Source: Tanypteryx hageni (lineage: Eukaryota; Arthropoda; Insecta; Odonata; Petaluridae). From it: a stretch of DNA of 64,000 bases. The notes under the pieces were generated by a model. It was not told where the DNA came from. It was given only the letters and a program-made list of their open reading frames with translations, and did no database searches. The translations under genes and the position numbers were made by a program. Position 1 is the stretch's first letter; each line of letters starts with the position of its first letter. Shown one piece after another: positions 1-64,000 of this stretch. The stretch covers positions 27,134,124 to 27,198,123 of the forward strand of contig CM054112.1 in assembly GCA_028673005.1 (NCBI GenBank), given 5' to 3'.

Positions 1-537
1 AAATTTGCACAACCGGGTTGAAGTACAGCACTTAATGAGATTGTTTTTGGAATTAGACCAAGCACGTTAGTTTGGGAAAAAATACTGGGTGCTGGTGGAT
101 AAAAAAGCCTACAATCTGACAAAGGAGAGGAAAGCAAATACCGTACTTGATGTAGAATAAAATGAAGAAAAAAAACTAGACCAACATGCCCCCATACACA
201 AGATATACCCAAAAAGGACACATTCAGTATGGACAGCAGACAAAATTAGAAAGTATACCAGATATATTGAATTGTTTTGCTAGGTCCTGCGATAATTGCT
301 ACCTAGCCATAAAAAATAAGAACACCATTGACAAGTAAAACCATAAAATTTCATTGAAAAGTTTTGAAAATTAAAAAAGTACCGATATTTTAAATGCATT
401 AGTGTCCTACAGAGAAGCAATTCTTAAGGAAAACCCAGCCCCAAGGGATTGGGTTGGATTTAAATGCCTGGTCACCTACATGTTACTTTACAGTATATCT
501 AACTAGTAGTTGGTAAGCAAGTCTAAATATTACTTAC
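1..537. other. 3'-most intron part, no gene found
   Basis: Intron following the last placed Nrg exon. Positions about 70-160 on the plus strand can be read as a short degraded open stretch (KKYWVLVDKKAYNLTKERK), which looks transposase-like but which I cannot assign. Nothing else is recognised. Confidence 0.4.
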
Positions 538-641
538 CAGTATCACCTTCCCCATATTCTGCCATAGAGTCTGTGTCACTCTCTGGCACTGGCTTGGCAT
601 CACTGCTCATTGAGCCCCTGCCCTGAGACTTGCTGTCAAGC
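538..641 (-). CDS. Nrg: neuroglian exon: shared cytoplasmic tail
   Basis: A 104-base exon with acceptor TTTCAG and donor ACTG/GTAAGT. It reads LDSKSQGRGSMSSDAKPV, then PESDTDSMAEYGEGDTG, the L1-family segment just before the ankyrin-binding motif. The exon ends one base into a Gly codon. In insect neuroglian the next coding piece carries FTEDGSFIGQY, and alternative last exons give short and long tails. That sequence is not found at 1-537, so the end of the gene lies outside the window. Confidence 0.96.
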
Positions 642-957
642 CTGAAAATTATGTCGAGTATGAATTAAGAAATAATTTACAAAAAAAATTACAATAGTTA
701 AGGTGATGATGAATAACTTAAATGTAACAGCCATGCTTCTGTGCATGAACAGCCCAATATGGATGTAGTTTACCTTTGCCATTAAAATATTTGTCATAAG
801 AATTCCAATATATATATTTGTACTATTTATAATTTCAGGTACTACTGGACCTCTTTTGAAAACTAATTTTTTGACATATTTCATAACATTTAATTTTAAT
901 TTAATTTAATAAATAGATAATATATTATGAAAGTGTAAATATACATTATAATATTGC

Positions 958-1015
958 AATGGGGGCTCCGCCCCCAAACCCTACTTTCCTATTTTGTTAT
1001 AATGGGGGCTCGGTC
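958..1015. repeat. GC-rich palindromic repeat fragment
   Basis: GGGGGCTCCGCCCCC at 961-975 is a perfect 6-bp inverted pair around TCC. The words AATGGGGGCTC occur twice, 43 bp apart (958-968 and 1001-1011). The patch is very GC-rich against an AT-rich intron, so it is probably a remnant of a dispersed repeat. The class is unknown. Confidence 0.4.
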
Positions 1016-1280
1016 TGTTTATGGTTTGTGTTGCCTAGAAACTTTTCATTATTATCCTCGAACCATTCAATTATTAAAATAAATAAATGAACCCAAATCA
1101 CATATTTTACGACGATAAATTTGTGGGATCTTCTTAAAAGTGAAAAAGCAGTTCATCTCCTCCAAAGCTGAGGAATTCTTCCATAAGATTGGAAATGTAA
1201 AAAACAGCATCAAATAAATGATGCTGTATTTCGGTAAAGAGACATTTTGGAAATTCAAGAGATGCAACGAAAAGAAAAGG

Positions 1281-1430
1281 ATGCAGGTGGGAAATTGGTT
1301 TCAAAACAGCTGCCTTACCTATGTTACTGCAATTCAATTTTTTTGTGGTTGGGATCATGTACGTACTTGTACAAAATGGTGTAATCATGAGTTGAAAATC
1401 AATGAGTCCACAGTGATAGACTGGAATAAT
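1281..1430 (+). pseudogene. IS1595/ISXO2-like (Merlin-type) transposase fragment
   Basis: Fifty open codons read GNWFQNSCLTYVTAIQFF, then WCNHELKINESTVIDWNN. The order (W-F...S-L...C-x-x-E-L-x-[IM]-[NS]-x-x-T-V-x-D-W-x-N) is the signature of the region between the zinc ribbon and the catalytic core in IS1595/ISXO2-like transposases common in arthropods. The basic Cys-containing stretch just before it (RCNEKKR) fits the end of the zinc ribbon. Homology stops after DWNN; no catalytic D-N-E/K region follows, so it is a short fossil within an Nrg intron. Confidence 0.55.
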
Positions 1431-1589
1431 TGGCCGACCGAAGCGAGGACTCTCCTGTTGAGTCCATGTGCATGTTGTTTGTTCTACGATAACTGCAGTC
1501 TCGGTTGTCTGATTTTTACCAAACTTCGTGTGCAAAAGGAGTTTTATTTTTGATCGTGCTATCGCCATCAATCGTGAGATGTACGATTG

Positions 1590-2786
1590 TATTATGGGAA
1601 TGAAACATAAAACAAAAGTTTCGTTACCTATCGATGCATAAGCAAATGAAAGTTTCCCTTCTAACTCTCCCCATCATTGCTCCCGATGATGATTGGTGGT
1701 TGTAGATGTAGAGATGTTTTTAATCACTTAACCGAATTTCTGAAGGATTCATAAAAGAAATATTTTTAATTATTTATATTATTGCATTTTTAATGGACTT
1801 CTCACCAGTTCATTTTACTTTATACTTTCAACGTCCCCTTGCCTGATATACCTCTGCCTAATGGGTCTATTTTAAGTATTCAGAGGAAGTTTTCGCAAAA
1901 ATAATTTCAGAGATCCTTTCCATGTCATAAGCATCAATATAGGATGGTATCATGTGCCAAGATGAATGAAGAATATGCGATTTAATAATTTAAACTTTGT
2001 TGAAACAATCGTGCGTTGAATAACATAAAAATATGAATGTGACTGCCCAGTTAAATTTTAATGCGAAATACAAAAATGGATTTGTAAGAGGAGGAATGAA
2101 AGAAAAAAAAGTTAACAAGAGGGAATCAAAGATATTTGTTTGTATGGAATTTCTGGCTAATCAACCTCCTGGATTATTATTGCCATTACCCCTTCCATAC
2201 CAAACACATACATAAGGGAGGAGGGAAACCTAGTGTCTGCATCAGCCTACTCTGTCTCATAAATATAATTATGAATTTTCATCTAGTTCCGAGGTTGGTG
2301 GAATGAAAATCATCATTAAGCCCCTTTTTGCTTGTTAAGTTTAGCCTAAATTTAAATAGCTTAAAAGATTCATGAGACTAAAATTCCATTAAAATATTTT
2401 ATTAGGTGCATGTGACTTATAATTCATTTTGGTTTTCAAAAGATGATAAATTGCATGAATAAATACGATAAATAGGACAAAAAATCGAGATACATAGAAA
2501 TCCTTAGAATTACAACAGCGCAAATGCAAAAAATTATTACCACATTAAACGAAGAAGTTCCCAGATTTGATAACCACATAAAAGCAAAGCTCCCTAAACA
2601 ATCGATGCCTGTATACAAAACTATGGCCATTGTAGCATAAAATTCTTAATAGAGGTATACTGTTATTAAGGGGTTCAGTATTTCTCAAATCAAAGTCAGT
2701 TAAAAAACACAATTATATACACTTGAACCAACCAATAGCACAACCATACAAATGTGGAAGGATATATGCAAGAAATTTTTACTTAC
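1590..2786. other. intron sequence, nothing recognised
   Basis: AT-rich intron between the Merlin-like fragment and the transmembrane exon. Short open frames (for example 2033-2215 on plus and 2436-2630 on minus) have no recognisable domain and resemble chance frames. Confidence 0.5.
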
Positions 2787-3000
2787 GGCTGAGAGTATTC
2801 ATGGAAACCACCTGGTTCTTCTGGGTAATCATTTCGGCCACGGGCAGCTTCTCTCTCATGAACAGCATACTTTCCTCCTCTGTTGCGCTTAATAATGCAC
2901 ACTATCACAAGCACCAGCAAGAGGAAAGCTATGGCCAACATCATGCCAATGAACCAGCCAGCAGTTGCAACAGTCTCTTTGGCCAGGTTAATGGGACCCT
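2787..3000 (-). CDS. Nrg: neuroglian exon: transmembrane segment and juxtamembrane tail
   Basis: A 214-base exon. Residues EGPINLAKETVATAGWFIGM lead into a hydrophobic span of about 23 residues (MMLAIAFLLLVLVIVCII), then the basic stop-transfer KRNRGGKY. The cytoplasmic stretch VHEREAARGRNDYPEEPGGF and HEYSQP matches the conserved L1 juxtamembrane (FERM-binding) region. Acceptor ATGCAG, donor CC/GTAAGT. It fixes the product as a type I membrane protein. Confidence 0.97.
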
Positions 3001-3730
3001 CTGCATGGATACAAAAAAGTATTTAAAATAATGGAACCGACTCCATCTAACAAAGCAAAAAACATAGAAAGAAAATGATAATCAATTATTAAAAAACAAA
3101 AAGTAACATATAATGAACACTTGAATGAAGATAATAATATGTCAGTTCAAAAAAATTATGCAACAAATAAAACCAAGTTAATAAGAACAACCTAAAAAAA
3201 TCAAGTTGATTAAATAGAGTGGCTCCATCTAACAACCTGAGCATCATCAACTCTTGGGAATAATTCCAGTATTTCTGATGTTACCACAAAAAGGTTTAGC
3301 TTCATATCAAGAAATTTCTTCTAGGTAAGATGAAAATGAACTGGTTGGGGTAGGGATCTAAGGCATAAACGAAAACATTGACAATAATGAAAGGCAAACT
3401 TTTTATTTTTATAGATACCATATTAACAACACAATTAATAGATTACAAATATTGAATATTTAAATATTCATTATGAATTTGGATTAGAACTTTAAATTTT
3501 GCTTTTTTTGATATGGCACCAAATAATGATTTTAATTTGTACCACTTGAATTTAATCTTAAGCTAACTTAGATATATAATCCCAATTTCTTAAACTGAAG
3601 AATGTTTGGATAAAACACCTAAAAATGTTTGCTCCCTCATTATTAATTTTCGCTTTCTATATAAAGCAAAAAAGTTGTGTGCTTTTTAATTGATACTTTT
3701 AAAATTAATTTTGGATCTTGTCTGTTATCT

Positions 3731-4056
3731 GTTACCCACCCAATTTAATATACCCTTATGGTGGCAGGATATGGAACTAGAGCAGGATACGACTGCTCTG
3801 GCTACAACATACTCCAACTTCCTACCCCCCTCCCCCCCGGTTGGGTAAGTTAGTTAAAGCGTTTTGGTTTCTTCCCACATTCACTGTCCTGCTCCTGAGT
3901 GAATGTGGGAAGAAACAAAAAACACTTGAACTAACCAACCCAGTCGCAGTCGTATCCTGCATGCTTATTCTTTTTTCCTGCAGCTAACCTCCACGCAGTT
4001 CCATATCTTGCCACTTCATTCAGTTAGGGTGCTGCATATAATACCCTGGGTGGGTG
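3731..4056. repeat. foldback (hairpin) element
   Basis: The sequence is a nested set of inverted arms around about 3886-3898. The innermost arms are GGTTGGGTAAGTTAGTT...TCTTCCCACATTCACT (3839-3885) against GTGAATGTGGGAAGAAAC...CTAACCAACCC (from 3898). Next come GGATACGACTGC with GCAGTCGTATCC. The outer pair is GGCAGGATATGGAACT (3763) with AGTTCCATATCTTGCC (near 3997-4012). The outermost words CCCACCC and GGGTGGG also pair. Such a long imperfect hairpin with no coding capacity is a foldback/MITE-like repeat. Confidence 0.7.
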
Positions 4057-4541
4057 GCAGATAGCAGACAAGACCCTTAATTTTATACATTTAGAATTAA
4101 ACCATAAGAAACTTTTTATAAGGAGTTTATGTGAAATGCGTAACAACACAAATGCTATGTTCATTGTGGTTATTTTTCTGCAACATTGAGCACACAAACT
4201 GGCTAAATATTTACATAGGGACACTGAGAGCCTTATAAATAATATACTTTTGTGATACAATACAGGCAAGGTATAGGCATAAGAATGACATTTTTATATG
4301 AACCAATATGTTATAAAGAGCCATATGCCTTTCATATTAGCCTTGCTACTTATTAAAGCATATACTTCTCCAAGTACTTCTAGTGCTCCAATTTAATACC
4401 CATAATCCAAATAAGTATATTGGCATAATTATATAAATTGAGAAAACTAAAAATATGTAATGATCACTTCATAAAGGAAGTTTTAACTTTTAATCGACAC
4501 ATGTGAACTAGACTTTGACTTGAATATTTGCACTAACAATA

Positions 4542-5059
4542 CAGGGAGAATCAGAATAATGTATAAGCACTTTGAGATGTTGTCTCCAAAAGTTTAATGA
4601 GTAAACATTAAATCAAAGTTATTATACAAGTATTCGACATGTGGAAATGTGATACATATCAATGGTTTCGTCAGATGTTTAAAATATCCACCATGAACAG
4701 CATCATTTCCCAACAACTCAACATACAGTGGTGCACATATCAACTGAAATTTTATGTGATTCTTGTTGTATCATCTCCCTCAAATTCTAGTGTTTGAGGT
4801 TTATAACTGTACATTTTAAATTTCACGTATCCCCACACGAATAAGTACAGGGGTGTGAGGTCTGGAGATTTTAGGGATATTCATGAGCGCTCCCCCAACA
4901 CCATTCATGAAATTAAGTATCCAGATAGGTATGGGCATTTGTGTGACAATATGTTGCAGCACCATCCTGCTGAAAAGTATACCACTCTGTCTGTTTAGTC
5001 ATTCAACTTTTGGAGATACAACATCTCAAAGTGTTTAAACATTATTCTGATTCACTCTG
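4542..5059. mobile_element. mariner-type (IS630/Tc1) MITE with long terminal inverted repeats
   Basis: Terminal inverted repeats of about 54 bp: the left begins CAGGGAGAATCAGAATAATG, the right ends ATTATTCTGATTCACTCTG. Both contain TTTGAGATGTTGT / ACAACATCTCAAA and CCAAAAGTT / AACTTTTGG. TA flanks both ends (4540-4541 and 5060-5061). The interior on the minus strand (about 4790-4985) still reads QQDGAATYCHTNAHTYLDT and later HEYP-NLQTSHP. That is a decayed form of the QQDGA...F/W-I-G-R...PRSPDLTPLDFFLWG catalytic block of mariner-type transposases. It is an internally deleted 518-bp copy. Confidence 0.8.
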
Positions 5060-5512
5060 TAGACATTCCAAACTGGGCTAGGGTGAGCATATTTGCTATA
5101 ATGTCCTGAAAACAATGTATGTCTGCCCCAAAAGTATGTCAAATTCAGAGAGAAAGATAATCTATTCATCTCAAGTGACATACCACATGATTGATAAGAA
5201 AGGCAAAGAAACTAAAACACTTAAGTACAGATGCAGAAACCTAAATATGACCAAGAAGCATGGGAAAATAATTTTTAAATTTAAAAATTTCACATCTTTG
5301 CTTTCTCTATGGCCTGCAAAACTAAAAGAAACTTGGAATGTCCCCATCCAAGAAAAAGGTATGCATAAGAGCATACCCGTTATTTACATCTTGGGTCAGA
5401 TTACCTAAAGATGTGTATTTTTGGCTAACCAACCTCTTGGACAAGCGTGCACCCGGGGGGGGGGATATGTAGTAAATAAAAAAACTAAAATATACTATCC
5501 AACCTACTAACA

Positions 5513-5863
5513 AACCTGAAAGATAAAATTCCCAATCACCACAAATCAGGCATTTACCAAGTCAATTGCAGTTCGTGTAAAAAAATTTACATAGGACAAT
5601 CTAGACGCAAACTGGAAACCCGGTTTAAAGAACACATAGCACACTACAAAAACAACAGAATAAACAAATCAAGAATTGCAACTCATATTTTTGACACTCA
5701 CCATCCTATGACCACAGAAAACCTATTCTTACTCAAATCAATCGACCAATACAATAAACTCGATGCATACGAAAGCATCTACATATATAAAAACAAAAAC
5801 ACGGTTATGAACAACAACTTAGGTCCTATCCCCCACTCCCCCCTTTTTCAGTTACTCAGTTAA
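5513..5863 (+). pseudogene. Penelope-like retroelement C-terminus with GIY-YIG endonuclease
   Basis: An open stretch of 116 codons to a TAA. It reads HHKSGIYQVNCSSCKKIYIG, then QSRRKLETRFKEHIAHYKNN, THIFDTHHP and KLDAYESIYIYKNKN. GIY...KIYIG is the GIY-YIG nuclease motif. C-x-x-C lies between the two halves, R sits in the following helix and E in AYESIYI; all are expected catalytic or structural residues of the endonuclease in Penelope-like elements. It stops just upstream in all frames, so the element is 5'-truncated with its reverse transcriptase missing. Confidence 0.8.
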
Positions 5864-6960
5864 CCATTCCAAATCCAACATAACAATGCAATTATATTTG
5901 TTTCCACACTTGTACAGTTTACCTCAACAAAATTTCGCAAGTGATTTTTGATCTTCTTTTGTTCATTCTAAGGAAACGGTTTATTTTATGTTGAACTACT
6001 GAAATGGAATGTTGAGTACTTCATGCACTAATGTATACCTGGATTCTGCAACAAACATTTCCAAGCCGCAAAAAGACACTAGCATTGAGAAGTGGTTACA
6101 TTTCTTTTACTAATTACGTTAGAAATTCATAATAGAAAGTCAGAACCTAGCATAAGAAAGTTATAATATTTCTTATAGTAATCGCATTCAAAATACGGGG
6201 CAGAATATCTTACGTTACAAGATGATTGTGATTCTTAGATTTACATTAAAAATTCGTAATAAACAATGAAAACCTTACAAAACAAGTTCTTTAAATTACA
6301 TTCAAAATACAAACATAATAGCATTAAATCATTAAATATTTTGGTCAAAATCTAACAACCTCATACGCGAAGAATGAATATTCCAATAATTTCTAATTTG
6401 CCCACTAGATGCCAGCAACTTATACTGTTATAAAAAATAGCGCCGTTGGCAGTGAAGTTTAAACTGAGCTACAAAAGAATTAAGTCGATAGTTACCACAT
6501 TTGTTTACTTTGAAAATTGTTAATAATGAGCATTATAAATATAATATAATATTAATGTGCATTTATAGGGTGCTAAATTTTAAAATGAACTTGGAAACAA
6601 AAAAGTAGGAGTTCACGCTTGTTGGCATCGTAAACGCATGACGCGAAATGCAAGTAATATGCGCGAAACACAAGCAATGGTCAAAAAAAATTTTGTCGCG
6701 AAGTTCAAATTCACAAACTGCAAACAGGTGATGTATTTTGCAGAACCAAGACTTTCGCCAGGCACGCAAATGATATCAAGCTCCATTTGTGAGTTTTGTT
6801 TTCTAATTTCACTATATAAGGCTCAAACATTATTTTCTCACACATAGTCGTTGCACAGATTATTGCAGAAAGTTGATAGTAAACTTTATTCTGCACTAAA
6901 TCATGTGTGATGTCATTGAACAAATAAAAATTATGCGAACTAATTAAAAAAAAATTTAAA
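5864..6960. other. intron sequence, nothing recognised
   Basis: AT-rich intron between the Penelope-type fragment and the hAT remnant. Overlapping short frames on both strands at 6563-6971 have no domain I recognise. A TATATAAGG-like word near 6813 is not next to any gene. Confidence 0.45.
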
Positions 6961-8395
6961 TTATATATCAAAAAGCATCTGAAAAAACAGTATCTATTGG
7001 GATTGAGGTAAAGAAACTAAGGCATTGCATAAATCGTCAACAGGGTGCAAATGAATAATATTATCAGAGGTCTGTATTTATTCCCTTTGCAGACCATGGG
7101 TCGAGTGAATACAAATATAGCATTTACTTTTGCTAGAAAGAATAAGCATTTGCTTATTTTTAGGAATTTTCTTAAGCATTTGCTTAAAATTGTGTGAATA
7201 AAACCGAGCTTTTGCTTAATGCTTTAAGCATATGCTTAAACTTTTTTAAGTGAGGTATAGGACTTGCTAAGATATTTCTAAGTACTCTATTTTCATGATA
7301 ATTGATCCTAAATATAAATATTGCAGTTTATGGTAACACGAAAGGTTAAAAAATACGAGAAAAGTTTGAACAACCAACGGTTATAAAAATTTATATCGTT
7401 TCTCTGAAAAAATGTTAAATATATTTCAAATCTGTTACTCGGAGAATATCAAGAGACGTGGCAGAGCACTGTCTTCCAAACAGAAGATAGAAATATTTTT
7501 AAGGTACTTAAGTGATTCCGGATTTCAAATAGGAGTATGTATGTACTGTATGTAAGGCAGTAAAATATGTGGCGTCCAAAATCACTATAAGGCAAATGAC
7601 TGGATAAAATTACTATAATTGAATAAAAATGTACCCATGATTTGTGATATTATCGAATTCAGTTATAAAAGAAATAGTTGTAAAAAATTATTAATTAACT
7701 TTTTTAAAAATATTACCTAATATATTTATCTTTTTAGTTGGAAATTTAACTATAAAAAACTTTAAATGTAAAGAAAAACAAGTGAAGGAAGAGTTGCAAA
7801 GAGCTTTCTTCCATAAAAAAACTGAACAGCAAATGCTTATAAGCAAAAGCAAACTTTTATTCACTCAATACGAAGCAAATGCTTTTAGCATTTGCTTATG
7901 CTTTTAGCAAATACTTTTGCTTTTACTGTTTGCTTTAAGCATTTGCTTAATTTTTATTCACTCGACCCCATATGTTAAGTCAGCTGAATGAGAGATTTTC
8001 GAAGCAACGGGAAATGGTTAAATTTAGCAGTATTCCACCTAAAGGTGAAATACCAAAACAATGTCAAATAGACGATTTTTTGGGACTTGTTTATTTCTAC
8101 ATTACCGATTTTCTTTCAACAAATAAGTGTCTTAAAAGCAGAGCTTAGAATGTGGTACAAACGTTATGAAAATTAAACATCTGCAATATTGCTATGGATG
8201 CACTAGCTAAGTGTTATAAATTAATTTATCCCAATATTTTTATATTGCTAAAAATATTTGTCACACTTCCTAATACTACATGCAGCAGTGAAAGATCATT
8301 TTTGACTGCGAAGATTGAAGACATATTTGAGGAACTCCATGATTCAAGACCATTTAAATGGTTTAGCACTATTAAATATACACAGACACATTAAA
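6960..8395 (+). pseudogene. hAT transposase remnant ('52-kDa repressor'/ZMYM-like), split by a MITE
   Basis: Left of the insertion, frames read LRHCINRQQGANE, YYQRSVFIPFADH; right of it MLSQLNERFSKQREM, LKAELRMWYKRYE, CYKLIYPNIFILLKIFVTLP and TTCSSERSF. The order R-x-x-R-Q...YY-F-IPF-DH...QL-x-x-RF...L...AEL-x-W...L-ATLPVTTC-S-ERSF is the C-terminal half of hAT transposases, ending in the dimerisation (hATC) domain. FIPFADH and MLSQLNERF sit directly on either side of the 7098-7968 element. Stops and shifts elsewhere show it is dead. The region after 8395 (to about 8600) may hold its 3' end. Confidence 0.75.
7098..7968. mobile_element. 871-bp MITE with AAGCA(N)2TGCTT arrays, copy 1
   Basis: Ends GGGTCGAGTGAATA and TATTCACTCGACCC are an inverted pair. 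The 3-bp target duplication is CAT (7095-7097 and 7969-7971). The subterminal 200 bp at each end are crowded with the dyad AAGCATTTGCTT / AAGCAAATGCTT and variants. The interior has no open frame. A second copy in opposite orientation is at 60416-61294. The three-base duplication points to a PIF/Harbinger-like class, but the duplicated words (CAT, AAT) are not its usual TWA, so the superfamily is open. Confidence 0.85.
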
Positions 8396-8599
8396 ATAAG
8401 TCTTCAAGAAGTTTTAAATGAATTAAAGAAAAGAAAAAGAAAAATTGACATTTTAATTTAAAACTGAACATTTTATAATAAAATATTAGTGCGGTTTGGT
8501 GTATTTTAATGTTGTTTAATGAATGTTTAGTGGAAATTGGTTTTTTAGAGTTGAGCCCCACAAAGAGAAAATCCTGGGTGCGCGCCTGCTTTTGGATTA

Positions 8600-9164
8600 T
8601 TATTGGTATCATAAAATGTCTTGGGAAAAAATTATTCAAATATAGTTTAACCAAAGGTGTCATATTATGCAAATGAAACCAAATTTACTATGAAAATTTC
8701 CACTTTATTTTTGGGACTGGTTTAAAAGTAACAACTGCTTGATGATGCAGTTGTCACTGTGAATCCAGTCATGAAAATTAAGTGAATATTTACATAGTGT
8801 TTAATTTGTTTGAAATTAATAAGAGCAAAAACAATACAAAACATTCAGTAATTTTAACTGTGAAAGACAACGAAATGATACTAAATAATGGTGATACAAC
8901 ATATAAAGCTGCATCAAATGTTATGTAGTTTAATTTACAAAAATAGAGGATAAAAGACGAAAAGAAATACATTTTTAGCATTCAAAATTAAAATCAACAA
9001 TGGCAACTAACTTAGGTTCTTTTTCCTAATTTCCAGGCAGAATCCTATTAAAAACGAAAATTAGCAATGGAACAAAAGAATTGAAATGCTGGAGATGTTA
9101 GAGTAAGTAACTTGAATCATCCATTCAAAGGCATTAAATTTAAAAAATTAATATAAAAACCATA
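8600..9164. other. intron sequence, nothing recognised
   Basis: Intron between the hAT remnant and the Tigger-like element. AT-rich, with no convincing repeat or gene; the short minus-strand frames at 8391-8672 and 8790-8981 look like chance. Confidence 0.45.
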
Positions 9165-10263
9165 CACTCACTCCCCGCTTTAATGCAGTCCCGATTAACG
9201 CTGTTCCGCATTAATGCTGAAAATAATTGAATATCTTTTTCCAAATTGTGCTCATGTGTTCCACATTAACGCTCTTCAAAATTTCTGGTGTAATTTACGA
9301 AGTCCACTGCACAGTGATTCTGCGCATTTACAAAACAAGACGTCAGTATTTACAGTTGCTTGATGGTTCTGTGTACACTTGTTGATGTTTTTGTAGGTCA
9401 AAATATAGTGAACTTTGTTTAAAATTAATTTTCCCTTTAAATAAAAAGACCACGAGTAATAACCGGCGGTCAGAGAAGAAAAAGAGGAAAAACTTCATTT
9501 TCGAGGCTAAATTAGAGGTTTTATGGCAACTAAAAGCTGGAGTGTGCCAACATTTGTTTGTTTTTTGTTTATTGCTCCCTTTTCGATTGTTCAGTTTTTT
9601 AAAATGTAATACCAAGATATTTGAATTCTTGCTTTATTTGGTCTCATTCCATGTTCCTTTATTTATCAAGCACATGTGATAATTCTTTTATGAATCGATA
9701 TTTCTTTATCAAAACGTAATAAGGTTTCGATCGTTTCGATATACGATTTTGTTTTTGTCTTACTGGTTGCCTTCTCTTAATTGAACAGTATTTTCAGTCA
9801 TGATGCTTATGTTATTATGTTCCAATTTTCTTTGTGTTAATAAAATTGCGGCTGTATAGTGACTATTGCCTCACCCTGTATATATAGGCAGACACAGGTA
9901 TCTTCTTCTACTCTAATTCCTATTCCTTAATGCTCCTGCAGGGTTTCTTCAACGTGAGATTAACAAATGTTCCATAAAATGCATTCTAATCTTCATTTAT
10001 ATTTAAGTTTTACTGTTCAATTTTAAATATAATTGCAATGCAAATGACAACCTATTCTACGCTATGTAATATGGTTAACAAAGAATACTTTGGTGTATTA
10101 TTTATATAATATTACCTATTATCATTTCCATTAATAGAAACCCGGGAACGAATTAAATCTTATAACGTTATTTCTTATGGAAGTACATGTTTCGAATAGC
10201 ACTGTTTCAGTTAGCGCTCAATTTTCCTGGCACCAATTAAGAGCATTAATCGGGGAGTGGGTG
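9165..10263 (+). mobile_element. pogo/Tigger-like element, decayed
   Basis: Flanked by TA (9163-9164 and 10264-10265). Ends CACTCACTCCCCGC...TTTAATGC and GCATTAATCGGGGAGTGGGTG are inverted copies. Inside, 9500-9541 reads FEAKLEVLWQLKAG in one frame. That matches the start of the CENP-B-type helix-turn-helix at the N-terminus of Tigger transposases (L-x-x-K-L-E-V-L-x-x-L-x-x-G), shortly after a basic KRPRVITGG. The rest of a transposase is not readable, so this is an internally deleted copy of about 1.1 kb. Confidence 0.65.
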
Positions 10264-10698
10264 TATATAAAGTCCTAATAGAAATATTACCTCAGTTACT
10301 CATACATCTACAAATATTTATCAATAAATAATACTATTTCATTGAGAAAAAACTTGGTAAATACTTCCAGAAGATAGTTCTGCAGGTAATGATATGCAAA
10401 GGGATAACTCTGAAAAGCTAATCATGACTGTGGACCCAATTATCAACATTTAAAGAGCACTGAGCATATATCTTTGACTGTATTACTATAATGGAAATAC
10501 ATTATGTAAATGATACATTCCCATTGATCAGCATTAGTATTCTAATAACTTAAGAGCCCTGCTAATGCTGTGAAAAATTCACAAGTCTTAAATGAGAGTT
10601 TAAAAAATGTAGGTTCAAAACCTAGCACACAAAGACTCTCATCCAGAGTATCTTCGCAATGGTGCAAAATGGGGTAGGCCAATTGTCTCCCAGCATAC

Positions 10699-10865
10699 CT
10701 ATGCTGTATGTCTCCACTTCCTCAGGGTCACTCTCAGCTGAGAAATTTCCATCCACAGCTACTACACTGAACTCGTACACTTCACCAGGTCTTAATCCTC
10801 GCACAATAATGTAGTCTTCATCCATTTGGGAATCAGTTCTCTGATGCATTGTCTCACCCTTGAGC
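10699..10865 (-). CDS. Nrg: neuroglian exon: rest of FN3-5
   Basis: A 167-base exon: LKGETMHQRTDSQMDEDYII, RGLRPGEVYEFSVVAVDGNF, SAESDPEEVETYSI. Acceptor CTTAG, donor ATAG/GTATGC. The LRPGEVYEFSVVAVDG stretch is the canonical end of an FN3 fold (L-x-P-x-x-x-Y). It ends with one base of the Glu that begins EGPINLAKE in the next exon. Reading through the donor gives only intron sequence. Confidence 0.96.
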
Positions 10866-11275
10866 CTAAGAGATAAAATGAGCGCATGAGACAAGGCAAA
10901 TACTAAGTTGAATGAACAAATTCTCCTTACACAAAACATTATCAAAAACTCGTACAGCAATTTAGCTATAAATGTAACAAAAATATTTTTCCTCTTGAAA
11001 GCATACTTTGAATGGGTTTCAACAAATACAACTTCAAGAAGAAATAAATCAACACTTATCACTGACCAAGGCTTTGTTAGGACTAAGCTGCATAACTGAT
11101 TATTTTAAATTTTTAAGACCAAAGAAATTCTATACATTACATTTAAAAGCAGTGAACTGAATAAATATTAAAAATCGATTTAAAATAAAGTCACCTAGTC
11201 AAATTGAATTGTAACCTCTACATAAAAGAAAAAGTTGGTTAAAAATATGTTAAATACAAAATATCAATAACTTAC

Positions 11276-11440
11276 TTATACTTAACATAGAAGTGTGATC
11301 CAGGCTTTCCCTCTATATTTGGTAACCACACAACCTTGATAGCAGCCAATCCATTCTCTGAAGGCAGTCTGTACCACTTGAATTTGGGTGGATCAGGTTT
11401 TTGAGCAAGGGATCCCCTTGTCCTCTGTTCAATGAAGTAC
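11276..11440 (-). CDS. Nrg: neuroglian exon: FN3-4/5 junction and first half of FN3-5
   Basis: A 165-base exon (1 + 54 codons + 2): YFIEQRTRGSLAQKPDPPKF, KWYRLPSENGLAAIKVVWLP, then GKPGSHFYVKYK. Acceptor CCTCAG, donor AA/GTAAGT. The C-strand Trp (VVWLP) and the HFYVKYK strand identify FN3-5. Confidence 0.95.
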
Positions 11441-11717
11441 CTGAGGCAAATTTAAATGTTCAATTTTTAAAACAGATATATAAATCATGAAGCAGAAAAT
11501 ATTTTATAAATTTCATTAATAAACTGAAGGGAAGATATTAATAAATTGCATATTAGTTTACTGTAACTATTATTAATACCTGATGCCTGAAATTTAAATA
11601 CACATTTAATTGATTACTAAGAAAAATTTCAATAGTATCAATCACTGCAAATAATATTAAGACGTGCTCTGCAAAGGAATACTTGATATTATAATTAAAA
11701 ACAGAAAAATTAATCAC

Positions 11718-11988
11718 CCTTCTCCTTCTCCTGCCCTAGTAGTAGCTTTGATGTGTATTCTATACTTGGCTCCAGTTTCCAGACCGGCTAACTTGGCTCG
11801 TGTTTGCTTTGGATCAGTGATGTGAGGTTCCCTTTCCATTAAAGGACCCACCTTGGTGCCTTTTACAGTTTGATAGTAAATTCGGTACCCAGTCAGCTGA
11901 CCATTAGGTTGCTCAGGACGCCTCCAGACAAGGAAAAGTGCCGATGAACCCATTGGAATGGCCTCAAACGCCTGAACTGTACCAGGCA
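11718..11988 (-). CDS. Nrg: neuroglian exon: FN3-4
   Basis: A 271-base exon: VPGTVQAFEAIPMGSSALFL, VWRRPEQPNGQLTGYRIYYQ, HITDPKQTRAKLAGLETG and KYRIHIKATTRAGEGEG. It carries the whole core of FN3 domain 4, including Trp and the L-x-P-x-x-x-Y-like turn (LETGAKY). Acceptor TCTCAG, donor GG/GTGATT. A 14.6-kb repeat-filled intron separates it from the previous exon. Confidence 0.97.
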
Positions 11989-12179
11989 CTGAGAAATCAA
12001 ACATTTACGCATGAGTCATTTTAAATCAAATTCAACTATTACAGAAAACTTGAGCCTGATTGGTTTTGCTGACAAGACAATAAACAATATCTAAAATTTA
12101 ATTGCAACAACTACATTAGCATTAAAAATTTTAAGATATTAATGAAAAGCAAGATAAAGAGCATTTTTAGATTTCAATA

Positions 12180-12260
12180 CAGTAAAACATCCATATAACG
12201 AAATTGGTGGGACCGAAAAAAGGGACATTCGTTGTATGGAGGTTTGTTGTAGGGAGGTTA
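12180..12260. repeat. terminal end of a Tc1/pogo-type DNA transposon
   Basis: TA followed by CAGTAAAACATCCATATAAC, then GAAATTGG. This start (CAGTAAAAC-x-TC-x-ATATAACGAA) is widespread in arthropod DNA transposons. A short internal inverted pair CCATATAACGAA / TTCGTTGTATGG follows directly. I find no matching right end, so the element is truncated or its end is too diverged. Confidence 0.45.
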
Positions 12261-12716
12261 CAGAGGGTTGCATAAACACAGGGCAGACCAGCCATGCACA
12301 GGTATGTCAGGCTGAAACCCTGAAAGATGGGCTAGATTTAAATACCACTCGACCGTATGGCCGGCAGGTATTTAATTTTGTTCGTATTCTTTCTGAAGAC
12401 TGGATTTTCTGATGAAAAGTATTGACTTTTTAAAAAATTATTTCCTTACATAAAGAATGAGCTAATTTCTGAAAGTGACATAAATAAATTTTTAGGAACT
12501 GACAGAGATTAAAAGAGAAGCAAAACTACAGATCATTTTTACTCATATCAACCCGCGGAGCAGATGTAATTTAGTTTTGCATAACTAAAACGGTTAGAAT
12601 AATATTGTATTCAATGTCTTCTTAAGGTCAAAACCTTTCTTTATAATAATGTGAAAGCCAATCAAAAAAAATTTAAAACTTATCTCTATATAGCAAATTA
12701 ATAGCAGCATGGCATG

Positions 12717-12791
12717 GGTCCGTACCACGCACAGAGGCCAGTGATACGGTAAGAGGTCCGTACCATGCGCAGACCAGCACTGAGGGGTTAA
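12717..12791. mobile_element. piggyBac-type terminus (right-hand end, family of 15479)
   Basis: The sequence ends CACTGAGGGGTTAA, a TTAA target with the C/G-rich end typical of piggyBac elements. Two copies of GGTCCGTACCA[CT]GC lie at 12717 and near 12756. They match the motif in the oppositely facing end at 15479. The element body should lie to the left, but no matching left end or transposase is seen. Confidence 0.5.
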
Positions 12792-13379
12792 TCATGAGGC
12801 TCATCTGATCAAGCAAGGCACTGCCATACCACAATATATGTGTAACAATACATAAATATTAATGTTCATTATCATAATAGTGCATTCTATGAAAACAATA
12901 ATAGTCAATATTGTCTCACTACTAATAAAAGTGAAAGATGAAATAATGATTTTACCTTAATATGCATTTGATTCATTTATGCACTCGGTCTGATGGTGAG
13001 GCAGAGTATTTATGAACGAGAACACACAAAATATCTCACGTTATTAATTCACTATAAAATGTATAGTACATTAAAATTTCTTGCAAAATATAGACCAAAA
13101 TTTATAGTGTGTATTGTATTCTCGAGAATACAGTTATTCTGTTTGGCTTTAAATAACTGCTAATTTTAGAAGTATTCTTGCTGACGAGAATATGAATGTT
13201 GTTAGTGTAAAATTAACCTGGGAGTACCCGATTAGCAGAAAATAGCGAAAACGATTATTACGCACCATATTGTTTATTCCATGTGGGTATGAAAACAAAA
13301 GGGTAAGGCAAAATTAAATAGTTGGAGTCAAAACATGTATGTCATACAAGACTGACTGGTACTCGGTTTCCGTGTGTTG

Positions 13380-15478
13380 TTTTGCGCATTGAATCGCCTG
13401 AACCTTATAACTAATAGCGTAGGCATATCTTTTCACTTTTGTAGCCATTGCGATCTCAATGCACATAATGCTATTTATCCTAGATATGTATCAAATATTT
13501 ATGGCATCTACATGAATTCTACTGCTCCGTAGCATTAATTGCGTTATTCAACGGGCCCATTAGGAACTAAAACATCGCAAATGTGCCGAAATTATAATCA
13601 CTGAGTGGACATCTTTAATAATAAAAGAAGATGTCTGTGTGTCTGTGGCAGTCATAACTCTTCAGAAAATATGTGGGGGAGCTCCAAAATTTGGCAGCAG
13701 CTTCAAGTTGATCCTGAGAGTTGCAGTGCCATAAATAATGCGAATCGGCCCACAGAAGCCCGAGGGTCCCCATTGTTGGTCCAAATGCAGGTTTTTTGAA
13801 GAAATCTCAGCAACCAATTCACCGATTTTGATGAATTCTCCACTTATATCAATGTTTTGATGAGACACATTTTCGAGCCTAAAATGGATAAAATCGGTCT
13901 ACGGGGTCAAGGATCGTAATGTAAGGGCCTATCCAAATTTCATGATTTTGAGGGGTCCCCATGGAACGGTCCATCCAAATTTCAGCGATGTCCATCTGCC
14001 CGTGCGTATATATCAGGGAAGAACTGGCTGAACCGATTTCAACCAAATCTGGTAGGTACATAGAATCTTCACATAAATTCATGACTGAAATGACATTTGG
14101 ACCAGATCGACCAAGCAGGGGTGCCACAATTGCAAAATAAATCTTTTCGGTAATTATGCTTATGGAAGGAATTGGCTGAACCGATGTCAACCAAATTTGG
14201 TACATAGAATTTTCACATAAATTCATTACCTAAATGACATATTTCGACCTGATTAACTAAGTAGGGGTGCCACAATTGCAAAGTTAAACTTTTCGGTAAT
14301 TATGAATTTGGAACGATTTGGCCCAACCGATTTCAACGAAATTTTGTATGAAGGAGTTGTGCAACATAAAATAAACAAAATTAAGATTTTTATGCTAGAT
14401 ATAAAAAGCAGGACTGCCATAATAAAAGTAATAAAATTTTTTTACAAGTGTTTGTGTTGAACTGCCCGTATCAATATTAACAAAATTATAATATTTATTA
14501 TGCACACACATTTGGACCGGATCAACTAAACAGGGGTGTCACAATTACAAGTTTAATTCTTTCAGTAACTATGGATTTGGAAGGAATTGGCTGAATGGAT
14601 GTCAACTAAATTTTATATATGATTTTTTACAATATACCATAATAAAATCAAGATTTTAAAGGGGAGCTTAAGAGCAGGGCTACCACAATTAAAGGTAAAA
14701 TAATATTTAATTTAAACATTTTTTATAGAGGTCTGCATGGATTTTAACCCATTATGGTATATATAATCTTCATATAAATAAATAACCCAAATAGTATATT
14801 TCAACCGGGTCGACTAAACAGGGCTACCACAATATCAAGGTTAGAATTTTTCTGTAACTATGAATTTCCATGGTATTGGCTGAACCTATTTCAATAAGAA
14901 ATTTCATTTGTAGTGCGGGTATAGAATGGCCAAACGAAATGAACATGTTTAAAATGGATCTAAAAAGCAGAGCTACAACAATATAAGGAAAAATAATTTT
15001 CTGATTTCAAAGCAAATACATTAATATTTGATTATACTATGGCAAATTTGACGAAAAGCATTCTGTTTGAAGATATCTCAGCAACCAATTCACTGATTTT
15101 GATGAATCCTCCACCAATATTAATGCTGAACCAAAAAACGTAGTGAATTAAAACTTGGTATACATACTAGAGACATTGAGGATATGCACCTCAGCGTCAG
15201 AACTTTGATTTCTTGGAGGGGGGAGTTATCAAATTTTAATCAATAATTAATTTGTTCATACCAATTAAAGGGGAATATTGGTCAGTTACCATGAGAGTGC
15301 ATTGAGTTTGGATGAAAATATTATCGAGTGATATGTGCATGAAAAATTCTAAACTCTAAACCCAGGGCAAATCCCGGACAATTATGCTAGTGTATTAATA
15401 AAGCGTAATAATGAAAATGCAACCTTGGAATTCATGTTGCATAGGGTATTACTGTATATATTAACAAATTTTTCACTA
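13380..15478. repeat. second copy of a TA-flanked element, interrupted by a Helitron
   Basis: 13380-13611 and 15391-15478 align with 41090-41385, the right part of the element that ends at 41556. Shared words include CCTAGATATGTAT, ATCTACATGAATTCTACT, TCATTAGGAACTAAAACATC, CGAAATTATAATCAC and ATTACTGT[AG]TATATTAACAAA. The two blocks are contiguous in that other copy, which therefore acts as an empty site for the Helitron. Its own right part is lost where the piggyBac-type end at 15479 begins. Confidence 0.75.
13612..15390 (+). mobile_element. non-autonomous Helitron
   Basis: Begins TCTTTAATAATAAAAGAAG, a typical Helitron start (TC plus an A/T-rich run and the AAAAG-AGATGT block), and ends with a 16-nt hairpin CCAGGGCAAATCCCGG (15362-15377), a short spacer and CTAG (15387-15390). 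It sits between host A and T with no target duplication, as Helitrons do. The interior carries repeated units (GGCTGAACCGAT, ACAGGGGTGCCACAATT, TTTTCGGTAATTATG) between about 13990 and 15010 but no Rep/helicase frame. The uninterrupted site at 41277/41278 confirms both ends. Confidence 0.88.
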
Positions 15479-15575
15479 TTAACCCTTTAACGCCAGGATC
15501 CGTACGTGGTACGGACCCAGGTTTCATTCCTTCGTGCCGGGATCTTTACCACGTACGGACCCTTGCCGCGACTCT
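15479..15575. mobile_element. piggyBac-type terminus (left-hand end)
   Basis: TTAA at 15479-15482, then CCCTTTAACGCCAGG, then the dyad TCCGTAC-GTG-GTACGGA (from about 15500), and a second half-turned copy TTTACCACGTACGGACCC near 15553. The element body should lie to the right. No transposase of this family and no right end could be found before the next insertion. Confidence 0.6.
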
Positions 15576-16588
15576 TTTAATTTGCTGTATTTCGATTATA
15601 AACATTTCTTATAGAATAATATTTTTGTTTAACACTGAGGAAAGATTTTTACTTGAATTCTATAAATAGAATACGTTTTGTGAACTCTTAAATTGACTTA
15701 TGTAATTTTTTTTAGTGTACATGAATGGAAAACTGCAAAAAAACTTTCTCACATCTCTTTTTTATTCTTTACATTATCAGTTCGTAAAATTTTCTTTTAT
15801 TAGAAATTAATCACATGGATAATTTCTTATATTTTTAGGAATTTAAACAATTTCTTTTGTTCATCTGGCTCTTATTAACATTATAAAAATTGATTTCGAG
15901 AGTTACGATTTTAACATCCAATTTTTTGTCTATTTTAAAATATATAGTATATTAAAATATAACTGTACTATGTAAAAACTAAATGGACAGATTATGCAAA
16001 TAACTAAATAAACGTGTGTATATTCTTGGAACACAGCTGCACTGGAGTAGGCTAGTATCGTAAAGAGGCAAGAGACGAAATGAAAACGGCACGTTCTCGA
16101 GCGTCTCTTTCTCAGTGATGGAAGGGACCCTCCCTGTTTTCTTCGTGATATATCTTCTGATATCTCATTGTGCATGCTCTCATTCGAAGGAACACTTCAT
16201 ATTCTCAAGACTAAACAAACTCGAGAGGCAACAAATCATTGTATATTGGTGCCGTCATTGTGAAACCTCGAGGATGTAATTTCAGTGAAGATTTTGTGAG
16301 CTAAGCTAAGTGGTCACGAAATGGACAATAGGATAACAATACTTCTCTTTGTTAGGCATCCAAATGCGATAACATTCTCTCTCTGAGAGCGAGAGAGAGA
16401 GAGTTAATAACCAGGCATAGGCTCCAAAGAGTCGGTGTTTACAAGAAGCCAAGAAAGCAAAGGCAGTAGACCATTGAGTAGACCAGAGAAGCAAGCTAAG
16501 ACTATACAGAGAACTTCAGCGTGTGATATCACAAAACGTCGAATATATCGATGACTATTTCTGCAGGAGCAAGACAGAGTTTCATTGC
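15576..16588. other. probable transposon interior and simple repeat
   Basis: No protein-coding signature. Contains a GA/CT-rich run (about 16375-16403) and the word ATTGGTGCCG at 16245, which resembles primer-binding sites of BEL-type retrotransposons but has no LTR support. It may be interior sequence of the piggyBac-type element starting at 15479. Confidence 0.35.
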
Positions 16589-18599
16589 TTAACCCTTAAT
16601 TAGTCGCGTGGGGTCAATATGACCCCAAGCAATGTTTTTTCGTCAATATCTAAAGAAATGTATTGTCAATCTAACCCAAACTTGTTCTACCTTCGAAACT
16701 GACATTCTAGAAGAGAAATTAGCATTTCTTTGTTTTTTTAATTTGTTATTTTTGATATTTTTATATTTATAGATATAGTATAAATATTGTAATTATTGAG
16801 AAAATTAAACTATTTTAATGTGCTATTTTGGTGTGTATCCATTTGTTATATATATATGAGGTTAAAAAAGTTGCTTTTATTATGACATCTCTCTACTTGT
16901 TGCTTTTTTCTCTATTGGTATAGAAGGGTTAAACGCAATACAGATTATTATTATCACATCAGAAATACAAATAATTTTCCTGATAAGCAGTATTTCATTG
17001 TTTTAACACTAGTTCTCTTATGATACATTTCTACTTCACTAATTTTCACTATAGGTTGGTTACCCCTCTTCCTCCCATCTCCCCCCCTCTTCCCCCTCCA
17101 ATGTACCCTTTTCCCTCTTTTCGGAATTCTCCGGGTGTTTTCTTACTTCGGCCGCACACATGCTCTCTCTAAAAATTGCTGTCGAAGAATTGACCCGAGG
17201 ATGACTTCTTTGACGCAGAATTCCACGTATTCTATCAAGACCGATGCATGATTTTTGAAACTATTTTCTAGATTTTATAATTGAACTACATCCATATTAT
17301 TCCCTTTTCTGTACAGTAATTATTTATCACATGCTTTCGTCATTATTGTGAAATACTCTCAAAAATGGAACATCTTTCTAGCGACTTTTGGCAGCTTTTT
17401 TATCACCCTCATTGGATGAAGCTCTTAGTACCCATGTGCAAAAAGGATAAAAGAAAGCGGTTTGCCTTTCATTACCGCTCACCCTTTTTAGCACGAGTTT
17501 CTCCCTTATTTTTCGGAATAAGCACGAACACGAATGAGATCGGCAATCTTCAAAGTTTTTGGATCTCCTACCGGTCGCATGATGGTCACGGTTGGGACGT
17601 TTTAGACCAAAATATAAAAATCCTATTTCCAATGGGGTTTCTATGGAGAAGTCCCAAGTATGTTCACACTTATAGGGGAGGACGCGGTTGGACCTCGGCA
17701 CGAACCCCTTGGGTCGCTTGAGGAGGCAACTTTTGTCCAAAGCCCCATCGAGGGCAATCCTCGGTGACAGCAGAAGTGAGCTTGAATCTTTCTGCTTGTT
17801 GGGGGCAGCCATAAACTACTTCATGCTGTAGGTGGGGGCCGGAAAGCGACCGTGCCGCGACCGATGTCTAACCCACAAGTGTGAGTGATCTCCGCAAAAA
17901 TAGTCCTATCACTAATAAAGCCCTCAACGCGACCTTCACGCAACAATGCAACAAAAAGTGCGATCAGCTCTGCGCTGCTTATAATGTTGGCAGAAGAACG
18001 AAAAGATGGCCGTTAGCTGTGTTTTTTATTAGCTGAACGTTTCTGCCATAAATGCCTTTATTGTTTATAAACAAAACGTTCAAAAGGAAATGACAAGGCG
18101 AAATTTCTTGAAATCATTATCGAAGGAATTAATAAAGGATCTACAGATTTTGAGGTCTCAGAGTCAGTTTATATCTAGGCATCTCCGAAAGAGCATATGC
18201 ACTCAACAGGGACTTGCGCAGGAAGGTCCATCACCAGGATCGGGACTATCAACAGGAAGATGCGAACATTGCCCAAGAAATAAGGACAATAAGTGTCCAC
18301 TAGATGTGGAAATTGTGGAGCTTTTACTTGCAAAGACCATATGATAATGAAGTGCATTGAATGTGGGAAGAGGGAAAGTGATTAGAAAATACAAAAAAAT
18401 ATTTTAAGTTATTTTAATCAATGTTTATTGTAAAAATTATTAATAAATAATTGTATTATAATGTAAGATTGATTTTATTTCCAGTAAAATATAAATAAAT
18501 TAATATATTATTGCATATCTTAAGAAATTATTTTGGGGTCATATTGACCCCACGCGACTAATTACGGAACTTTTTTTCACGCGACTAACTAAGGGTTAA
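16589..18599 (+). mobile_element. piggyBac-type element 'B' with TGGGGTCA dyads
   Basis: TTAA at both ends (16589-16592 and 18596-18599) with ends CCCTTAATTAGTCGCG and CGCGACTAACTAAGGG. Each end carries the dyad TGGGGTCA-ATA-TGACCCCA (16609-16627, and its mirror at about 18534-18551). The length is about 2.0 kb, shorter than a full autonomous copy. Its 3' part holds the C-terminus of a piggyBac transposase. A related copy ends at 30380. Confidence 0.85.
17959..18385 (+). pseudogene. piggyBac transposase C-terminus
   Basis: In shifting frames it reads CDQLCAAYNVGRRTKRWPLA, NVSAINAFIVYKQNVQKEMT, RRNFLKSLSKELI and RCEHCPRNKDNK, then CGNCGAFTCKDHMIMKCIEC. This is the D-Q-x-x-x-x-Y...R-x-T-x-R-W-P...I-N-A-x-x-x-Y block of the RNase-H-like fold, followed by the cysteine-rich zinc-binding tail of piggyBac transposases. 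At least two frameshifts and no catalytic region remain. The 1.3 kb upstream inside the element has lost homology; its open frames at 17365-17812 are not transposase. Confidence 0.75.
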
Positions 18600-18974
18600 A
18601 CACGGCGAGTGATCAAGAGATCATGAGCGCGGTGGTGAAAGTGAAGAGAGATTGCGTTGGGATTCGCAATTTATGGTGAGGTTGGGGCAGTACGTGACAA
18701 TATCCTTGATCCACATTTTATTAACCCTTAAGTGGACGGACGTGCTCCTAATTTTTACATAACTGGTCGTGCGGCATACTGAGTACGCCAGCCCATTAAG
18801 TAGGCATCCAATGCAATTCAAACTGTTAAAAATAATTTATTAACAATTTAAAATAAAACTGATGAATACAATGAAGTTTAATGAAAGTTATAAAACAAGA
18901 AAATTCATAAAACATTCAAATCATGTTGAAATATTTATGAAAACTGATGCTTACATAAGCTGAAAACTGCTGTC

Positions 18975-19690
18975 TAAAAAAATGTAATCACTTTCACCCG
19001 TTACAAAGGAGTTATAATTTTGGCAAACGTATTTTATTACCGCCATATGTTTTTTACAGTTGAACTGTTGACAATTGGCACATTGTAATGTTGTATAATT
19101 ATTTTTTGCCTAACCACAAGCCATGCATCGGCGATTCTTCCCTGGGGATCCTTCGTCAGACATTTCAACTATTTGTTGTTTGGCTGGGCAGTATTTTGAA
19201 ATGAGGACTTTCATATTAACCGGAAGCGATTTTATAGTTGCTCGCTCTTGGGGATGTTCTTTTTGGAGTTGCAGTGCAAAGTTCTTAAAAAATACTCTTC
19301 GATATTTCTGAGGGCATTCAGGATGTGAAGCATCATTCGAACATTTATTCCCGCAACGTTCAATAAAGAAAAAACTACTAATGGCCATCTTTGAGTTCTC
19401 CTTGATACAGAATAAGTTGAACACATTTTGTCAACTGTATCAACCCATTAGTGAAATTATAATTCAAAATAATTTCTGTTTCATTGATTGTTCATCAACA
19501 ACATTACCGAAATACATAGTTGAAAATAATGACAGATTTATTTATCTTTGGGATGTAGGAGACCAGTGCCTTATTGTTTTGGAAACCAAATAGCAACGAA
19601 TTGACAGCCGTTTTTATTAGGAAGAAACTCTGCAGGCAACTCCCTTTTATTATTCTTGACAGTTCCCAACTACTACTTCTTGCTCAAATT
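18975..19690 (-). pseudogene. piggyBac transposase, C-terminal half
   Basis: Across frameshifts: EFLPNKNGCQF, WVDTVDKMCSTYSVSRRTQR (the G-V-D-x-x-D-K-M motif with the third catalytic Asp region), RWPLVVF, NVAGINV, YRRVFFKNFALQLQKEH, then a Cys-rich tail NRRCMACG and LQCANCQQFNCKKHM. The order matches the second half of piggyBac (DDE_Tnp_1_7) transposases. There is an early stop inside the zinc tail and at least three frameshifts. Confidence 0.75.
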
Positions 19691-19708
19691 CTTCTCAAGT
19701 CGTCTATA

Positions 19709-21733
19709 CCATAGTTACCCAAAAGGAAAACGACCCTTAAAAAAATTAGGTTCACTTACAAAAAAACTTTTACTTATATGTATAACAAGCTAACACTAAG
19801 AGGATGAATAAAAAAAAGTAAATTTACTACTTACATCTCCCTCTCCTCTGTTTCCTTCCCTTATTCTTGCTGTCCTGTTCATTCATCACAACTTATTCAA
19901 ATTCGAACAAGTTGTCTTCCATACCGACAATGGAATTTGATATGCAGCATTTCTTGAACCCTCTTGAGATACTATTGGGATCTATTTTATCCATGCTGCA
20001 ATGATCCAATTACAGAGAAGTGGTATACTGGCCTTCTTAATTTTCCCTGTAGGAGTTAATGCATGGTCCCCTGCCAAAAGCCATTCTGAATAAAATGACT
20101 TGATGTAATCCTTAAAGGGCTTCATCACTACAGCATCTAGCACTTGAATTTGTGATTACATACCTCCTGGTATAACTACAAGGTCAGTATTCATACCATG
20201 AAATGAAGGGTATTTTGAACTTCCTCTGTAAGGTGGCCTTTGAACGCATCTAATGATAAGACGAGCATAGCTCTCTGCCTTAAAAGTGCCCCAGGTCGTC
20301 TATTCCACACTATGCTTAGCCAGTCCTTCATTAAATCAGCTGACATCCATCCTTGGCCTTGACATTTAACAATTATTCCATTAGGTAGTACTTCCTTAGG
20401 CACTGTTTTGCATTTTAAAATAACATACGGTGGAAACTTGGTTCCATTCGCTAATACAGCCAGCATTACAGTAATGCACAGTTTTTCATTCCCGGAAGTT
20501 TTTATGATGACAATTTTTGCACCCTTTTCGTTGACTGTGTAATTGGATGGCATGTCGAAGTAAATGGGTGTCTCATCTGCATTACCCATTTGGCTCAGAA
20601 GGTAATTGTGACTTTTCCGCAACCGAATTACATGCCTCTGGAAAGTTAATAGTTTGTCCGTGAAGTCGGAAGGTAGACGCTGGCAAAGTGAAGTTCTTCG
20701 TCGCAGGCTAAAACAATTACGATGCCTCATACGCACACACCTTCCATTACTAGCCTTAAATTCATGGTGTGGAATGTTTTACGATCATGCTAATTCTTGG
20801 GCTTTCAATTTAATGATATCCTGCGTCACTGGTTTACCGTCCATTCTTTGAATATGCACAAAGTATGCCATTACCTCTTCTAATGCATGAAATCGGCCTC
20901 ATTTTGGTCCACTAAATGATCTCCGTGTTGAGTTAGAACCTTCAAGTTTCTCCTTTGCTTGTTTCAACCTTCGCACATTTGCTTCAGTCACATTGTATTT
21001 CCTCATTACCGCACAATTATTTGTTTCTTCAGCATAGCGCACCACCATTAACTTAAAATTCCTGTCGTAACTTCATCGATTTCCTTTCGACACATTCCCT
21101 CTTACCAGTTCCTTTTCTCTATATGCGATCTGCCATTTGTTTGAGGTATCTTATTTTAAAGTTATAAATAATAACTTATCACTATTTCACTTTAAAACTC
21201 AGCAAAGTGTGTACTCTAGTGCTCTCATAAATTTTCTACTCTGAAACTCACGTCCACTTTACGTCTGCCGTTGGCATACCAAATGCAAAGCATCATGTTT
21301 AAATTGTAGTAGATACGTTTAAATTGTATCAGTCTTGTTTACATTGTATTACTAGACACCTTAATTGGTGCCTACATGACTTTGTTTCATATTACGCACG
21401 GAACCGCCCAGCTGTAGTCATTTTTTTTTCAAATTGTCACGCAATTACCTACCCAGTTCTAAACACTTCCCTACCACCAAAGTGGAACCATTGGTCTGTG
21501 GAAGCATTTTTAAGAAATTTGAATTTAAATTTTTAAGTATTGTAGTAGTTAATTAAATATGATGTATTACTTTATGCAATAATAAATATTTTAACTGACA
21601 TATACTTGACATCTGGGTGTTTCATGGCACATTTAAAATAGGGGTATATTCTCACCTTAAATCCTCATACTCCATTCTAAGACGATACCTAATATTTTTA
21701 AAAAAACCTCATCTTCCTTTCGGGTAAATACAG
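19709..21733 (-). mobile_element. POGK-like pogo element, copy 1
   Basis: Flanked by TA (19707-19708 and 21734-21735). The right end reads CCTTTCGGGTAAATACAG; the left end, CCATAGTTACCCAAAAGGAA, is its mirror. The 2.0-kb body carries a minus-strand transposase remnant. It is inserted inside piggyBac element C and is therefore younger than it. Confidence 0.75.
19850..21135 (-). pseudogene. POGK-like (pogo superfamily) transposase
   Basis: N-terminal region: FKLMVVRYAEETNNCAVMRK, YNVTEANVRRLKQAKEKL (helix-turn-helix), SFSGPK, HALEEVMAYFVHIQRMDGKP. Core: MGNADETPIYFDMPSNYTV (first Asp), GWMSADLMKDWLSIVWNRRP, LDAFKGHLTEEV (second Asp), VIPGGM, SQIQVLDAVVMKPFKDYIK (third Asp), PLLCNWIIAAW. This is the DDD layout of the POGK-type pogo family. 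Residues from about 20191 to 20736 are one open frame; several stops and shifts lie outside it. Confidence 0.82.
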
Positions 21734-22074
21734 TATTTCTGCAGAAGTAGCAATTCTACGAGACCAACAGAAAATATTAAATCCGTTACATAAAATCGGT
21801 AAATACATTACTCATAAAAAGAATTAAAACTAGTTTCATTTTCTCACATAATTGGATTTGTGACATACAGAGAACAGCTGGGAGAGTTACTCTTGATTTA
21901 GGTCTTACTATCAAACTACAACTGGCAGATGAAACAAAAGCCTAAATCACCACTGACCTTGCGATTTTGGTAGTACATTAGATAGGGCAAACGAAACACG
22001 AAAGGGAAAGAAATCATGGCACTTTTAAATCATTTGCAGTACTTAGTATGCCAGCGCGTCCACTTAAGGGTTAA

Positions 22075-23150
22075 ATATTATTTATTTTCCGATCCTAAAA
22101 ATTTTTATTCATAACTATCGTGCATAAGTCTTATCAAAATGATACACCCTCTAATTGGAAATAGACTACAAAATAAAAAATTCATATCAACGTAGTCAGA
22201 TCCCACTGAAAGCATTAAATTCAAGATTTCACAATAATTTTGCTATTAATTAAAATTTAATAGAGTTCTTTTCGTCACAGCAGCAACTGGATTGTTGAAG
22301 ATTCCAAATTTTTCTATTTTATCCGAAAAATTACCTTCATTCATGGAACATAATTTAGAGTGGTTTCAAATTTTGTCTTACAAATAATTTACTTTATTCT
22401 TTCATATACAAAATAAAGCTATTCTCAGCTTAATATCTCAAATCTAACTAATCTTGAAATGTAATATTGTAAACCCATGCATGATTTCCATGTATTTCTT
22501 ATGAGGGATATAAAAAGAAAGAATGACAACAAAAAAGAGCCCTAAAGAGAACAAATATTGGAATTTGGATAATTCTCATTAATTTTCTCTGATGACCGAT
22601 CATTCTGCCAAATTTTAGGACTGTAGCAGAAGCATGTACTCCGAGTTACAATCGGTGCGCCAACCGACGGGTTCCTTATATTATCTTTAATTACGGGTCC
22701 CTGGGTTCTCAGTGTACTTTTTTACCTATAAAAAATTCTAATATAGAGCATAACCATTACAACACTAATATTTTAGTCTTAAATATGCTTTAAGTTTATT
22801 AACTTGAAAATAAAAATCTGAATATGAAAATCCGAATTTTCATACATGATCATCAAAAACGAAAAATGTGCCGAATACTTTGAAATCTTAAAAACTTTTC
22901 TGATCTGCAGCATATATTTAGAAATGCCTATAAATTAGTATTCTAAATGAGAAGCCCATACTTAAGGTGGATACATAACCTCGAAACAATAATAAATGAG
23001 TAACTACACTTCATATTTATTACAAAATTATTTCGTCATAATGTTAAACGTAACGGAAAACAAAATGTAGAGTTTAGCATAATGAAAAACTTAATGAAAA
23101 ACAAAATTGCTTTTTTGTCTGAAACGAAAAACGTAATTTTTTTGTTTGCC
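22075..23150. other. intron sequence, nothing recognised
   Basis: AT-rich intron between the piggyBac-type element C and the TTCGTC repeat. No coding signature or clear repeat found. Confidence 0.4.
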
Positions 23151-23430
23151 AGCACTGCTGTCAATACATCACGGTCAATTGATCGCGCATCAATTTATGG
23201 CATGTTAATTCGTCACACGATAAAATCATCATGCATTTTTGTGCATTTTGTGGAAAAGTGTCTCCCCCTGCCGTTCACAAGTCATTGTCGAATTTGTACA
23301 GATGAATTAACACACGATGAGTTTGTCGTGCGATGTATTGACATGACAAATTTTTATACGACGAATTGATGCGCGACGAACTAACTGTAACGAATTTACA
23401 TGTGACGAACTGACAGCAATGAGTTGTCAT
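23150..23430. repeat. inverted-repeat MITE with TTCGTC motifs
   Basis: The left part (GCTGTCAATACATCAC, TCGCGCATCAATT, TTAATTCGTCACACGA) is mirrored by the right part (GAATTGATGCGCGA, GTGACGAACTGACAGC). The half-site TTCGTC[AG] or its complement GACGAA occurs at least six times at roughly 20-30 bp spacing. No open frame belongs to it. Exact ends and target duplication are not clear. Confidence 0.5.
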
Positions 23431-23479
23431 AGAACCGTAAGTAGTATGATCACACATTTAATTGATGTTTTTGAAACAA

Positions 23480-23760
23480 ATGAAACACGTGATATAATAA
23501 TTGTATCTACTGAAATTTTTCATTGCAAACTTACGATCCAGAATTCAATTAATAAAATCTTAATTTTAAAAATAATTTTTAATTTTTTTTTCAAACAAAA
23601 ATTTGAAACAAAACATTTAAATTAATGAACGAACTAGTATACCTAAATTGAATATGTGTTCAAAATATATACCAAATACATTCAGTGAGAAATTAGGTCA
23701 AAATCTATTTTCTCTTTTGAGTCTTAGATTCGAGGGCATCTTCGATTTGGGTAAATACAG
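23480..23760 (+). repeat. POGK-like element fragment, copy 2
   Basis: Sequence from about 23480 matches the left half of the element at 45120-46882 (shared words ATAATTGTATCTACTG / ATAATTACATCTACTG, TTCATTGCAAACTTACGATCC, TGAACGAACTA, ACCTA-ATTGAATATGTG). It then ends TTTGGGTAAATACAG next to TA (23761-23762), the usual right end of that family. The middle, with the transposase, is deleted. Confidence 0.6.
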
Positions 23761-23771
23761 TATTATTATTA

Positions 23772-26494
23772 CAGTAGAGGATCGTTTATCCGGAATTCTA
23801 AACAACGGAAACATCCAAACAACGGAATTATTCTAAAAGAATTTTATCACGGTCCATTTTTTCTGTAGTGCCAATTTAATACATAATTGAAGAACGATTT
23901 GCCATATTAGTTCCGAAAGCCACCACCACCGTTTGTTGCTTTCTAACCACGTGCGCGAGAGGTGTTAAAGGTGTGTTTACAAGGTGTTAAAACTTTTTTG
24001 TTTTAAGTGGTAAACAGCAGTTTTGCAAATATTTTATTCATCCTGTCCCTCAACCGGAATAATGGAGAGAATACCCAAGAAGACGCATCCAGAAGACGTT
24101 GGGACTGGAACAAGTGCCGGCAAGAGAAAAAGACAGAATCTCACTATCCAGCAAAAAGTGGAGGTTTTGAGAAAAATAGCGTAAGTGTATCTCAACTTCA
24201 TCAGGAGTATGGTGTAGGACAATCTACAATATATGACATAAAGGCGCAGAAAGATAAAATTTTCCAATTTGTTGCGGAATCAGATTCAATGGCCGGTATC
24301 TCAAAAAGGAAAACTTTACGTGGTCCCAAGAGTAGTGACCTAGACAAAGTAGTGTATGAGTGGTTCCGCCAACGTAGGAGTGAAGGGATTCCTATCTCAG
24401 GTCCTATGATAATGGAGAAGGCAAAATCTTACCACGAACACCTAAAAATCGAAGGAGAATGTGATTATTCTACGGGATGGTTGCAGAAATTCAAAAATCG
24501 CCATGGTACACGGTATTTAAAAGTTTCCGGTGAAAAAATGTCAGCAAATTATGAAGCCGCGGAGGAATATGTTAATGATTTAGCAAAGTTGGTTGAAGAA
24601 CATGGACTTAGCACGGAGCAAATATACAATATGGACGAAACAGGTTTGTTTTGGCGTTGTCTCCCACGGCATACCTTTGTTTGCATTGATGAAAAAGCAG
24701 CGTCGGGAGTAAAAGAGTCTAAGGAGAGACTTACTGTAATGATGTGTTCCAATTCTGCCGGCACTCACAAGTGCAAGCTCATGGTAATAGGAAAAAGTGC
24801 AAAACCTAGAGTCTTCAAAGGCATAAAGATTTTCCCCGTGATTTACCGTGCAAACAAACGTGCTTGGATCACTGAAGACATTTTTGGTGAGTGGTTTAAT
24901 GGTCATTTTTTACCTGAGGTAAGGGATCATTTCAAGAAGGTTGGCTTACCTGAAAATGCAAAAATATTATTATTGTTGGACAACTGCCCTGCTCATCCTC
25001 CAGTAGAAACTCTCGTCAAGGAGAATGTTTTTGTGTCGTATTTACCCCCAAATTGTACGTCTCTCATCCAACCAATGGATCAAGGCATAATTAAAAATTT
25101 TAAATGCCATTATCGAAGTGAATTAATGAGACAAATTGACAATTTTGAGGGATCTTTCAGCTACAAATGGTTCAAAAAGGATGTAACACTGAAGGACGCG
25201 GTGTGGTGTATTTCACATGCATGGAATAAAGTAACACCCTCTGTTTTAAAACAGTGTTGGCGTAATATTTTGCCAGAATCAAAATTCCAGAGACACAGAC
25301 GACTTCCTTGGATTTGATTCATCCGAACTTAATGATGATTTTGTAGAATTTGTGCAATATACGAAGGGAATTAATGCTATCCCAGAACTAACCGATAATG
25401 AAATTGAGGGATGGATTGAATGTGATAAAAATGCTCCTATTTGTCAAACTTTTACTGACATTGAAATTATCGATGCTGTTATTGGCCCCATGTTAAATGA
25501 GAGTGAAGACAGCGAGGACAGTGATGTGTTAGTCGACGAGGAGAAGAAAATGACTATGTCCGAGGCTATTGTATGTTGTGATAATCTTATCAAGTTCATG
25601 GAGCAAAGGTCCTTTACAACTGAGCAGGAGGTACTCCAGATGTATAGGCTGAAAGAAAAATTTGAAAAAGAAGGGCGTAGCAAGTGCAAGCAGATGACAC
25701 TGACAGATTTTTTTAAAAGAACTGTTTCTTCATCCTCTCCTTCAGTTTCTGCAGATGCTGTTACCACAAATCCTACTGTTAAGTGATTCTCTACATCCCT
25801 ATCTGCAGATCAACAAGCATTTCCAGGTAAATAAAATTTCAATATGCTTCTTTTTTGCGGTTTTTACGGAAATGAGTGGGCTTTGAAAATTGAGAATTTT
25901 CTTAATAATGATTATTATATATATGTAGTATAAAATAGTTATTATTTTAAGTACGAACGAGTAGACCGATCATTGTAAAATTGTTTTGGGGTGTTTATCG
26001 CATATTGACGAGTGAATTAGATTGGCTTACATCCAGATCGTGTGGGAGTACGCACACAGCATGGTATCCGAAGTGAAATCTATTGGCATGATAGTAAAAT
26101 AATATTAACCAGTTATGTATGTCTACTTCAAATTATGTAATTATGAATGTTTTTGTCAACTTACGTTGTAACATACATATTATTTTTTTCCGTTTGCAGA
26201 TATACCCAACTACGTCTTCCATTGCTGCAAAATTGACGACGATATTTAATACATACATTCTCAAATTCATCGCATGAAAAGTTTGCATTAAATTAAAGAT
26301 TTTCTAAAACATATACTCTTTTTAAACTCGTCTATTTCTTACCCTACTTTAGTCCCGTATTACACATATTACGTGCTTAAACGTCTTTTTTTGATGATTG
26401 TGCTCTTTTGTAGTTAAGCTATCTAAACAGCGGAAATATCGTTTATCCGGAAGAGGCCAGGTCCCGGACATTCCGGATAAACGATCTTCTACTG
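23772..26494 (+). mobile_element. nearly full-length Tigger (pogo) transposon
   Basis: TA on both sides (23770-23771 and 26495-26496). Ends CAGTAGAGGATCGTTTATCC and GGATAAACGATCTTCTACTG are inverted repeats of about 24 bp (one mismatch within 20). The 2.7-kb body holds a near-complete transposase. The right end lies 58 bp from the splice donor of the Nrg exon at 26553. Confidence 0.92.
24062..25786 (+). pseudogene. Tigger transposase with two frameshifts and a PIP box
   Basis: The likely start is ATG 24062 (MERIPKKTHPEDVGTG), leading to KRKRQNLTIQQKVEVLRKIA, the first helix-turn-helix. A frameshift near 24180 moves to a 400-codon open frame: SVSQLHQEYGVGQSTIYDIK, a CENP-B-type domain (YSTGWLQKFKNRHG), then DDE domain residues YNMDETGLFW, LLLLDNCPAHPP and NCTSLIQPMDQGI. 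A second shift near 25280 returns to the first frame for the acidic tail (25352-25786). This ends with QMTLTDFF (25691-25714), a PCNA-interaction motif. Catalytic triad D-D-D is intact; only the two opposite frameshifts kill it. Confidence 0.92.
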
Positions 26495-26552
26495 TACTTA
26501 AATTATTGAATGTTAATAAAATATTTGACATATCACAGACAACAATAATTAC

Positions 26553-26739
26553 CTCCCTCTGGTGTGTCAAAGCTAAGGGTATCACTTGGTGGTCCATTGT
26601 AGCGTCCATTAAAGACAAGAACTCGAGCATGATTCTTAGAATGTGGTACAAACTTAGTTACCAGTGCTCGTGTAGTATCTCCTTTAATATGTACCTCTTT
26701 CATACTGGACTCCCCTTCTCTGTCTGTCCATGTCTGGAT
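26553..26739 (-). CDS. Nrg: neuroglian exon: FN3-3, second half
   Basis: A 187-base exon reading IQTWTDREGE, HIKGDTTRALVTKFVPHSKN, ARVLVFNGRYNGPPSDT and FDTPEG. Acceptor TTACAG, donor GAG/GTAATT. It ends one base into the Val of the next domain. The terminal repeat of a Tigger element (ends at 26494) stops 58 bases from this exon's donor, so only a short piece of ancestral intron remains there. Confidence 0.97.
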
Positions 26740-27654
26740 CTGTAAAACAAGACATGAATAATAAGTAAACACATGTAAGCACGTATATATAATGACCAAA
26801 CTAATATTTAACGTGAATGTATGACATTAAAGTATTAATTATATGGTATGTTTGCCAATAAATACATATCAACATCGTAAAAAGTAATCAAATTTTATAT
26901 TAAATGATGAAAAAATAAGTTCTCACCATGTCTATTAGATAGACATAAGGCAACAATGAGAAAAATGAGATAAAAGAATTAACTTTAACTCAAATCCATT
27001 CCTTAAAAAAAATACAATTATTATTTTGTACAAAAAGTGAAAAATAAAAATTTAATAACTTTTTTATTAATAACCTATATATGCACTGAAATGAAAAAAT
27101 ATAAATTAAATAAAAAGTTTTTTGTTAACTTTTATAAAACTGAAATGAAAATTTTTTTAATTATAATTCTTTGATCATGTAGTTCAATAATTCGCCACTT
27201 GTAGCGCTAGTATGATGGTGGGGGAAAGACTGTAGTATGGCCTTCACGTCAAAGAGGGCATACCCACAGTGAAAAGAGTATTATGTACTGCGTAGTCAGC
27301 TATGTGCGCATAATAAAAAATTACTACAATTTTGCCTATTGTCATGTCAATTGCACTAATTTTACTCCAAAAATCACCTATTTTATGCAACAAAATCAGG
27401 TTTACTGAAAGCCTTTTAAAAAATAAAATCGTTCATTATGACTAGTCCTTGTTATCAAACAAGAAAAAACGGAAAACATTAGGGATCAAGTGGACCACGC
27501 GGCATGTCAGAAAAAATATCTACTGTGGAGATAAAATACAAGTGCACATTTCTCAAACGGTTTAATTTTAAATATAAAGAAATGCGGTTGACATTTAAAC
27601 ATACGTAAATGAAATGACACAAGTCATCAACTAATTTTTTAAAACATTTGCGTA
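26740..27654. other. intron sequence, nothing recognised
   Basis: Very AT-rich intron upstream of exon 26553-26739. No coding signature or clear repeat. Confidence 0.45.
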
Positions 27655-27914
27655 CAGTGGAATCCCCATTGGGGGACAAGTTTTTTGTACCTTAAATCGG
27701 GATAGTCTAAAATTGAAAGATTAAACAGCAGTTTATTAATATCAAATTATTATTAATTGAAACAAATATTAAGAGTACAGATTAATTGAGAGATAAGCTT
27801 CCTGTCAAGTTACAGGCTTTATATATAGAATAAACAAGTATGGAAAGGTGTACTCCATGGCAGAGTACACAGTTTCCAAATGTGTACTTTGAGATCAACA
27901 AATTATAGTTTAAT

Positions 27915-28165
27915 TCCCAATACCAAATTTCATCAAAATACATCCTGCGGTTCCCAAGTTGAAACGTACATTGTAAGCTACATGTAGTTCTTCATGCAAA
28001 GTGGTCGTAATTATGGTCCGATTTTAACCAAAATTGGCATCCTTCAACAAATTTTAGTCAAACTTCCTAATACCAAATTTCATCAAAATACGTTCAGCGG
28101 TTCCCGAGTTAAAACAGAAGTACATTGTAAGCTACATGAAGGTCTTCATGTAAAGTGGTCGTTAT
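27915..28165. repeat. two 150-bp direct repeats
   Basis: The word TACCAAATTTCATCAAAATAC occurs at 27921 and 28071 (trim of a longer match). Each is followed by GCGGTTCCC[AG]AGTT and then GTACATTGTAAGCTACATG and AAAGTGGTCGT. The period is 150 bp; the units differ by a few per cent. Non-coding. Confidence 0.7.
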
Positions 28166-28227
28166 TGTAATCCTATTTTTCATGAAATATTGATTATAAC
28201 AACATTCATAACAAGAAAAATTCTTTT

Positions 28228-29640
28228 TTAATCACTACCCCTGCCCCCACAATCATAGCATTTCATTAACTCTTTGCAAATAAAGGCCCCACAATTGGCA
28301 CAACTAAATGGCACTTTATTGTCCTTAGTTCTAGGGCAAAATTTGCATCTTACCCTGGAAGGTCCAGCTACAAAAGATGGGCCTTCTTCTGCAAGTCCTC
28401 CCTGTTGAGTGTGAATGCACTTTCAGAGATCTCTTGGTCTCAAAACTGACTCTGGGATCTCGAAATTTGGTGCTCTTTAACTAATTCTGTAGATAGTACT
28501 TTTAAGAAGTTTCGCCTTGTCATTTCATTTTTAACATTTTGTTTATACAGCATGAAAGCATTGATGGTGGCAACATTAAAAAAATGAAAAAAAAACAGCT
28601 AATGGCCACCCTTTCGTTCTTCAGCTAACGTTTTAAGTGGCACAAAGCTGGTAGCATGTATCGACTCCCCCTTTTGTTGCATTGTACATTGTTATTATTT
28701 TGGGTTTTTGGAGATCTTGGGAGCTGTCAACTATTTTATCATCGTGATGCATGGTTGATATGAGTATCATGGATTTTTTTTCACTGGAACATAGGAGACT
28801 ATTGTGATATCTTCAGTGAAACCGAAAATGCAGCTTCTAACACTCCTGTCTCTTTTTGGAAGAAACTCAGGTGGGATTTCTTTTTTATTTTTACGCAGAG
28901 TGCCGACAAGTGTTAACTTGAACTCCGACAGAAGTGATTTAGCTAAAAGGACACCTGTATACCAATTATCAGTGGTTACATTTCTATTCATTCCTTTTAT
29001 TGGCATAACTAAATGTTTCACCACCTGATCAGGTTTATTACTGGTTGCGTATGGTCCTCCTGGTTGAACACCCACATATATTTCAAATTTCTGTAAATAA
29101 AATGTTTTCGTGTCCACCAATGCAAAAACCTTTATTCCGTACCTTTTTGGTTTTTAGGAATATACTGGCAAAAATGGCACCACTGACCTTTGAAAGGAAT
29201 CAGTTGCTGCTATTCAATCGATACATATTCTGTTGAGATGTATGCCTTTTCAAAGTTTTATGACAATATTTGAATAAGGTGACTTATCGAAGAAAGCTTA
29301 TCAGTTACTTTACGCACTTCTCGGGTTGTAATGTCATCAAACCTTATACATCTCATCAAGAAAAGAAATCTTTTTGACCTTATTGTCAAAGGAAACATTT
29401 TGATTCATGTGCTATCATTCGCCCACGAATCATTTAAGTTGAGATGAGCAGACTTCAACACATCTGACATAAGTAATAGGCCCAGAAAAGCACGTATTTC
29501 TTCTTTTGCATCTCGGTCTTTTTCAAAATTTTGTTGCACTTTTTCAATATGAATATTCATATTTTTGACAAGAATCCCTAAAATACGATCATCAAAATAT
29601 AACGAAAACAATAACAAAAATCGGAGATACATACCTTACA
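28228..29640 (-). pseudogene. piggyBac transposase, frameshifted
   Basis: From the N-terminal side: MNIHIEKVQQNFEKDRDAKE, EIRAFLGLLLMSDVLKSAHL (start of the piggyBac domain), IPFKGQ and YGIKVFALVDTKTFY-like text near 29130-29220, then an open frame 28767-29120: VGVQPGGPYATSNKP, MPIKGMNRNVTTDNWYTGVL (second catalytic Asp in TTDNWYT), LTLVGTLRKNKKEIPPEFLP, SIFGF-like CIFGFTED, VSYVPVKKN. The tail RCKFCPRTKDNK, SCANCGAFICKELMKCYDC is the zinc domain and ends at the TAA. Several frameshifts; the first catalytic Asp region is damaged. Confidence 0.82.
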
Positions 29641-30380
29641 AAAACTTTCTGATATACCTAGTTTTATGCAATTGTATGTACACTTTATATTCGTCCACTC
29701 AATCCTGTGTGAAAAAAAATTGGGAAAATTGGGTGGCTGTCAAGATTCAGGGGAGAGCTCTGCGGTAGCTGGGTATAAAATAATTATCATGATGCCGTTG
29801 TACACTATATAGCTATTTAAAAAAATATATTGTATCTGTCATATTGTTTATGATATCAAGCTGTATATAGAGATAGATTTGAATTGAAATCGCTCAAGCC
29901 ACTTTTGAGAAAACTCAATTTTTTATGAAAATCAACAAGAATAAACTACCCTCCATTCTTGCTGTATATGTTACATACCAATATTATATATATTTCAGAT
30001 GATATTATACAAAAATACGAGATTTTATTACATTATGTGCAACCGTTCTGGCACCAGAGCAGGAAAAAGACGACGGACAGACGACGTAGCAAATACAACT
30101 TTTTCAGACTCAGGGATACCTAAAAAGTGAATTTCCATTGAAATGTCAAATTAAAATTATTTTACAGTCTCAGTACTATAGTATTTATATTGTGCATAAA
30201 ACATTAAAAATATCACAATACACAAATCCCAAATTAATCAAAACACTAAAAAAACCATGAAGAAGGTTAGTGGCAAAGGTATTGCAAGTTTGGTCTAGAT
30301 AGGTAATAAATTTCTTTTGATATTGATGAAAATACATGGCGTGGGGTCATATTGACCCCATGCAACTAATTAAGGGTTAA
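28228..30380 (-). mobile_element. piggyBac-type element 'D' (family B), one end missing
   Basis: The right end is TTAA 30377-30380 preceded by CAACTAATTAAGGG and the dyad TGGGGTCA-TAT-TGACCCCA (30342-30360), nearly the same as element B. The transposase runs leftward to a stop at 28228. I find no matching left end (no second TGGGGTCA dyad or TTAA end) beyond the stop, so that end has been lost. Confidence 0.75.
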
Positions 30381-31294
30381 GGTCTAAAGGTGGATTGACA
30401 AAACACGGCACGACAAAATATTAATTGAGTTCGTTTAATGTAACAATGCCGGTATATGTTGCATCGTTGATGGATAGTGAGTTTTATTGCATCACATAAT
30501 GTAAACCTTAAATTGAGGCGATGTCCATCTAGGGGCGAGAATTTTGTCCCTTAAATGTGATCAATTCACAAATTCGAGAAACACTAAATCAGGTAATATA
30601 ATACACTAGGGAGATGCACGTTGAAATTCAATGGAAAAGTTTTTTGTGAAATAAAAAAATGAACAAATATGATTTGACTTTCTTTAAATGGCAAGAAAAC
30701 AAACTTTCATTCTTTTAGGCCTTCGTTGTTTCAAGTTTCGAACTCCTAGGATGATTCTAAGTACCTAATTTTAACATTCGAATGATTAATGTTCTACATT
30801 AAATGTACTCCTCGTAATTAACGCAACGAATGTTGCTTATATTGGTTGCTATGAAAAGAATTTCTCTCTCCTCTCTCTCGTACTGATTGTGAGAGCATTC
30901 AAAGCACGCTTTCACCCATAAGAATTGAAATAACAATAGGATTTAGAGGTTTCATAATATAATTGGTTGGCAAGGCAACATCCCAATTAAATGACAAGAT
31001 TTCCCCAAAATATGTGAATTAAATGATTAACATGAGGAATTTCGAACTGTAGGCGGGAAAAGTTGAACAGAATAAGAAACTTCATAGTTTTTTCTTTAAA
31101 ATATGTGAATCTAGCATTCCTGCCAAATTTAAAAAATATATTTTGATCTTTTATCGAGTTATTCGCATTTTTATAACGTGACAGAGGGAGCCACAAAGGT
31201 ATTATTTAAATGGAGCTTTGGTCGGGGCCACATAAAAACCACTTTAAATGCGGGAAAACCTTAAATGGAGAAACCTTCAATCGGGATTTCACTG

Positions 31295-32029
31295 TAATTA
31301 CATATGATGCATGTGGATATTTCATTAATGATATTTGATAAAGAGGTATCAATAAGGATCGTTTTCGCAAAATTAACATCTTCAAAATGAAAAAAAAAAG
31401 ATGAGTTAGGAATATTGTTTCTTATAATAAAATGTAAAAGCATCAGAGAGACAATATATGTAGAACAATTAATGAAAGCTAAATATTATGTCAATGTTGA
31501 GTTTTCATAAATGTTTTATTGACTATCGGATTCAGCTGACATTTTAATTATTCAAAACAAGTCTTAACTGTAAACAGAATTTCCGAGGATGCCCCTCTCT
31601 TGACCAATCACAGATTGAGAAATGGACGCCATGACATGCAGGGATGTTATTTTTATAAACTTCCTTGGTTTTTTGTATGCTTGTTAACATGTGGTTAATT
31701 ATTATTAATTATTACTATTCTGTTTATATTGTTTGCAGCAAAATACCTCATTTGCAATACGATTTTTAACCTTGTATTAATTTGTAACAAAGGTTACAAA
31801 TGTTGAGGAAAAATATGATTTTGTTAGAAGTTAATGAAACAACACTGTTGCGGCATTATCTGCTATTTTTTCATTGAAATGCTAATCACGTACTGGGGGC
31901 CATTAAGTCATTATTATTACCAATTCCGTTATTCAGCTTTGTTCAATACTGATGCCGGGTTGCATTAATGACGGCGACAGGCAATTCTGTCATATTGGTG
32001 TTTTTTCCCCAATTTCATCTTAAATAGAA
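31295..32029. other. intron sequence, nothing recognised
   Basis: AT-rich stretch between the 27655-31294 element and the Tigger end fragment; it may be the decayed interior of the latter. No coding signature. Confidence 0.35.
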
Positions 32030-32194
32030 GTGTTGATTTTAGTGAGGTCCAGATTTTGTTTCACTAAATGCAGGTTTTTCACTAAATCGGGTTTCACTAA
32101 ATGCAGGGATATAATACATTATTTATATAGGACCATGGCTGGAACCAAAAAATATATTCCCTAAATGCAGGTTCACTAAAGCAGGGTTTTACTG
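32030..32194 (-). repeat. Tigger terminal fragment (family of 56991-59927)
   Basis: Reads TTCACTAAATGCAGG, TTTTTCACTAAATCGGG, then TTCACTAAAGCAGGGTTTTACTG before TA (32195-32196). This is the reverse complement of the left 150 bp of the element starting at 56991, nearly word for word. The rest of the copy should lie to the left but is not recognisable. Confidence 0.65.
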
Positions 32195-32743
32195 TATATA
32201 AAAGTTATTAAAAAGAATGTTTTGTAGATAAATGACTAGCCAGATTAGTGAACAATTACTTTTACAAATTTACAAACATAATAACCAAAATGCTTTACCA
32301 CAAATAGCATACAAGATGTTATTCTTTAATGTATGAGGTACATAAATTCCCTTAATAGATCGCAATAGATATTTATACCCTGGCAACTGATTTTGGCTTC
32401 GTAACAAATCATCCTGTATTCCTTTCCCTGGCATTTACAGCTAACATAGCTCTTGCAACATTTCCTGATGGCGTCAGATGATGCATTTTACTGTCATCTA
32501 CAGGAATCACCAAAAACTAGGATGACTTGGATAAGTTGTATGCTAGCATATTTAATCCAATTTCTTATTCCCAACTTGGATAATTAGGAAATTAAATTCA
32601 TGTTATGCCAGATAAAAGGATAACATTTAAGTGGTTAGTCCACAAATTTATACTTATTCAAATAATCCATCCACCTGGAATGATGAAACAACTCAATTTT
32701 AAAGATTAAATGAAAAAGACGAGATTTTAGAGTTTATACTGAC

Positions 32744-32862
32744 CTTATAGCCTTTAAAGTGACCTCGAACAGATTCTGGGCTAACTGGATTCCAACTCAA
32801 AAGAGCACTTGTACTGGCTGTTACTTGCACCAAGGTGAAATTAGTCGGTGCTTGAGTTGGAA
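32744..32862 (-). CDS. Nrg: neuroglian exon: FN3-3, first half
   Basis: A 119-base exon (2 bases + 39 codons): VPTQAPTNFTLVQ, SALLSWNPVSPESVRGHFKG and YK. Acceptor TTGCAG, donor AAG/GTCAGT. Residues PTNFTL and SVRGHFKGYK are hallmarks of the third FN3 repeat in insect neuroglian. It is isolated between a 9.1-kb and a 6.0-kb intron. Confidence 0.96.
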
Positions 32863-33347
32863 CTGCAATAATAAAATGTTACACAACATTAATAAACATA
32901 TTAAAATAAATTTACTGAATTTAAAGCTAAAACAAGTCCAATAAATTAAGACTGTGATAACTTCTTTCACAATATGTGGTTATCATAGTAATTGAAAAAT
33001 GTTCAACATGATTTTTTTAACATACTATGAGTTAGATTCTAGAAATATAAGTAATATACTTCAAGTATTATGAATTTTCTAAGTGAAAAATTCTAAATAT
33101 AGCACAAAATGTCTATAAACCTTCAGCTGGAAAGGAAATTATTCCAGCAAATACAGGCTTACATGAAAAAAGTTTCCTCATCAAACATTTAATTGCATTC
33201 ATTTATACTCAAGGTCTCTAAGGTTATGAGGATTGAAGGATCACCTATCAGTTAATGCACTTATTCTGATCACATTTATTTCGATTGAGGTTAATTCCAA
33301 TGTCCTCACACTTGAGGAATTTACCAGTAAATTTTCAATAAAAATTA
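32863..33347. other. intron sequence, nothing recognised
   Basis: Plain AT-rich intron between exon 32744-32862 and the transposon nest that starts at 33348. Confidence 0.5.
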
Positions 33348-33892
33348 CCGTATTTCTTGGCATATAAGATGCGTCCCAGGTTTTTTAGAAGTTTTTTCAG
33401 GAAAAAAGTATTTTAATATAACGGCATGATAACAGTAAAATATGATGTTTTAGATACACAGTAGAACCTCATAAATCCAGCATTCAAAATCCAGAATTGA
33501 AAAAAAATCCTGCACTTTTAGAAAGGGTTTGCTGCAGGTTGCCTACCATCTCAGGTGAATTTCGAAAGAACTGATATTTGACTTCAAATAAAATATATCC
33601 AAGAGCCTTCTCTGTTTTCACTCTCGAAAAGATATATCTTTAGAATTTATAAGTTGGATAGTTGCTGGACTGGGAAATTAGGTTACCAGACTTTCCAAAA
33701 ATTTACGAACGTCAGATTTTTACATTACATCCCGAAAATAATCTTAAAATGATCAATTTGCCTTGGATTTCTTATATCTGCTAGATAAAATGACATTGTC
33801 CCTATTTAGTTAAACAAAAATTTAAATAACAGAAAAATTCTTACCACCGAAAATGAGTTATTCCATATTTCTCTATTAAAAAGTTGGCAACC

Positions 33893-34062
33893 CTACCTGA
33901 AGTAGATTCATCAATATCATCATCTGAAATTGTTTGGTCGGAATAAATGTAATGATCACTTTGGGAAATATTTTCTTCCTTATTAGTGTCATCAGTTTCA
34001 TCAATGCCAGCTTCTTCATCCGAAAGCTCCTGTAGTTCCCTAATATAATCTTCTTCGGCAAT
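33893..34062 (-). pseudogene. acidic fragment resembling a piggyBac N-terminus
   Basis: One minus-strand frame reads EEDYIRELQELSDEEAGIDE, TDDTNKEEN, YSDQTISDDDIDESTSG, an acidic low-complexity stretch like the N-terminal region of piggyBac transposases. It lies where the N-terminus of the surrounding Tigger transposase should be. There is no supporting domain, so the assignment is weak. Confidence 0.3.
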
Positions 34063-34149
34063 GAATTGTCACGAAGTGAAGGTGAACCAGTATCACACTT
34101 AATGCTGATATAGCAAACAAAGAAATTCCATGAAGACATGAAAATGAAT

Positions 34150-34656
34150 AAATCTTGCGATTATTCGCAAGGTTGGCTTTACTGCTTCAAGCTTAATCGT
34201 GGAATATGAAAATTAGTCGTGTCTGGCGAAAAACAATTTCAATTTGGATACTGCCGAAAAATTTGTAGAGAAGTTTGTGAAGTTAATTTTGAATGAAAAT
34301 CTTACTGCCGAGCAAATCTATAATGCGGACGAAACTGGTTTATTTTGGTCATGTCTTACTCGTAGCACACTTGCAGCTGGTAATGAGGATATGGAATGCG
34401 GAATGAAGGAGTCAAAGAAGAGGCTGACAGTTTTTGCATCAGGTATGCATAAACTAAAGTTAACTGTAATAGGCAAAAGTGCACACTCTCATGCTTTAAA
34501 GGTCATAAAGAATGTTCCTGTTCACTACCATGCTAATAAACATGCATGAATAACTTTGCAAATAACGCTCGATTGGTTTTTGAATCACTCTGCGCCAGAG
34601 GCACGTGTGGATTGCAAGTCTAAGAGACTAGGTGATGATTGTAAATAATTCTGATA
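34150..34656 (+). pseudogene. Tigger transposase, first part (before insertion)
   Basis: SCDYSQGWLYCFKLNRG and KLVVSGEK match the end of the CENP-B-type DNA-binding domain. The open frame 34244-34549 then gives EKFVEKFVKLILNENLTAEQ, IYNADETGLFWSCL (first catalytic Asp), GMKESKKRLTVFASG, LTVIGKSAHSHAL and HANKHA. Decayed frames reach GDDCK just before the TA at 34655-34656, where the reading is cut by the next element and resumes at 36617. Confidence 0.8.
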
Positions 34657-34984
34657 CAGGCATAACCTGGGTTACGTAGTGACTTGGGTTTCAAATTATG
34701 CATGAAAAAAGGCCACAGCGACTACCTACTAATCTAGCGAATTGATGTAACGACCTACCTAATTCTAGCGACTGGTTACAATTGCAGCATATATCTGCAC
34801 TCGTACGAATACAATAATAGATTGCATTGTTGTTACATGTGTGTGGATAATGTGGTTTCTCTCCCAATCTCTTCAGTCTTTTTCCAATCATTGATGCAGG
34901 TGCTTGATCTCTTAACGTGTGTTCGCTTTTGCACAAATTAACAGAAGTGTGGGCCTTGTAATCATGGTTGATAAGCATTTAATA

Positions 34985-36010
34985 CCGTATTAGTCTCAAT
35001 ATAGTCCCCCCCTTTTTGGCCAAAATATTAGCAAGAAAAATAAGGGGGGGACTATATTCCCACCCAAACAATTAGCAAACGAAAATATCACCAATGACAG
35101 TAAGTACAGGTAACAATTAATGACCTCACTTGATGTTGTTTTACGGAGAATTTCTTGATACATATGCCTCAATAACTCAATTCTTTTTATTCACTCTATG
35201 GAATCCTTGCCTTAAACGTTCGTATTTTCATAATAGCGGGAATTGCAGAAGTTTTCGCTTTGGAAACACTGGTTGGCTAACTTCATCCCTTCCTAAAAGT
35301 ATGTCCCAAATATTGATATGTAGTGGTGCCACCTATCGTTATTTTAGAGAAAATGACACTACGACGAAGGAAATTATCTTTGGAAAGATCTCAGACTTTC
35401 CCGGCGAATAGATGTGAAGAAATTATCTTTGTTACCCATCAATCTGTAGGCAACTCGTGTCAGCTGATCTGACTGTTTAGCTTATGCAGCTGTTGATTTT
35501 ATATAATACAATTGCATTATAAAAGTATTACTTACATAAATCAAACCGAGGCATTGAATGTGTTTCAACTATCTGCAGAATGTATTCCTTGATGTGGTAT
35601 TCCAAGGCATAAATATCGGAAGTAACAAAAATATGGGTAAAATAAATTATGAAAAGAATATGTTAACTGCAAATCTGGTGACAATTACTTTTTTGTACAG
35701 GCACGATTCAAGTAGCCATTGTCAACGGCATCTGAAGGATATGAATGGAATTTAAATAACATGCATAAATGCAGTTTTCAAATTTAGTCCAGTAACACTT
35801 GATACATATTTAAATTATGCCTGCAACTATAACACGCAAAACATGATGTCACCATTTCATTGTAAATTGATAGCTGTAACTATACTGCTCGTACATATTA
35901 AAACTCGTTCTTCCGAATATTAAAAGTGAGGTCTGTAATGAGGTTCAAACTTTTTCCAAAACTGAAGCTTCAGCAATCGGGGGGAAGGAACTATATTCAG
36001 ACTAATATGG
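34985..36010. mobile_element. 1.0-kb TA-flanked MITE, fourth layer of the nest
   Basis: TA at 34983-34984 and 36011-36012. Ends CCGTATTAGTCTCAATATAG, then TCCCCCC, and GGAACTATATTCAG, then ACTAATATGG, are inverted. No transposase frame inside. The first six bases match those of the outer element (33348) and of the one at 44252. Confidence 0.75.
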
Positions 36011-36489
36011 TATTTAGTATTTTAGTGAACAACTCTTTTGGAAATTCTCCTTGAATGATTAAAATGACTTTCCCATAACTGCATAATATTTAATGGCTAA
36101 AATTGCCTTCATTTTAGCACAGAAATAAACAGCTTTACAAAATTGACATTCTACACTTTGTTTACCAAGAAAATGTCTATTGGACGCTGCAAAAGCAAAC
36201 TGCACTTAGTAAAAACTGACGTTTCACCTTGCGTAATATATTATTGATTTACATCGAGAATTCATTTATTCAGCTTTCAATTCACACACCATTAGTCTTA
36301 ATTTTCTTTGTAAGCTCCATTTTCTGTTAATTATATTCTATACTCACATAAACCATTGCATTTACATGCCTCTATTCTAACCGAGTACTTGTACCGTACT
36401 GATGCTGTAAATTATACGTACTTAAATTTTCAGAGATCGCTTTTTCGAAACAGCTTCGCATGCCAAATAAATGCCTTTGGGGACTGGAT

Positions 36490-36521
36490 CTGGCCCGCGG
36501 GCCATAGTTTCCCCACCTCTG
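36490..36521. repeat. terminus of a Charlie-like hAT MITE
   Basis: On the minus strand it reads CAGAGGTGGGGAAACTAT, then GGCCCGCGGGCCAGA, the standard start of Charlie-like hAT elements (CAGNGGTGGGCAAAC...GGCCCGCGGGCC). The other end and the 8-bp duplication were not found, so it is a truncated copy inside the 34657-36614 element. Confidence 0.6.
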
Positions 36522-36616
36522 CTGTACTTTCCATAGTAAATTTCGACTTTTGCAAATTTCGAGTTATGCAATGGGTGCTAGAATGCATTACTTACATAAC
36601 CCAGGGTGTGCCTGTA

Positions 36617-37247
36617 TTAGATAACTATCCTGTCCATCCTGATGCATCACTTTTGGTATCGGATAAAGTGTGTGCAGTTTATTTAATTCCAAATTGTACT
36701 TCTATAATTCAACCTATGGACCAGAGAATTTTAAGGCCTCTAAAATGCTATTATAGGAAAACGTGTGCAGAAATTGCTTGTTATGGAGGCAAAGATGTTG
36801 ACAGATTCAAAAAGGAATTCAACATTAAGGACATGATTTGGACTCTAGTTAATGCGTGGAATGATGCAACAGCCACAACACTGAAAAATTCTGGGCATAA
36901 TTTGTGGCCTGCAAGAACAATGAAGATGGTGATGGATCGCCACCAGATTTTCTAGGTTTTATGTTAGTGACAAAAAGAGACTGGTTTCTGAAATTATGGT
37001 GTTCACTAAGGCATTGACAAATAATGCTGTTACGAAGAATCTAGAAGAAGATGACATTGAAAATTGGATGGAATTCAACAATGAAACACCTGTCGTACGT
37101 CAGCTAACTGACTGCGAAATAGCTGAAATGGTTTTGGAACTCAAGCATGAGAAAGATGAAAGAAGTGATAGTGACAATAATCACCAGACAGCAACAGAAA
37201 CCTTCAGTAGACTGCTGCAGATAATTGGTTTGCAGGAAAATCCATTT
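36617..37247 (+). pseudogene. Tigger transposase, second part (after insertion)
   Basis: Resumes at LDNYPVHPDASLLVSDK (second catalytic Asp), then PNCTSIIQPMDQRIL (third Asp), PLKCYYRK, FNIKDMIWTLVNAWNDATA. After a short stop-interrupted gap it continues (36996-37247) with LEEDDIENWMEFNNETPVVR, QLTDCEIAEMVLELKHEKDE and LLQIIGLQENPF. The C-terminal end is cut at 37248 by a piggyBac insertion. Together with 34150-34656 it covers most of the DDE domain. Confidence 0.82.
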
Positions 37248-40151
<2,904 letters not shown>

Positions 40152-41954
40152 TACGAAAAAACACAAATTTTCAATAATGAGAATTGTGAATTACCATGGC
40201 CACCGCATTTGAGCTTGAGGTAATTTTACGTGAAAATTGAACCTTTGACGATATTATGTAAATCTGTTTGTTTATGTTTTCATTTTGACCACTGTTGAAG
40301 AATAATTTTGATTTGAATGAAACAGTGGAAATATTGTGGATTTGAATTGTATTGTTAATGTCAGAAGGAATAAATTAAAACAATGTAAGATAGCTATTTA
40401 ATTATTTAAGGTCAAATTGTACCTCACATTGTTTAGCCTTTGACGATATTATTCGTAAATTGGTTAAGATACTATGTTGTACATTATGATTTGCTCCTGG
40501 ATACTTAGGCTATGTGCATCACTTTCAGAAATCAGACATTTTCTAAAATCCTGCATGGGCTATGTCCCCGAGGATGCCGGATTTATGAGGTTCACTTGAA
40601 TCGTAAAATAAATATGGAGGATCTAAAACATGTATAATTGCTTTGAGACTTGTACAGCTAAATGTGTCCTGTATGAACTCTGCAATCATATTAATTCAAG
40701 CTGTCAGAATGTGCCGCACACATCGCACATATATATAGTACTCTTTACTTAAACTTAAGTTCAAGATGATGTTTTATATAATGGGATAAATAATAAATGA
40801 AATGCATATGTAATAACAATACGTATGCTCAACTAGTCCTTTTTCTTCTGCAACTCTTTTTGTCTCATACATAACGATTTTGATCGATACAGCAATACTT
40901 AACTTCCTCTGTTCTACTATCCATCACTTCTTCCTCTAGTTGTGGCCATTTAAGACCACCCATACAAAGAATATGTTTCTCTTATACCATCAGCTTCAGT
41001 TTTTCCTCGTTTTCTCCATTCATGGACCATTTTTTTCTTTAAGAGGTGGACTGAAATGATGTGCTGCTGCTTGGTTTCCTTGAATTTTTGCATATTGAAT
41101 GGCTCAAGCTTATAACTTATAGCGCCGCCATTGCAATGTAACGTTATTAATCCTAGATATGTATAAAATATCTACATGAATTCTACTTTTCCGTGACATT
41201 AATCGTGTTATTCAGCAAGCTCATTAGGAACTAAAACATCGCCAACACACCGAAATTATAATCACCATGAGCAGACACGTATTAAAGCGTAATAGTGAAA
41301 ATGTGTCCTCAGAATTCACATTGCATAAAGTATTACTGTGTATATTAACAAAATTTTTACTATTAATTATTAATAATGTATATTTTATTGTATCTGCGAC
41401 GAATGACTGCCAATTATTTTATTTTGGGGATGTGTGTGCTCGTTAGTGTAAGTATTGAGAACAATAATAACCTTACCTTCGGTCTATAAAACGCAGGCTG
41501 ATTTTGGGGGTAATTTTTCTGGGAAAAAAGTGCATCTTATATGCCGAGAAATACGGTATATGAAATAACTTTAAAATGGCATTATATCAATTGCGAACAA
41601 GATAATACATTTTAGCATAGAATTAGCCTTCACATGCCAAAGTGTGATAAACTGACTGTGCAAAGATGAATCTGCCAAATTTCTTACTAGTACTATGGAG
41701 GAGGAAAAAAATTGCAAAAGATAGCAGAAATACCCAGGGTATCATATTAAAAGACGGTCAACTCTAATCAGGGAATTTTTTCCAAAAGCAGTTATAGCTC
41801 TCCACACTCTTCAGTTGATTTCCACAGCAAAAGCTTTCTACCCCAATTAAGCCACAAAAAAATAAGTCCAGTAATTTAACCATACAGTCATGTTATTTAA
41901 AGAACTACATAAGTAAAGATCAAAATACAAAGACTCGGCAACAGTACTGCTTAC

Positions 41955-42189
41955 CATCTTCCCCTGAGTAACCAATAACCTCCATTGGAGCAACATTAGC
42001 TTCTCCACGCTCATTGATAGCAACCACTTTGATTCGGTATTTTTGGAATGTGGGCTGATTAGACACAACTAGTGAAGATTGCTCCCAGTTGGTTATTTCA
42101 TTAGAAATCCACTGCTCTCCAGGGATGTCTCTCTTCCAAGAGACACGATATTGAAATCGGGGTGCATTGTGCTCAATCTCTGGCATTGG
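41955..42189 (-). CDS. Nrg: neuroglian exon: rest of FN3-2
   Basis: A 235-base exon beginning PMPEIEHNAPRFQYRVSWKR and continuing to QPTFQKYRIKVVAINERGEA and GYSGED. Acceptor TTTCAG, donor ATG/GTAAGC. It ends with one base of the Val that starts the next domain. A 9.1-kb intron with a four-layer transposon nest follows. Confidence 0.97.
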
Positions 42190-42514
42190 CTGAAAATGTT
42201 TCACAACAAATTCAGATCATAATGGCTTCAAAAATTTCTGATGAAATTATTCCTTAAATACACCAAAATATTTCACTTTCATAGTTTAGTAGGCCCTTGC
42301 TATCTGTATGGGTTACATTCATGTGAAACACCACAGATAACAAAAAACACAATAAAAGAGTTTGTTTATTTCAATGTCACTAACTTTTATATTGATAAAT
42401 ATAAATAAAAAATTAAACTTTTAAACTGCACAGAGACTTTTTGAACACTATGTTTCAGATAAAGCCAAATAATATTTGCATTGCTGAATAAATAAAATTA
42501 CACTAAACACATAC

Positions 42515-42694
42515 CGTCCAACTTATTACAATATTATCAGGTTCAGTGCCTTTGCCTTCCACATTATCTGGATTTTTGCTAGGCACATCAGCTTGAGTAC
42601 TGCACACATCAGAGTGTGCTGAAGCCAATGATGGTCCTATTTTGTTCCAGGCAATAACTCTAAAAGTATAGTTGGCCCATGGACTCATGGCCAC
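42515..42694 (-). CDS. Nrg: neuroglian exon: end of FN3-1, start of FN3-2
   Basis: Exactly 60 codons. VAMSPWANYTFRVIAWNKIG is the F strand of FN3-1, with the family's Tyr and a near-invariant insect neuroglian sequence. DVPSKNPDNVEGKGTEPDN and IVISWT then open FN3-2. Acceptor TTTTAG, donor ACG/GTATGT. Confidence 0.97.
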
Positions 42695-42830
42695 CTAAAA
42701 GGCAATGTATTATTATCAAGTAAAATTGTATTAACAGATTATTTTTAAAGCAGCATAACATTTTAATATAAAATGATTGATAAAACAATTATAAAAGCTA
42801 TTGTTCATAACACTCATTATATTCACTTAC

Positions 42831-43018
42831 TGTATATGTTAAGTCTGTAGCAGGCACTGAGTCAAAAGCCACTTCCCAAGTGTCTGGAGTAAAGCTTGTA
42901 TTATACTGGATGGTGTACCGGAGAATTGGGGCTCGGTTGTCACCCATAGGCTGCCACTGAACTGAGGCATCTCGTTTATTACAGGTCACTCCGAGTAAGC
43001 GAGGAGGATTGGGTACAT
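42831..43018 (-). CDS. Nrg: neuroglian exon: FN3 domain 1, first half
   Basis: A 188-base exon: DVPNPPRLLGVTCNKRDA, VQWQPMGDNRAPILRYTIQY and NTSFTPDTWEVAF. These are the B and C strands of fibronectin type III domain 1, with the conserved Trp. Donor ACA/GTAAGT, on a whole codon. The pair of small introns around it (118 and 136 bp) carry no repeats. Confidence 0.97.
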
Positions 43019-43136
43019 CTAAAAGTTAATGAAACTTATACATGATATTCTAGAAATATCATAAAATACCAAACACATGATAGTAATATATCATTAAAAT
43101 ATTAAAAACTGGCACATCAATTCCATGGACTCATAC

Positions 43137-43418
43137 CTTGAACAATAAGAGAAGCTTCGGCAGAAGCCTCATCTAACTCTGTTTGTGCTACACATGTGTA
43201 TGTTCCAGAATCCAACTCTGTAGTCTTGGTAATGGTAAGGGATGAATCTGAGGCACGAACAAAGCGAGGCTCTGATTCAAAGTCAATAGCTTGGCCATTA
43301 ACAAGCCAGCTGATAGTTAATTCCAAGGACGTGTCTGTCACAGCATTACAACGGAATGTTGCTGTCGTTCCAGCAGCTACCTCATAGTCTTCAGGTTCAT
43401 GAACAATTTTAGTGTGTT
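43137..43418 (-). CDS. Nrg: neuroglian exon: Ig6 (complete domain)
   Basis: A 282-base exon encoding all of Ig6: HTKIVHEPEDYEVAAGTTA, FRCNAV with a following ISW, and LDSGTYTCVAQTELDEA. Acceptor TTGTCAG, donor AAG/GTATGAG. It starts with two bases of Glu and ends with one base of the Asp that opens FN3 domain 1 (DVPNPP), so Ig6 is bounded by phase-1 introns. Confidence 0.97.
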
Positions 43419-44087
43419 CTGACAAAAGAGAAAAAATATTTCACACCAAAATACCTACAATCAGGTATAGCATAAATATCCTAATTCACAATCAATGTTT
43501 TTATTTCCAATTTAAATTTCATGCGAGTGGCAAAGAGAAGAAAAATATTACAGAAAAAATTCTGAAAATATAGTTTTATGAGCTTAATTTGCAAATTACT
43601 CAAGAAAAACAACTGATGCATTTTTATTATCAAACTTTTAATAAATTTTTTTAGTCACTGAGTATTACCTATAACTGGGTCTTGAGGCAAGCAAATATCC
43701 AACATACACTTCCCTATTTTAAAATTTTCATTGTAGTGACAATTCTCAATTATATTAATTTAAAACGTAAAAACCTCCTACTCACTACTTCAAAAATTAA
43801 AACCATGACATCCTTCCTTCTAGAGCTAATTAGCCCACCAAAGAGTTTGCATGAACTTACAAATATTGTTGAACTACTTGTTCATATTTTATTAAATAAG
43901 ACAAATTTTCTTCTGTAATATAAAGAACCAGCCACAAGTGTGAGAAATTAGAATAGTCAATTGCAAACTCATGAAAGAGTCTACTCAGGGGTATAGCAGA
44001 CATCCCCAATCCTGTAATTACTGAAAAAACTTGAAGGTTTACCTTAGGAAGGGTAAAAGTTAAAGCAAGCCATTAAAATTAATTCAC
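43419..44087. other. intron, nothing recognised
   Basis: A 669-bp AT-rich Nrg intron. A 78-codon plus-strand frame (43682-43918) lies in it but has no recognisable domain. Confidence 0.5.
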
Positions 44088-44179
44088 CTTTCACCACTAG
44101 ACTTCCAGCAGCCTCTGCTGAACCAAATTTATTGGTGGCATGGCAATTATAATTTCCTGCATCATAGAAATTCACATTC
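44088..44179 (-). CDS. Nrg: neuroglian exon: end of Ig5
   Basis: A short 92-base exon (1 + 30 codons + 1). It reads NVNFYDAGNYNCHATNKFG, the D-x-G-x-Y-x-C strand that closes Ig5, and GSLVVK leading into Ig6. Acceptor TTTCAG, donor AG/GTGAAT. It is too short to stand out as an open reading frame and was found from splice phase and homology to neuroglian. The intron before it (44180-47304) holds a nested pair of TA-flanked transposons. Confidence 0.95.
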
Positions 44180-45356
44180 CTGAAATAATTCAAGGAAATA
44201 AATTAACAATGTTTATTGACATTCAAAGTGCCATTTAGAAAAAAGACTATACCGTATCTGCACCAATATAAACCGATGTTTTTTGTCAAAATCTATCATG
44301 AAAAAATCACCCCTTGGCTTAAATGAGAATCCGAGATAAAATTTGGGGTTCGAGTTGTCTCGTAATCACCCATAGATGGCAGTCTCTAATTGCTGCCGTG
44401 TTCAAATGATAGTAGTATATTTTTCGTAAAGTAAACATTTAACCTATGATGAATATTACTGAATTAATAATAATGCTAGAATACTGAATTTAGCAGTACC
44501 CGTGTTTTGTTACCGTTGTTACCTGTTCTTTCATTTCTAAATGCTATTGGATATTTTTTTTCATTTCTCAGGGTTATGCATATGTATCATTAAGAATAGT
44601 TAGCAATTTGTATTATTTTTCATTAGCCATTAAAAGAATTTCCTATTAGTTTTACTTGGCTATTGTAGTTATTGTTATAGCCATTATAATGTCTGTATGC
44701 ATGTTAAAACCTCATTCAAGGAATCTATTAAAATTGTGTACGTTGACTACGCAGATGATTATGCAAAATGCGATGATGGTTTTGGATGCTCAATTTTGGT
44801 AACTTTACATGGAACATGAATTATAAAAATGCAATTTCTTAAGGCAATGTAAATGCTAATTTCATTGGAAATAGACTTGGATTAAAAATTATCTTGGCGA
44901 GGTTGCTGCTTTATTTGAGCTTTTGTGTAAATGAAGGTGAATGAAATTATCGTCACTGAATATGGAACATTATTCAACAATGCGAAATTATTAATTGGAG
45001 TAATATTTCAAAATGTCAACAACTAAACTACTTCCCGGTCTTTTCTTCAATCTCGAATAATGTATTCTAGGCCGTGCATGCATGCCTGGCCTACTTCAGC
45101 ATAAAATCTACGAAATTTGCTGTATTTATCCGAATCCAAGACGAGGGGTTTTTCCAAATTTCAGCTTGCGAAAATCAGGGGTTGTCTTAGATTCGGGTAT
45201 AAAGTAAGTTTACACATTGATCAACATTTTTTTGTACATATGAAGCATAAGATAAAATAATTACATCTACTGCAAATTTTCAATGAAAACTTACTATCCA
45301 GATTAAAATTAATGCAGTATTATTTTTTTAAATGATTTTTTTTCCTAAACAAAAGT

Positions 45357-45980
45357 TTGTAACAAACCTTTTAAATGATTGATCGAACTATACCTATATT
45401 GAATATGTGAGTTCGAAATATATGCTCTATACGTACAAATGACGTATTATTTAACGAACTAGCGATTTACTGAATTTTATTTTTGAGCGATGACGTTCAG
45501 TGAACAATTATTACGCAAACAATTTCCAAAAGCGAAGAACTAAACTTTCCCAGTCTATTGACAAATATCATTTCACGGATGTCAAAATGAATGAATGCAT
45601 GTCACCGGAATTTACCCATTCAATGGTTTTACGCCATAAATTCTCTAATTGTGATTTTGTCTTACATTCCTTTCAAATAACAAACCTTTTCAATGAATGA
45701 ACGGACTATACCTATGCCTGTATACGTTATCGAAATATATGCCGAATATGTACAAATGATGTGTTATTTAACGAATTAGAGAACTATTAAATTTTAGTTT
45801 TGAACAATGATGTTAAGTGAATAATAATTGCACGAACAATTTCCTAAAGTGAACTTAACTTTCCTTGTCTATGGCGAATATCATTTCGCAGATGTCGAAA
45901 CAAATGACAGCGGAATTAATCAGGAGTTTTATACCATAAATTCCTTAATTGTGATTTTGTCTTACATACCTTTTAAATAC
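45357..45980. repeat. 320-bp tandem duplication inside the POGK-like element
   Basis: The two units begin AACAAACCTTTTAAATGA (about 45362) and AACAAACCTTTTCAATGA (about 45679). Both contain GAACTATACCTAT / GGACTATACCTAT, TATTTAACGAA[CT]TAG, AATATCATTTC[AG]C[AG]GATGTC and TTAATTGTGATTTTGTCTTACAT-like text near their ends. They differ clearly in sequence, so the duplication is old. Confidence 0.65.
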
Positions 45981-45989
45981 GTTACTCAC

Positions 45990-46702
45990 AACATTAAAAT
46001 GGCTGATCATGTAGAGCTAAGAGGTACAACAGCAAAGGGGAAGAAACAAAAAAATGCGAGTTACAGTAATGTTGGCTGTTTTAGCAGATGGATCAAAATT
46101 ATCCCCGTTATCCTAAAACGAAAAACAATGCCCAAGGAACAAATGCCTACTGGAATACTAGTCAGACGTCATGAAAATGGATGGATGTCAGAAGAACTTT
46201 TGAGAGATTGGTTACACATTGTCTGGAATAGAAGATGAGGAGCGCTATTAATAAAAAGAGGAATGCTTGTACTGGATGCATTCAAAGGACACAACTCCTG
46301 AAGTTAAAGATTCAATTAATGCAATGAATAATGGACCTTGTAGTAATAGCTGGAGGAATGAAATCACGGCTTAACGTTCTTGATGTTGCTGACAACAAGC
46401 CATTTAGAGATAATTTAAAGGGTTTATATTCTGAGTGGTTATTGAGTGGAGATCATCCTCTAACACCAAAAGGAAACTCAAAGAAACCTACTATTTCAAT
46501 TCTCTGACAATGGATCAAGGCATCATGGCAACAAATAAATGCAGAAGTAATTGTGAGTGCATTTAAGAAGTGCTGCTTATCCAATGCCATGGATGGAAGT
46601 GAAGATGATGTTTTGTGGGAGTCTATGGACAAAGTTCCGAGTGATCAAGACATTGAGAGTAAGGACAATGATGAAGAGACCATAGGGGCTGATGACGACT
46701 GA
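45990..46702 (+). pseudogene. POGK-like transposase, C-terminal part
   Basis: Reads KIIPVILKRKTMPKEQMPTG, ENGWMSEELLRDWLHIVWNR, then RGMLVLDAFKGH (second Asp), and across shifts LDVADNKPFRDNLKGLYSEW, PLTPKGNSKKPTISIL, QWIKASWQQINAEVIVSAFK, KCCLSNAMDGSEDD, ending DNDEETIGADDD and a stop at 46702. It is homologous to the minus-strand transposase at 19850-21135. The N-terminal half, with the first Asp, is not readable. Confidence 0.75.
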
Positions 46703-47304
46703 TGTAATATAAAGACCTATGTTATTCAAGAAAATTATGTGACCCAATAAAAATTTTTGCTAGTTTTCTGGAATTTATAATTTTTGCAGGAATCATATGT
46801 AATTAGATCATAAAATCTTTTTTTCTGTTTCGACAGTCCAGAAAAGGGGGGAGGAAGTCGATTTGAATTCGGGTAAATACAGTACTTTTTGCCAAAAAAT
46901 GATGGAAATTTTTGGGGAGGTCAGCTTAACTCCGGGGTCGGCTTCTATTCGGGCAGATACGGTATATTAACAATTAAAAGCTACAGAGATTTTAACAGAA
47001 TTGCAATTTTTGGGCGTTAAATATGATGTAGAAATTTAATGTAATGAAGTTCAATTCTTCACTTACCTGTTTTTAAGAAAAAATTAAGAATCGCTTTGAA
47101 ATAAAATGGCATTTAGAGAATAAATAAAAATATTTTCCAAATTAAAAGCTAAAATTTATTGCTTTTGGTAATAAGTATTTTAGCAATTTGAACATAAGAG
47201 AAAATGTTCAAACCTAATGAAATGCATAATGGTATAAACAAAAAGGAATAAGTAACAATGATCATTTTAAATAAAAACAAATATCAAAAGCAATATAACT
47301 TTAC

Positions 47305-47482
47305 CTGATTTCCAAGTCACCATTTTCCATTACTGTGTAACGACCTCCAGTCAATTCCAAACCTCCTCTCACCCATTTTACAACTGGTTTAGGTGCACCA
47401 AACACTCGACAAGTCAATTGTACTGTCTTTCCGTCAACTGTAGCCTCATCCTTGGGAGGTTCAGTGATTTCAGGAGCAAGAG
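47305..47482 (-). CDS. Nrg: neuroglian exon: first part of Ig5
   Basis: A 178-base exon: LAPEITEPPKDEATVDGKT, then VQLTCRVFGAPKPVVKW (first Cys and Trp of Ig5), ending GDLEI plus two bases of Arg. Acceptor TTTTAG, donor AG/GTAAAG. The next exon supplies the third base of the Arg codon. Confidence 0.96.
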
Positions 47483-47959
47483 CTAAAAGGAAAAGTTTTT
47501 CTTTAGCAGAATACATCCAATATACAATGCATACAAACAATGTTGCAATAAATTGAAATTCAATATTTAAACTTATTTAGTATACTAGAAAAGCACTGAA
47601 TAAGCAACCTCGGACTGATAAGAAAATTCTACCCATTTCTCATTTATTGATGTTAAGTTAATTGCAGAATTCTTCCACAAGGAGTGAGACAGTATGGAAG
47701 AGAATAAGAACAAATTATGAAAAGTTTAATAAATTTTGTCTGTATATTTTAACACTATTAAAATACTCTATCTCTATATGGTTTTAAATGATACAAAATT
47801 AAACTCAAATATACAGAGATGAATAACCTTAAGGAATGGGATTCCATAAAAATAGAAGATTTCTTTTGGAAAAACTCAATTGATACCTGCAATAAATAAA
47901 TTAATGAAGTTTCCAGATAATGAAATTCATACTTTTAAAATGGAGCAACAATAACTTAC

Positions 47960-48235
47960 CCAGAACATTAAGATATACATCCTTGTAAACATATCCAAGG
48001 GAATTGGTGGCGTTACATCCATAATTTCCGGTGTCCTTCTTCTCAAGTCGATCAATATGAATGCTGTTAGGAGTAACTTTTCGTCTGGGATTAGAAGGTG
48101 CTTCTTCTATGGGTTTTCCATTATGTATCCATGAAATCTGTGGCTCTGGAACACCACTTGCTTCACATCTGAATGTTACCTCCTCCTCTTCAGCAGCATT
48201 GATTATCTCTGGTTCCACAGTGAAGTATGGAGCAG
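47960..48235 (-). CDS. Nrg: neuroglian exon: Ig4 (complete domain)
   Basis: A 276-base exon that encodes a whole Ig domain: APYFTVEPE, FRCEASGVPEPQISWIHNGKP (first Cys and Trp), DTGNYGCNATNSLGYVYKDV (the D-x-G-x-Y-x-C signature). Acceptor ATCTAG, donor GG/GTAAGT. A one-exon Ig domain with a phase-1 start and phase-1 end is typical of the family. An N-glycosylation site (NAT) lies next to the second cysteine. Confidence 0.97.
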
Positions 48236-48373
48236 CTAGATGTAAAAAAAGTCATAAATGTTCAAATGTTGGTGACAGATTCATAATTTAATGCACAGTA
48301 ATATACAAGGAAGAGACCTTGGTTTTACTTATTAGTATTATAACCACAGATTCATATTAAAGGTGTGACTTAC

Positions 48374-48497
48374 CCATTACTTTGAGGCTAACTGCATGAG
48401 ATTTAGCCTCTCCAACACCATTGCTGGCCTCACAGCCATAAGTACCTTCATCCTCAAAGTTTACATGCTTAATTATTAAGCTTTTCCCATAATTTCC
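48374..48497 (-). CDS. Nrg: neuroglian exon: second half of Ig3
   Basis: A 124-base exon starting GNYGKSLIIKHVNFEDEG and reaching the second Ig3 cysteine in GTYGCEASNGVGEA. Acceptor TTTTAG, donor GG/GTAAGT. It ends with one base of an Ala codon, completed by the next exon. The flanking introns are 152 and 138 bp and hold no repeats. Confidence 0.97.
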
Positions 48498-48649
48498 CTA
48501 AAATATAATAAGAATCTTGATAAATTATCAGACTAAATCTCAATTCTTCTAAGTTGCTTTCAAAGTTCATGTTTTAAATAAAAAAAATAAAAGTCCATTG
48601 ATTACCACAATCTTATAATAACATAAATAATTAACATTCATGCAAATAC

Positions 48650-48875
48650 CTGAGTGACTCTCTCTGTGGGTAAAGCACCCCCTTGCTTGCTCCATCTTAT
48701 CTGCGGCAAAGGGGTACCTCCATAAATGCAATATATCTCAATCTTCTTTCCTCGTAAGGCTACCTCATTATTTCGTGTCAAATACTGAGCCACTGGTTCA
48801 TGCCGATTTTGCGAATTGGACACTCCACTTGATATTACATTCAGCATCACACGATTACCTAGTTTGTATTCATTC
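48650..48875 (-). CDS. Nrg: neuroglian exon: Ig2-Ig3 linker and first half of Ig3
   Basis: A 226-base exon with acceptor TTGCAG and donor CAG/GTATTT. It completes the split Arg codon of the previous exon (VFR-NEYKLGNRVMLNV), runs through the long neuroglian-specific linker, and enters Ig3 with GKKIEIYCIYGGTPLPQIRW, which carries the first Cys and the Trp. It ends on a whole codon (ERVTQ), as the next exon requires. Confidence 0.97.
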
Positions 48876-49083
48876 CTGCAAGAATTTAAAAAAAACCACA
48901 ATAAAAAGAGCAGTGCATTGCAGCTGTATTTAATATGTTGCCATGTGATTCTGGCTCAAAAAATACTATTTTTGTAGACATATAAGCATAGTTTTACGCA
49001 TTGTGGATAAAAATATCAACAATAACAAAAAAATCTCAAAATAAATCAGTTGAAGTAGTACAAACTAGCTAGTTAATGATTAC

Positions 49084-49223
49084 CTGAATACTGAAGTAGC
49101 TGCACATGAATAGGTGAAGTCATCACTTGAATCTGCCTGAGTTACGTTCGAAAACCAAAGGTTACCCTCTGGATCAAGAGTCATACGAGAGTTATTTATG
49201 CTTTTAATACCACCATCTGCATT
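49084..49223 (-). CDS. Nrg: neuroglian exon: second half of Ig2
   Basis: A 140-base exon (46 codons plus 2 bases) starting on a whole codon after a TTTCAG acceptor and ending AG/GTAATC. It contains SINNSRMTLDPEGNLWFSNV, one of the most conserved stretches of arthropod neuroglian, and the Ig2 second cysteine (YSCAATSVF). Two N-glycosylation sequons (NNS and NVT) are visible. It is separated from the previous exon by a 13.8-kb intron filled with transposons, yet the phases join exactly. Confidence 0.97.
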
Positions 49224-50299
49224 CTGAAATGAAATGAGATATGGATTATGGAATTAAAACTTTTGTATAAAAAGTTAACATGAAATGTTAGCATATATAA
49301 ATATCATAACATCATGAATATTATTGGAAAAGTTTCCACTAAATGGACCAATTTCTCAAATTTAAAACTTTTTTACTTAAAAACAATCTAATACTTAAAA
49401 TGCATAACTTGAAAGTTAAAATGAATATAATCACAAAACTTACACAAATTGAATTTTAACAAATTAAAACTAATACAAGGTCACAAATTTTTAGTCAGCT
49501 TTGGTCAGCATTTTTATTTAAGGCTAGTGTAATTGCCCATCAAATATGATGGGTATGCATGAATTAAGTATTAAGTTAAAAATGGAAATAAAAATTAATG
49601 AAACCAACTTTTATAGGCACTAAAAAGCAAGCAATAAATATCAAATTCACATAATTGAGTGTTCCATAGAAAAAAAATAGTTTGGGCGAATAGAAATTTT
49701 ATGACAAAGACATACGTTACACTATACAATTCTTATACGCTCAAAATTATTTTTAATTTATGGGACATTTAATTTTGTCCCACTCTTTCTCCAGTCTTTC
49801 TTCCTCTCTCCTTCTCTCTCATATTAAAGTATTCAAAGTACACATTACTTACGCATATAGTATAAGTATTAAGGTGACAATACAATATCAAGGTTTAACA
49901 TTGACATGGTCGGCAAGGCAACATATCGTTAAAAAGCTTAAATTTTTCCAATAAACATGATTTAAATGTAAAACTTGAGCAATTTTGTATCATAAGCAAA
50001 ATGTGACAGTAAGAATAAGAAACGTTATTTATTTTTCATTAAAATGGTACAGGTCCGAAAATCATAGGTAAAATATTTCTAATTTTAATTTGCAAAAGAG
50101 TAAAAGCCTGTAAGTTGAAAAATCAATTGTTACATGTTATCTTATGGGAAATGGCACCCCCGTCCCTGAAAAATCAAAATTCTGGCCCCAAGTTGCACAT
50201 CCTCATGGTCCCATTAATAAATGTAGCAACTTTCAAGTCTAAGTTTCATATTTTTTGAGATATGCTGTCCACACACAACACCCCCCTTTTATTAATATA
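49224..50299. other. intron, nothing recognised
   Basis: AT-rich beginning of the 13.8-kb intron. A 23-bp imperfect palindrome around TGGGACATTTAATTTTGTCC (near 49763) is noted; no gene. Confidence 0.45.
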
Positions 50300-50405
50300 G
50301 GGTCCATCCATATATGACATCACGCACCAAGGGGGGAGAGAGAAGTCTGGTTTATGTGACAATGGGGAGTAGGGTGGTTTAGAAAAATGTGACATCACAA
50401 AATAA
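50300..50405. repeat. dispersed repeat fragment
   Basis: TAGGGTCCATCCATATATGAC, trimmed here to its core GGTCCATCCATATATGAC, followed by ATCACGCACCAAGGGGGGAG and ending AATGTGACATCAC. This opening (GGTCCATCCATATATTACGTCACGC) is a common dispersed repeat of insect genomes. Only one end is present. Confidence 0.4.
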
Positions 50406-51245
50406 CATCAGCACAATCTACCAGAGACTACTACATATACTCTTTTCCACCCTTTGAAGACAGAATTACGCTTATGGCATGCACAGTTGCCAAATTTCCC
50501 CAGGGTTAGAGCCAGTGCTCATGCCTTATTAAATGCTAAAAAAATAAAACTAATAATTTAATGCAATCACTGGAAGCCAATATATGTGCATGTTTTATCG
50601 TAATTATTGGTTAATCTTATCGTTTAATTATATTTGGTAATTAAAATTAAGCATATTATTTTTTGTGAGCTACTTGCAGCATTATCTTTTTAAAACAATA
50701 AAAAAATAGTCAGAGTAATTTACAGTTAAAAAGAATAATACGTTTTATGCTCAGCTGATTCACCTCTTACCTACGCGCAATGGACATATAACGTACGAGG
50801 TATTGCAATGAATAGCTGGTTTGCAAAGGAGGAGAGAAACCTGGTGCTGGTATAGGAGGTAGGGTGTACTCTAGAGACCACCGTGCCTACAGGAACTACG
50901 GACTCTAGAGTACAAGATGCCGGTATAGTCCACCATGCCTCCTACAGGTGTGGCAGGCAACATTTACTCCAGGTAAGCAAGACGTATTCTAGAGCAGTGG
51001 TTCTCAGGCAGATCTACCTTGCGACCCCCTAATGCAGATGTTCAGTCGCTGCGACCCCCCCCCCCCATGATTTTTTGAGATGTAAAAAATGGATTTCTCC
51101 GAAAATGGGAATTTATGATAAGCTAAAATGTTACCACTGAAATTATTTTATTTATAAATATTTATGCATATAGATAGATTTTTAGATGTGTGTCATTACT
51201 GAGACATATCTTCTTGTTATTTATTACATTGGAATAACACATACA

Positions 51246-51337
51246 GGGTGTCCGAGAAGTCACCTTATCTCTGATTTACTTTCATGATATATTTGTTACA
51301 TTTTCTGACATGTAATTTTATTTTATGAATCCAGTGG
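51246..51337. repeat. left end of a mariner/Tc1-type element
   Basis: TA followed by CAGGGTGTCCGAGAAGTCAC, then CTTATCTC. The start CAGGGTG-TCC is typical of mariner-type elements. It is paired in the nest with the transposase fragment at 55381-55665, on the other side of the inner hAT; the right end was not located. Confidence 0.5.
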
Positions 51338-52138
51338 CACCATCAGGGGCAGATACAGGGCTAGATGACCGCCTAGGGCCTCATGCCTCATAGGAGCCTT
51401 GCATCTGACCCCTAAAGGCAAACTAGGAAAGAAACGCATTGATGGTGATGTGTGAGCAGTCGCGCTCGAAACAGTCTAGAAAGCTTTTGCAGATGTTTAT
51501 TTGGAGAATAGCGACGAGCGATTAAAAATTAACAGAAATAGATCTGGAGAAAGAAAGAAACACTGAGCGTGCGCAGTCACGCACGGATTGCCGTCGTGAA
51601 GAGAGCAAAGGTTCAAGGATTTTGCAGATGTGTTTGAGATCAAGTCGAACAATGAAAAGAAATAGACCTCAATTAGCTCCACCTCTCACCTGGAAATCCA
51701 AAATCAAAACATTTAATTCCACTGCTCTTTTCTGAACATAAATTGTACATCGGACGGTGGGATGTATGGTTCTCGCCAGATGTATTGTACAATCTATGTC
51801 AGATAATGTTGAGTTAATAAGTCAGCAGCTTAATATTAGAAGTGAAAGAAATGTTTAAAGAGTTTGAAAAGTCCCAGCACAAAGAACTAGTCATGCATTT
51901 TAGATGATGAAGATGATCGTTGTAAAAGAGAACTGGTGTGTTCGAGGACTTAATCAGGCGGACTTAGCTGGCTCTCATAGTTGGTTCGTAGTTCCTATGA
52001 ATCTCCAATAGCTAAGCGGCATTATCACAGGGCATTTTATTGTATTCGTGAATCATTATCATAATTAACATCATTATTTTAATCTGACTAAAATATTTAG
52101 TTTAGCGTTATTACATTAAGAATAATAATTAACCCCAT

Positions 52139-54380
52139 TTAACCTTTTGCACTCGGGTGTCGAGTGTGCCTCGACATGGCTAGCATCGGCACCAGCTCAT
52201 ATGTCGAGCCACACTCGACACGGTGTTTCATCGTGAGGAGAAGGGGGATTTTTGTCCATTTTTTCCAATAACTTTTCTTGTAATCATCAGCGTGGAAATA
52301 CGAGTAAACAACAACTTAATAAAGCAACATGGATTATTTTAAAAATGAATAATATCCTTCTATAATCTACCCATAAAGGACGTTTCCAGCCGATGCCGCT
52401 GCAGCAGATGTTCGTCTTTATCTATTTACTGAGGTGTAAGTGCATTTTCGCTTGCATTAGCTGCCATTCATTACTTGGAAATCATTTGTTTATTTCAGAT
52501 AATGAATTACCAAATGGGGATCATGCATCTGAAAGAGGAGTTGCGTCCGAAATTAAAGTTCGTCAGAAAGAAAAGTTCGCTCGGTCAGCTGTCCCGTCTC
52601 GTATTGGCTTCTAGTATCAACCCCTTTTTTCATTTCGTTTTCTTCTTGTGGTCATCCACCCACCACTGACCCATCAAAGGCCCATTCTCTTTTTATCTCT
52701 TGCATAGAGAACATCTTGAGTAGGTGGGTCCCTTTACACGATGAGTCATATTCTTCTGAGCTTCCATGATCTTACCTTAGTAAACAATCGTCCCTCTATC
52801 ACTCTGAGGTTTGCTTACGTTTCTAGAAGCATCTCTCAGATGTTTTCATGACACAGGGTTCTCTTACAAACGACGCCTTCTCTGTAGTTGACTGAATGCT
52901 TTGTCCGCAAGTAGTCGTATAATCAGAACGAATTGCATCTCCTTAGGATGGATAGATTTTCAAAAGATTTAGAAAGCAGTGACGATGAATTTTACATTGA
53001 CAATGAAGAAACTATTGAAAAACATAATAGTGACGAAAGTGAGTGCTCTGATCACGCATATGAGGATAATGAACCAATCGCTGGTCCGAGTGGAATTACG
53101 AAAAGGAAAACTTCCCTTGTTTCACCCAAAGATCAGAGTGAATGTACTGACGGTGACAGTGATGTTGAATTTGTAAAGACAAAACGAAAGATACGCTTCA
53201 TCACGTATAATCCTAAAAAGCCAACAAAATGGGGTATTCGTTTGTATGTCCTTTCAGATTCTAAATGCGGTTACGTACATTCATTTGTCCCTTATTATGG
53301 TGGAATAACCTGTGAAACCCTGGTAAGACCTGATCTTCCTTTTACTACCAGAATCGTTTTAGAACATCACGACAGATTGAAGAACTCAGTATCTGATTCT
53401 CAAGGCTATCATCTCTTTACTGATAGATATTACACAAGTGTCACTCTTGCAAGGGGATTGCTCAAAGAAAAATCTCACTTGAAAGGGACAATAATGCCCA
53501 ATAGGAAAGACAATCCAACAGTTATCAAGCATCCTAAACTGAAGAAAGGGGAGATAGTGGCGTACAGAGATGAAAATGTACTGCTTCTTGCATGGAAAGA
53601 CAAGAGGATAGTCACCATGCTTAGTACATGGGACACTTCAGAGACTGAAGCTGTGGAAAGAAGAGTGCGAGGCGGTGGCAAAGAAAGAGTTGCCAAACCC
53701 AAGGTCGTGACAAATTATACGAATTTTATGGAGGGAGTTGATATAGCTGATCACTACACCAGCACGTACTGTTTTATGAGGAAGACTCTAAAATGGTGGC
53801 GTAAATTGTTTTTCTGGGGGCTTGAGGTCAGTGTTGTGAATTCTTACATTTTGTACAAAGAATGCCAAAAAAGAAAAAAATGAAAAACCGATATCTCATG
53901 TACGATTTATTAGGAAACTTGTACGTGATCTAGTTGGAGATTTCCGGGGTGGTACACTAACTTCTAGGGGTAGACCATCATCCACAGAACAAGAGCAACG
54001 TTTAGATGGAAAGCTCCATATAATCATCCCTCACCCTAACAAAAAACATAAAGATTGTGTTGTTTGTTCTAATAGAAAAGTCCAAGGTGGAAGAAGAGAG
54101 ACAATTTATATCTGTGAGACATGTGAATGTAATCCAGGTCTTCATGTGGGTGAATGTTTCAAAAAATATCACACCATAAAAAAATATAGAGATTAAAATT
54201 GCTGTATGAGTTGAAAAATAATTTTTAATGTAAAAAAATGCAAATAAATAAGTTTATATGAAAATAAAATTGAGTTTTTCATCATAGTGCCGCCATTTAT
54301 GAAAAATGGGGGTATTTAAAAATTAAATTCCGAGTAGACTAATAGAATCAAGAAAAAAAAATCCGAGTGCAAAGGGTTAA
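52139..54380 (+). mobile_element. piggyBac-type element 'F' (internally deleted)
   Basis: TTAA at 52139-52142 and 54377-54380. Ends CCTTTTGCACTCGG and CCGAGTGCAAAGG are inverted. The left end carries the dyad TGTCGAG-TGTGC-CTCGACA at about 52159 and, 40 bp on, the same dyad in mirror orientation (TGTCGAGCCACACTCGACA). It encloses a transposase that lacks a large middle part. Confidence 0.9.
52948..54196 (+). pseudogene. piggyBac (PGBD4-like) transposase lacking the first catalytic Asp
   Basis: Start ATG 52948 (MDRFSKDLESSDDEF) gives an acidic N-terminus with EPIAGPSG. At KTKRKI the text jumps to RFITYNPKKPTKWGIRLYVL, so the roughly 200-residue stretch that should hold the first half of the DDE domain and its first Asp is missing in frame. 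Then SDSKCGYVHSFVPYYGG, HLFTDRYYTSVTLARGLL (second Asp), YTNFMEGVDIADHYTS (third Asp), KWWRKLFFWGLEVSVVNSYI. A one-base slip in an A-run near 53875 ends the frame; the next frame gives RFIRKLVRDLVGDFRGG and the zinc tail DCVVCSNRK, YICETCECNPGLHVGECF to 54196. Confidence 0.88.
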
Positions 54381-54639
54381 GTATTAATATGTCCGGGAGA
54401 TAGATAGATAATCAGGATAAAGATAGAAAGTTTGAATCAAGAGCATTTAAAAGGAAAAAGTGTGCTATATTGGAAGAATCACAACGAAGTAAAAGACCTT
54501 GAAGAAATTTTTCAAGGAGTGCAGTGAAAAAACTGATTCTAGTTGGAGTGTTAGTGAAAAAAATGAAAATCTTATTGATGTTTACTGTGAAAGTAGAAAT
54601 GAAAATCTTAAAGACCCAACATAACTGTGCAAACTGGAG

Positions 54640-55120
54640 CTGAAACAGGTATAATTATTCAAAATAGCCCAAAATTGTGTGATGAGTATGATAGTAGTGT
54701 TCCGTCAACTCCTACATCAACAGAATTGGTTGCTGTTGGAGAATTGCCTAGTGTATTCACCAATTTTAGTGATCCTGGAGAGTAGATTTTCCTTTTGACT
54801 CATAATCAATTGAGCAATATTGTTCGGAAAGGTCCAATTCGCATCTTAAGAGAAAATGATGACTTTCCATTAGATGATAAAAACTGACATTTTAGGTTAT
54901 TTTACTACAAACGAGTATTAATCAACAGTGAAAAGCATCTCCCAACGCAAGAGTAGAAAACCGCTGTTGTAAAACAAGTGAAGTTCTTCCAGACAGATTC
55001 GATGTGAAATTGATAGTTGTAGAATTAAGAACTTTGGCTCAATGTTGTTACTACAGTGAACCAACTGCCTCTAATCCATCTGAAGACTGGCCCACGATCA
55101 ACATCAGAAGCTGTAAGTAT
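54640..55120 (+). pseudogene. hAT (ZMYM-like) transposase N-terminal remnant
   Basis: In one frame LTHNQLSNIVRKGPIRILRE, NDDFPLDDKN, then FRLFYYKRVLINSEKHLPTQ. This matches the TTF zinc-finger region of ZMYM-like hAT proteins (L-T-x-x-Q...V-x-x-GP...FP-x-D...F...YY-x-R-x-L-x-N-G-E). Stops before and after; the catalytic and dimerisation parts are gone. It belongs to the inner hAT element. Confidence 0.55.
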
Positions 55121-55380
55121 ATATATAAATAAATAACTCAAAATTTGTTTGCATGTTTTTTTTCATTAAAATATAAACTCGTACTCAGAAATCGTAAGTC
55201 GTGGGACTTGCAAACTCCTATCGCCTAGGGGCCTCTCACCCTCTTAGTCCGCCTTTCAGCACCATCATATTCGACACAGAGATTGATGCGTTGCCATGTC
55301 CTTCATGACCTCTTCTGCGGCATTTGTGTTGTTTGAGAAATTTTGTTTGGTCCAATAAGAATCCTCATTACACGTAGAAG

Positions 55381-55665
55381 ATGGAAAACAACCCACCACA
55401 TGTGATGTTGTGGGCAGGTATAACTTCCAGTCATGTAATTGGCCCATATTTCTTTGATGGACATGTCAACAGTGTATCATATCTGGAAATGTTTAAGAAT
55501 TATCTTATAGCAGAGGGATCATGGAGCAGGTGTGGTTCAGCAAGATGGTGTGCCAGCCCATATCGTGCTAAATTTTTGCTACTTCCTCAACCAAGCATTT
55601 ATTCTGAAGATTCCAAATGTCAATCAAACAAACTTATAAACTATAAATTAAAATCGAAGGATTGA
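55381..55665 (+). pseudogene. mariner-type (IS630/Tc1) transposase fragment
   Basis: The open frame begins MENNPPHVMLWAGITSSHVI and continues GPYFFDGHVNSVSYLEMFKN, YLIAEG. This is the W-x-G-I-x...I-G-P-Y-F-F-x-G...V-x-x-Y-L-x-M-L core between the first and second catalytic Asp of mariner-type transposases. It then goes out of frame where the QQDGAPAHY block should follow (a related frame gives QQDGVPAHI-like text). Part of a copy interrupted by the inner hAT. Confidence 0.7.
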
Positions 55666-55870
55666 GAGTATTAGGAAAAATCAATTGGCATAGCAAAGAC
55701 TGCTTGTGGTCCCCAAAAAATTGTCTCCCTTGGGAGTCGCAACCCTATGTATGAGAACCACTGCTCTAGAGTACGTGCTACTTCCAGACACTATGTACTC
55801 TAGAGTACGTGGTGCCTAGGTAAGGCGTACTCTCAAGTCTGGCTTGTCGGGAGTTCACGTTGCCTGCCAC

Positions 55871-56730
55871 ACTGGCTTTTAGCCTGCTCTTAATGAGGAG
55901 CAAGGACATACCCAGGGGAGTGTCCAGACCCTCCCTTCCACCCTGGTGTACAGACACTTGTGGATCTGTGATAACCATGCTAAAAACTTGCTGCATTGCC
56001 TCTTGCTATGCTGCCACTTGCTGCATTGAGTTATGAGAACTAAAAACGTTATAAAAGTTTATATTATTTAAACAAGACTTTTATTTAATTGATTGCTGGA
56101 AATTGGTTTTTGGCCTCAGACACCTCCCAAAGTAAATTTCTGGGTACGTGCATGACGAGGAGCATATTACCTTTATGAATAACTATGTCACTCATTGAGG
56201 ACACTCCTTCCATATTGGAGTGTGTCGAAGGCCATAACATGCCAAACAATCACTTGCTTTAAACTCTCATACAAGATTGTTTCATTGTTTCAAACACTGG
56301 GTCCTTCTCCCTTGGGAAAAATCTTTGGCACTTGTCCCATTGGATAATTCTGTTCCTTCCTTCATGATTTGCACATTTTACAGAGGAACCAAAAAGCTGG
56401 CACCTAATGACCATCTCCCTTAGAAACATCTCGGTGCAAACCTCTCATCTATTCATTTAAGTGTCATAAATTCTCCTTGTTGAGGATTTGCAAACGAATT
56501 TTGGTCTGTGTTTACTTCTAATGAAGCCTCTTTCTTCACAGGTTGGGAGGTCGAGGGTAAGTTTTTTATTTTGTCTCATTTCTTCAGGGTATTTTTTGTG
56601 AGGCTTCAAAACTGCTTTTGAGAGGAACTCAAAAATCAGCTTTGTTAAGTGTTATATTTTGAGCTTCCCATATATACGAAGTTACATAATTTTACCTTGG
56701 TTATAGTCTTATTGTTAGTTAGTTGCATTC
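55871..56730. other. intron sequence, nothing recognised
   Basis: Intron between the nest and the piggyBac-type end at 56731. Contains two copies of TTGCTGCATTG near 55988-56026; otherwise no recognisable feature. Confidence 0.4.
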
Positions 56731-56830
56731 TTAACCCCTCAACATCGTCCTTCCTGAGTACCCAATACGCTGGACGAAAACTTCATATGTGGTAGTCCTA
56801 CGTACTGAGTATGTCGCGGAGATCGCTCGA
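56731..56830. mobile_element. piggyBac-type terminus (possible partner at 62295)
   Basis: TTAA (56731-56734) then CCCCTCAACATCGTCC, and a dyad-like ACGTACT-G-AGTATGT at about 56801 that shares TACTGAGTA with the motif of element C. A possible opposite end, TTGATGGGTTAA, stops at 62295. If they pair, the Tigger at 56991 and the MITE at 60416 are insertions inside it. No transposase of this element was found. Confidence 0.45.
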
Positions 56831-57181
56831 TTTCTTAATTTTTTCGATGCAATACATTTTCTTAAATCTGAAAAAACTTGATCTATTTCAAAACAATAAC
56901 CTTGGGTCTTCCTATTGGGCTTAATTCAGCAATTTTTACTTTCTTTTTACCTTTATTATATGTTAAATTTTGTGGCTGGATTTCCACGTACAGTAAAACC
57001 CCGATTTAATGTTCCCGCATTTAGTGAAGATTTTTTCAGGTCCCGACAATAGCTCCATATAAACAATGTATTATTTTCCCGCATTTAGTGAAACCCGATT
57101 TAGTGAAAAACCCGCATTTAGTGAAAAAATATTATGTACTCGTACTTCAATTTTTATTTGACGTTTCCCGCATTTAGTAAA

Positions 57182-58061
57182 CTTTTTCATGTGCAAAAAG
57201 AAATCACAAAAGAAACATATTGTACGTAAAAATTACGATATACACTCAAAACATTGTGAATGGCTCATCATGCGCAAGCGGCTACATTGTCTGCTAAGAC
57301 GGTAGCAGCCGCAAGGAAACCGTAAATCCTACAATGTAATGAATCCTGCTCGTATGTTCCTCATTTCTGGTATCACGCTCAGTTACCTGTTTTCATAGTG
57401 TGCTATATACTCGACGTCATTTACGAGAAAATGCCCTTTGAAAATCACGATCCGAGAGTCATCGAAATAAGAACGTTAAAAGTCCTTTCCTAATTTTCTT
57501 GGAGCGTTGGTCTAGGGGAAACGGGTTGGATTACAAATATTTTTGCCAGGGTTCGATTCTCGAAGGGACCAATATTTTTTTCTCCGGTTTTTTAAATTTG
57601 TTCGCAATTTCCAGCATATCATCGATAAAACATGCAAACCATTTTAAAAAAATGTATTCAATGCATTATAACCACTATTTTCTTCATCGTAATTCTTAAC
57701 GAACATAATTTTACGGATCACCCATTCGCTTTACCATCTCGTCATGTATTGATCATGATTTAAAGTTCTTATCTCGATGACTCTCGGATCGCGATTTTCA
57801 AAGGGCATTTTCTCGTAAACGACGTCGAGTATATAGCACACTATGACAACAGGTAACTGAGCGTGATACCAGAAATGAGGAACATACGAGCGGGATTCAT
57901 TACACTGTAGGATTTACGGTTTCCTTGCGGCCGCTACCGTCTTAGGAGACAATGTAGCCGCTTGCGCGTGATGAGCCATTCACAATGTTTTGAGCGTCTA
58001 TCTTAATTTTTACGTACAATATGCTTCTTTTCTGATTTCTTTTTGCTCATGAAAAAGTTTT
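57182..58061. repeat. long inverted repeat, arms of about 290 bp
   Basis: 57182-57472 is mirrored by 57762-58061. Paired words include CTTTTTCATG / CATGAAAAAG, TTGTACGTAAAAATTA / TAATTTTTACGTACAA, AACATTGTGAATGGCTCATC, GCAAGCGGCTACATTGTC, GGAAACCGTAAATCCTACA, CGTATGTTCCTCATTTCTGG, TCACGCTCAGTTACCTGTT and TAGCACACTATGA-like ends. Identity is high (roughly nine in ten by eye). The 290-bp spacer contains tRNA-like text. A third, direct copy of the arm end (CTCGATGACTCTCGGATCGC, AAACGACGTCGAGT) lies at 58069-58130. Confidence 0.85.
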
Positions 58062-58319
58062 AACGTTCTTATCTCGATGACTCTCGGATCGCGATTTTCA
58101 AAGGACATTTTCTCGTAAACGACGTCGAGTTGGCACCTAGGTATGAATAGGAGTCCGTTATTTTGCATATAATTTCATTCTGCAAAGTCGCAATCCGATA
58201 CGAGTGTCACACCTTGGGGGCTTCCCTTGTGAGACATGTCAGCTGATTACTACGATCCCGATGACGTAATGCCTGTCCCCTCTCCGTCTACCTTATCTAG
58301 CAGTTCAACTCTTCGTTGT

Positions 58320-59429
58320 GCTGCCTGCCTGGCGAAAGTGCTAGTGTTGATGAAGGAGCTGTTGACTACTGGAAGAGTGTAACATTGGTAAGGTATTTAG
58401 AAGGCTATAAGCCGAATGATATTTTTAATGCAGATGAAACGCATTTTTTTCAACCTTCTTCCATCAAAAACTCTTGCTACTAGAGGAGACAAGTGCCATG
58501 GTGGAAAGAGAAGTAAATATAGGATAACTGCACTTTTATGTGCAAATTCAGATGGCAGTGAAAAGTTGACGCCTCTAATAATAGGTAAATTTGCCAAGCC
58601 AAGGTGTTTTAAAAATGTACAGGCATTGCCATGTAAATATACCAGTAATAAAAATGCATGGATGACAATAGATATATTTAAAACATTTTTGAAATCATTA
58701 GATGCAAAGATGGGTGGTGAAAATAGAAAAATTCTTCTATTTATTGATAAATGTCCGGCCCACCCTCCAGATACTGATTTTCTTTGCAATATTAAAGTGG
58801 TGTTTTTTCCAGCTAATTGTACTAGCCATCTGCAGCCACTTGACTTGGGCATTATTCACTCCATGAAAGCAAAGTACAGGAAGGCTTTGGGGCAGAAAGC
58901 AGTATCCTACATTGAGATGAATAAACATTTGATACTGAGCGTCCTTCAGGGTTTGCATATGGTAACAGCTGCATGGAATTCAGTTACACCTCAAACAATA
59001 TCAAACTGTTTTCATAAGGCTGCGTTCAATTGCAACAATGCTATGGAAATTGATGTAGATATCGATGTGATTGACCACTAAAATTGGTTGAAAATTGCAC
59101 CTGACATGGACACAAATTTTGAAGAGTTTGTCCGGTGTGATGATCTTGAGAGTACGTCTGGTCCTCCACAAGACGTGGAAGAAATCTGTAATACCAAAGA
59201 GGCAGAGGAAGAAGGGGAAGTAGTAGAAGAGGCAGTACAAGAAGAAGAATCAGTTCCCACACTTGGTGAAGCGGTTCAGGCACTTGAAGTGGTGCGAAGA
59301 TATTTAACTTCTTTTGATGTGAACAGCACTACTATATCAAAAGTAAATTCTTTGGAGCGAGAAGTTCTGAATGTTCAGAGCACCTGCCAGAAGAAGCAAA
59401 CAAGTTTGCTGGAATATTTTAATAAATAA
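58320..59429 (+). pseudogene. Tigger transposase, N-terminus lost, with PIP box
   Basis: Decayed start text YLEGYKPNDIFNADETHFF (first Asp) is followed by a frameshift into 58416-59081: RYRITALLCANSDGSEKL-like core (KYRITALLCANSDGSEKLTP), LIIGKFAKPRCFK, NAWMTIDIFK, ILLFIDKCPAHPP (second Asp), FFPANCTSHLQPLDLGII (third Asp). A stop at 59079-59081 and re-entry at 59088 give the acidic tail DTNFEEFVRCDDLESTSG and, at the end, QTSLLEYF (59397-59420), a PCNA-interaction motif just before the stop. The DNA-binding part is replaced by the long inverted repeat. Confidence 0.85.
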
Positions 59430-60415
59430 TTTTCTTGTAGCTATGTATGCTTGGTTTTTGAATAATTTTGATATTTTTTGTGAAATTCCAAATATATTTT
59501 AATATTTTTTATTTAATGTTGTATGATGAAGCTTTTTAAAGGAGGGATGAAAAATTGTTTCAAGATTTATGCCAATTTTGAAAATACTTTGAAAATTTTG
59601 AAATTATTTTTTGTAATCATATGAATGATTCATTACAGAAATTTTCATATTCAATAGCAATAAGGCTTGTTTGTCACTGGAATTTGTTTATAAATGTTTA
59701 TTTTAAAAGTATTAATATAAGTATTGTGCATACAAAATTGAAAAATGGATTTTTATTATAGAGACCATTTTCAGTGGCCTTATTCTGGTATTGTATAATG
59801 GAACTAATACACAAGCAAAAAAGATAAATTTAACTCATTTTAATTGAAAACCTCCATTTAATGAAAACCTCGATTTAGTGAAATATATTCTAATCCCCCA
59901 GCGATTCGTTAAATAGGGGTTTTACTGTAGTTACGTAAATTGTGGCTTCTAAAAACCCTTATTCAATGCTGAGACGAACTGTATCTCAACACGAATGCTT
60001 CTGTGAAGTGAAAGGAGATTGTGACTCTGCTTACCTGCCCACCGAATTATCTTTCTCTTGGGTTTTTCTTATGTGTCAGTGCTTGAGAGCTATAAGATGA
60101 GGAGTGCCGAACCATTGTTCAGCTCTCAGGGCCATGTTCATGCTTTAGCATTTCTTGAGAGCAATAGTATGAGAGAGAGAGAAACATCTGCATATGTCCT
60201 AGGTACGTAAGTAAGCCATTTTGATGATGTCTGCTGCTATTTCTTGAGCGAGAGTGCTTTCAGGCTGAGTGCACGGGTCCTTACACTCAGGTCAAAGGAG
60301 AAATATTCTTGTGTCAATCTAAAGAACTTAGTCAGAAGGAAACCTTCACATTGTGCAGAGGAAATTTCATTTGTGTTTTATAGTGTAAATTTTTAGGAAT
60401 TAATTTCATGACAAT

Positions 60416-61294
60416 GGGTCGAGTGAATAAAAACTAAGCAAATGCTTAAAGCATTAAGCAAAAGCATAAGCATTTGAGTGAATAAAAGTTTGCTTTTGCT
60501 TATAAGCATTTCCTACTCAGTTTTAAGCAAATGCTTAAATTTTACGGAAGAAAGCTCTTTGTAACTCTTCCTTCACTTGTTTTTGTTTACATTTAAAGTT
60601 TTACATAGTTGAATTTCAAACTAAAAACATAAATATATTGGGTAATATTTTTTAAAAAGTTAATAATTTTTTAAAACTTTCTTTTATAACTGAATTCGAT
60701 AATATCACAAATCATGGGTGTATTTTTATTCAATTAGTTATAGTAATTTTATCCAGTCATTTGCCTTTATAATGATTTTGGACGCCACAAATATTTCTCT
60801 TACATCACTTAAGTACCTTAAAAATATTTCTATCTTCTGTTTGGAAGACAGTACCCCGCCACGTCTCTCTTGATATTCTCCGAGTAACAGATTTGAAATA
60901 TAGGTACTTAACATTTTCTTCGGAGAAACGATATAAATTTTTATAACCGTTGGTTGTTGAAACTTTTCTCGTATTTTTTAACCTTTCGTGTCACCATAAA
61001 TTACCATATTTATATTTAGGATCAATTATCATGAAAATAGAGTACCCGGAAATATTTTAGCAAACCCTTTACCTCACTTAAAAAAGTTTAAGCATATGCT
61101 TAAAGCATTAAGCAAAAGCTCGGTTTTATTCACATAATTTTAAGCAAATGCTTAAGAAAATTCCTAAAAATAAGCAAATGCTTATTCTTTCTAGCAAAAG
61201 CAAATGCTATTTTTTTTATTCACCCCAAATTAAGCATTTGCTTAAAAAGTGAGGGAAATCTTAAGCATTTGCTTATTTTTTATTCACTCGACCC
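60416..61294. mobile_element. 879-bp MITE with AAGCA(N)2TGCTT arrays, copy 2
   Basis: Ends GGGTCGAGTGAATAAAAA and TTTTTTATTCACTCGACCC are inverted. The 3-bp target duplication is AAT (60413-60415 and 61295-61297). It is the reverse-oriented relative of 7098-7968: the interiors align over their full length, with a small insertion in the first copy. AAGCAAATGCTT-type dyads fill both ends. Confidence 0.87.
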
Positions 61295-61331
61295 AATGTC
61301 ACTCATTTTCTCATAGATTTATTTCTGGGAC

Positions 61332-61607
61332 ATGTGGTCTTTCACGTCTCAGCTGTTTTTAGGATATATTGAGAGATGGAGAGAAACGAATTTCCCATTC
61401 ACAAATAACCAAATAATAAACATCACCCAAGGTCTCTATGAAGCAAGGTTTGGGAGGAAGACCATTCAAAAAAATTTAGGTTCCAATACCCAAAGCAGAG
61501 AAATGCTGCGTTCGCAGTTGGAAGTGGAGTGGGGAGGCAATGTGAGGCCTCCCCTGAGTGTGATCAAACTGATTGCAAGCAAAGTAAATGCTAGTAAAAA
61601 AATTTAG
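61332..61607 (+). other. unrecognised open frame
   Basis: Ninety-one codons containing NFPFTNNQIINITQGLYEAR and QLEVEWGGNVRPPLSVIKL. I recognise no family. It lies in a transposon-rich intron right of the MITE and may be part of a decayed transposase, possibly of the element bounded by 56731 and 62295. Confidence 0.2.
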
Positions 61608-62291
61608 TATAGATGATTCATTGAAGTTATGATATTTTCTTGTAGTAAATTTCATGGTAAATTGGATAAAGCAAATGGCTTAAAAGTTTTAAAAAATTTT
61701 TTATCACGCATAAATTCTGATACATCATATGTTTGCTTCTACTGGATGAAATAGGACAATTTTCATCATGTTACTTCTGTAATGATGAAGAATGACTACT
61801 GTACAACTCAGAACTTTATAAGCTATATGAAATATCTTTTAACACTATACAAAACAGAAAAATTATTTCAAATTTTTAGTTAAGACATGAAAAAGTTCAT
61901 CTGCGAAAAACTTTTGTTTAGAGAGGTGCATCCAGCAAAAAATATGTTTATAAATGCTGAAAATTTTCCTTGAAAAAGATTGCATATCAATAACGTTAAT
62001 AGTTTTCACAATAATGAAAGATAAATGGAAGCATGGGTGCACGCTTGACTGGCTGGCGATCGGATGATTTTTTTCTCTTTTGCAAAGAGTGTGTTTGATG
62101 TAAGATAGTGAAAAAGGTTTTGTTTATGAATGTCATGCTCTACTAAAATCCTCAAAAACTTTCAGACAAATCTAATAAAAATAAAGAAGTTGTAAAATTT
62201 TCTTTTTTCAGGAATCGAAATTGGAATTTTTTTTTAAATTCCTCCTGCCTCAGAAATGTGATTTAATTAAATGTCCTCTGTGCTTGATGGG

Positions 62292-62986
62292 TTAAGGGGC
62301 TATGCATGGCACAAAAGACCAGAATCATTTTGTTTCCTCAGCTTTTTATCTCATGTTTGACTCTAAACTGTGTACATGTCAGTACCCTAGTGAGATAGGG
62401 TATTGGGAAATGTTTATGAGAGCACTTTATGTTCGCAATATATTTTACCTATCGCATATTTCTTTCTTGTTACCAGTTTGAGGCTATGCCTGGCACGGAC
62501 ATACTTGCCAATATCAGATTTTGAGTTATTCATTCTCAACATTTGTAATAATATTTTCATTGGATCCTAATTACAATAAATTTCACATTTACCATGTTTT
62601 TAAATGTTAAGGGATGGCATGAAATTAAGAGGATCCACCATAATTAACACTTTTGTGGAAAAATAAAACTTTTCAAAGTAGGATCCCTGAGAATTTATTG
62701 GGTAAGAGTCTCTTTTTTGAGCCAGAGAAATATGTGCTACATGGAAGTAGGTCGCTTACCGATCTTTCTCAATAAAGAGTTCAGGATGTATGTTCCATTG
62801 TCATAAAAAGTTTCTTTTATCAAAACAGATTACCATGACAAAGCCTCTTGCAGTACAAAATACAGCATTGTCTCTTTAAGGTTAAATTAAATTTATAGAC
62901 ACACAGGTCTTTTAAAATAGTAAAAGATTATAAAAAACAAGGAAGCCTGAAAAAATAAATAATATTAGCAACATTCAAATACATAC
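62292..62986. other. intron tail, possible piggyBac-type end
   Basis: Opens with the TTAA at 62292-62295 preceded by TTGATGGG. The words GGGGCTATGCATGGCAC (62297) and GAGGCTATGCCTGGCAC (62481) are near-repeats 184 bp apart. The rest is AT-rich intron up to exon 62987. Confidence 0.35.
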
Positions 62987-63180
62987 CTGAATTAGCCAAT
63001 AAACATTAGGTTTAGGCCATCCATCTGGAGGATTACAAGTTAACTTGAATGGATTTCCCTCATCTGCACTAACTGTAATGGGAGGCTCATCCTTAAATGA
63101 GTTAAGCTCTGCTTTACGGACAAACACAGAGTTTGAAGTGGCAGTGCCCCATTCATTGTGAGCAAAGCACTGGTACTGGC
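62987..63180 (-). CDS. Nrg: neuroglian exon: end of Ig1, first half of Ig2
   Basis: Acceptor TTTTAG and donor CAG/GTATGT bound a 194-base exon (2 bases, 64 codons). It reads QYQCFAHNEWGTATSNS, the second-cysteine strand of Ig domain 1, then a linker beginning KAELNSFKDEPP, then FKLTCNPPDGWPKPNVYW, which carries the first Cys and the core Trp of Ig2. This matches insect neuroglian almost strand for strand. The product is an L1-type homophilic adhesion receptor of neurons, glia and epithelia. A piggyBac-type end sits only about 30 bases upstream of the acceptor. Confidence 0.96.
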
Positions 63181-63211
63181 CTAAAATAAAAACAAGGTAA
63201 TTAACTATTTA

Positions 63212-63280
63212 TTAACCCTTAAACGCCGTCAGACGTGCTATTACGTCCTGCGTCAGCCATAATTTCTTTTATCTTTTGAC
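63212..63280. mobile_element. piggyBac-type terminus next to an exon
   Basis: TTAA at 63212-63215, then CCCTTAAACGCCGTC and the imperfect dyad CAGACGT-GCTATT-ACGTCCTG. The element body should lie to the right, inside the 813-bp intron; no opposite end or transposase is seen before the next exon at 63994. The Nrg acceptor at 63181 keeps about 30 bp of non-transposon sequence. Confidence 0.5.
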
Positions 63281-63943
63281 ACTAGAGACTACTTTAAATC
63301 TAAATAACCTTTATATATTTTGAAAGAGGAAGCTTTGAACTTCCTATCTATGCGTGTCCTGTATTTTTTTCCTGTTTATAAAAATATATAATCAACGTTG
63401 AATTTTGCAATGGAATTTTCAATTTTGCTACGATATGACGGTGTTTTTCCGTATAAAAATAGCTTTTTAAAGCAGCAAGGAACCTATCCTTGGTGTTTGA
63501 AATGCAATGTAGCAATTGCGTATCTTTTCAAAGGGGAGCACGATTTTTCTCCTCTTTTTTTCCTGGTGGAGCCATTTGGCTTATGTCATGCGACAAAGGT
63601 CTTCGTTGGAATGTAAAAACATAAAGGAAAATGTCTTATTAGAAATGTTTACGATGCAATTCATGAAGAATGGAATTGGGTTGAGTAAAATCATATCGGT
63701 AAACATTCGCTTTCATGACCGCGCGATCCTTCGTTCCTTGCTGCATAGGAGAGCGTCAACACAAACCAATATCTGTTATTTCATCCTCTTTGAGGTGGTT
63801 CGGATTACTAAGGTTTTTTGCATCCCCAAAGAAAGTTAGTTGAGAAGGAGCCTTTGTTTTTTTCGAAGAGAAATTGTGTACATCTATTTGTATGTATTTG
63901 TGTACATATAATATACATTTAGTTTTGTGATAGAATTTTAGCT

Positions 63944-63968
63944 TTTACCACTGAGCTACGGACTTTCG
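63944..63968 (-). repeat. tRNA-like head fragment (possible SINE)
   Basis: On the minus strand GTCCGTAGCTCAGTGGTAAA matches the 5' end and A-box of many tRNAs (TAGCTCAGTGGT). No B-box (GGTTCGANTCC) follows within 80 bases and no cloverleaf can be drawn, so it is at best a SINE or tRNA fragment, not a tRNA gene. Confidence 0.35.
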
Positions 63969-63993
63969 GTTTCTAAAGTTGACACACAAATAC

Positions 63994-64000
63994 CTGAGGA
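63994..64000 (-). CDS. Nrg: neuroglian exon (partial, 3' end only; Ig domain 1)
   Basis: Only the last seven bases of an exon lie inside the window. On the minus strand they are followed directly by a consensus donor (CAG, then GTATTTG). The exon would end one base into a codon, which is exactly the phase the next exon (62987-63180) needs to give a Gly before Gln-Tyr-Gln-Cys. The donor and the phase are seen. That it belongs to Ig domain 1 is inferred from the order of domains in insect neuroglian. Confidence 0.6.

What the first reader, a model, noticed from the sequence alone, without database searches (positions are those of the whole stretch)
12717..63280. Every piggyBac-type end here carries its own short dyad near the TTAA
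Nine loci have TTAA plus a C/T-rich end, in at least six families. Almost all carry a dyad-symmetric motif within about 20-90 bp, and each family has its own: TGGGGTCA-N3-TGACCCCA (16609; 30342), TCCGTAC-N3-GTACGGA (15500; related at 12717), GGCATACT-N-AGTACGCC (18773; mirrored near 22039), CCCGAGTATACTCGG (37269 and 37310), TGTCGAG-N5-CTCGACA (52159 and mirror), and weaker ones at 56801 and 63230. Known: the cysteine-rich C-terminal domain of piggyBac transposase dimerises and binds a palindromic site in the ends. Inference: these dyads are the family-specific sites read by diverged zinc tails, and the tails at 18385, 19000, 28228, 39688 and 54196 differ accordingly.
Basis: partly seen in the sequence, partly recalled or inferred. 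Interest (0 to 1): 0.78.

Follow-up and report, generated by a model that had tools for sequence, protein, structure and literature searches.

The report
PiggyBac ends with family-specific palindromes
Jumping genes in this insect-like genome carry, family by family, their own short DNA palindrome at a near-fixed distance from the tip, most likely the docking site for the zinc tail of their own transposase, which extends to many families a rule known from three studied elements.

Summary
In 11 families of the host genome whose ends were set without using dyads, plus four window elements, the strongest symmetry lies about bp 25 from the tip (15 families: mean score 6.63; 300 shuffles: mean 3.85, maximum 4.53) and again about 44 bp further in. 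The 11 alone show both peaks; inner and outer flanks do not. Three elements studied biochemically have the axis at that place: T. ni piggyBac, piggyBat, human PGBD3/MER85. The dyads are best read as sites for dimers of the C-terminal zinc domain (CRD); no binding was tested here.

Two layouts go with two CRD clades. T. ni-like elements (window A, B; p5) have a dyad at each end. piggyBat-like ones repeat a 43-45 bp unit at one end (best shift in 11 of 13 with both ends known), and their other ends lack the family dyad, F6 apart.

'Every end' is wrong: the right ends of D and E lack it. That CRD and dyad changed together is weakly supported (Mantel r=0.25, 40/5000; partial test not significant), and strict symmetry is not enforced. 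Known mechanism, much wider repertoire.

The parts
12717..12791 (-). Decayed end (H'): TTAA at 12788-12791, two imperfect copies of GGTACGGACC, looks like a relative of H/F6
   Evidence: Direct reading; best internal repeat shift 38, not 44
15479..15561 (+). End H: TTAA tip, dyad TCCGTAC-N3-GTACGGA at 15499-15515 (axis 28.5), partial second unit about 44 bp further in
   Evidence: compare genomic family F6
16589..18599 (+). Element A, T. ni-like: dyad TGGGGTCA-N3-TGACCCCA at 16609-16627 (axis 29.5) and 18534-18552 (axis 56.5)
   Evidence: 1130 places with the dyad pattern in the host genome, reversed-pattern control 0
17872..18382 (+). Element A transposase C-terminal relic with T. ni-type CRD
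   Evidence: Profile A2 hits; A2 matches PDB 6x67 through the CRD
18721..22074 (-). Element B, T. ni-like, interrupted by a DDE_1 element: dyads at 22036-22052 (axis 30.5, 5 of 8 arm bases paired) and 18773-18789 (axis 60.5, 7 of 8)
18954..19683 (-). Element B transposase relic and CRD
   Evidence: Profile A2 hits; the CRD piece itself is weak (0.016)
28231..30380 (-). Element C: left end TTAA at 30377-30380, dyad 30342-30360 (axis 29.5); T. ni-like transposase relic 28231-29635; other end not located
37248..40151 (+). Element D, piggyBat-like: tandem dyads with axes 28 and 71 (37268-37282, 37311-37326) at the left end; none of these at the right end
37812..39685 (+). Element D transposase, broken into several frames, piggyBat-like CRD at its end
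   Evidence: Profile A1 hits; CRD signature, read with one stop as X
52139..54380 (+). Element E, piggyBat-like: tandem dyads TGTCGAG-N5-CTCGACA with axes 28.5 and 72.5 (52158-52176, 52202-52220) at the left end; none of these at the right end
   Evidence: 146 genomic places with TTAACC-N13-TGTCGAG-N5-CTC, reversed-pattern control 0
52915..54193 (+). Element E transposase (C-terminal half) and CRD
   Evidence: Profile A1; CRD best PDB match piggyBat 9c0f, 6.2e-6
56731..56815 (+). End F: imperfect dyad ACGTACT-G-AGTATGT (axis 76.5), best internal repeat shift 44
63212..63250 (+). End G: GACGT-N6-ACGTC at 63232-63247 (axis 28.0), no second unit found

Best explanation
These are ends of piggyBac-superfamily transposons. 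Each family's dyad is the site on which two CRDs of that family's transposase dimerise and bend the DNA. The axis sits about bp 25 from the tip because the transposase core holds the first 16 bp and the CRD dimer sits just inside it. Most elements offer at least two such sites, as a synapse with an outer catalytic and an inner non-catalytic dimer would need. The T. ni-like clade places one site at each end, the second shifted inward behind a repeat of the tip (27 bp in A, p1, p5 and L064, 31 bp in B). The piggyBat-like clade places two or three units in tandem, 43-45 bp apart, at a single end. Shown here: presence, near-fixed axis, period, family specificity of the letters, association of layout with CRD clade. 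Inferred from published structures: CRD binding, bending and tetramer assembly.
For: Axis and period, with families outside the window reproducing the window's pattern. Family specificity: own arms score 6.41 (38 units), arms swapped between families 2.43 (602 combinations); unit 1 against unit 2 identity 0.77 within and 0.35 between families (axes were chosen for the best own score, which flatters the first figure). CRD classes: profile A1, piggyBat 434 bits against T. ni 258; profile A2, T. ni 506 against piggyBat 197.5, and 5LME CRD at 2.1e-5. Layout against class: family dyad at both ends in 3 of 3 T. ni-like and 1 of 13 piggyBat-like families with both ends known, judged by eye, Fisher P=0.007. 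Genome counts; in the 93 places all 16 close pairs are exactly 44 bp apart. Published anchors: PMC7351741, PMC11707139, PMC13405395 (passages), PMC3459987 (passages and section 7).
Against: No binding was measured. Families share ancestry, so the Fisher value overstates independence; one of the three T. ni-like families, B, has a weak left dyad (5 of 8). F7 has one unit; L058 has a 41-bp period; F5's best repeat shift is 91 with 43 second, and F4 ties 91 with 43. F6 carries its dyad again at the other end, but about 133 bp in. L059 and L060 have weak dyads (3.5-4), though their 43-44 bp units repeat clearly. Other ends often score 5 or more through AT-rich runs, for example F0 in 4 of 6 copies at 27-30.5, F7 in 2 of 3, F1 in 11 of 11 at 69.5-74.5; I did not count these as family dyads. 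A mismatched form of the F6/H dyad (A facing G) is present 93 times against 61 for the matched form, so symmetry at that pair is not enforced. PGBD3's other two palindromes are not 44 bp apart (PMC3459987). F8's array end and L057's ends were not found.
Confidence: 0.85

Rival explanations
1. The dyads are bound by the transposase core or by host proteins (transcription or silencing factors), not by the CRD.
Against: The axis coincides with the CRD dimer site in solved complexes of two clades (PMC7351741, PMC11707139, PMC13405395, passages), and layout changes with CRD clade.
Confidence: 0.08
2. The dyads work as single-strand hairpins or cruciforms (raised for PGBD5 in PMC12324416, passages) rather than as duplex sites.
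For: Perfect GC-rich dyads such as F1's 20-22 bp palindrome could extrude.
Against: Several families have imperfect dyads with 5-bp spacers or mismatches, poor for hairpins but fine for a protein dimer.
Confidence: 0.03
3. The dyads are chance or by-products of base composition near TTAA.
For: AT-rich other ends reach score 5 or more by composition.
Against: No window in any of 300 shuffles exceeds 5.10, against 6.63 and 6.2 observed; flanks and inner sequence are flat at those positions.
Confidence: 0.01
4. Dyad letters drift with family descent and the CRD does not specifically tell one family's dyad from another's.
For: The partial Mantel test is not significant (381 of 5000); A- and C-lineage tails differ by about a third yet share a dyad.
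Against: Symmetry is kept in family after family while the letters change; changes in the MER85 palindrome cut PGBD3 binding (PMC3459987, section 7).
Confidence: 0.1

Closest known systems
Trichoplusia ni piggyBac (PMC7351741, passages)
   Same: TTAA target; dyad axis at bp 25 of the left end; second site further in at the right end; the window-A lineage profile matches it through the CRD
   Different: Dyad letters differ in the families read here; left-end axes of A, B and p5 lie 1-2 bp further in (29.5-30.5 on my scale against 28.5)
piggyBat of Myotis lucifugus (PMC11707139, PMC13405395, passages)
   Same: Palindromes repeated at about 44-bp spacing on one end, none on the other; C1-like CRD; bends near bp 25 and bp 69 correspond to the axes 28-29 and 70-73.5 here
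   Different: piggyBat palindromes are imperfect and I saw no family here with its letters; F1 and L061 carry the array on the 3' side of the gene, and F6 has its dyad at both ends
Human PGBD3/MER85 (PMC3459987, passages and section 7)
   Same: Imperfect 16-bp palindrome 3 bp inside the 13-bp TIR (axis 28.0 on my scale); replacing it cut binding in vitro by 80%
   Different: Its other two palindromes lie deep inside the element, not at 44-bp spacing
Inner inverted repeats of other piggyBac-like elements (PMC12324416, passages, citing earlier work that I have not seen)
   Same: Short inverted repeats at subterminal positions are described for invertebrate and human elements
   Different: In the passages read I found no fixed axis and no link of layout to CRD type

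Membership tests
piggyBac superfamily | TTAA target-site duplication at both ends | tested here: met
   A, B, D, E and 11 genomic families end in TTAA on both sides; in 9 of the 11, F0-F7 and F9, similarity between copies stops at or within a few bases of TTAA; L059 and L060 rest on TIR pairing
piggyBac superfamily | DDE_Tnp_1_7 transposase | tested here: met
   PF13843 matches in the genome; profiles A1/A2 hit window A to E; window C by Pfam. Ends F, G, H show no transposase hit
piggyBac superfamily | Precise excision at TTAA | not testable with these tools
   Needs an excision assay
T. ni-like group (A, B, C, p1-p6) | Core and CRD closer to T. ni piggyBac than to piggyBat | tested here: met
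   Profile A2 (L064 of the A lineage plus 16 homologues): 506 against 197.5 bits, 5LME CRD 2.1e-5. The window C tail alone reached only 1.8, below unrelated chains
T. ni-like group (A, B, C, p1-p6) | One dyad at each end, second shifted inward | tested here: met
   A, B, p5 (3 of 3 with both ends; B's left dyad weak); one end only seen for C, p1, p2, p4, p6, those of p2/p6 with just 4-bp arms; none found for p3
piggyBat-like group (D, E, F0-F9 and others) | C1-like CRD | tested here: met
   Signature in 15 of 16 tails by a pattern that lets one Cys be W or S (needed for L055); L058 fails it. PF13842 on two of three tails tried, not on F1's
piggyBat-like group (D, E, F0-F9 and others) | Tandem dyad units about 44 bp apart on one end only | tested here: inconclusive
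   Best repeat shift 42-46 in 13 of 16 array ends (F4 by a tie) and 0 of 13 other ends; exceptions F5, F7, L058, and F6 for 'one end only'
CRD-dimer binding site | Bound by the cognate CRD | not testable with these tools
   Needs EMSA or footprinting

The most novel reading that the evidence does not exclude
A general end grammar for the piggyBac superfamily: every autonomous element offers at least two CRD-dimer sites on a fixed ruler (axis about bp 25), split one per end in the T. ni-type CRD clade and placed in tandem on one end in the C1-type clade, and CRD/dyad pairs have diverged into a repertoire of mutually orthogonal DNA-binding modules, many of them living side by side in one genome.
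Probability: 0.45. Interest if true: 0.72.

Novelty: new member of a known kind. Interest (0 to 1): 0.55.

Why it matters
I know of three piggyBac-type elements whose end recognition has been studied in vitro (the papers cited here). A single genome holding more than fifteen families, nearly all with their own dyad at nearly the same ruler position, gives a natural series for learning how a small zinc domain changes DNA specificity, and it separates two ways of building the asymmetric synapse. Matched CRD/dyad pairs could serve as parts for orthogonal transposases; piggyBac CRDs have already been put on a piggyBat core for that purpose (PMC13405395, passages).

Tried and rejected
Relatives outside this genome: no confirmed loci in viral contigs or genome contigs. 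Protein relatives exist, mostly arthropod where named, but no DNA with ends was available.

Compensatory-change test on the F6/H dyad: planned with three counts. Matched A:T form 61, mismatched 93; the count of the matched C:G form did not complete. The result speaks against strict symmetry at that pair. Off-spacing controls for family E (one base shorter or longer) did not complete. CRD-dyad correlation: weak. F8's left end was fetched for but not found. L057 and p3: no ends found. wB first appeared to cluster with F0; this was a shared inserted element.

Selection to declare. 58 of the 116 scored PF13843 matches were read (30 loci, 20, 8); the rest were not. Ends of L055, L058 and L061 were recognised through their dyads; they are not but are among the 16. 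Ends of p1, p2, p4 and p6 were picked by eye at a TTAAC tip; only p5 was found by TIR pairing. Of 98 hits, six were fetched in pieces and one (L064) was already held. One search counts only copies in which a TTAA tip was found.
Full report
WHAT IS THERE. The window lies in a 1.68 Gb genome rich in piggyBac-type transposons: the family search had 17,699 first-look candidates, of which 116 were scored. Five elements in the window carry transposase remains: A, B and C close to T. ni piggyBac, D and E close to piggyBat. Three further single ends (F, G, H) and a decayed one (12791) have no transposase hit.

THE OBSERVATION. The quoted dyads are present. Measured from the first T of TTAA, the first dyad of A to E, G and H begins at 19-22, with its axis at 28 to 30.5. 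B's left dyad is weak, 5 of 8 arm bases paired. D and E have a second dyad in the same end (axes 71 and 72.5), and their right ends carry no copy of it. For C only one end was located. So nearly every element has a dyad, but not every end.

CHANCE. Ends of 11 genomic families were fixed without using dyads, by comparing copies or by terminal inverted repeats; four window elements were added. Over the whole scanned range the best positions are centres around 27-31 (mean 6.63) and around 70-74 (6.2). Dinucleotide shuffles give 3.85 (sd 0.27) and 3.84 (sd 0.30); in 300 shuffles the maximum over any window was 5.10. With a GC-weighted score the 11 genomic families alone give 7.12 and 7.03, against 3.61 and 3.49 for sequence 400 bp inside and 3.43 and 3.17 for sequence outside. 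A scan of all 338,050 bases held gives 18 strong GC-containing dyads at 27-30 and 12 at 72-75 over 238 TTAAC[CA][CTG] sites, against a flat background at 3625 other TTAA sites; sites were merged only by an identical first 24 bases, so some families count repeatedly.

COPIES. The A dyad pattern occurs at 1130 places in the genome with no hit for the reversed pattern; many of the places listed lie in pairs 1.7-2.0 kb apart. TTAACC followed after 13 bases by TGTCGAG-N5-CTC, the E tip with its left arm and three bases of the right arm, occurs 146 times, reversed control 0; 22 of these form one series on contig 3. In the held loci (copies with a TTAA tip; score 5 or more at unit 1 and unit 2): F1 10 and 10 of 10, F9 3 and 3 of 3, F3 2 and 2 of 2, F5 2 and 3 of 3, F4 3 and 1 of 3, F6 3 and 1 of 3, F2 1 and 2 of 2, F7 2 and 0 of 2, F0 1 and 2 of 4; L059 and L060 0 of 1 each; A-type 5 of 5 left ends (one of them window C) and 4 of 4 right ends.

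FAMILY SPECIFICITY. A left arm fits its own right arm (6.41) and not that of another family (2.43); two units of one element are 77% identical, units of different families 35%. The axis was chosen for the best own score, which inflates 6.41; the shuffles carry such a selection and reach 3.85. Some related pairs differ on both arms at once: F6 against H, F3 against F9 unit 2, F4 copies L035 against L032 (read by eye). Against strict symmetry, the F6/H clade has a mismatched dyad 93 times, with 16 close pairs all exactly 44 bp apart, while the matched form occurs 61 times. Imperfect palindromes are also what piggyBat and PGBD3 have (PMC11707139, PMC3459987).

TWO LAYOUTS. In 16 array ends of piggyBat-like families the best internal repeat shift is 42-46 in 13 (F4 by a tie with 91); F5 has 43 second, L058 has 41, F7 none. 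It is so in 0 of 13 of their other ends. Third units lie at axes 115 (F1), 120 (F2) and 119 (F5). Other ends reach score 5 or more by AT-rich runs in several families, but carry no copy of the family dyad by eye, except F6, whose other end has it about 133 bp in. In the T. ni-like group the second dyad sits at the opposite end at 56.5 to 60.5, behind a repeat of the tip shifted by 27 (A, p1, p5, L064) or about 31 (B, tied with 68); p4's right end has a dyad at 57.5 but no such repeat. With both ends known, the family dyad is on both ends in 3 of 3 T. ni-like and 1 of 13 piggyBat-like families (P=0.007). A tree groups the four T. ni-like sequences put in with support 1.0, so this is in effect a difference between two clades and not sixteen independent events. 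F1 and L061, sister families (support 1.0), carry their array on the 3' side of the gene.

MECHANISM. In the T. ni structure two CRDs bind the palindrome at bp 17-33, the symmetry axis near bp 25, and bend the DNA; in piggyBat the left end bends near bp 25 and bp 69 (PMC7351741, PMC13405395, passages). On my scale these are 28.5 and 72.5, where the two peaks lie. For PGBD3 the palindrome begins 3 bp inside a 13-bp TIR, axis 28.0, and replacing it cut binding by 80% (PMC3459987, section 7). The step from position to CRD binding is inferred; the positions are shown.

DO THE TAILS DIFFER ACCORDINGLY? Weakly. Mantel r=0.253 (40 of 5000) over 16 families; with core distance removed r=0.168 (381 of 5000) over 13. 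Close relatives (F3/F9, F1/L061) share dyad cores, as plain descent would also give; some close dyads belong to distant tails (F0/F1, L055/F7). Tails of the A and C lineages differ by about a third and share a dyad.

LITERATURE AND NOVELTY. Palindromic sites near piggyBac tips are known and tested for three elements, the two CRD folds are known (PMC8086355, PMC11707139, passages), and inner inverted repeats are described for other relatives (PMC12324416, passages). In seven paper searches and the passages read I saw no statement of a superfamily-wide fixed axis or of layout following CRD clade. The broad survey cited as Ivancic 2025 is not held, nor is a 2017 survey under the DOI I recalled, so this is not a claim that nobody has noted it.

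Noticed in passing
Host genome; read copies at contig 1 890363-895343 (L001/L002) and 2118721-2123461 (L003/L004): A-type elements of 1.7-2.0 kb lack the catalytic part but keep the C-terminal region with the CRD (open frames of 117 and 137 aa in the two read). In one search a stop-free frame of exactly 171 aa around the CRD is listed 30 times of 150 by my count; those copies were not read. A CRD-only competitor or simple youth of the copies would both explain it.
   Followed up: partly
18721-22074: Element B is interrupted by a DDE_1 (pogo/Tigger-type) element (ORF 20191-20736 minus, PF03184 2.9e-13), part of which also lies in L030 (91% over 820 bp).
   Followed up: partly
24007-25786: DDE_1/Tc5-type transposase (PF03184 3.1e-48) in two adjoining open frames, between inverted repeats at 23755 and 26470.
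   Followed up: partly
7098-7968 and 60409-61301: Two inverted copies of an AAGCAAATGCTT-rich element whose ends read GGGTCGAGTGAATA.
   Followed up: no
41170-41400: By eye a paralogue of the flank left of end H (84% over 96 bp in part) with an uninterrupted TTAA region, which looks like the empty site of H.
   Followed up: partly
Host genome contig 3, 22.48-23.92 Mb: 22 E-type ends at 46-88 kb intervals, all on the minus strand, pointing to a large tandem duplication.
   Followed up: no
57179-58130: 302-bp inverted repeat arms, 95% complementary, with a third partial copy.
   Followed up: no
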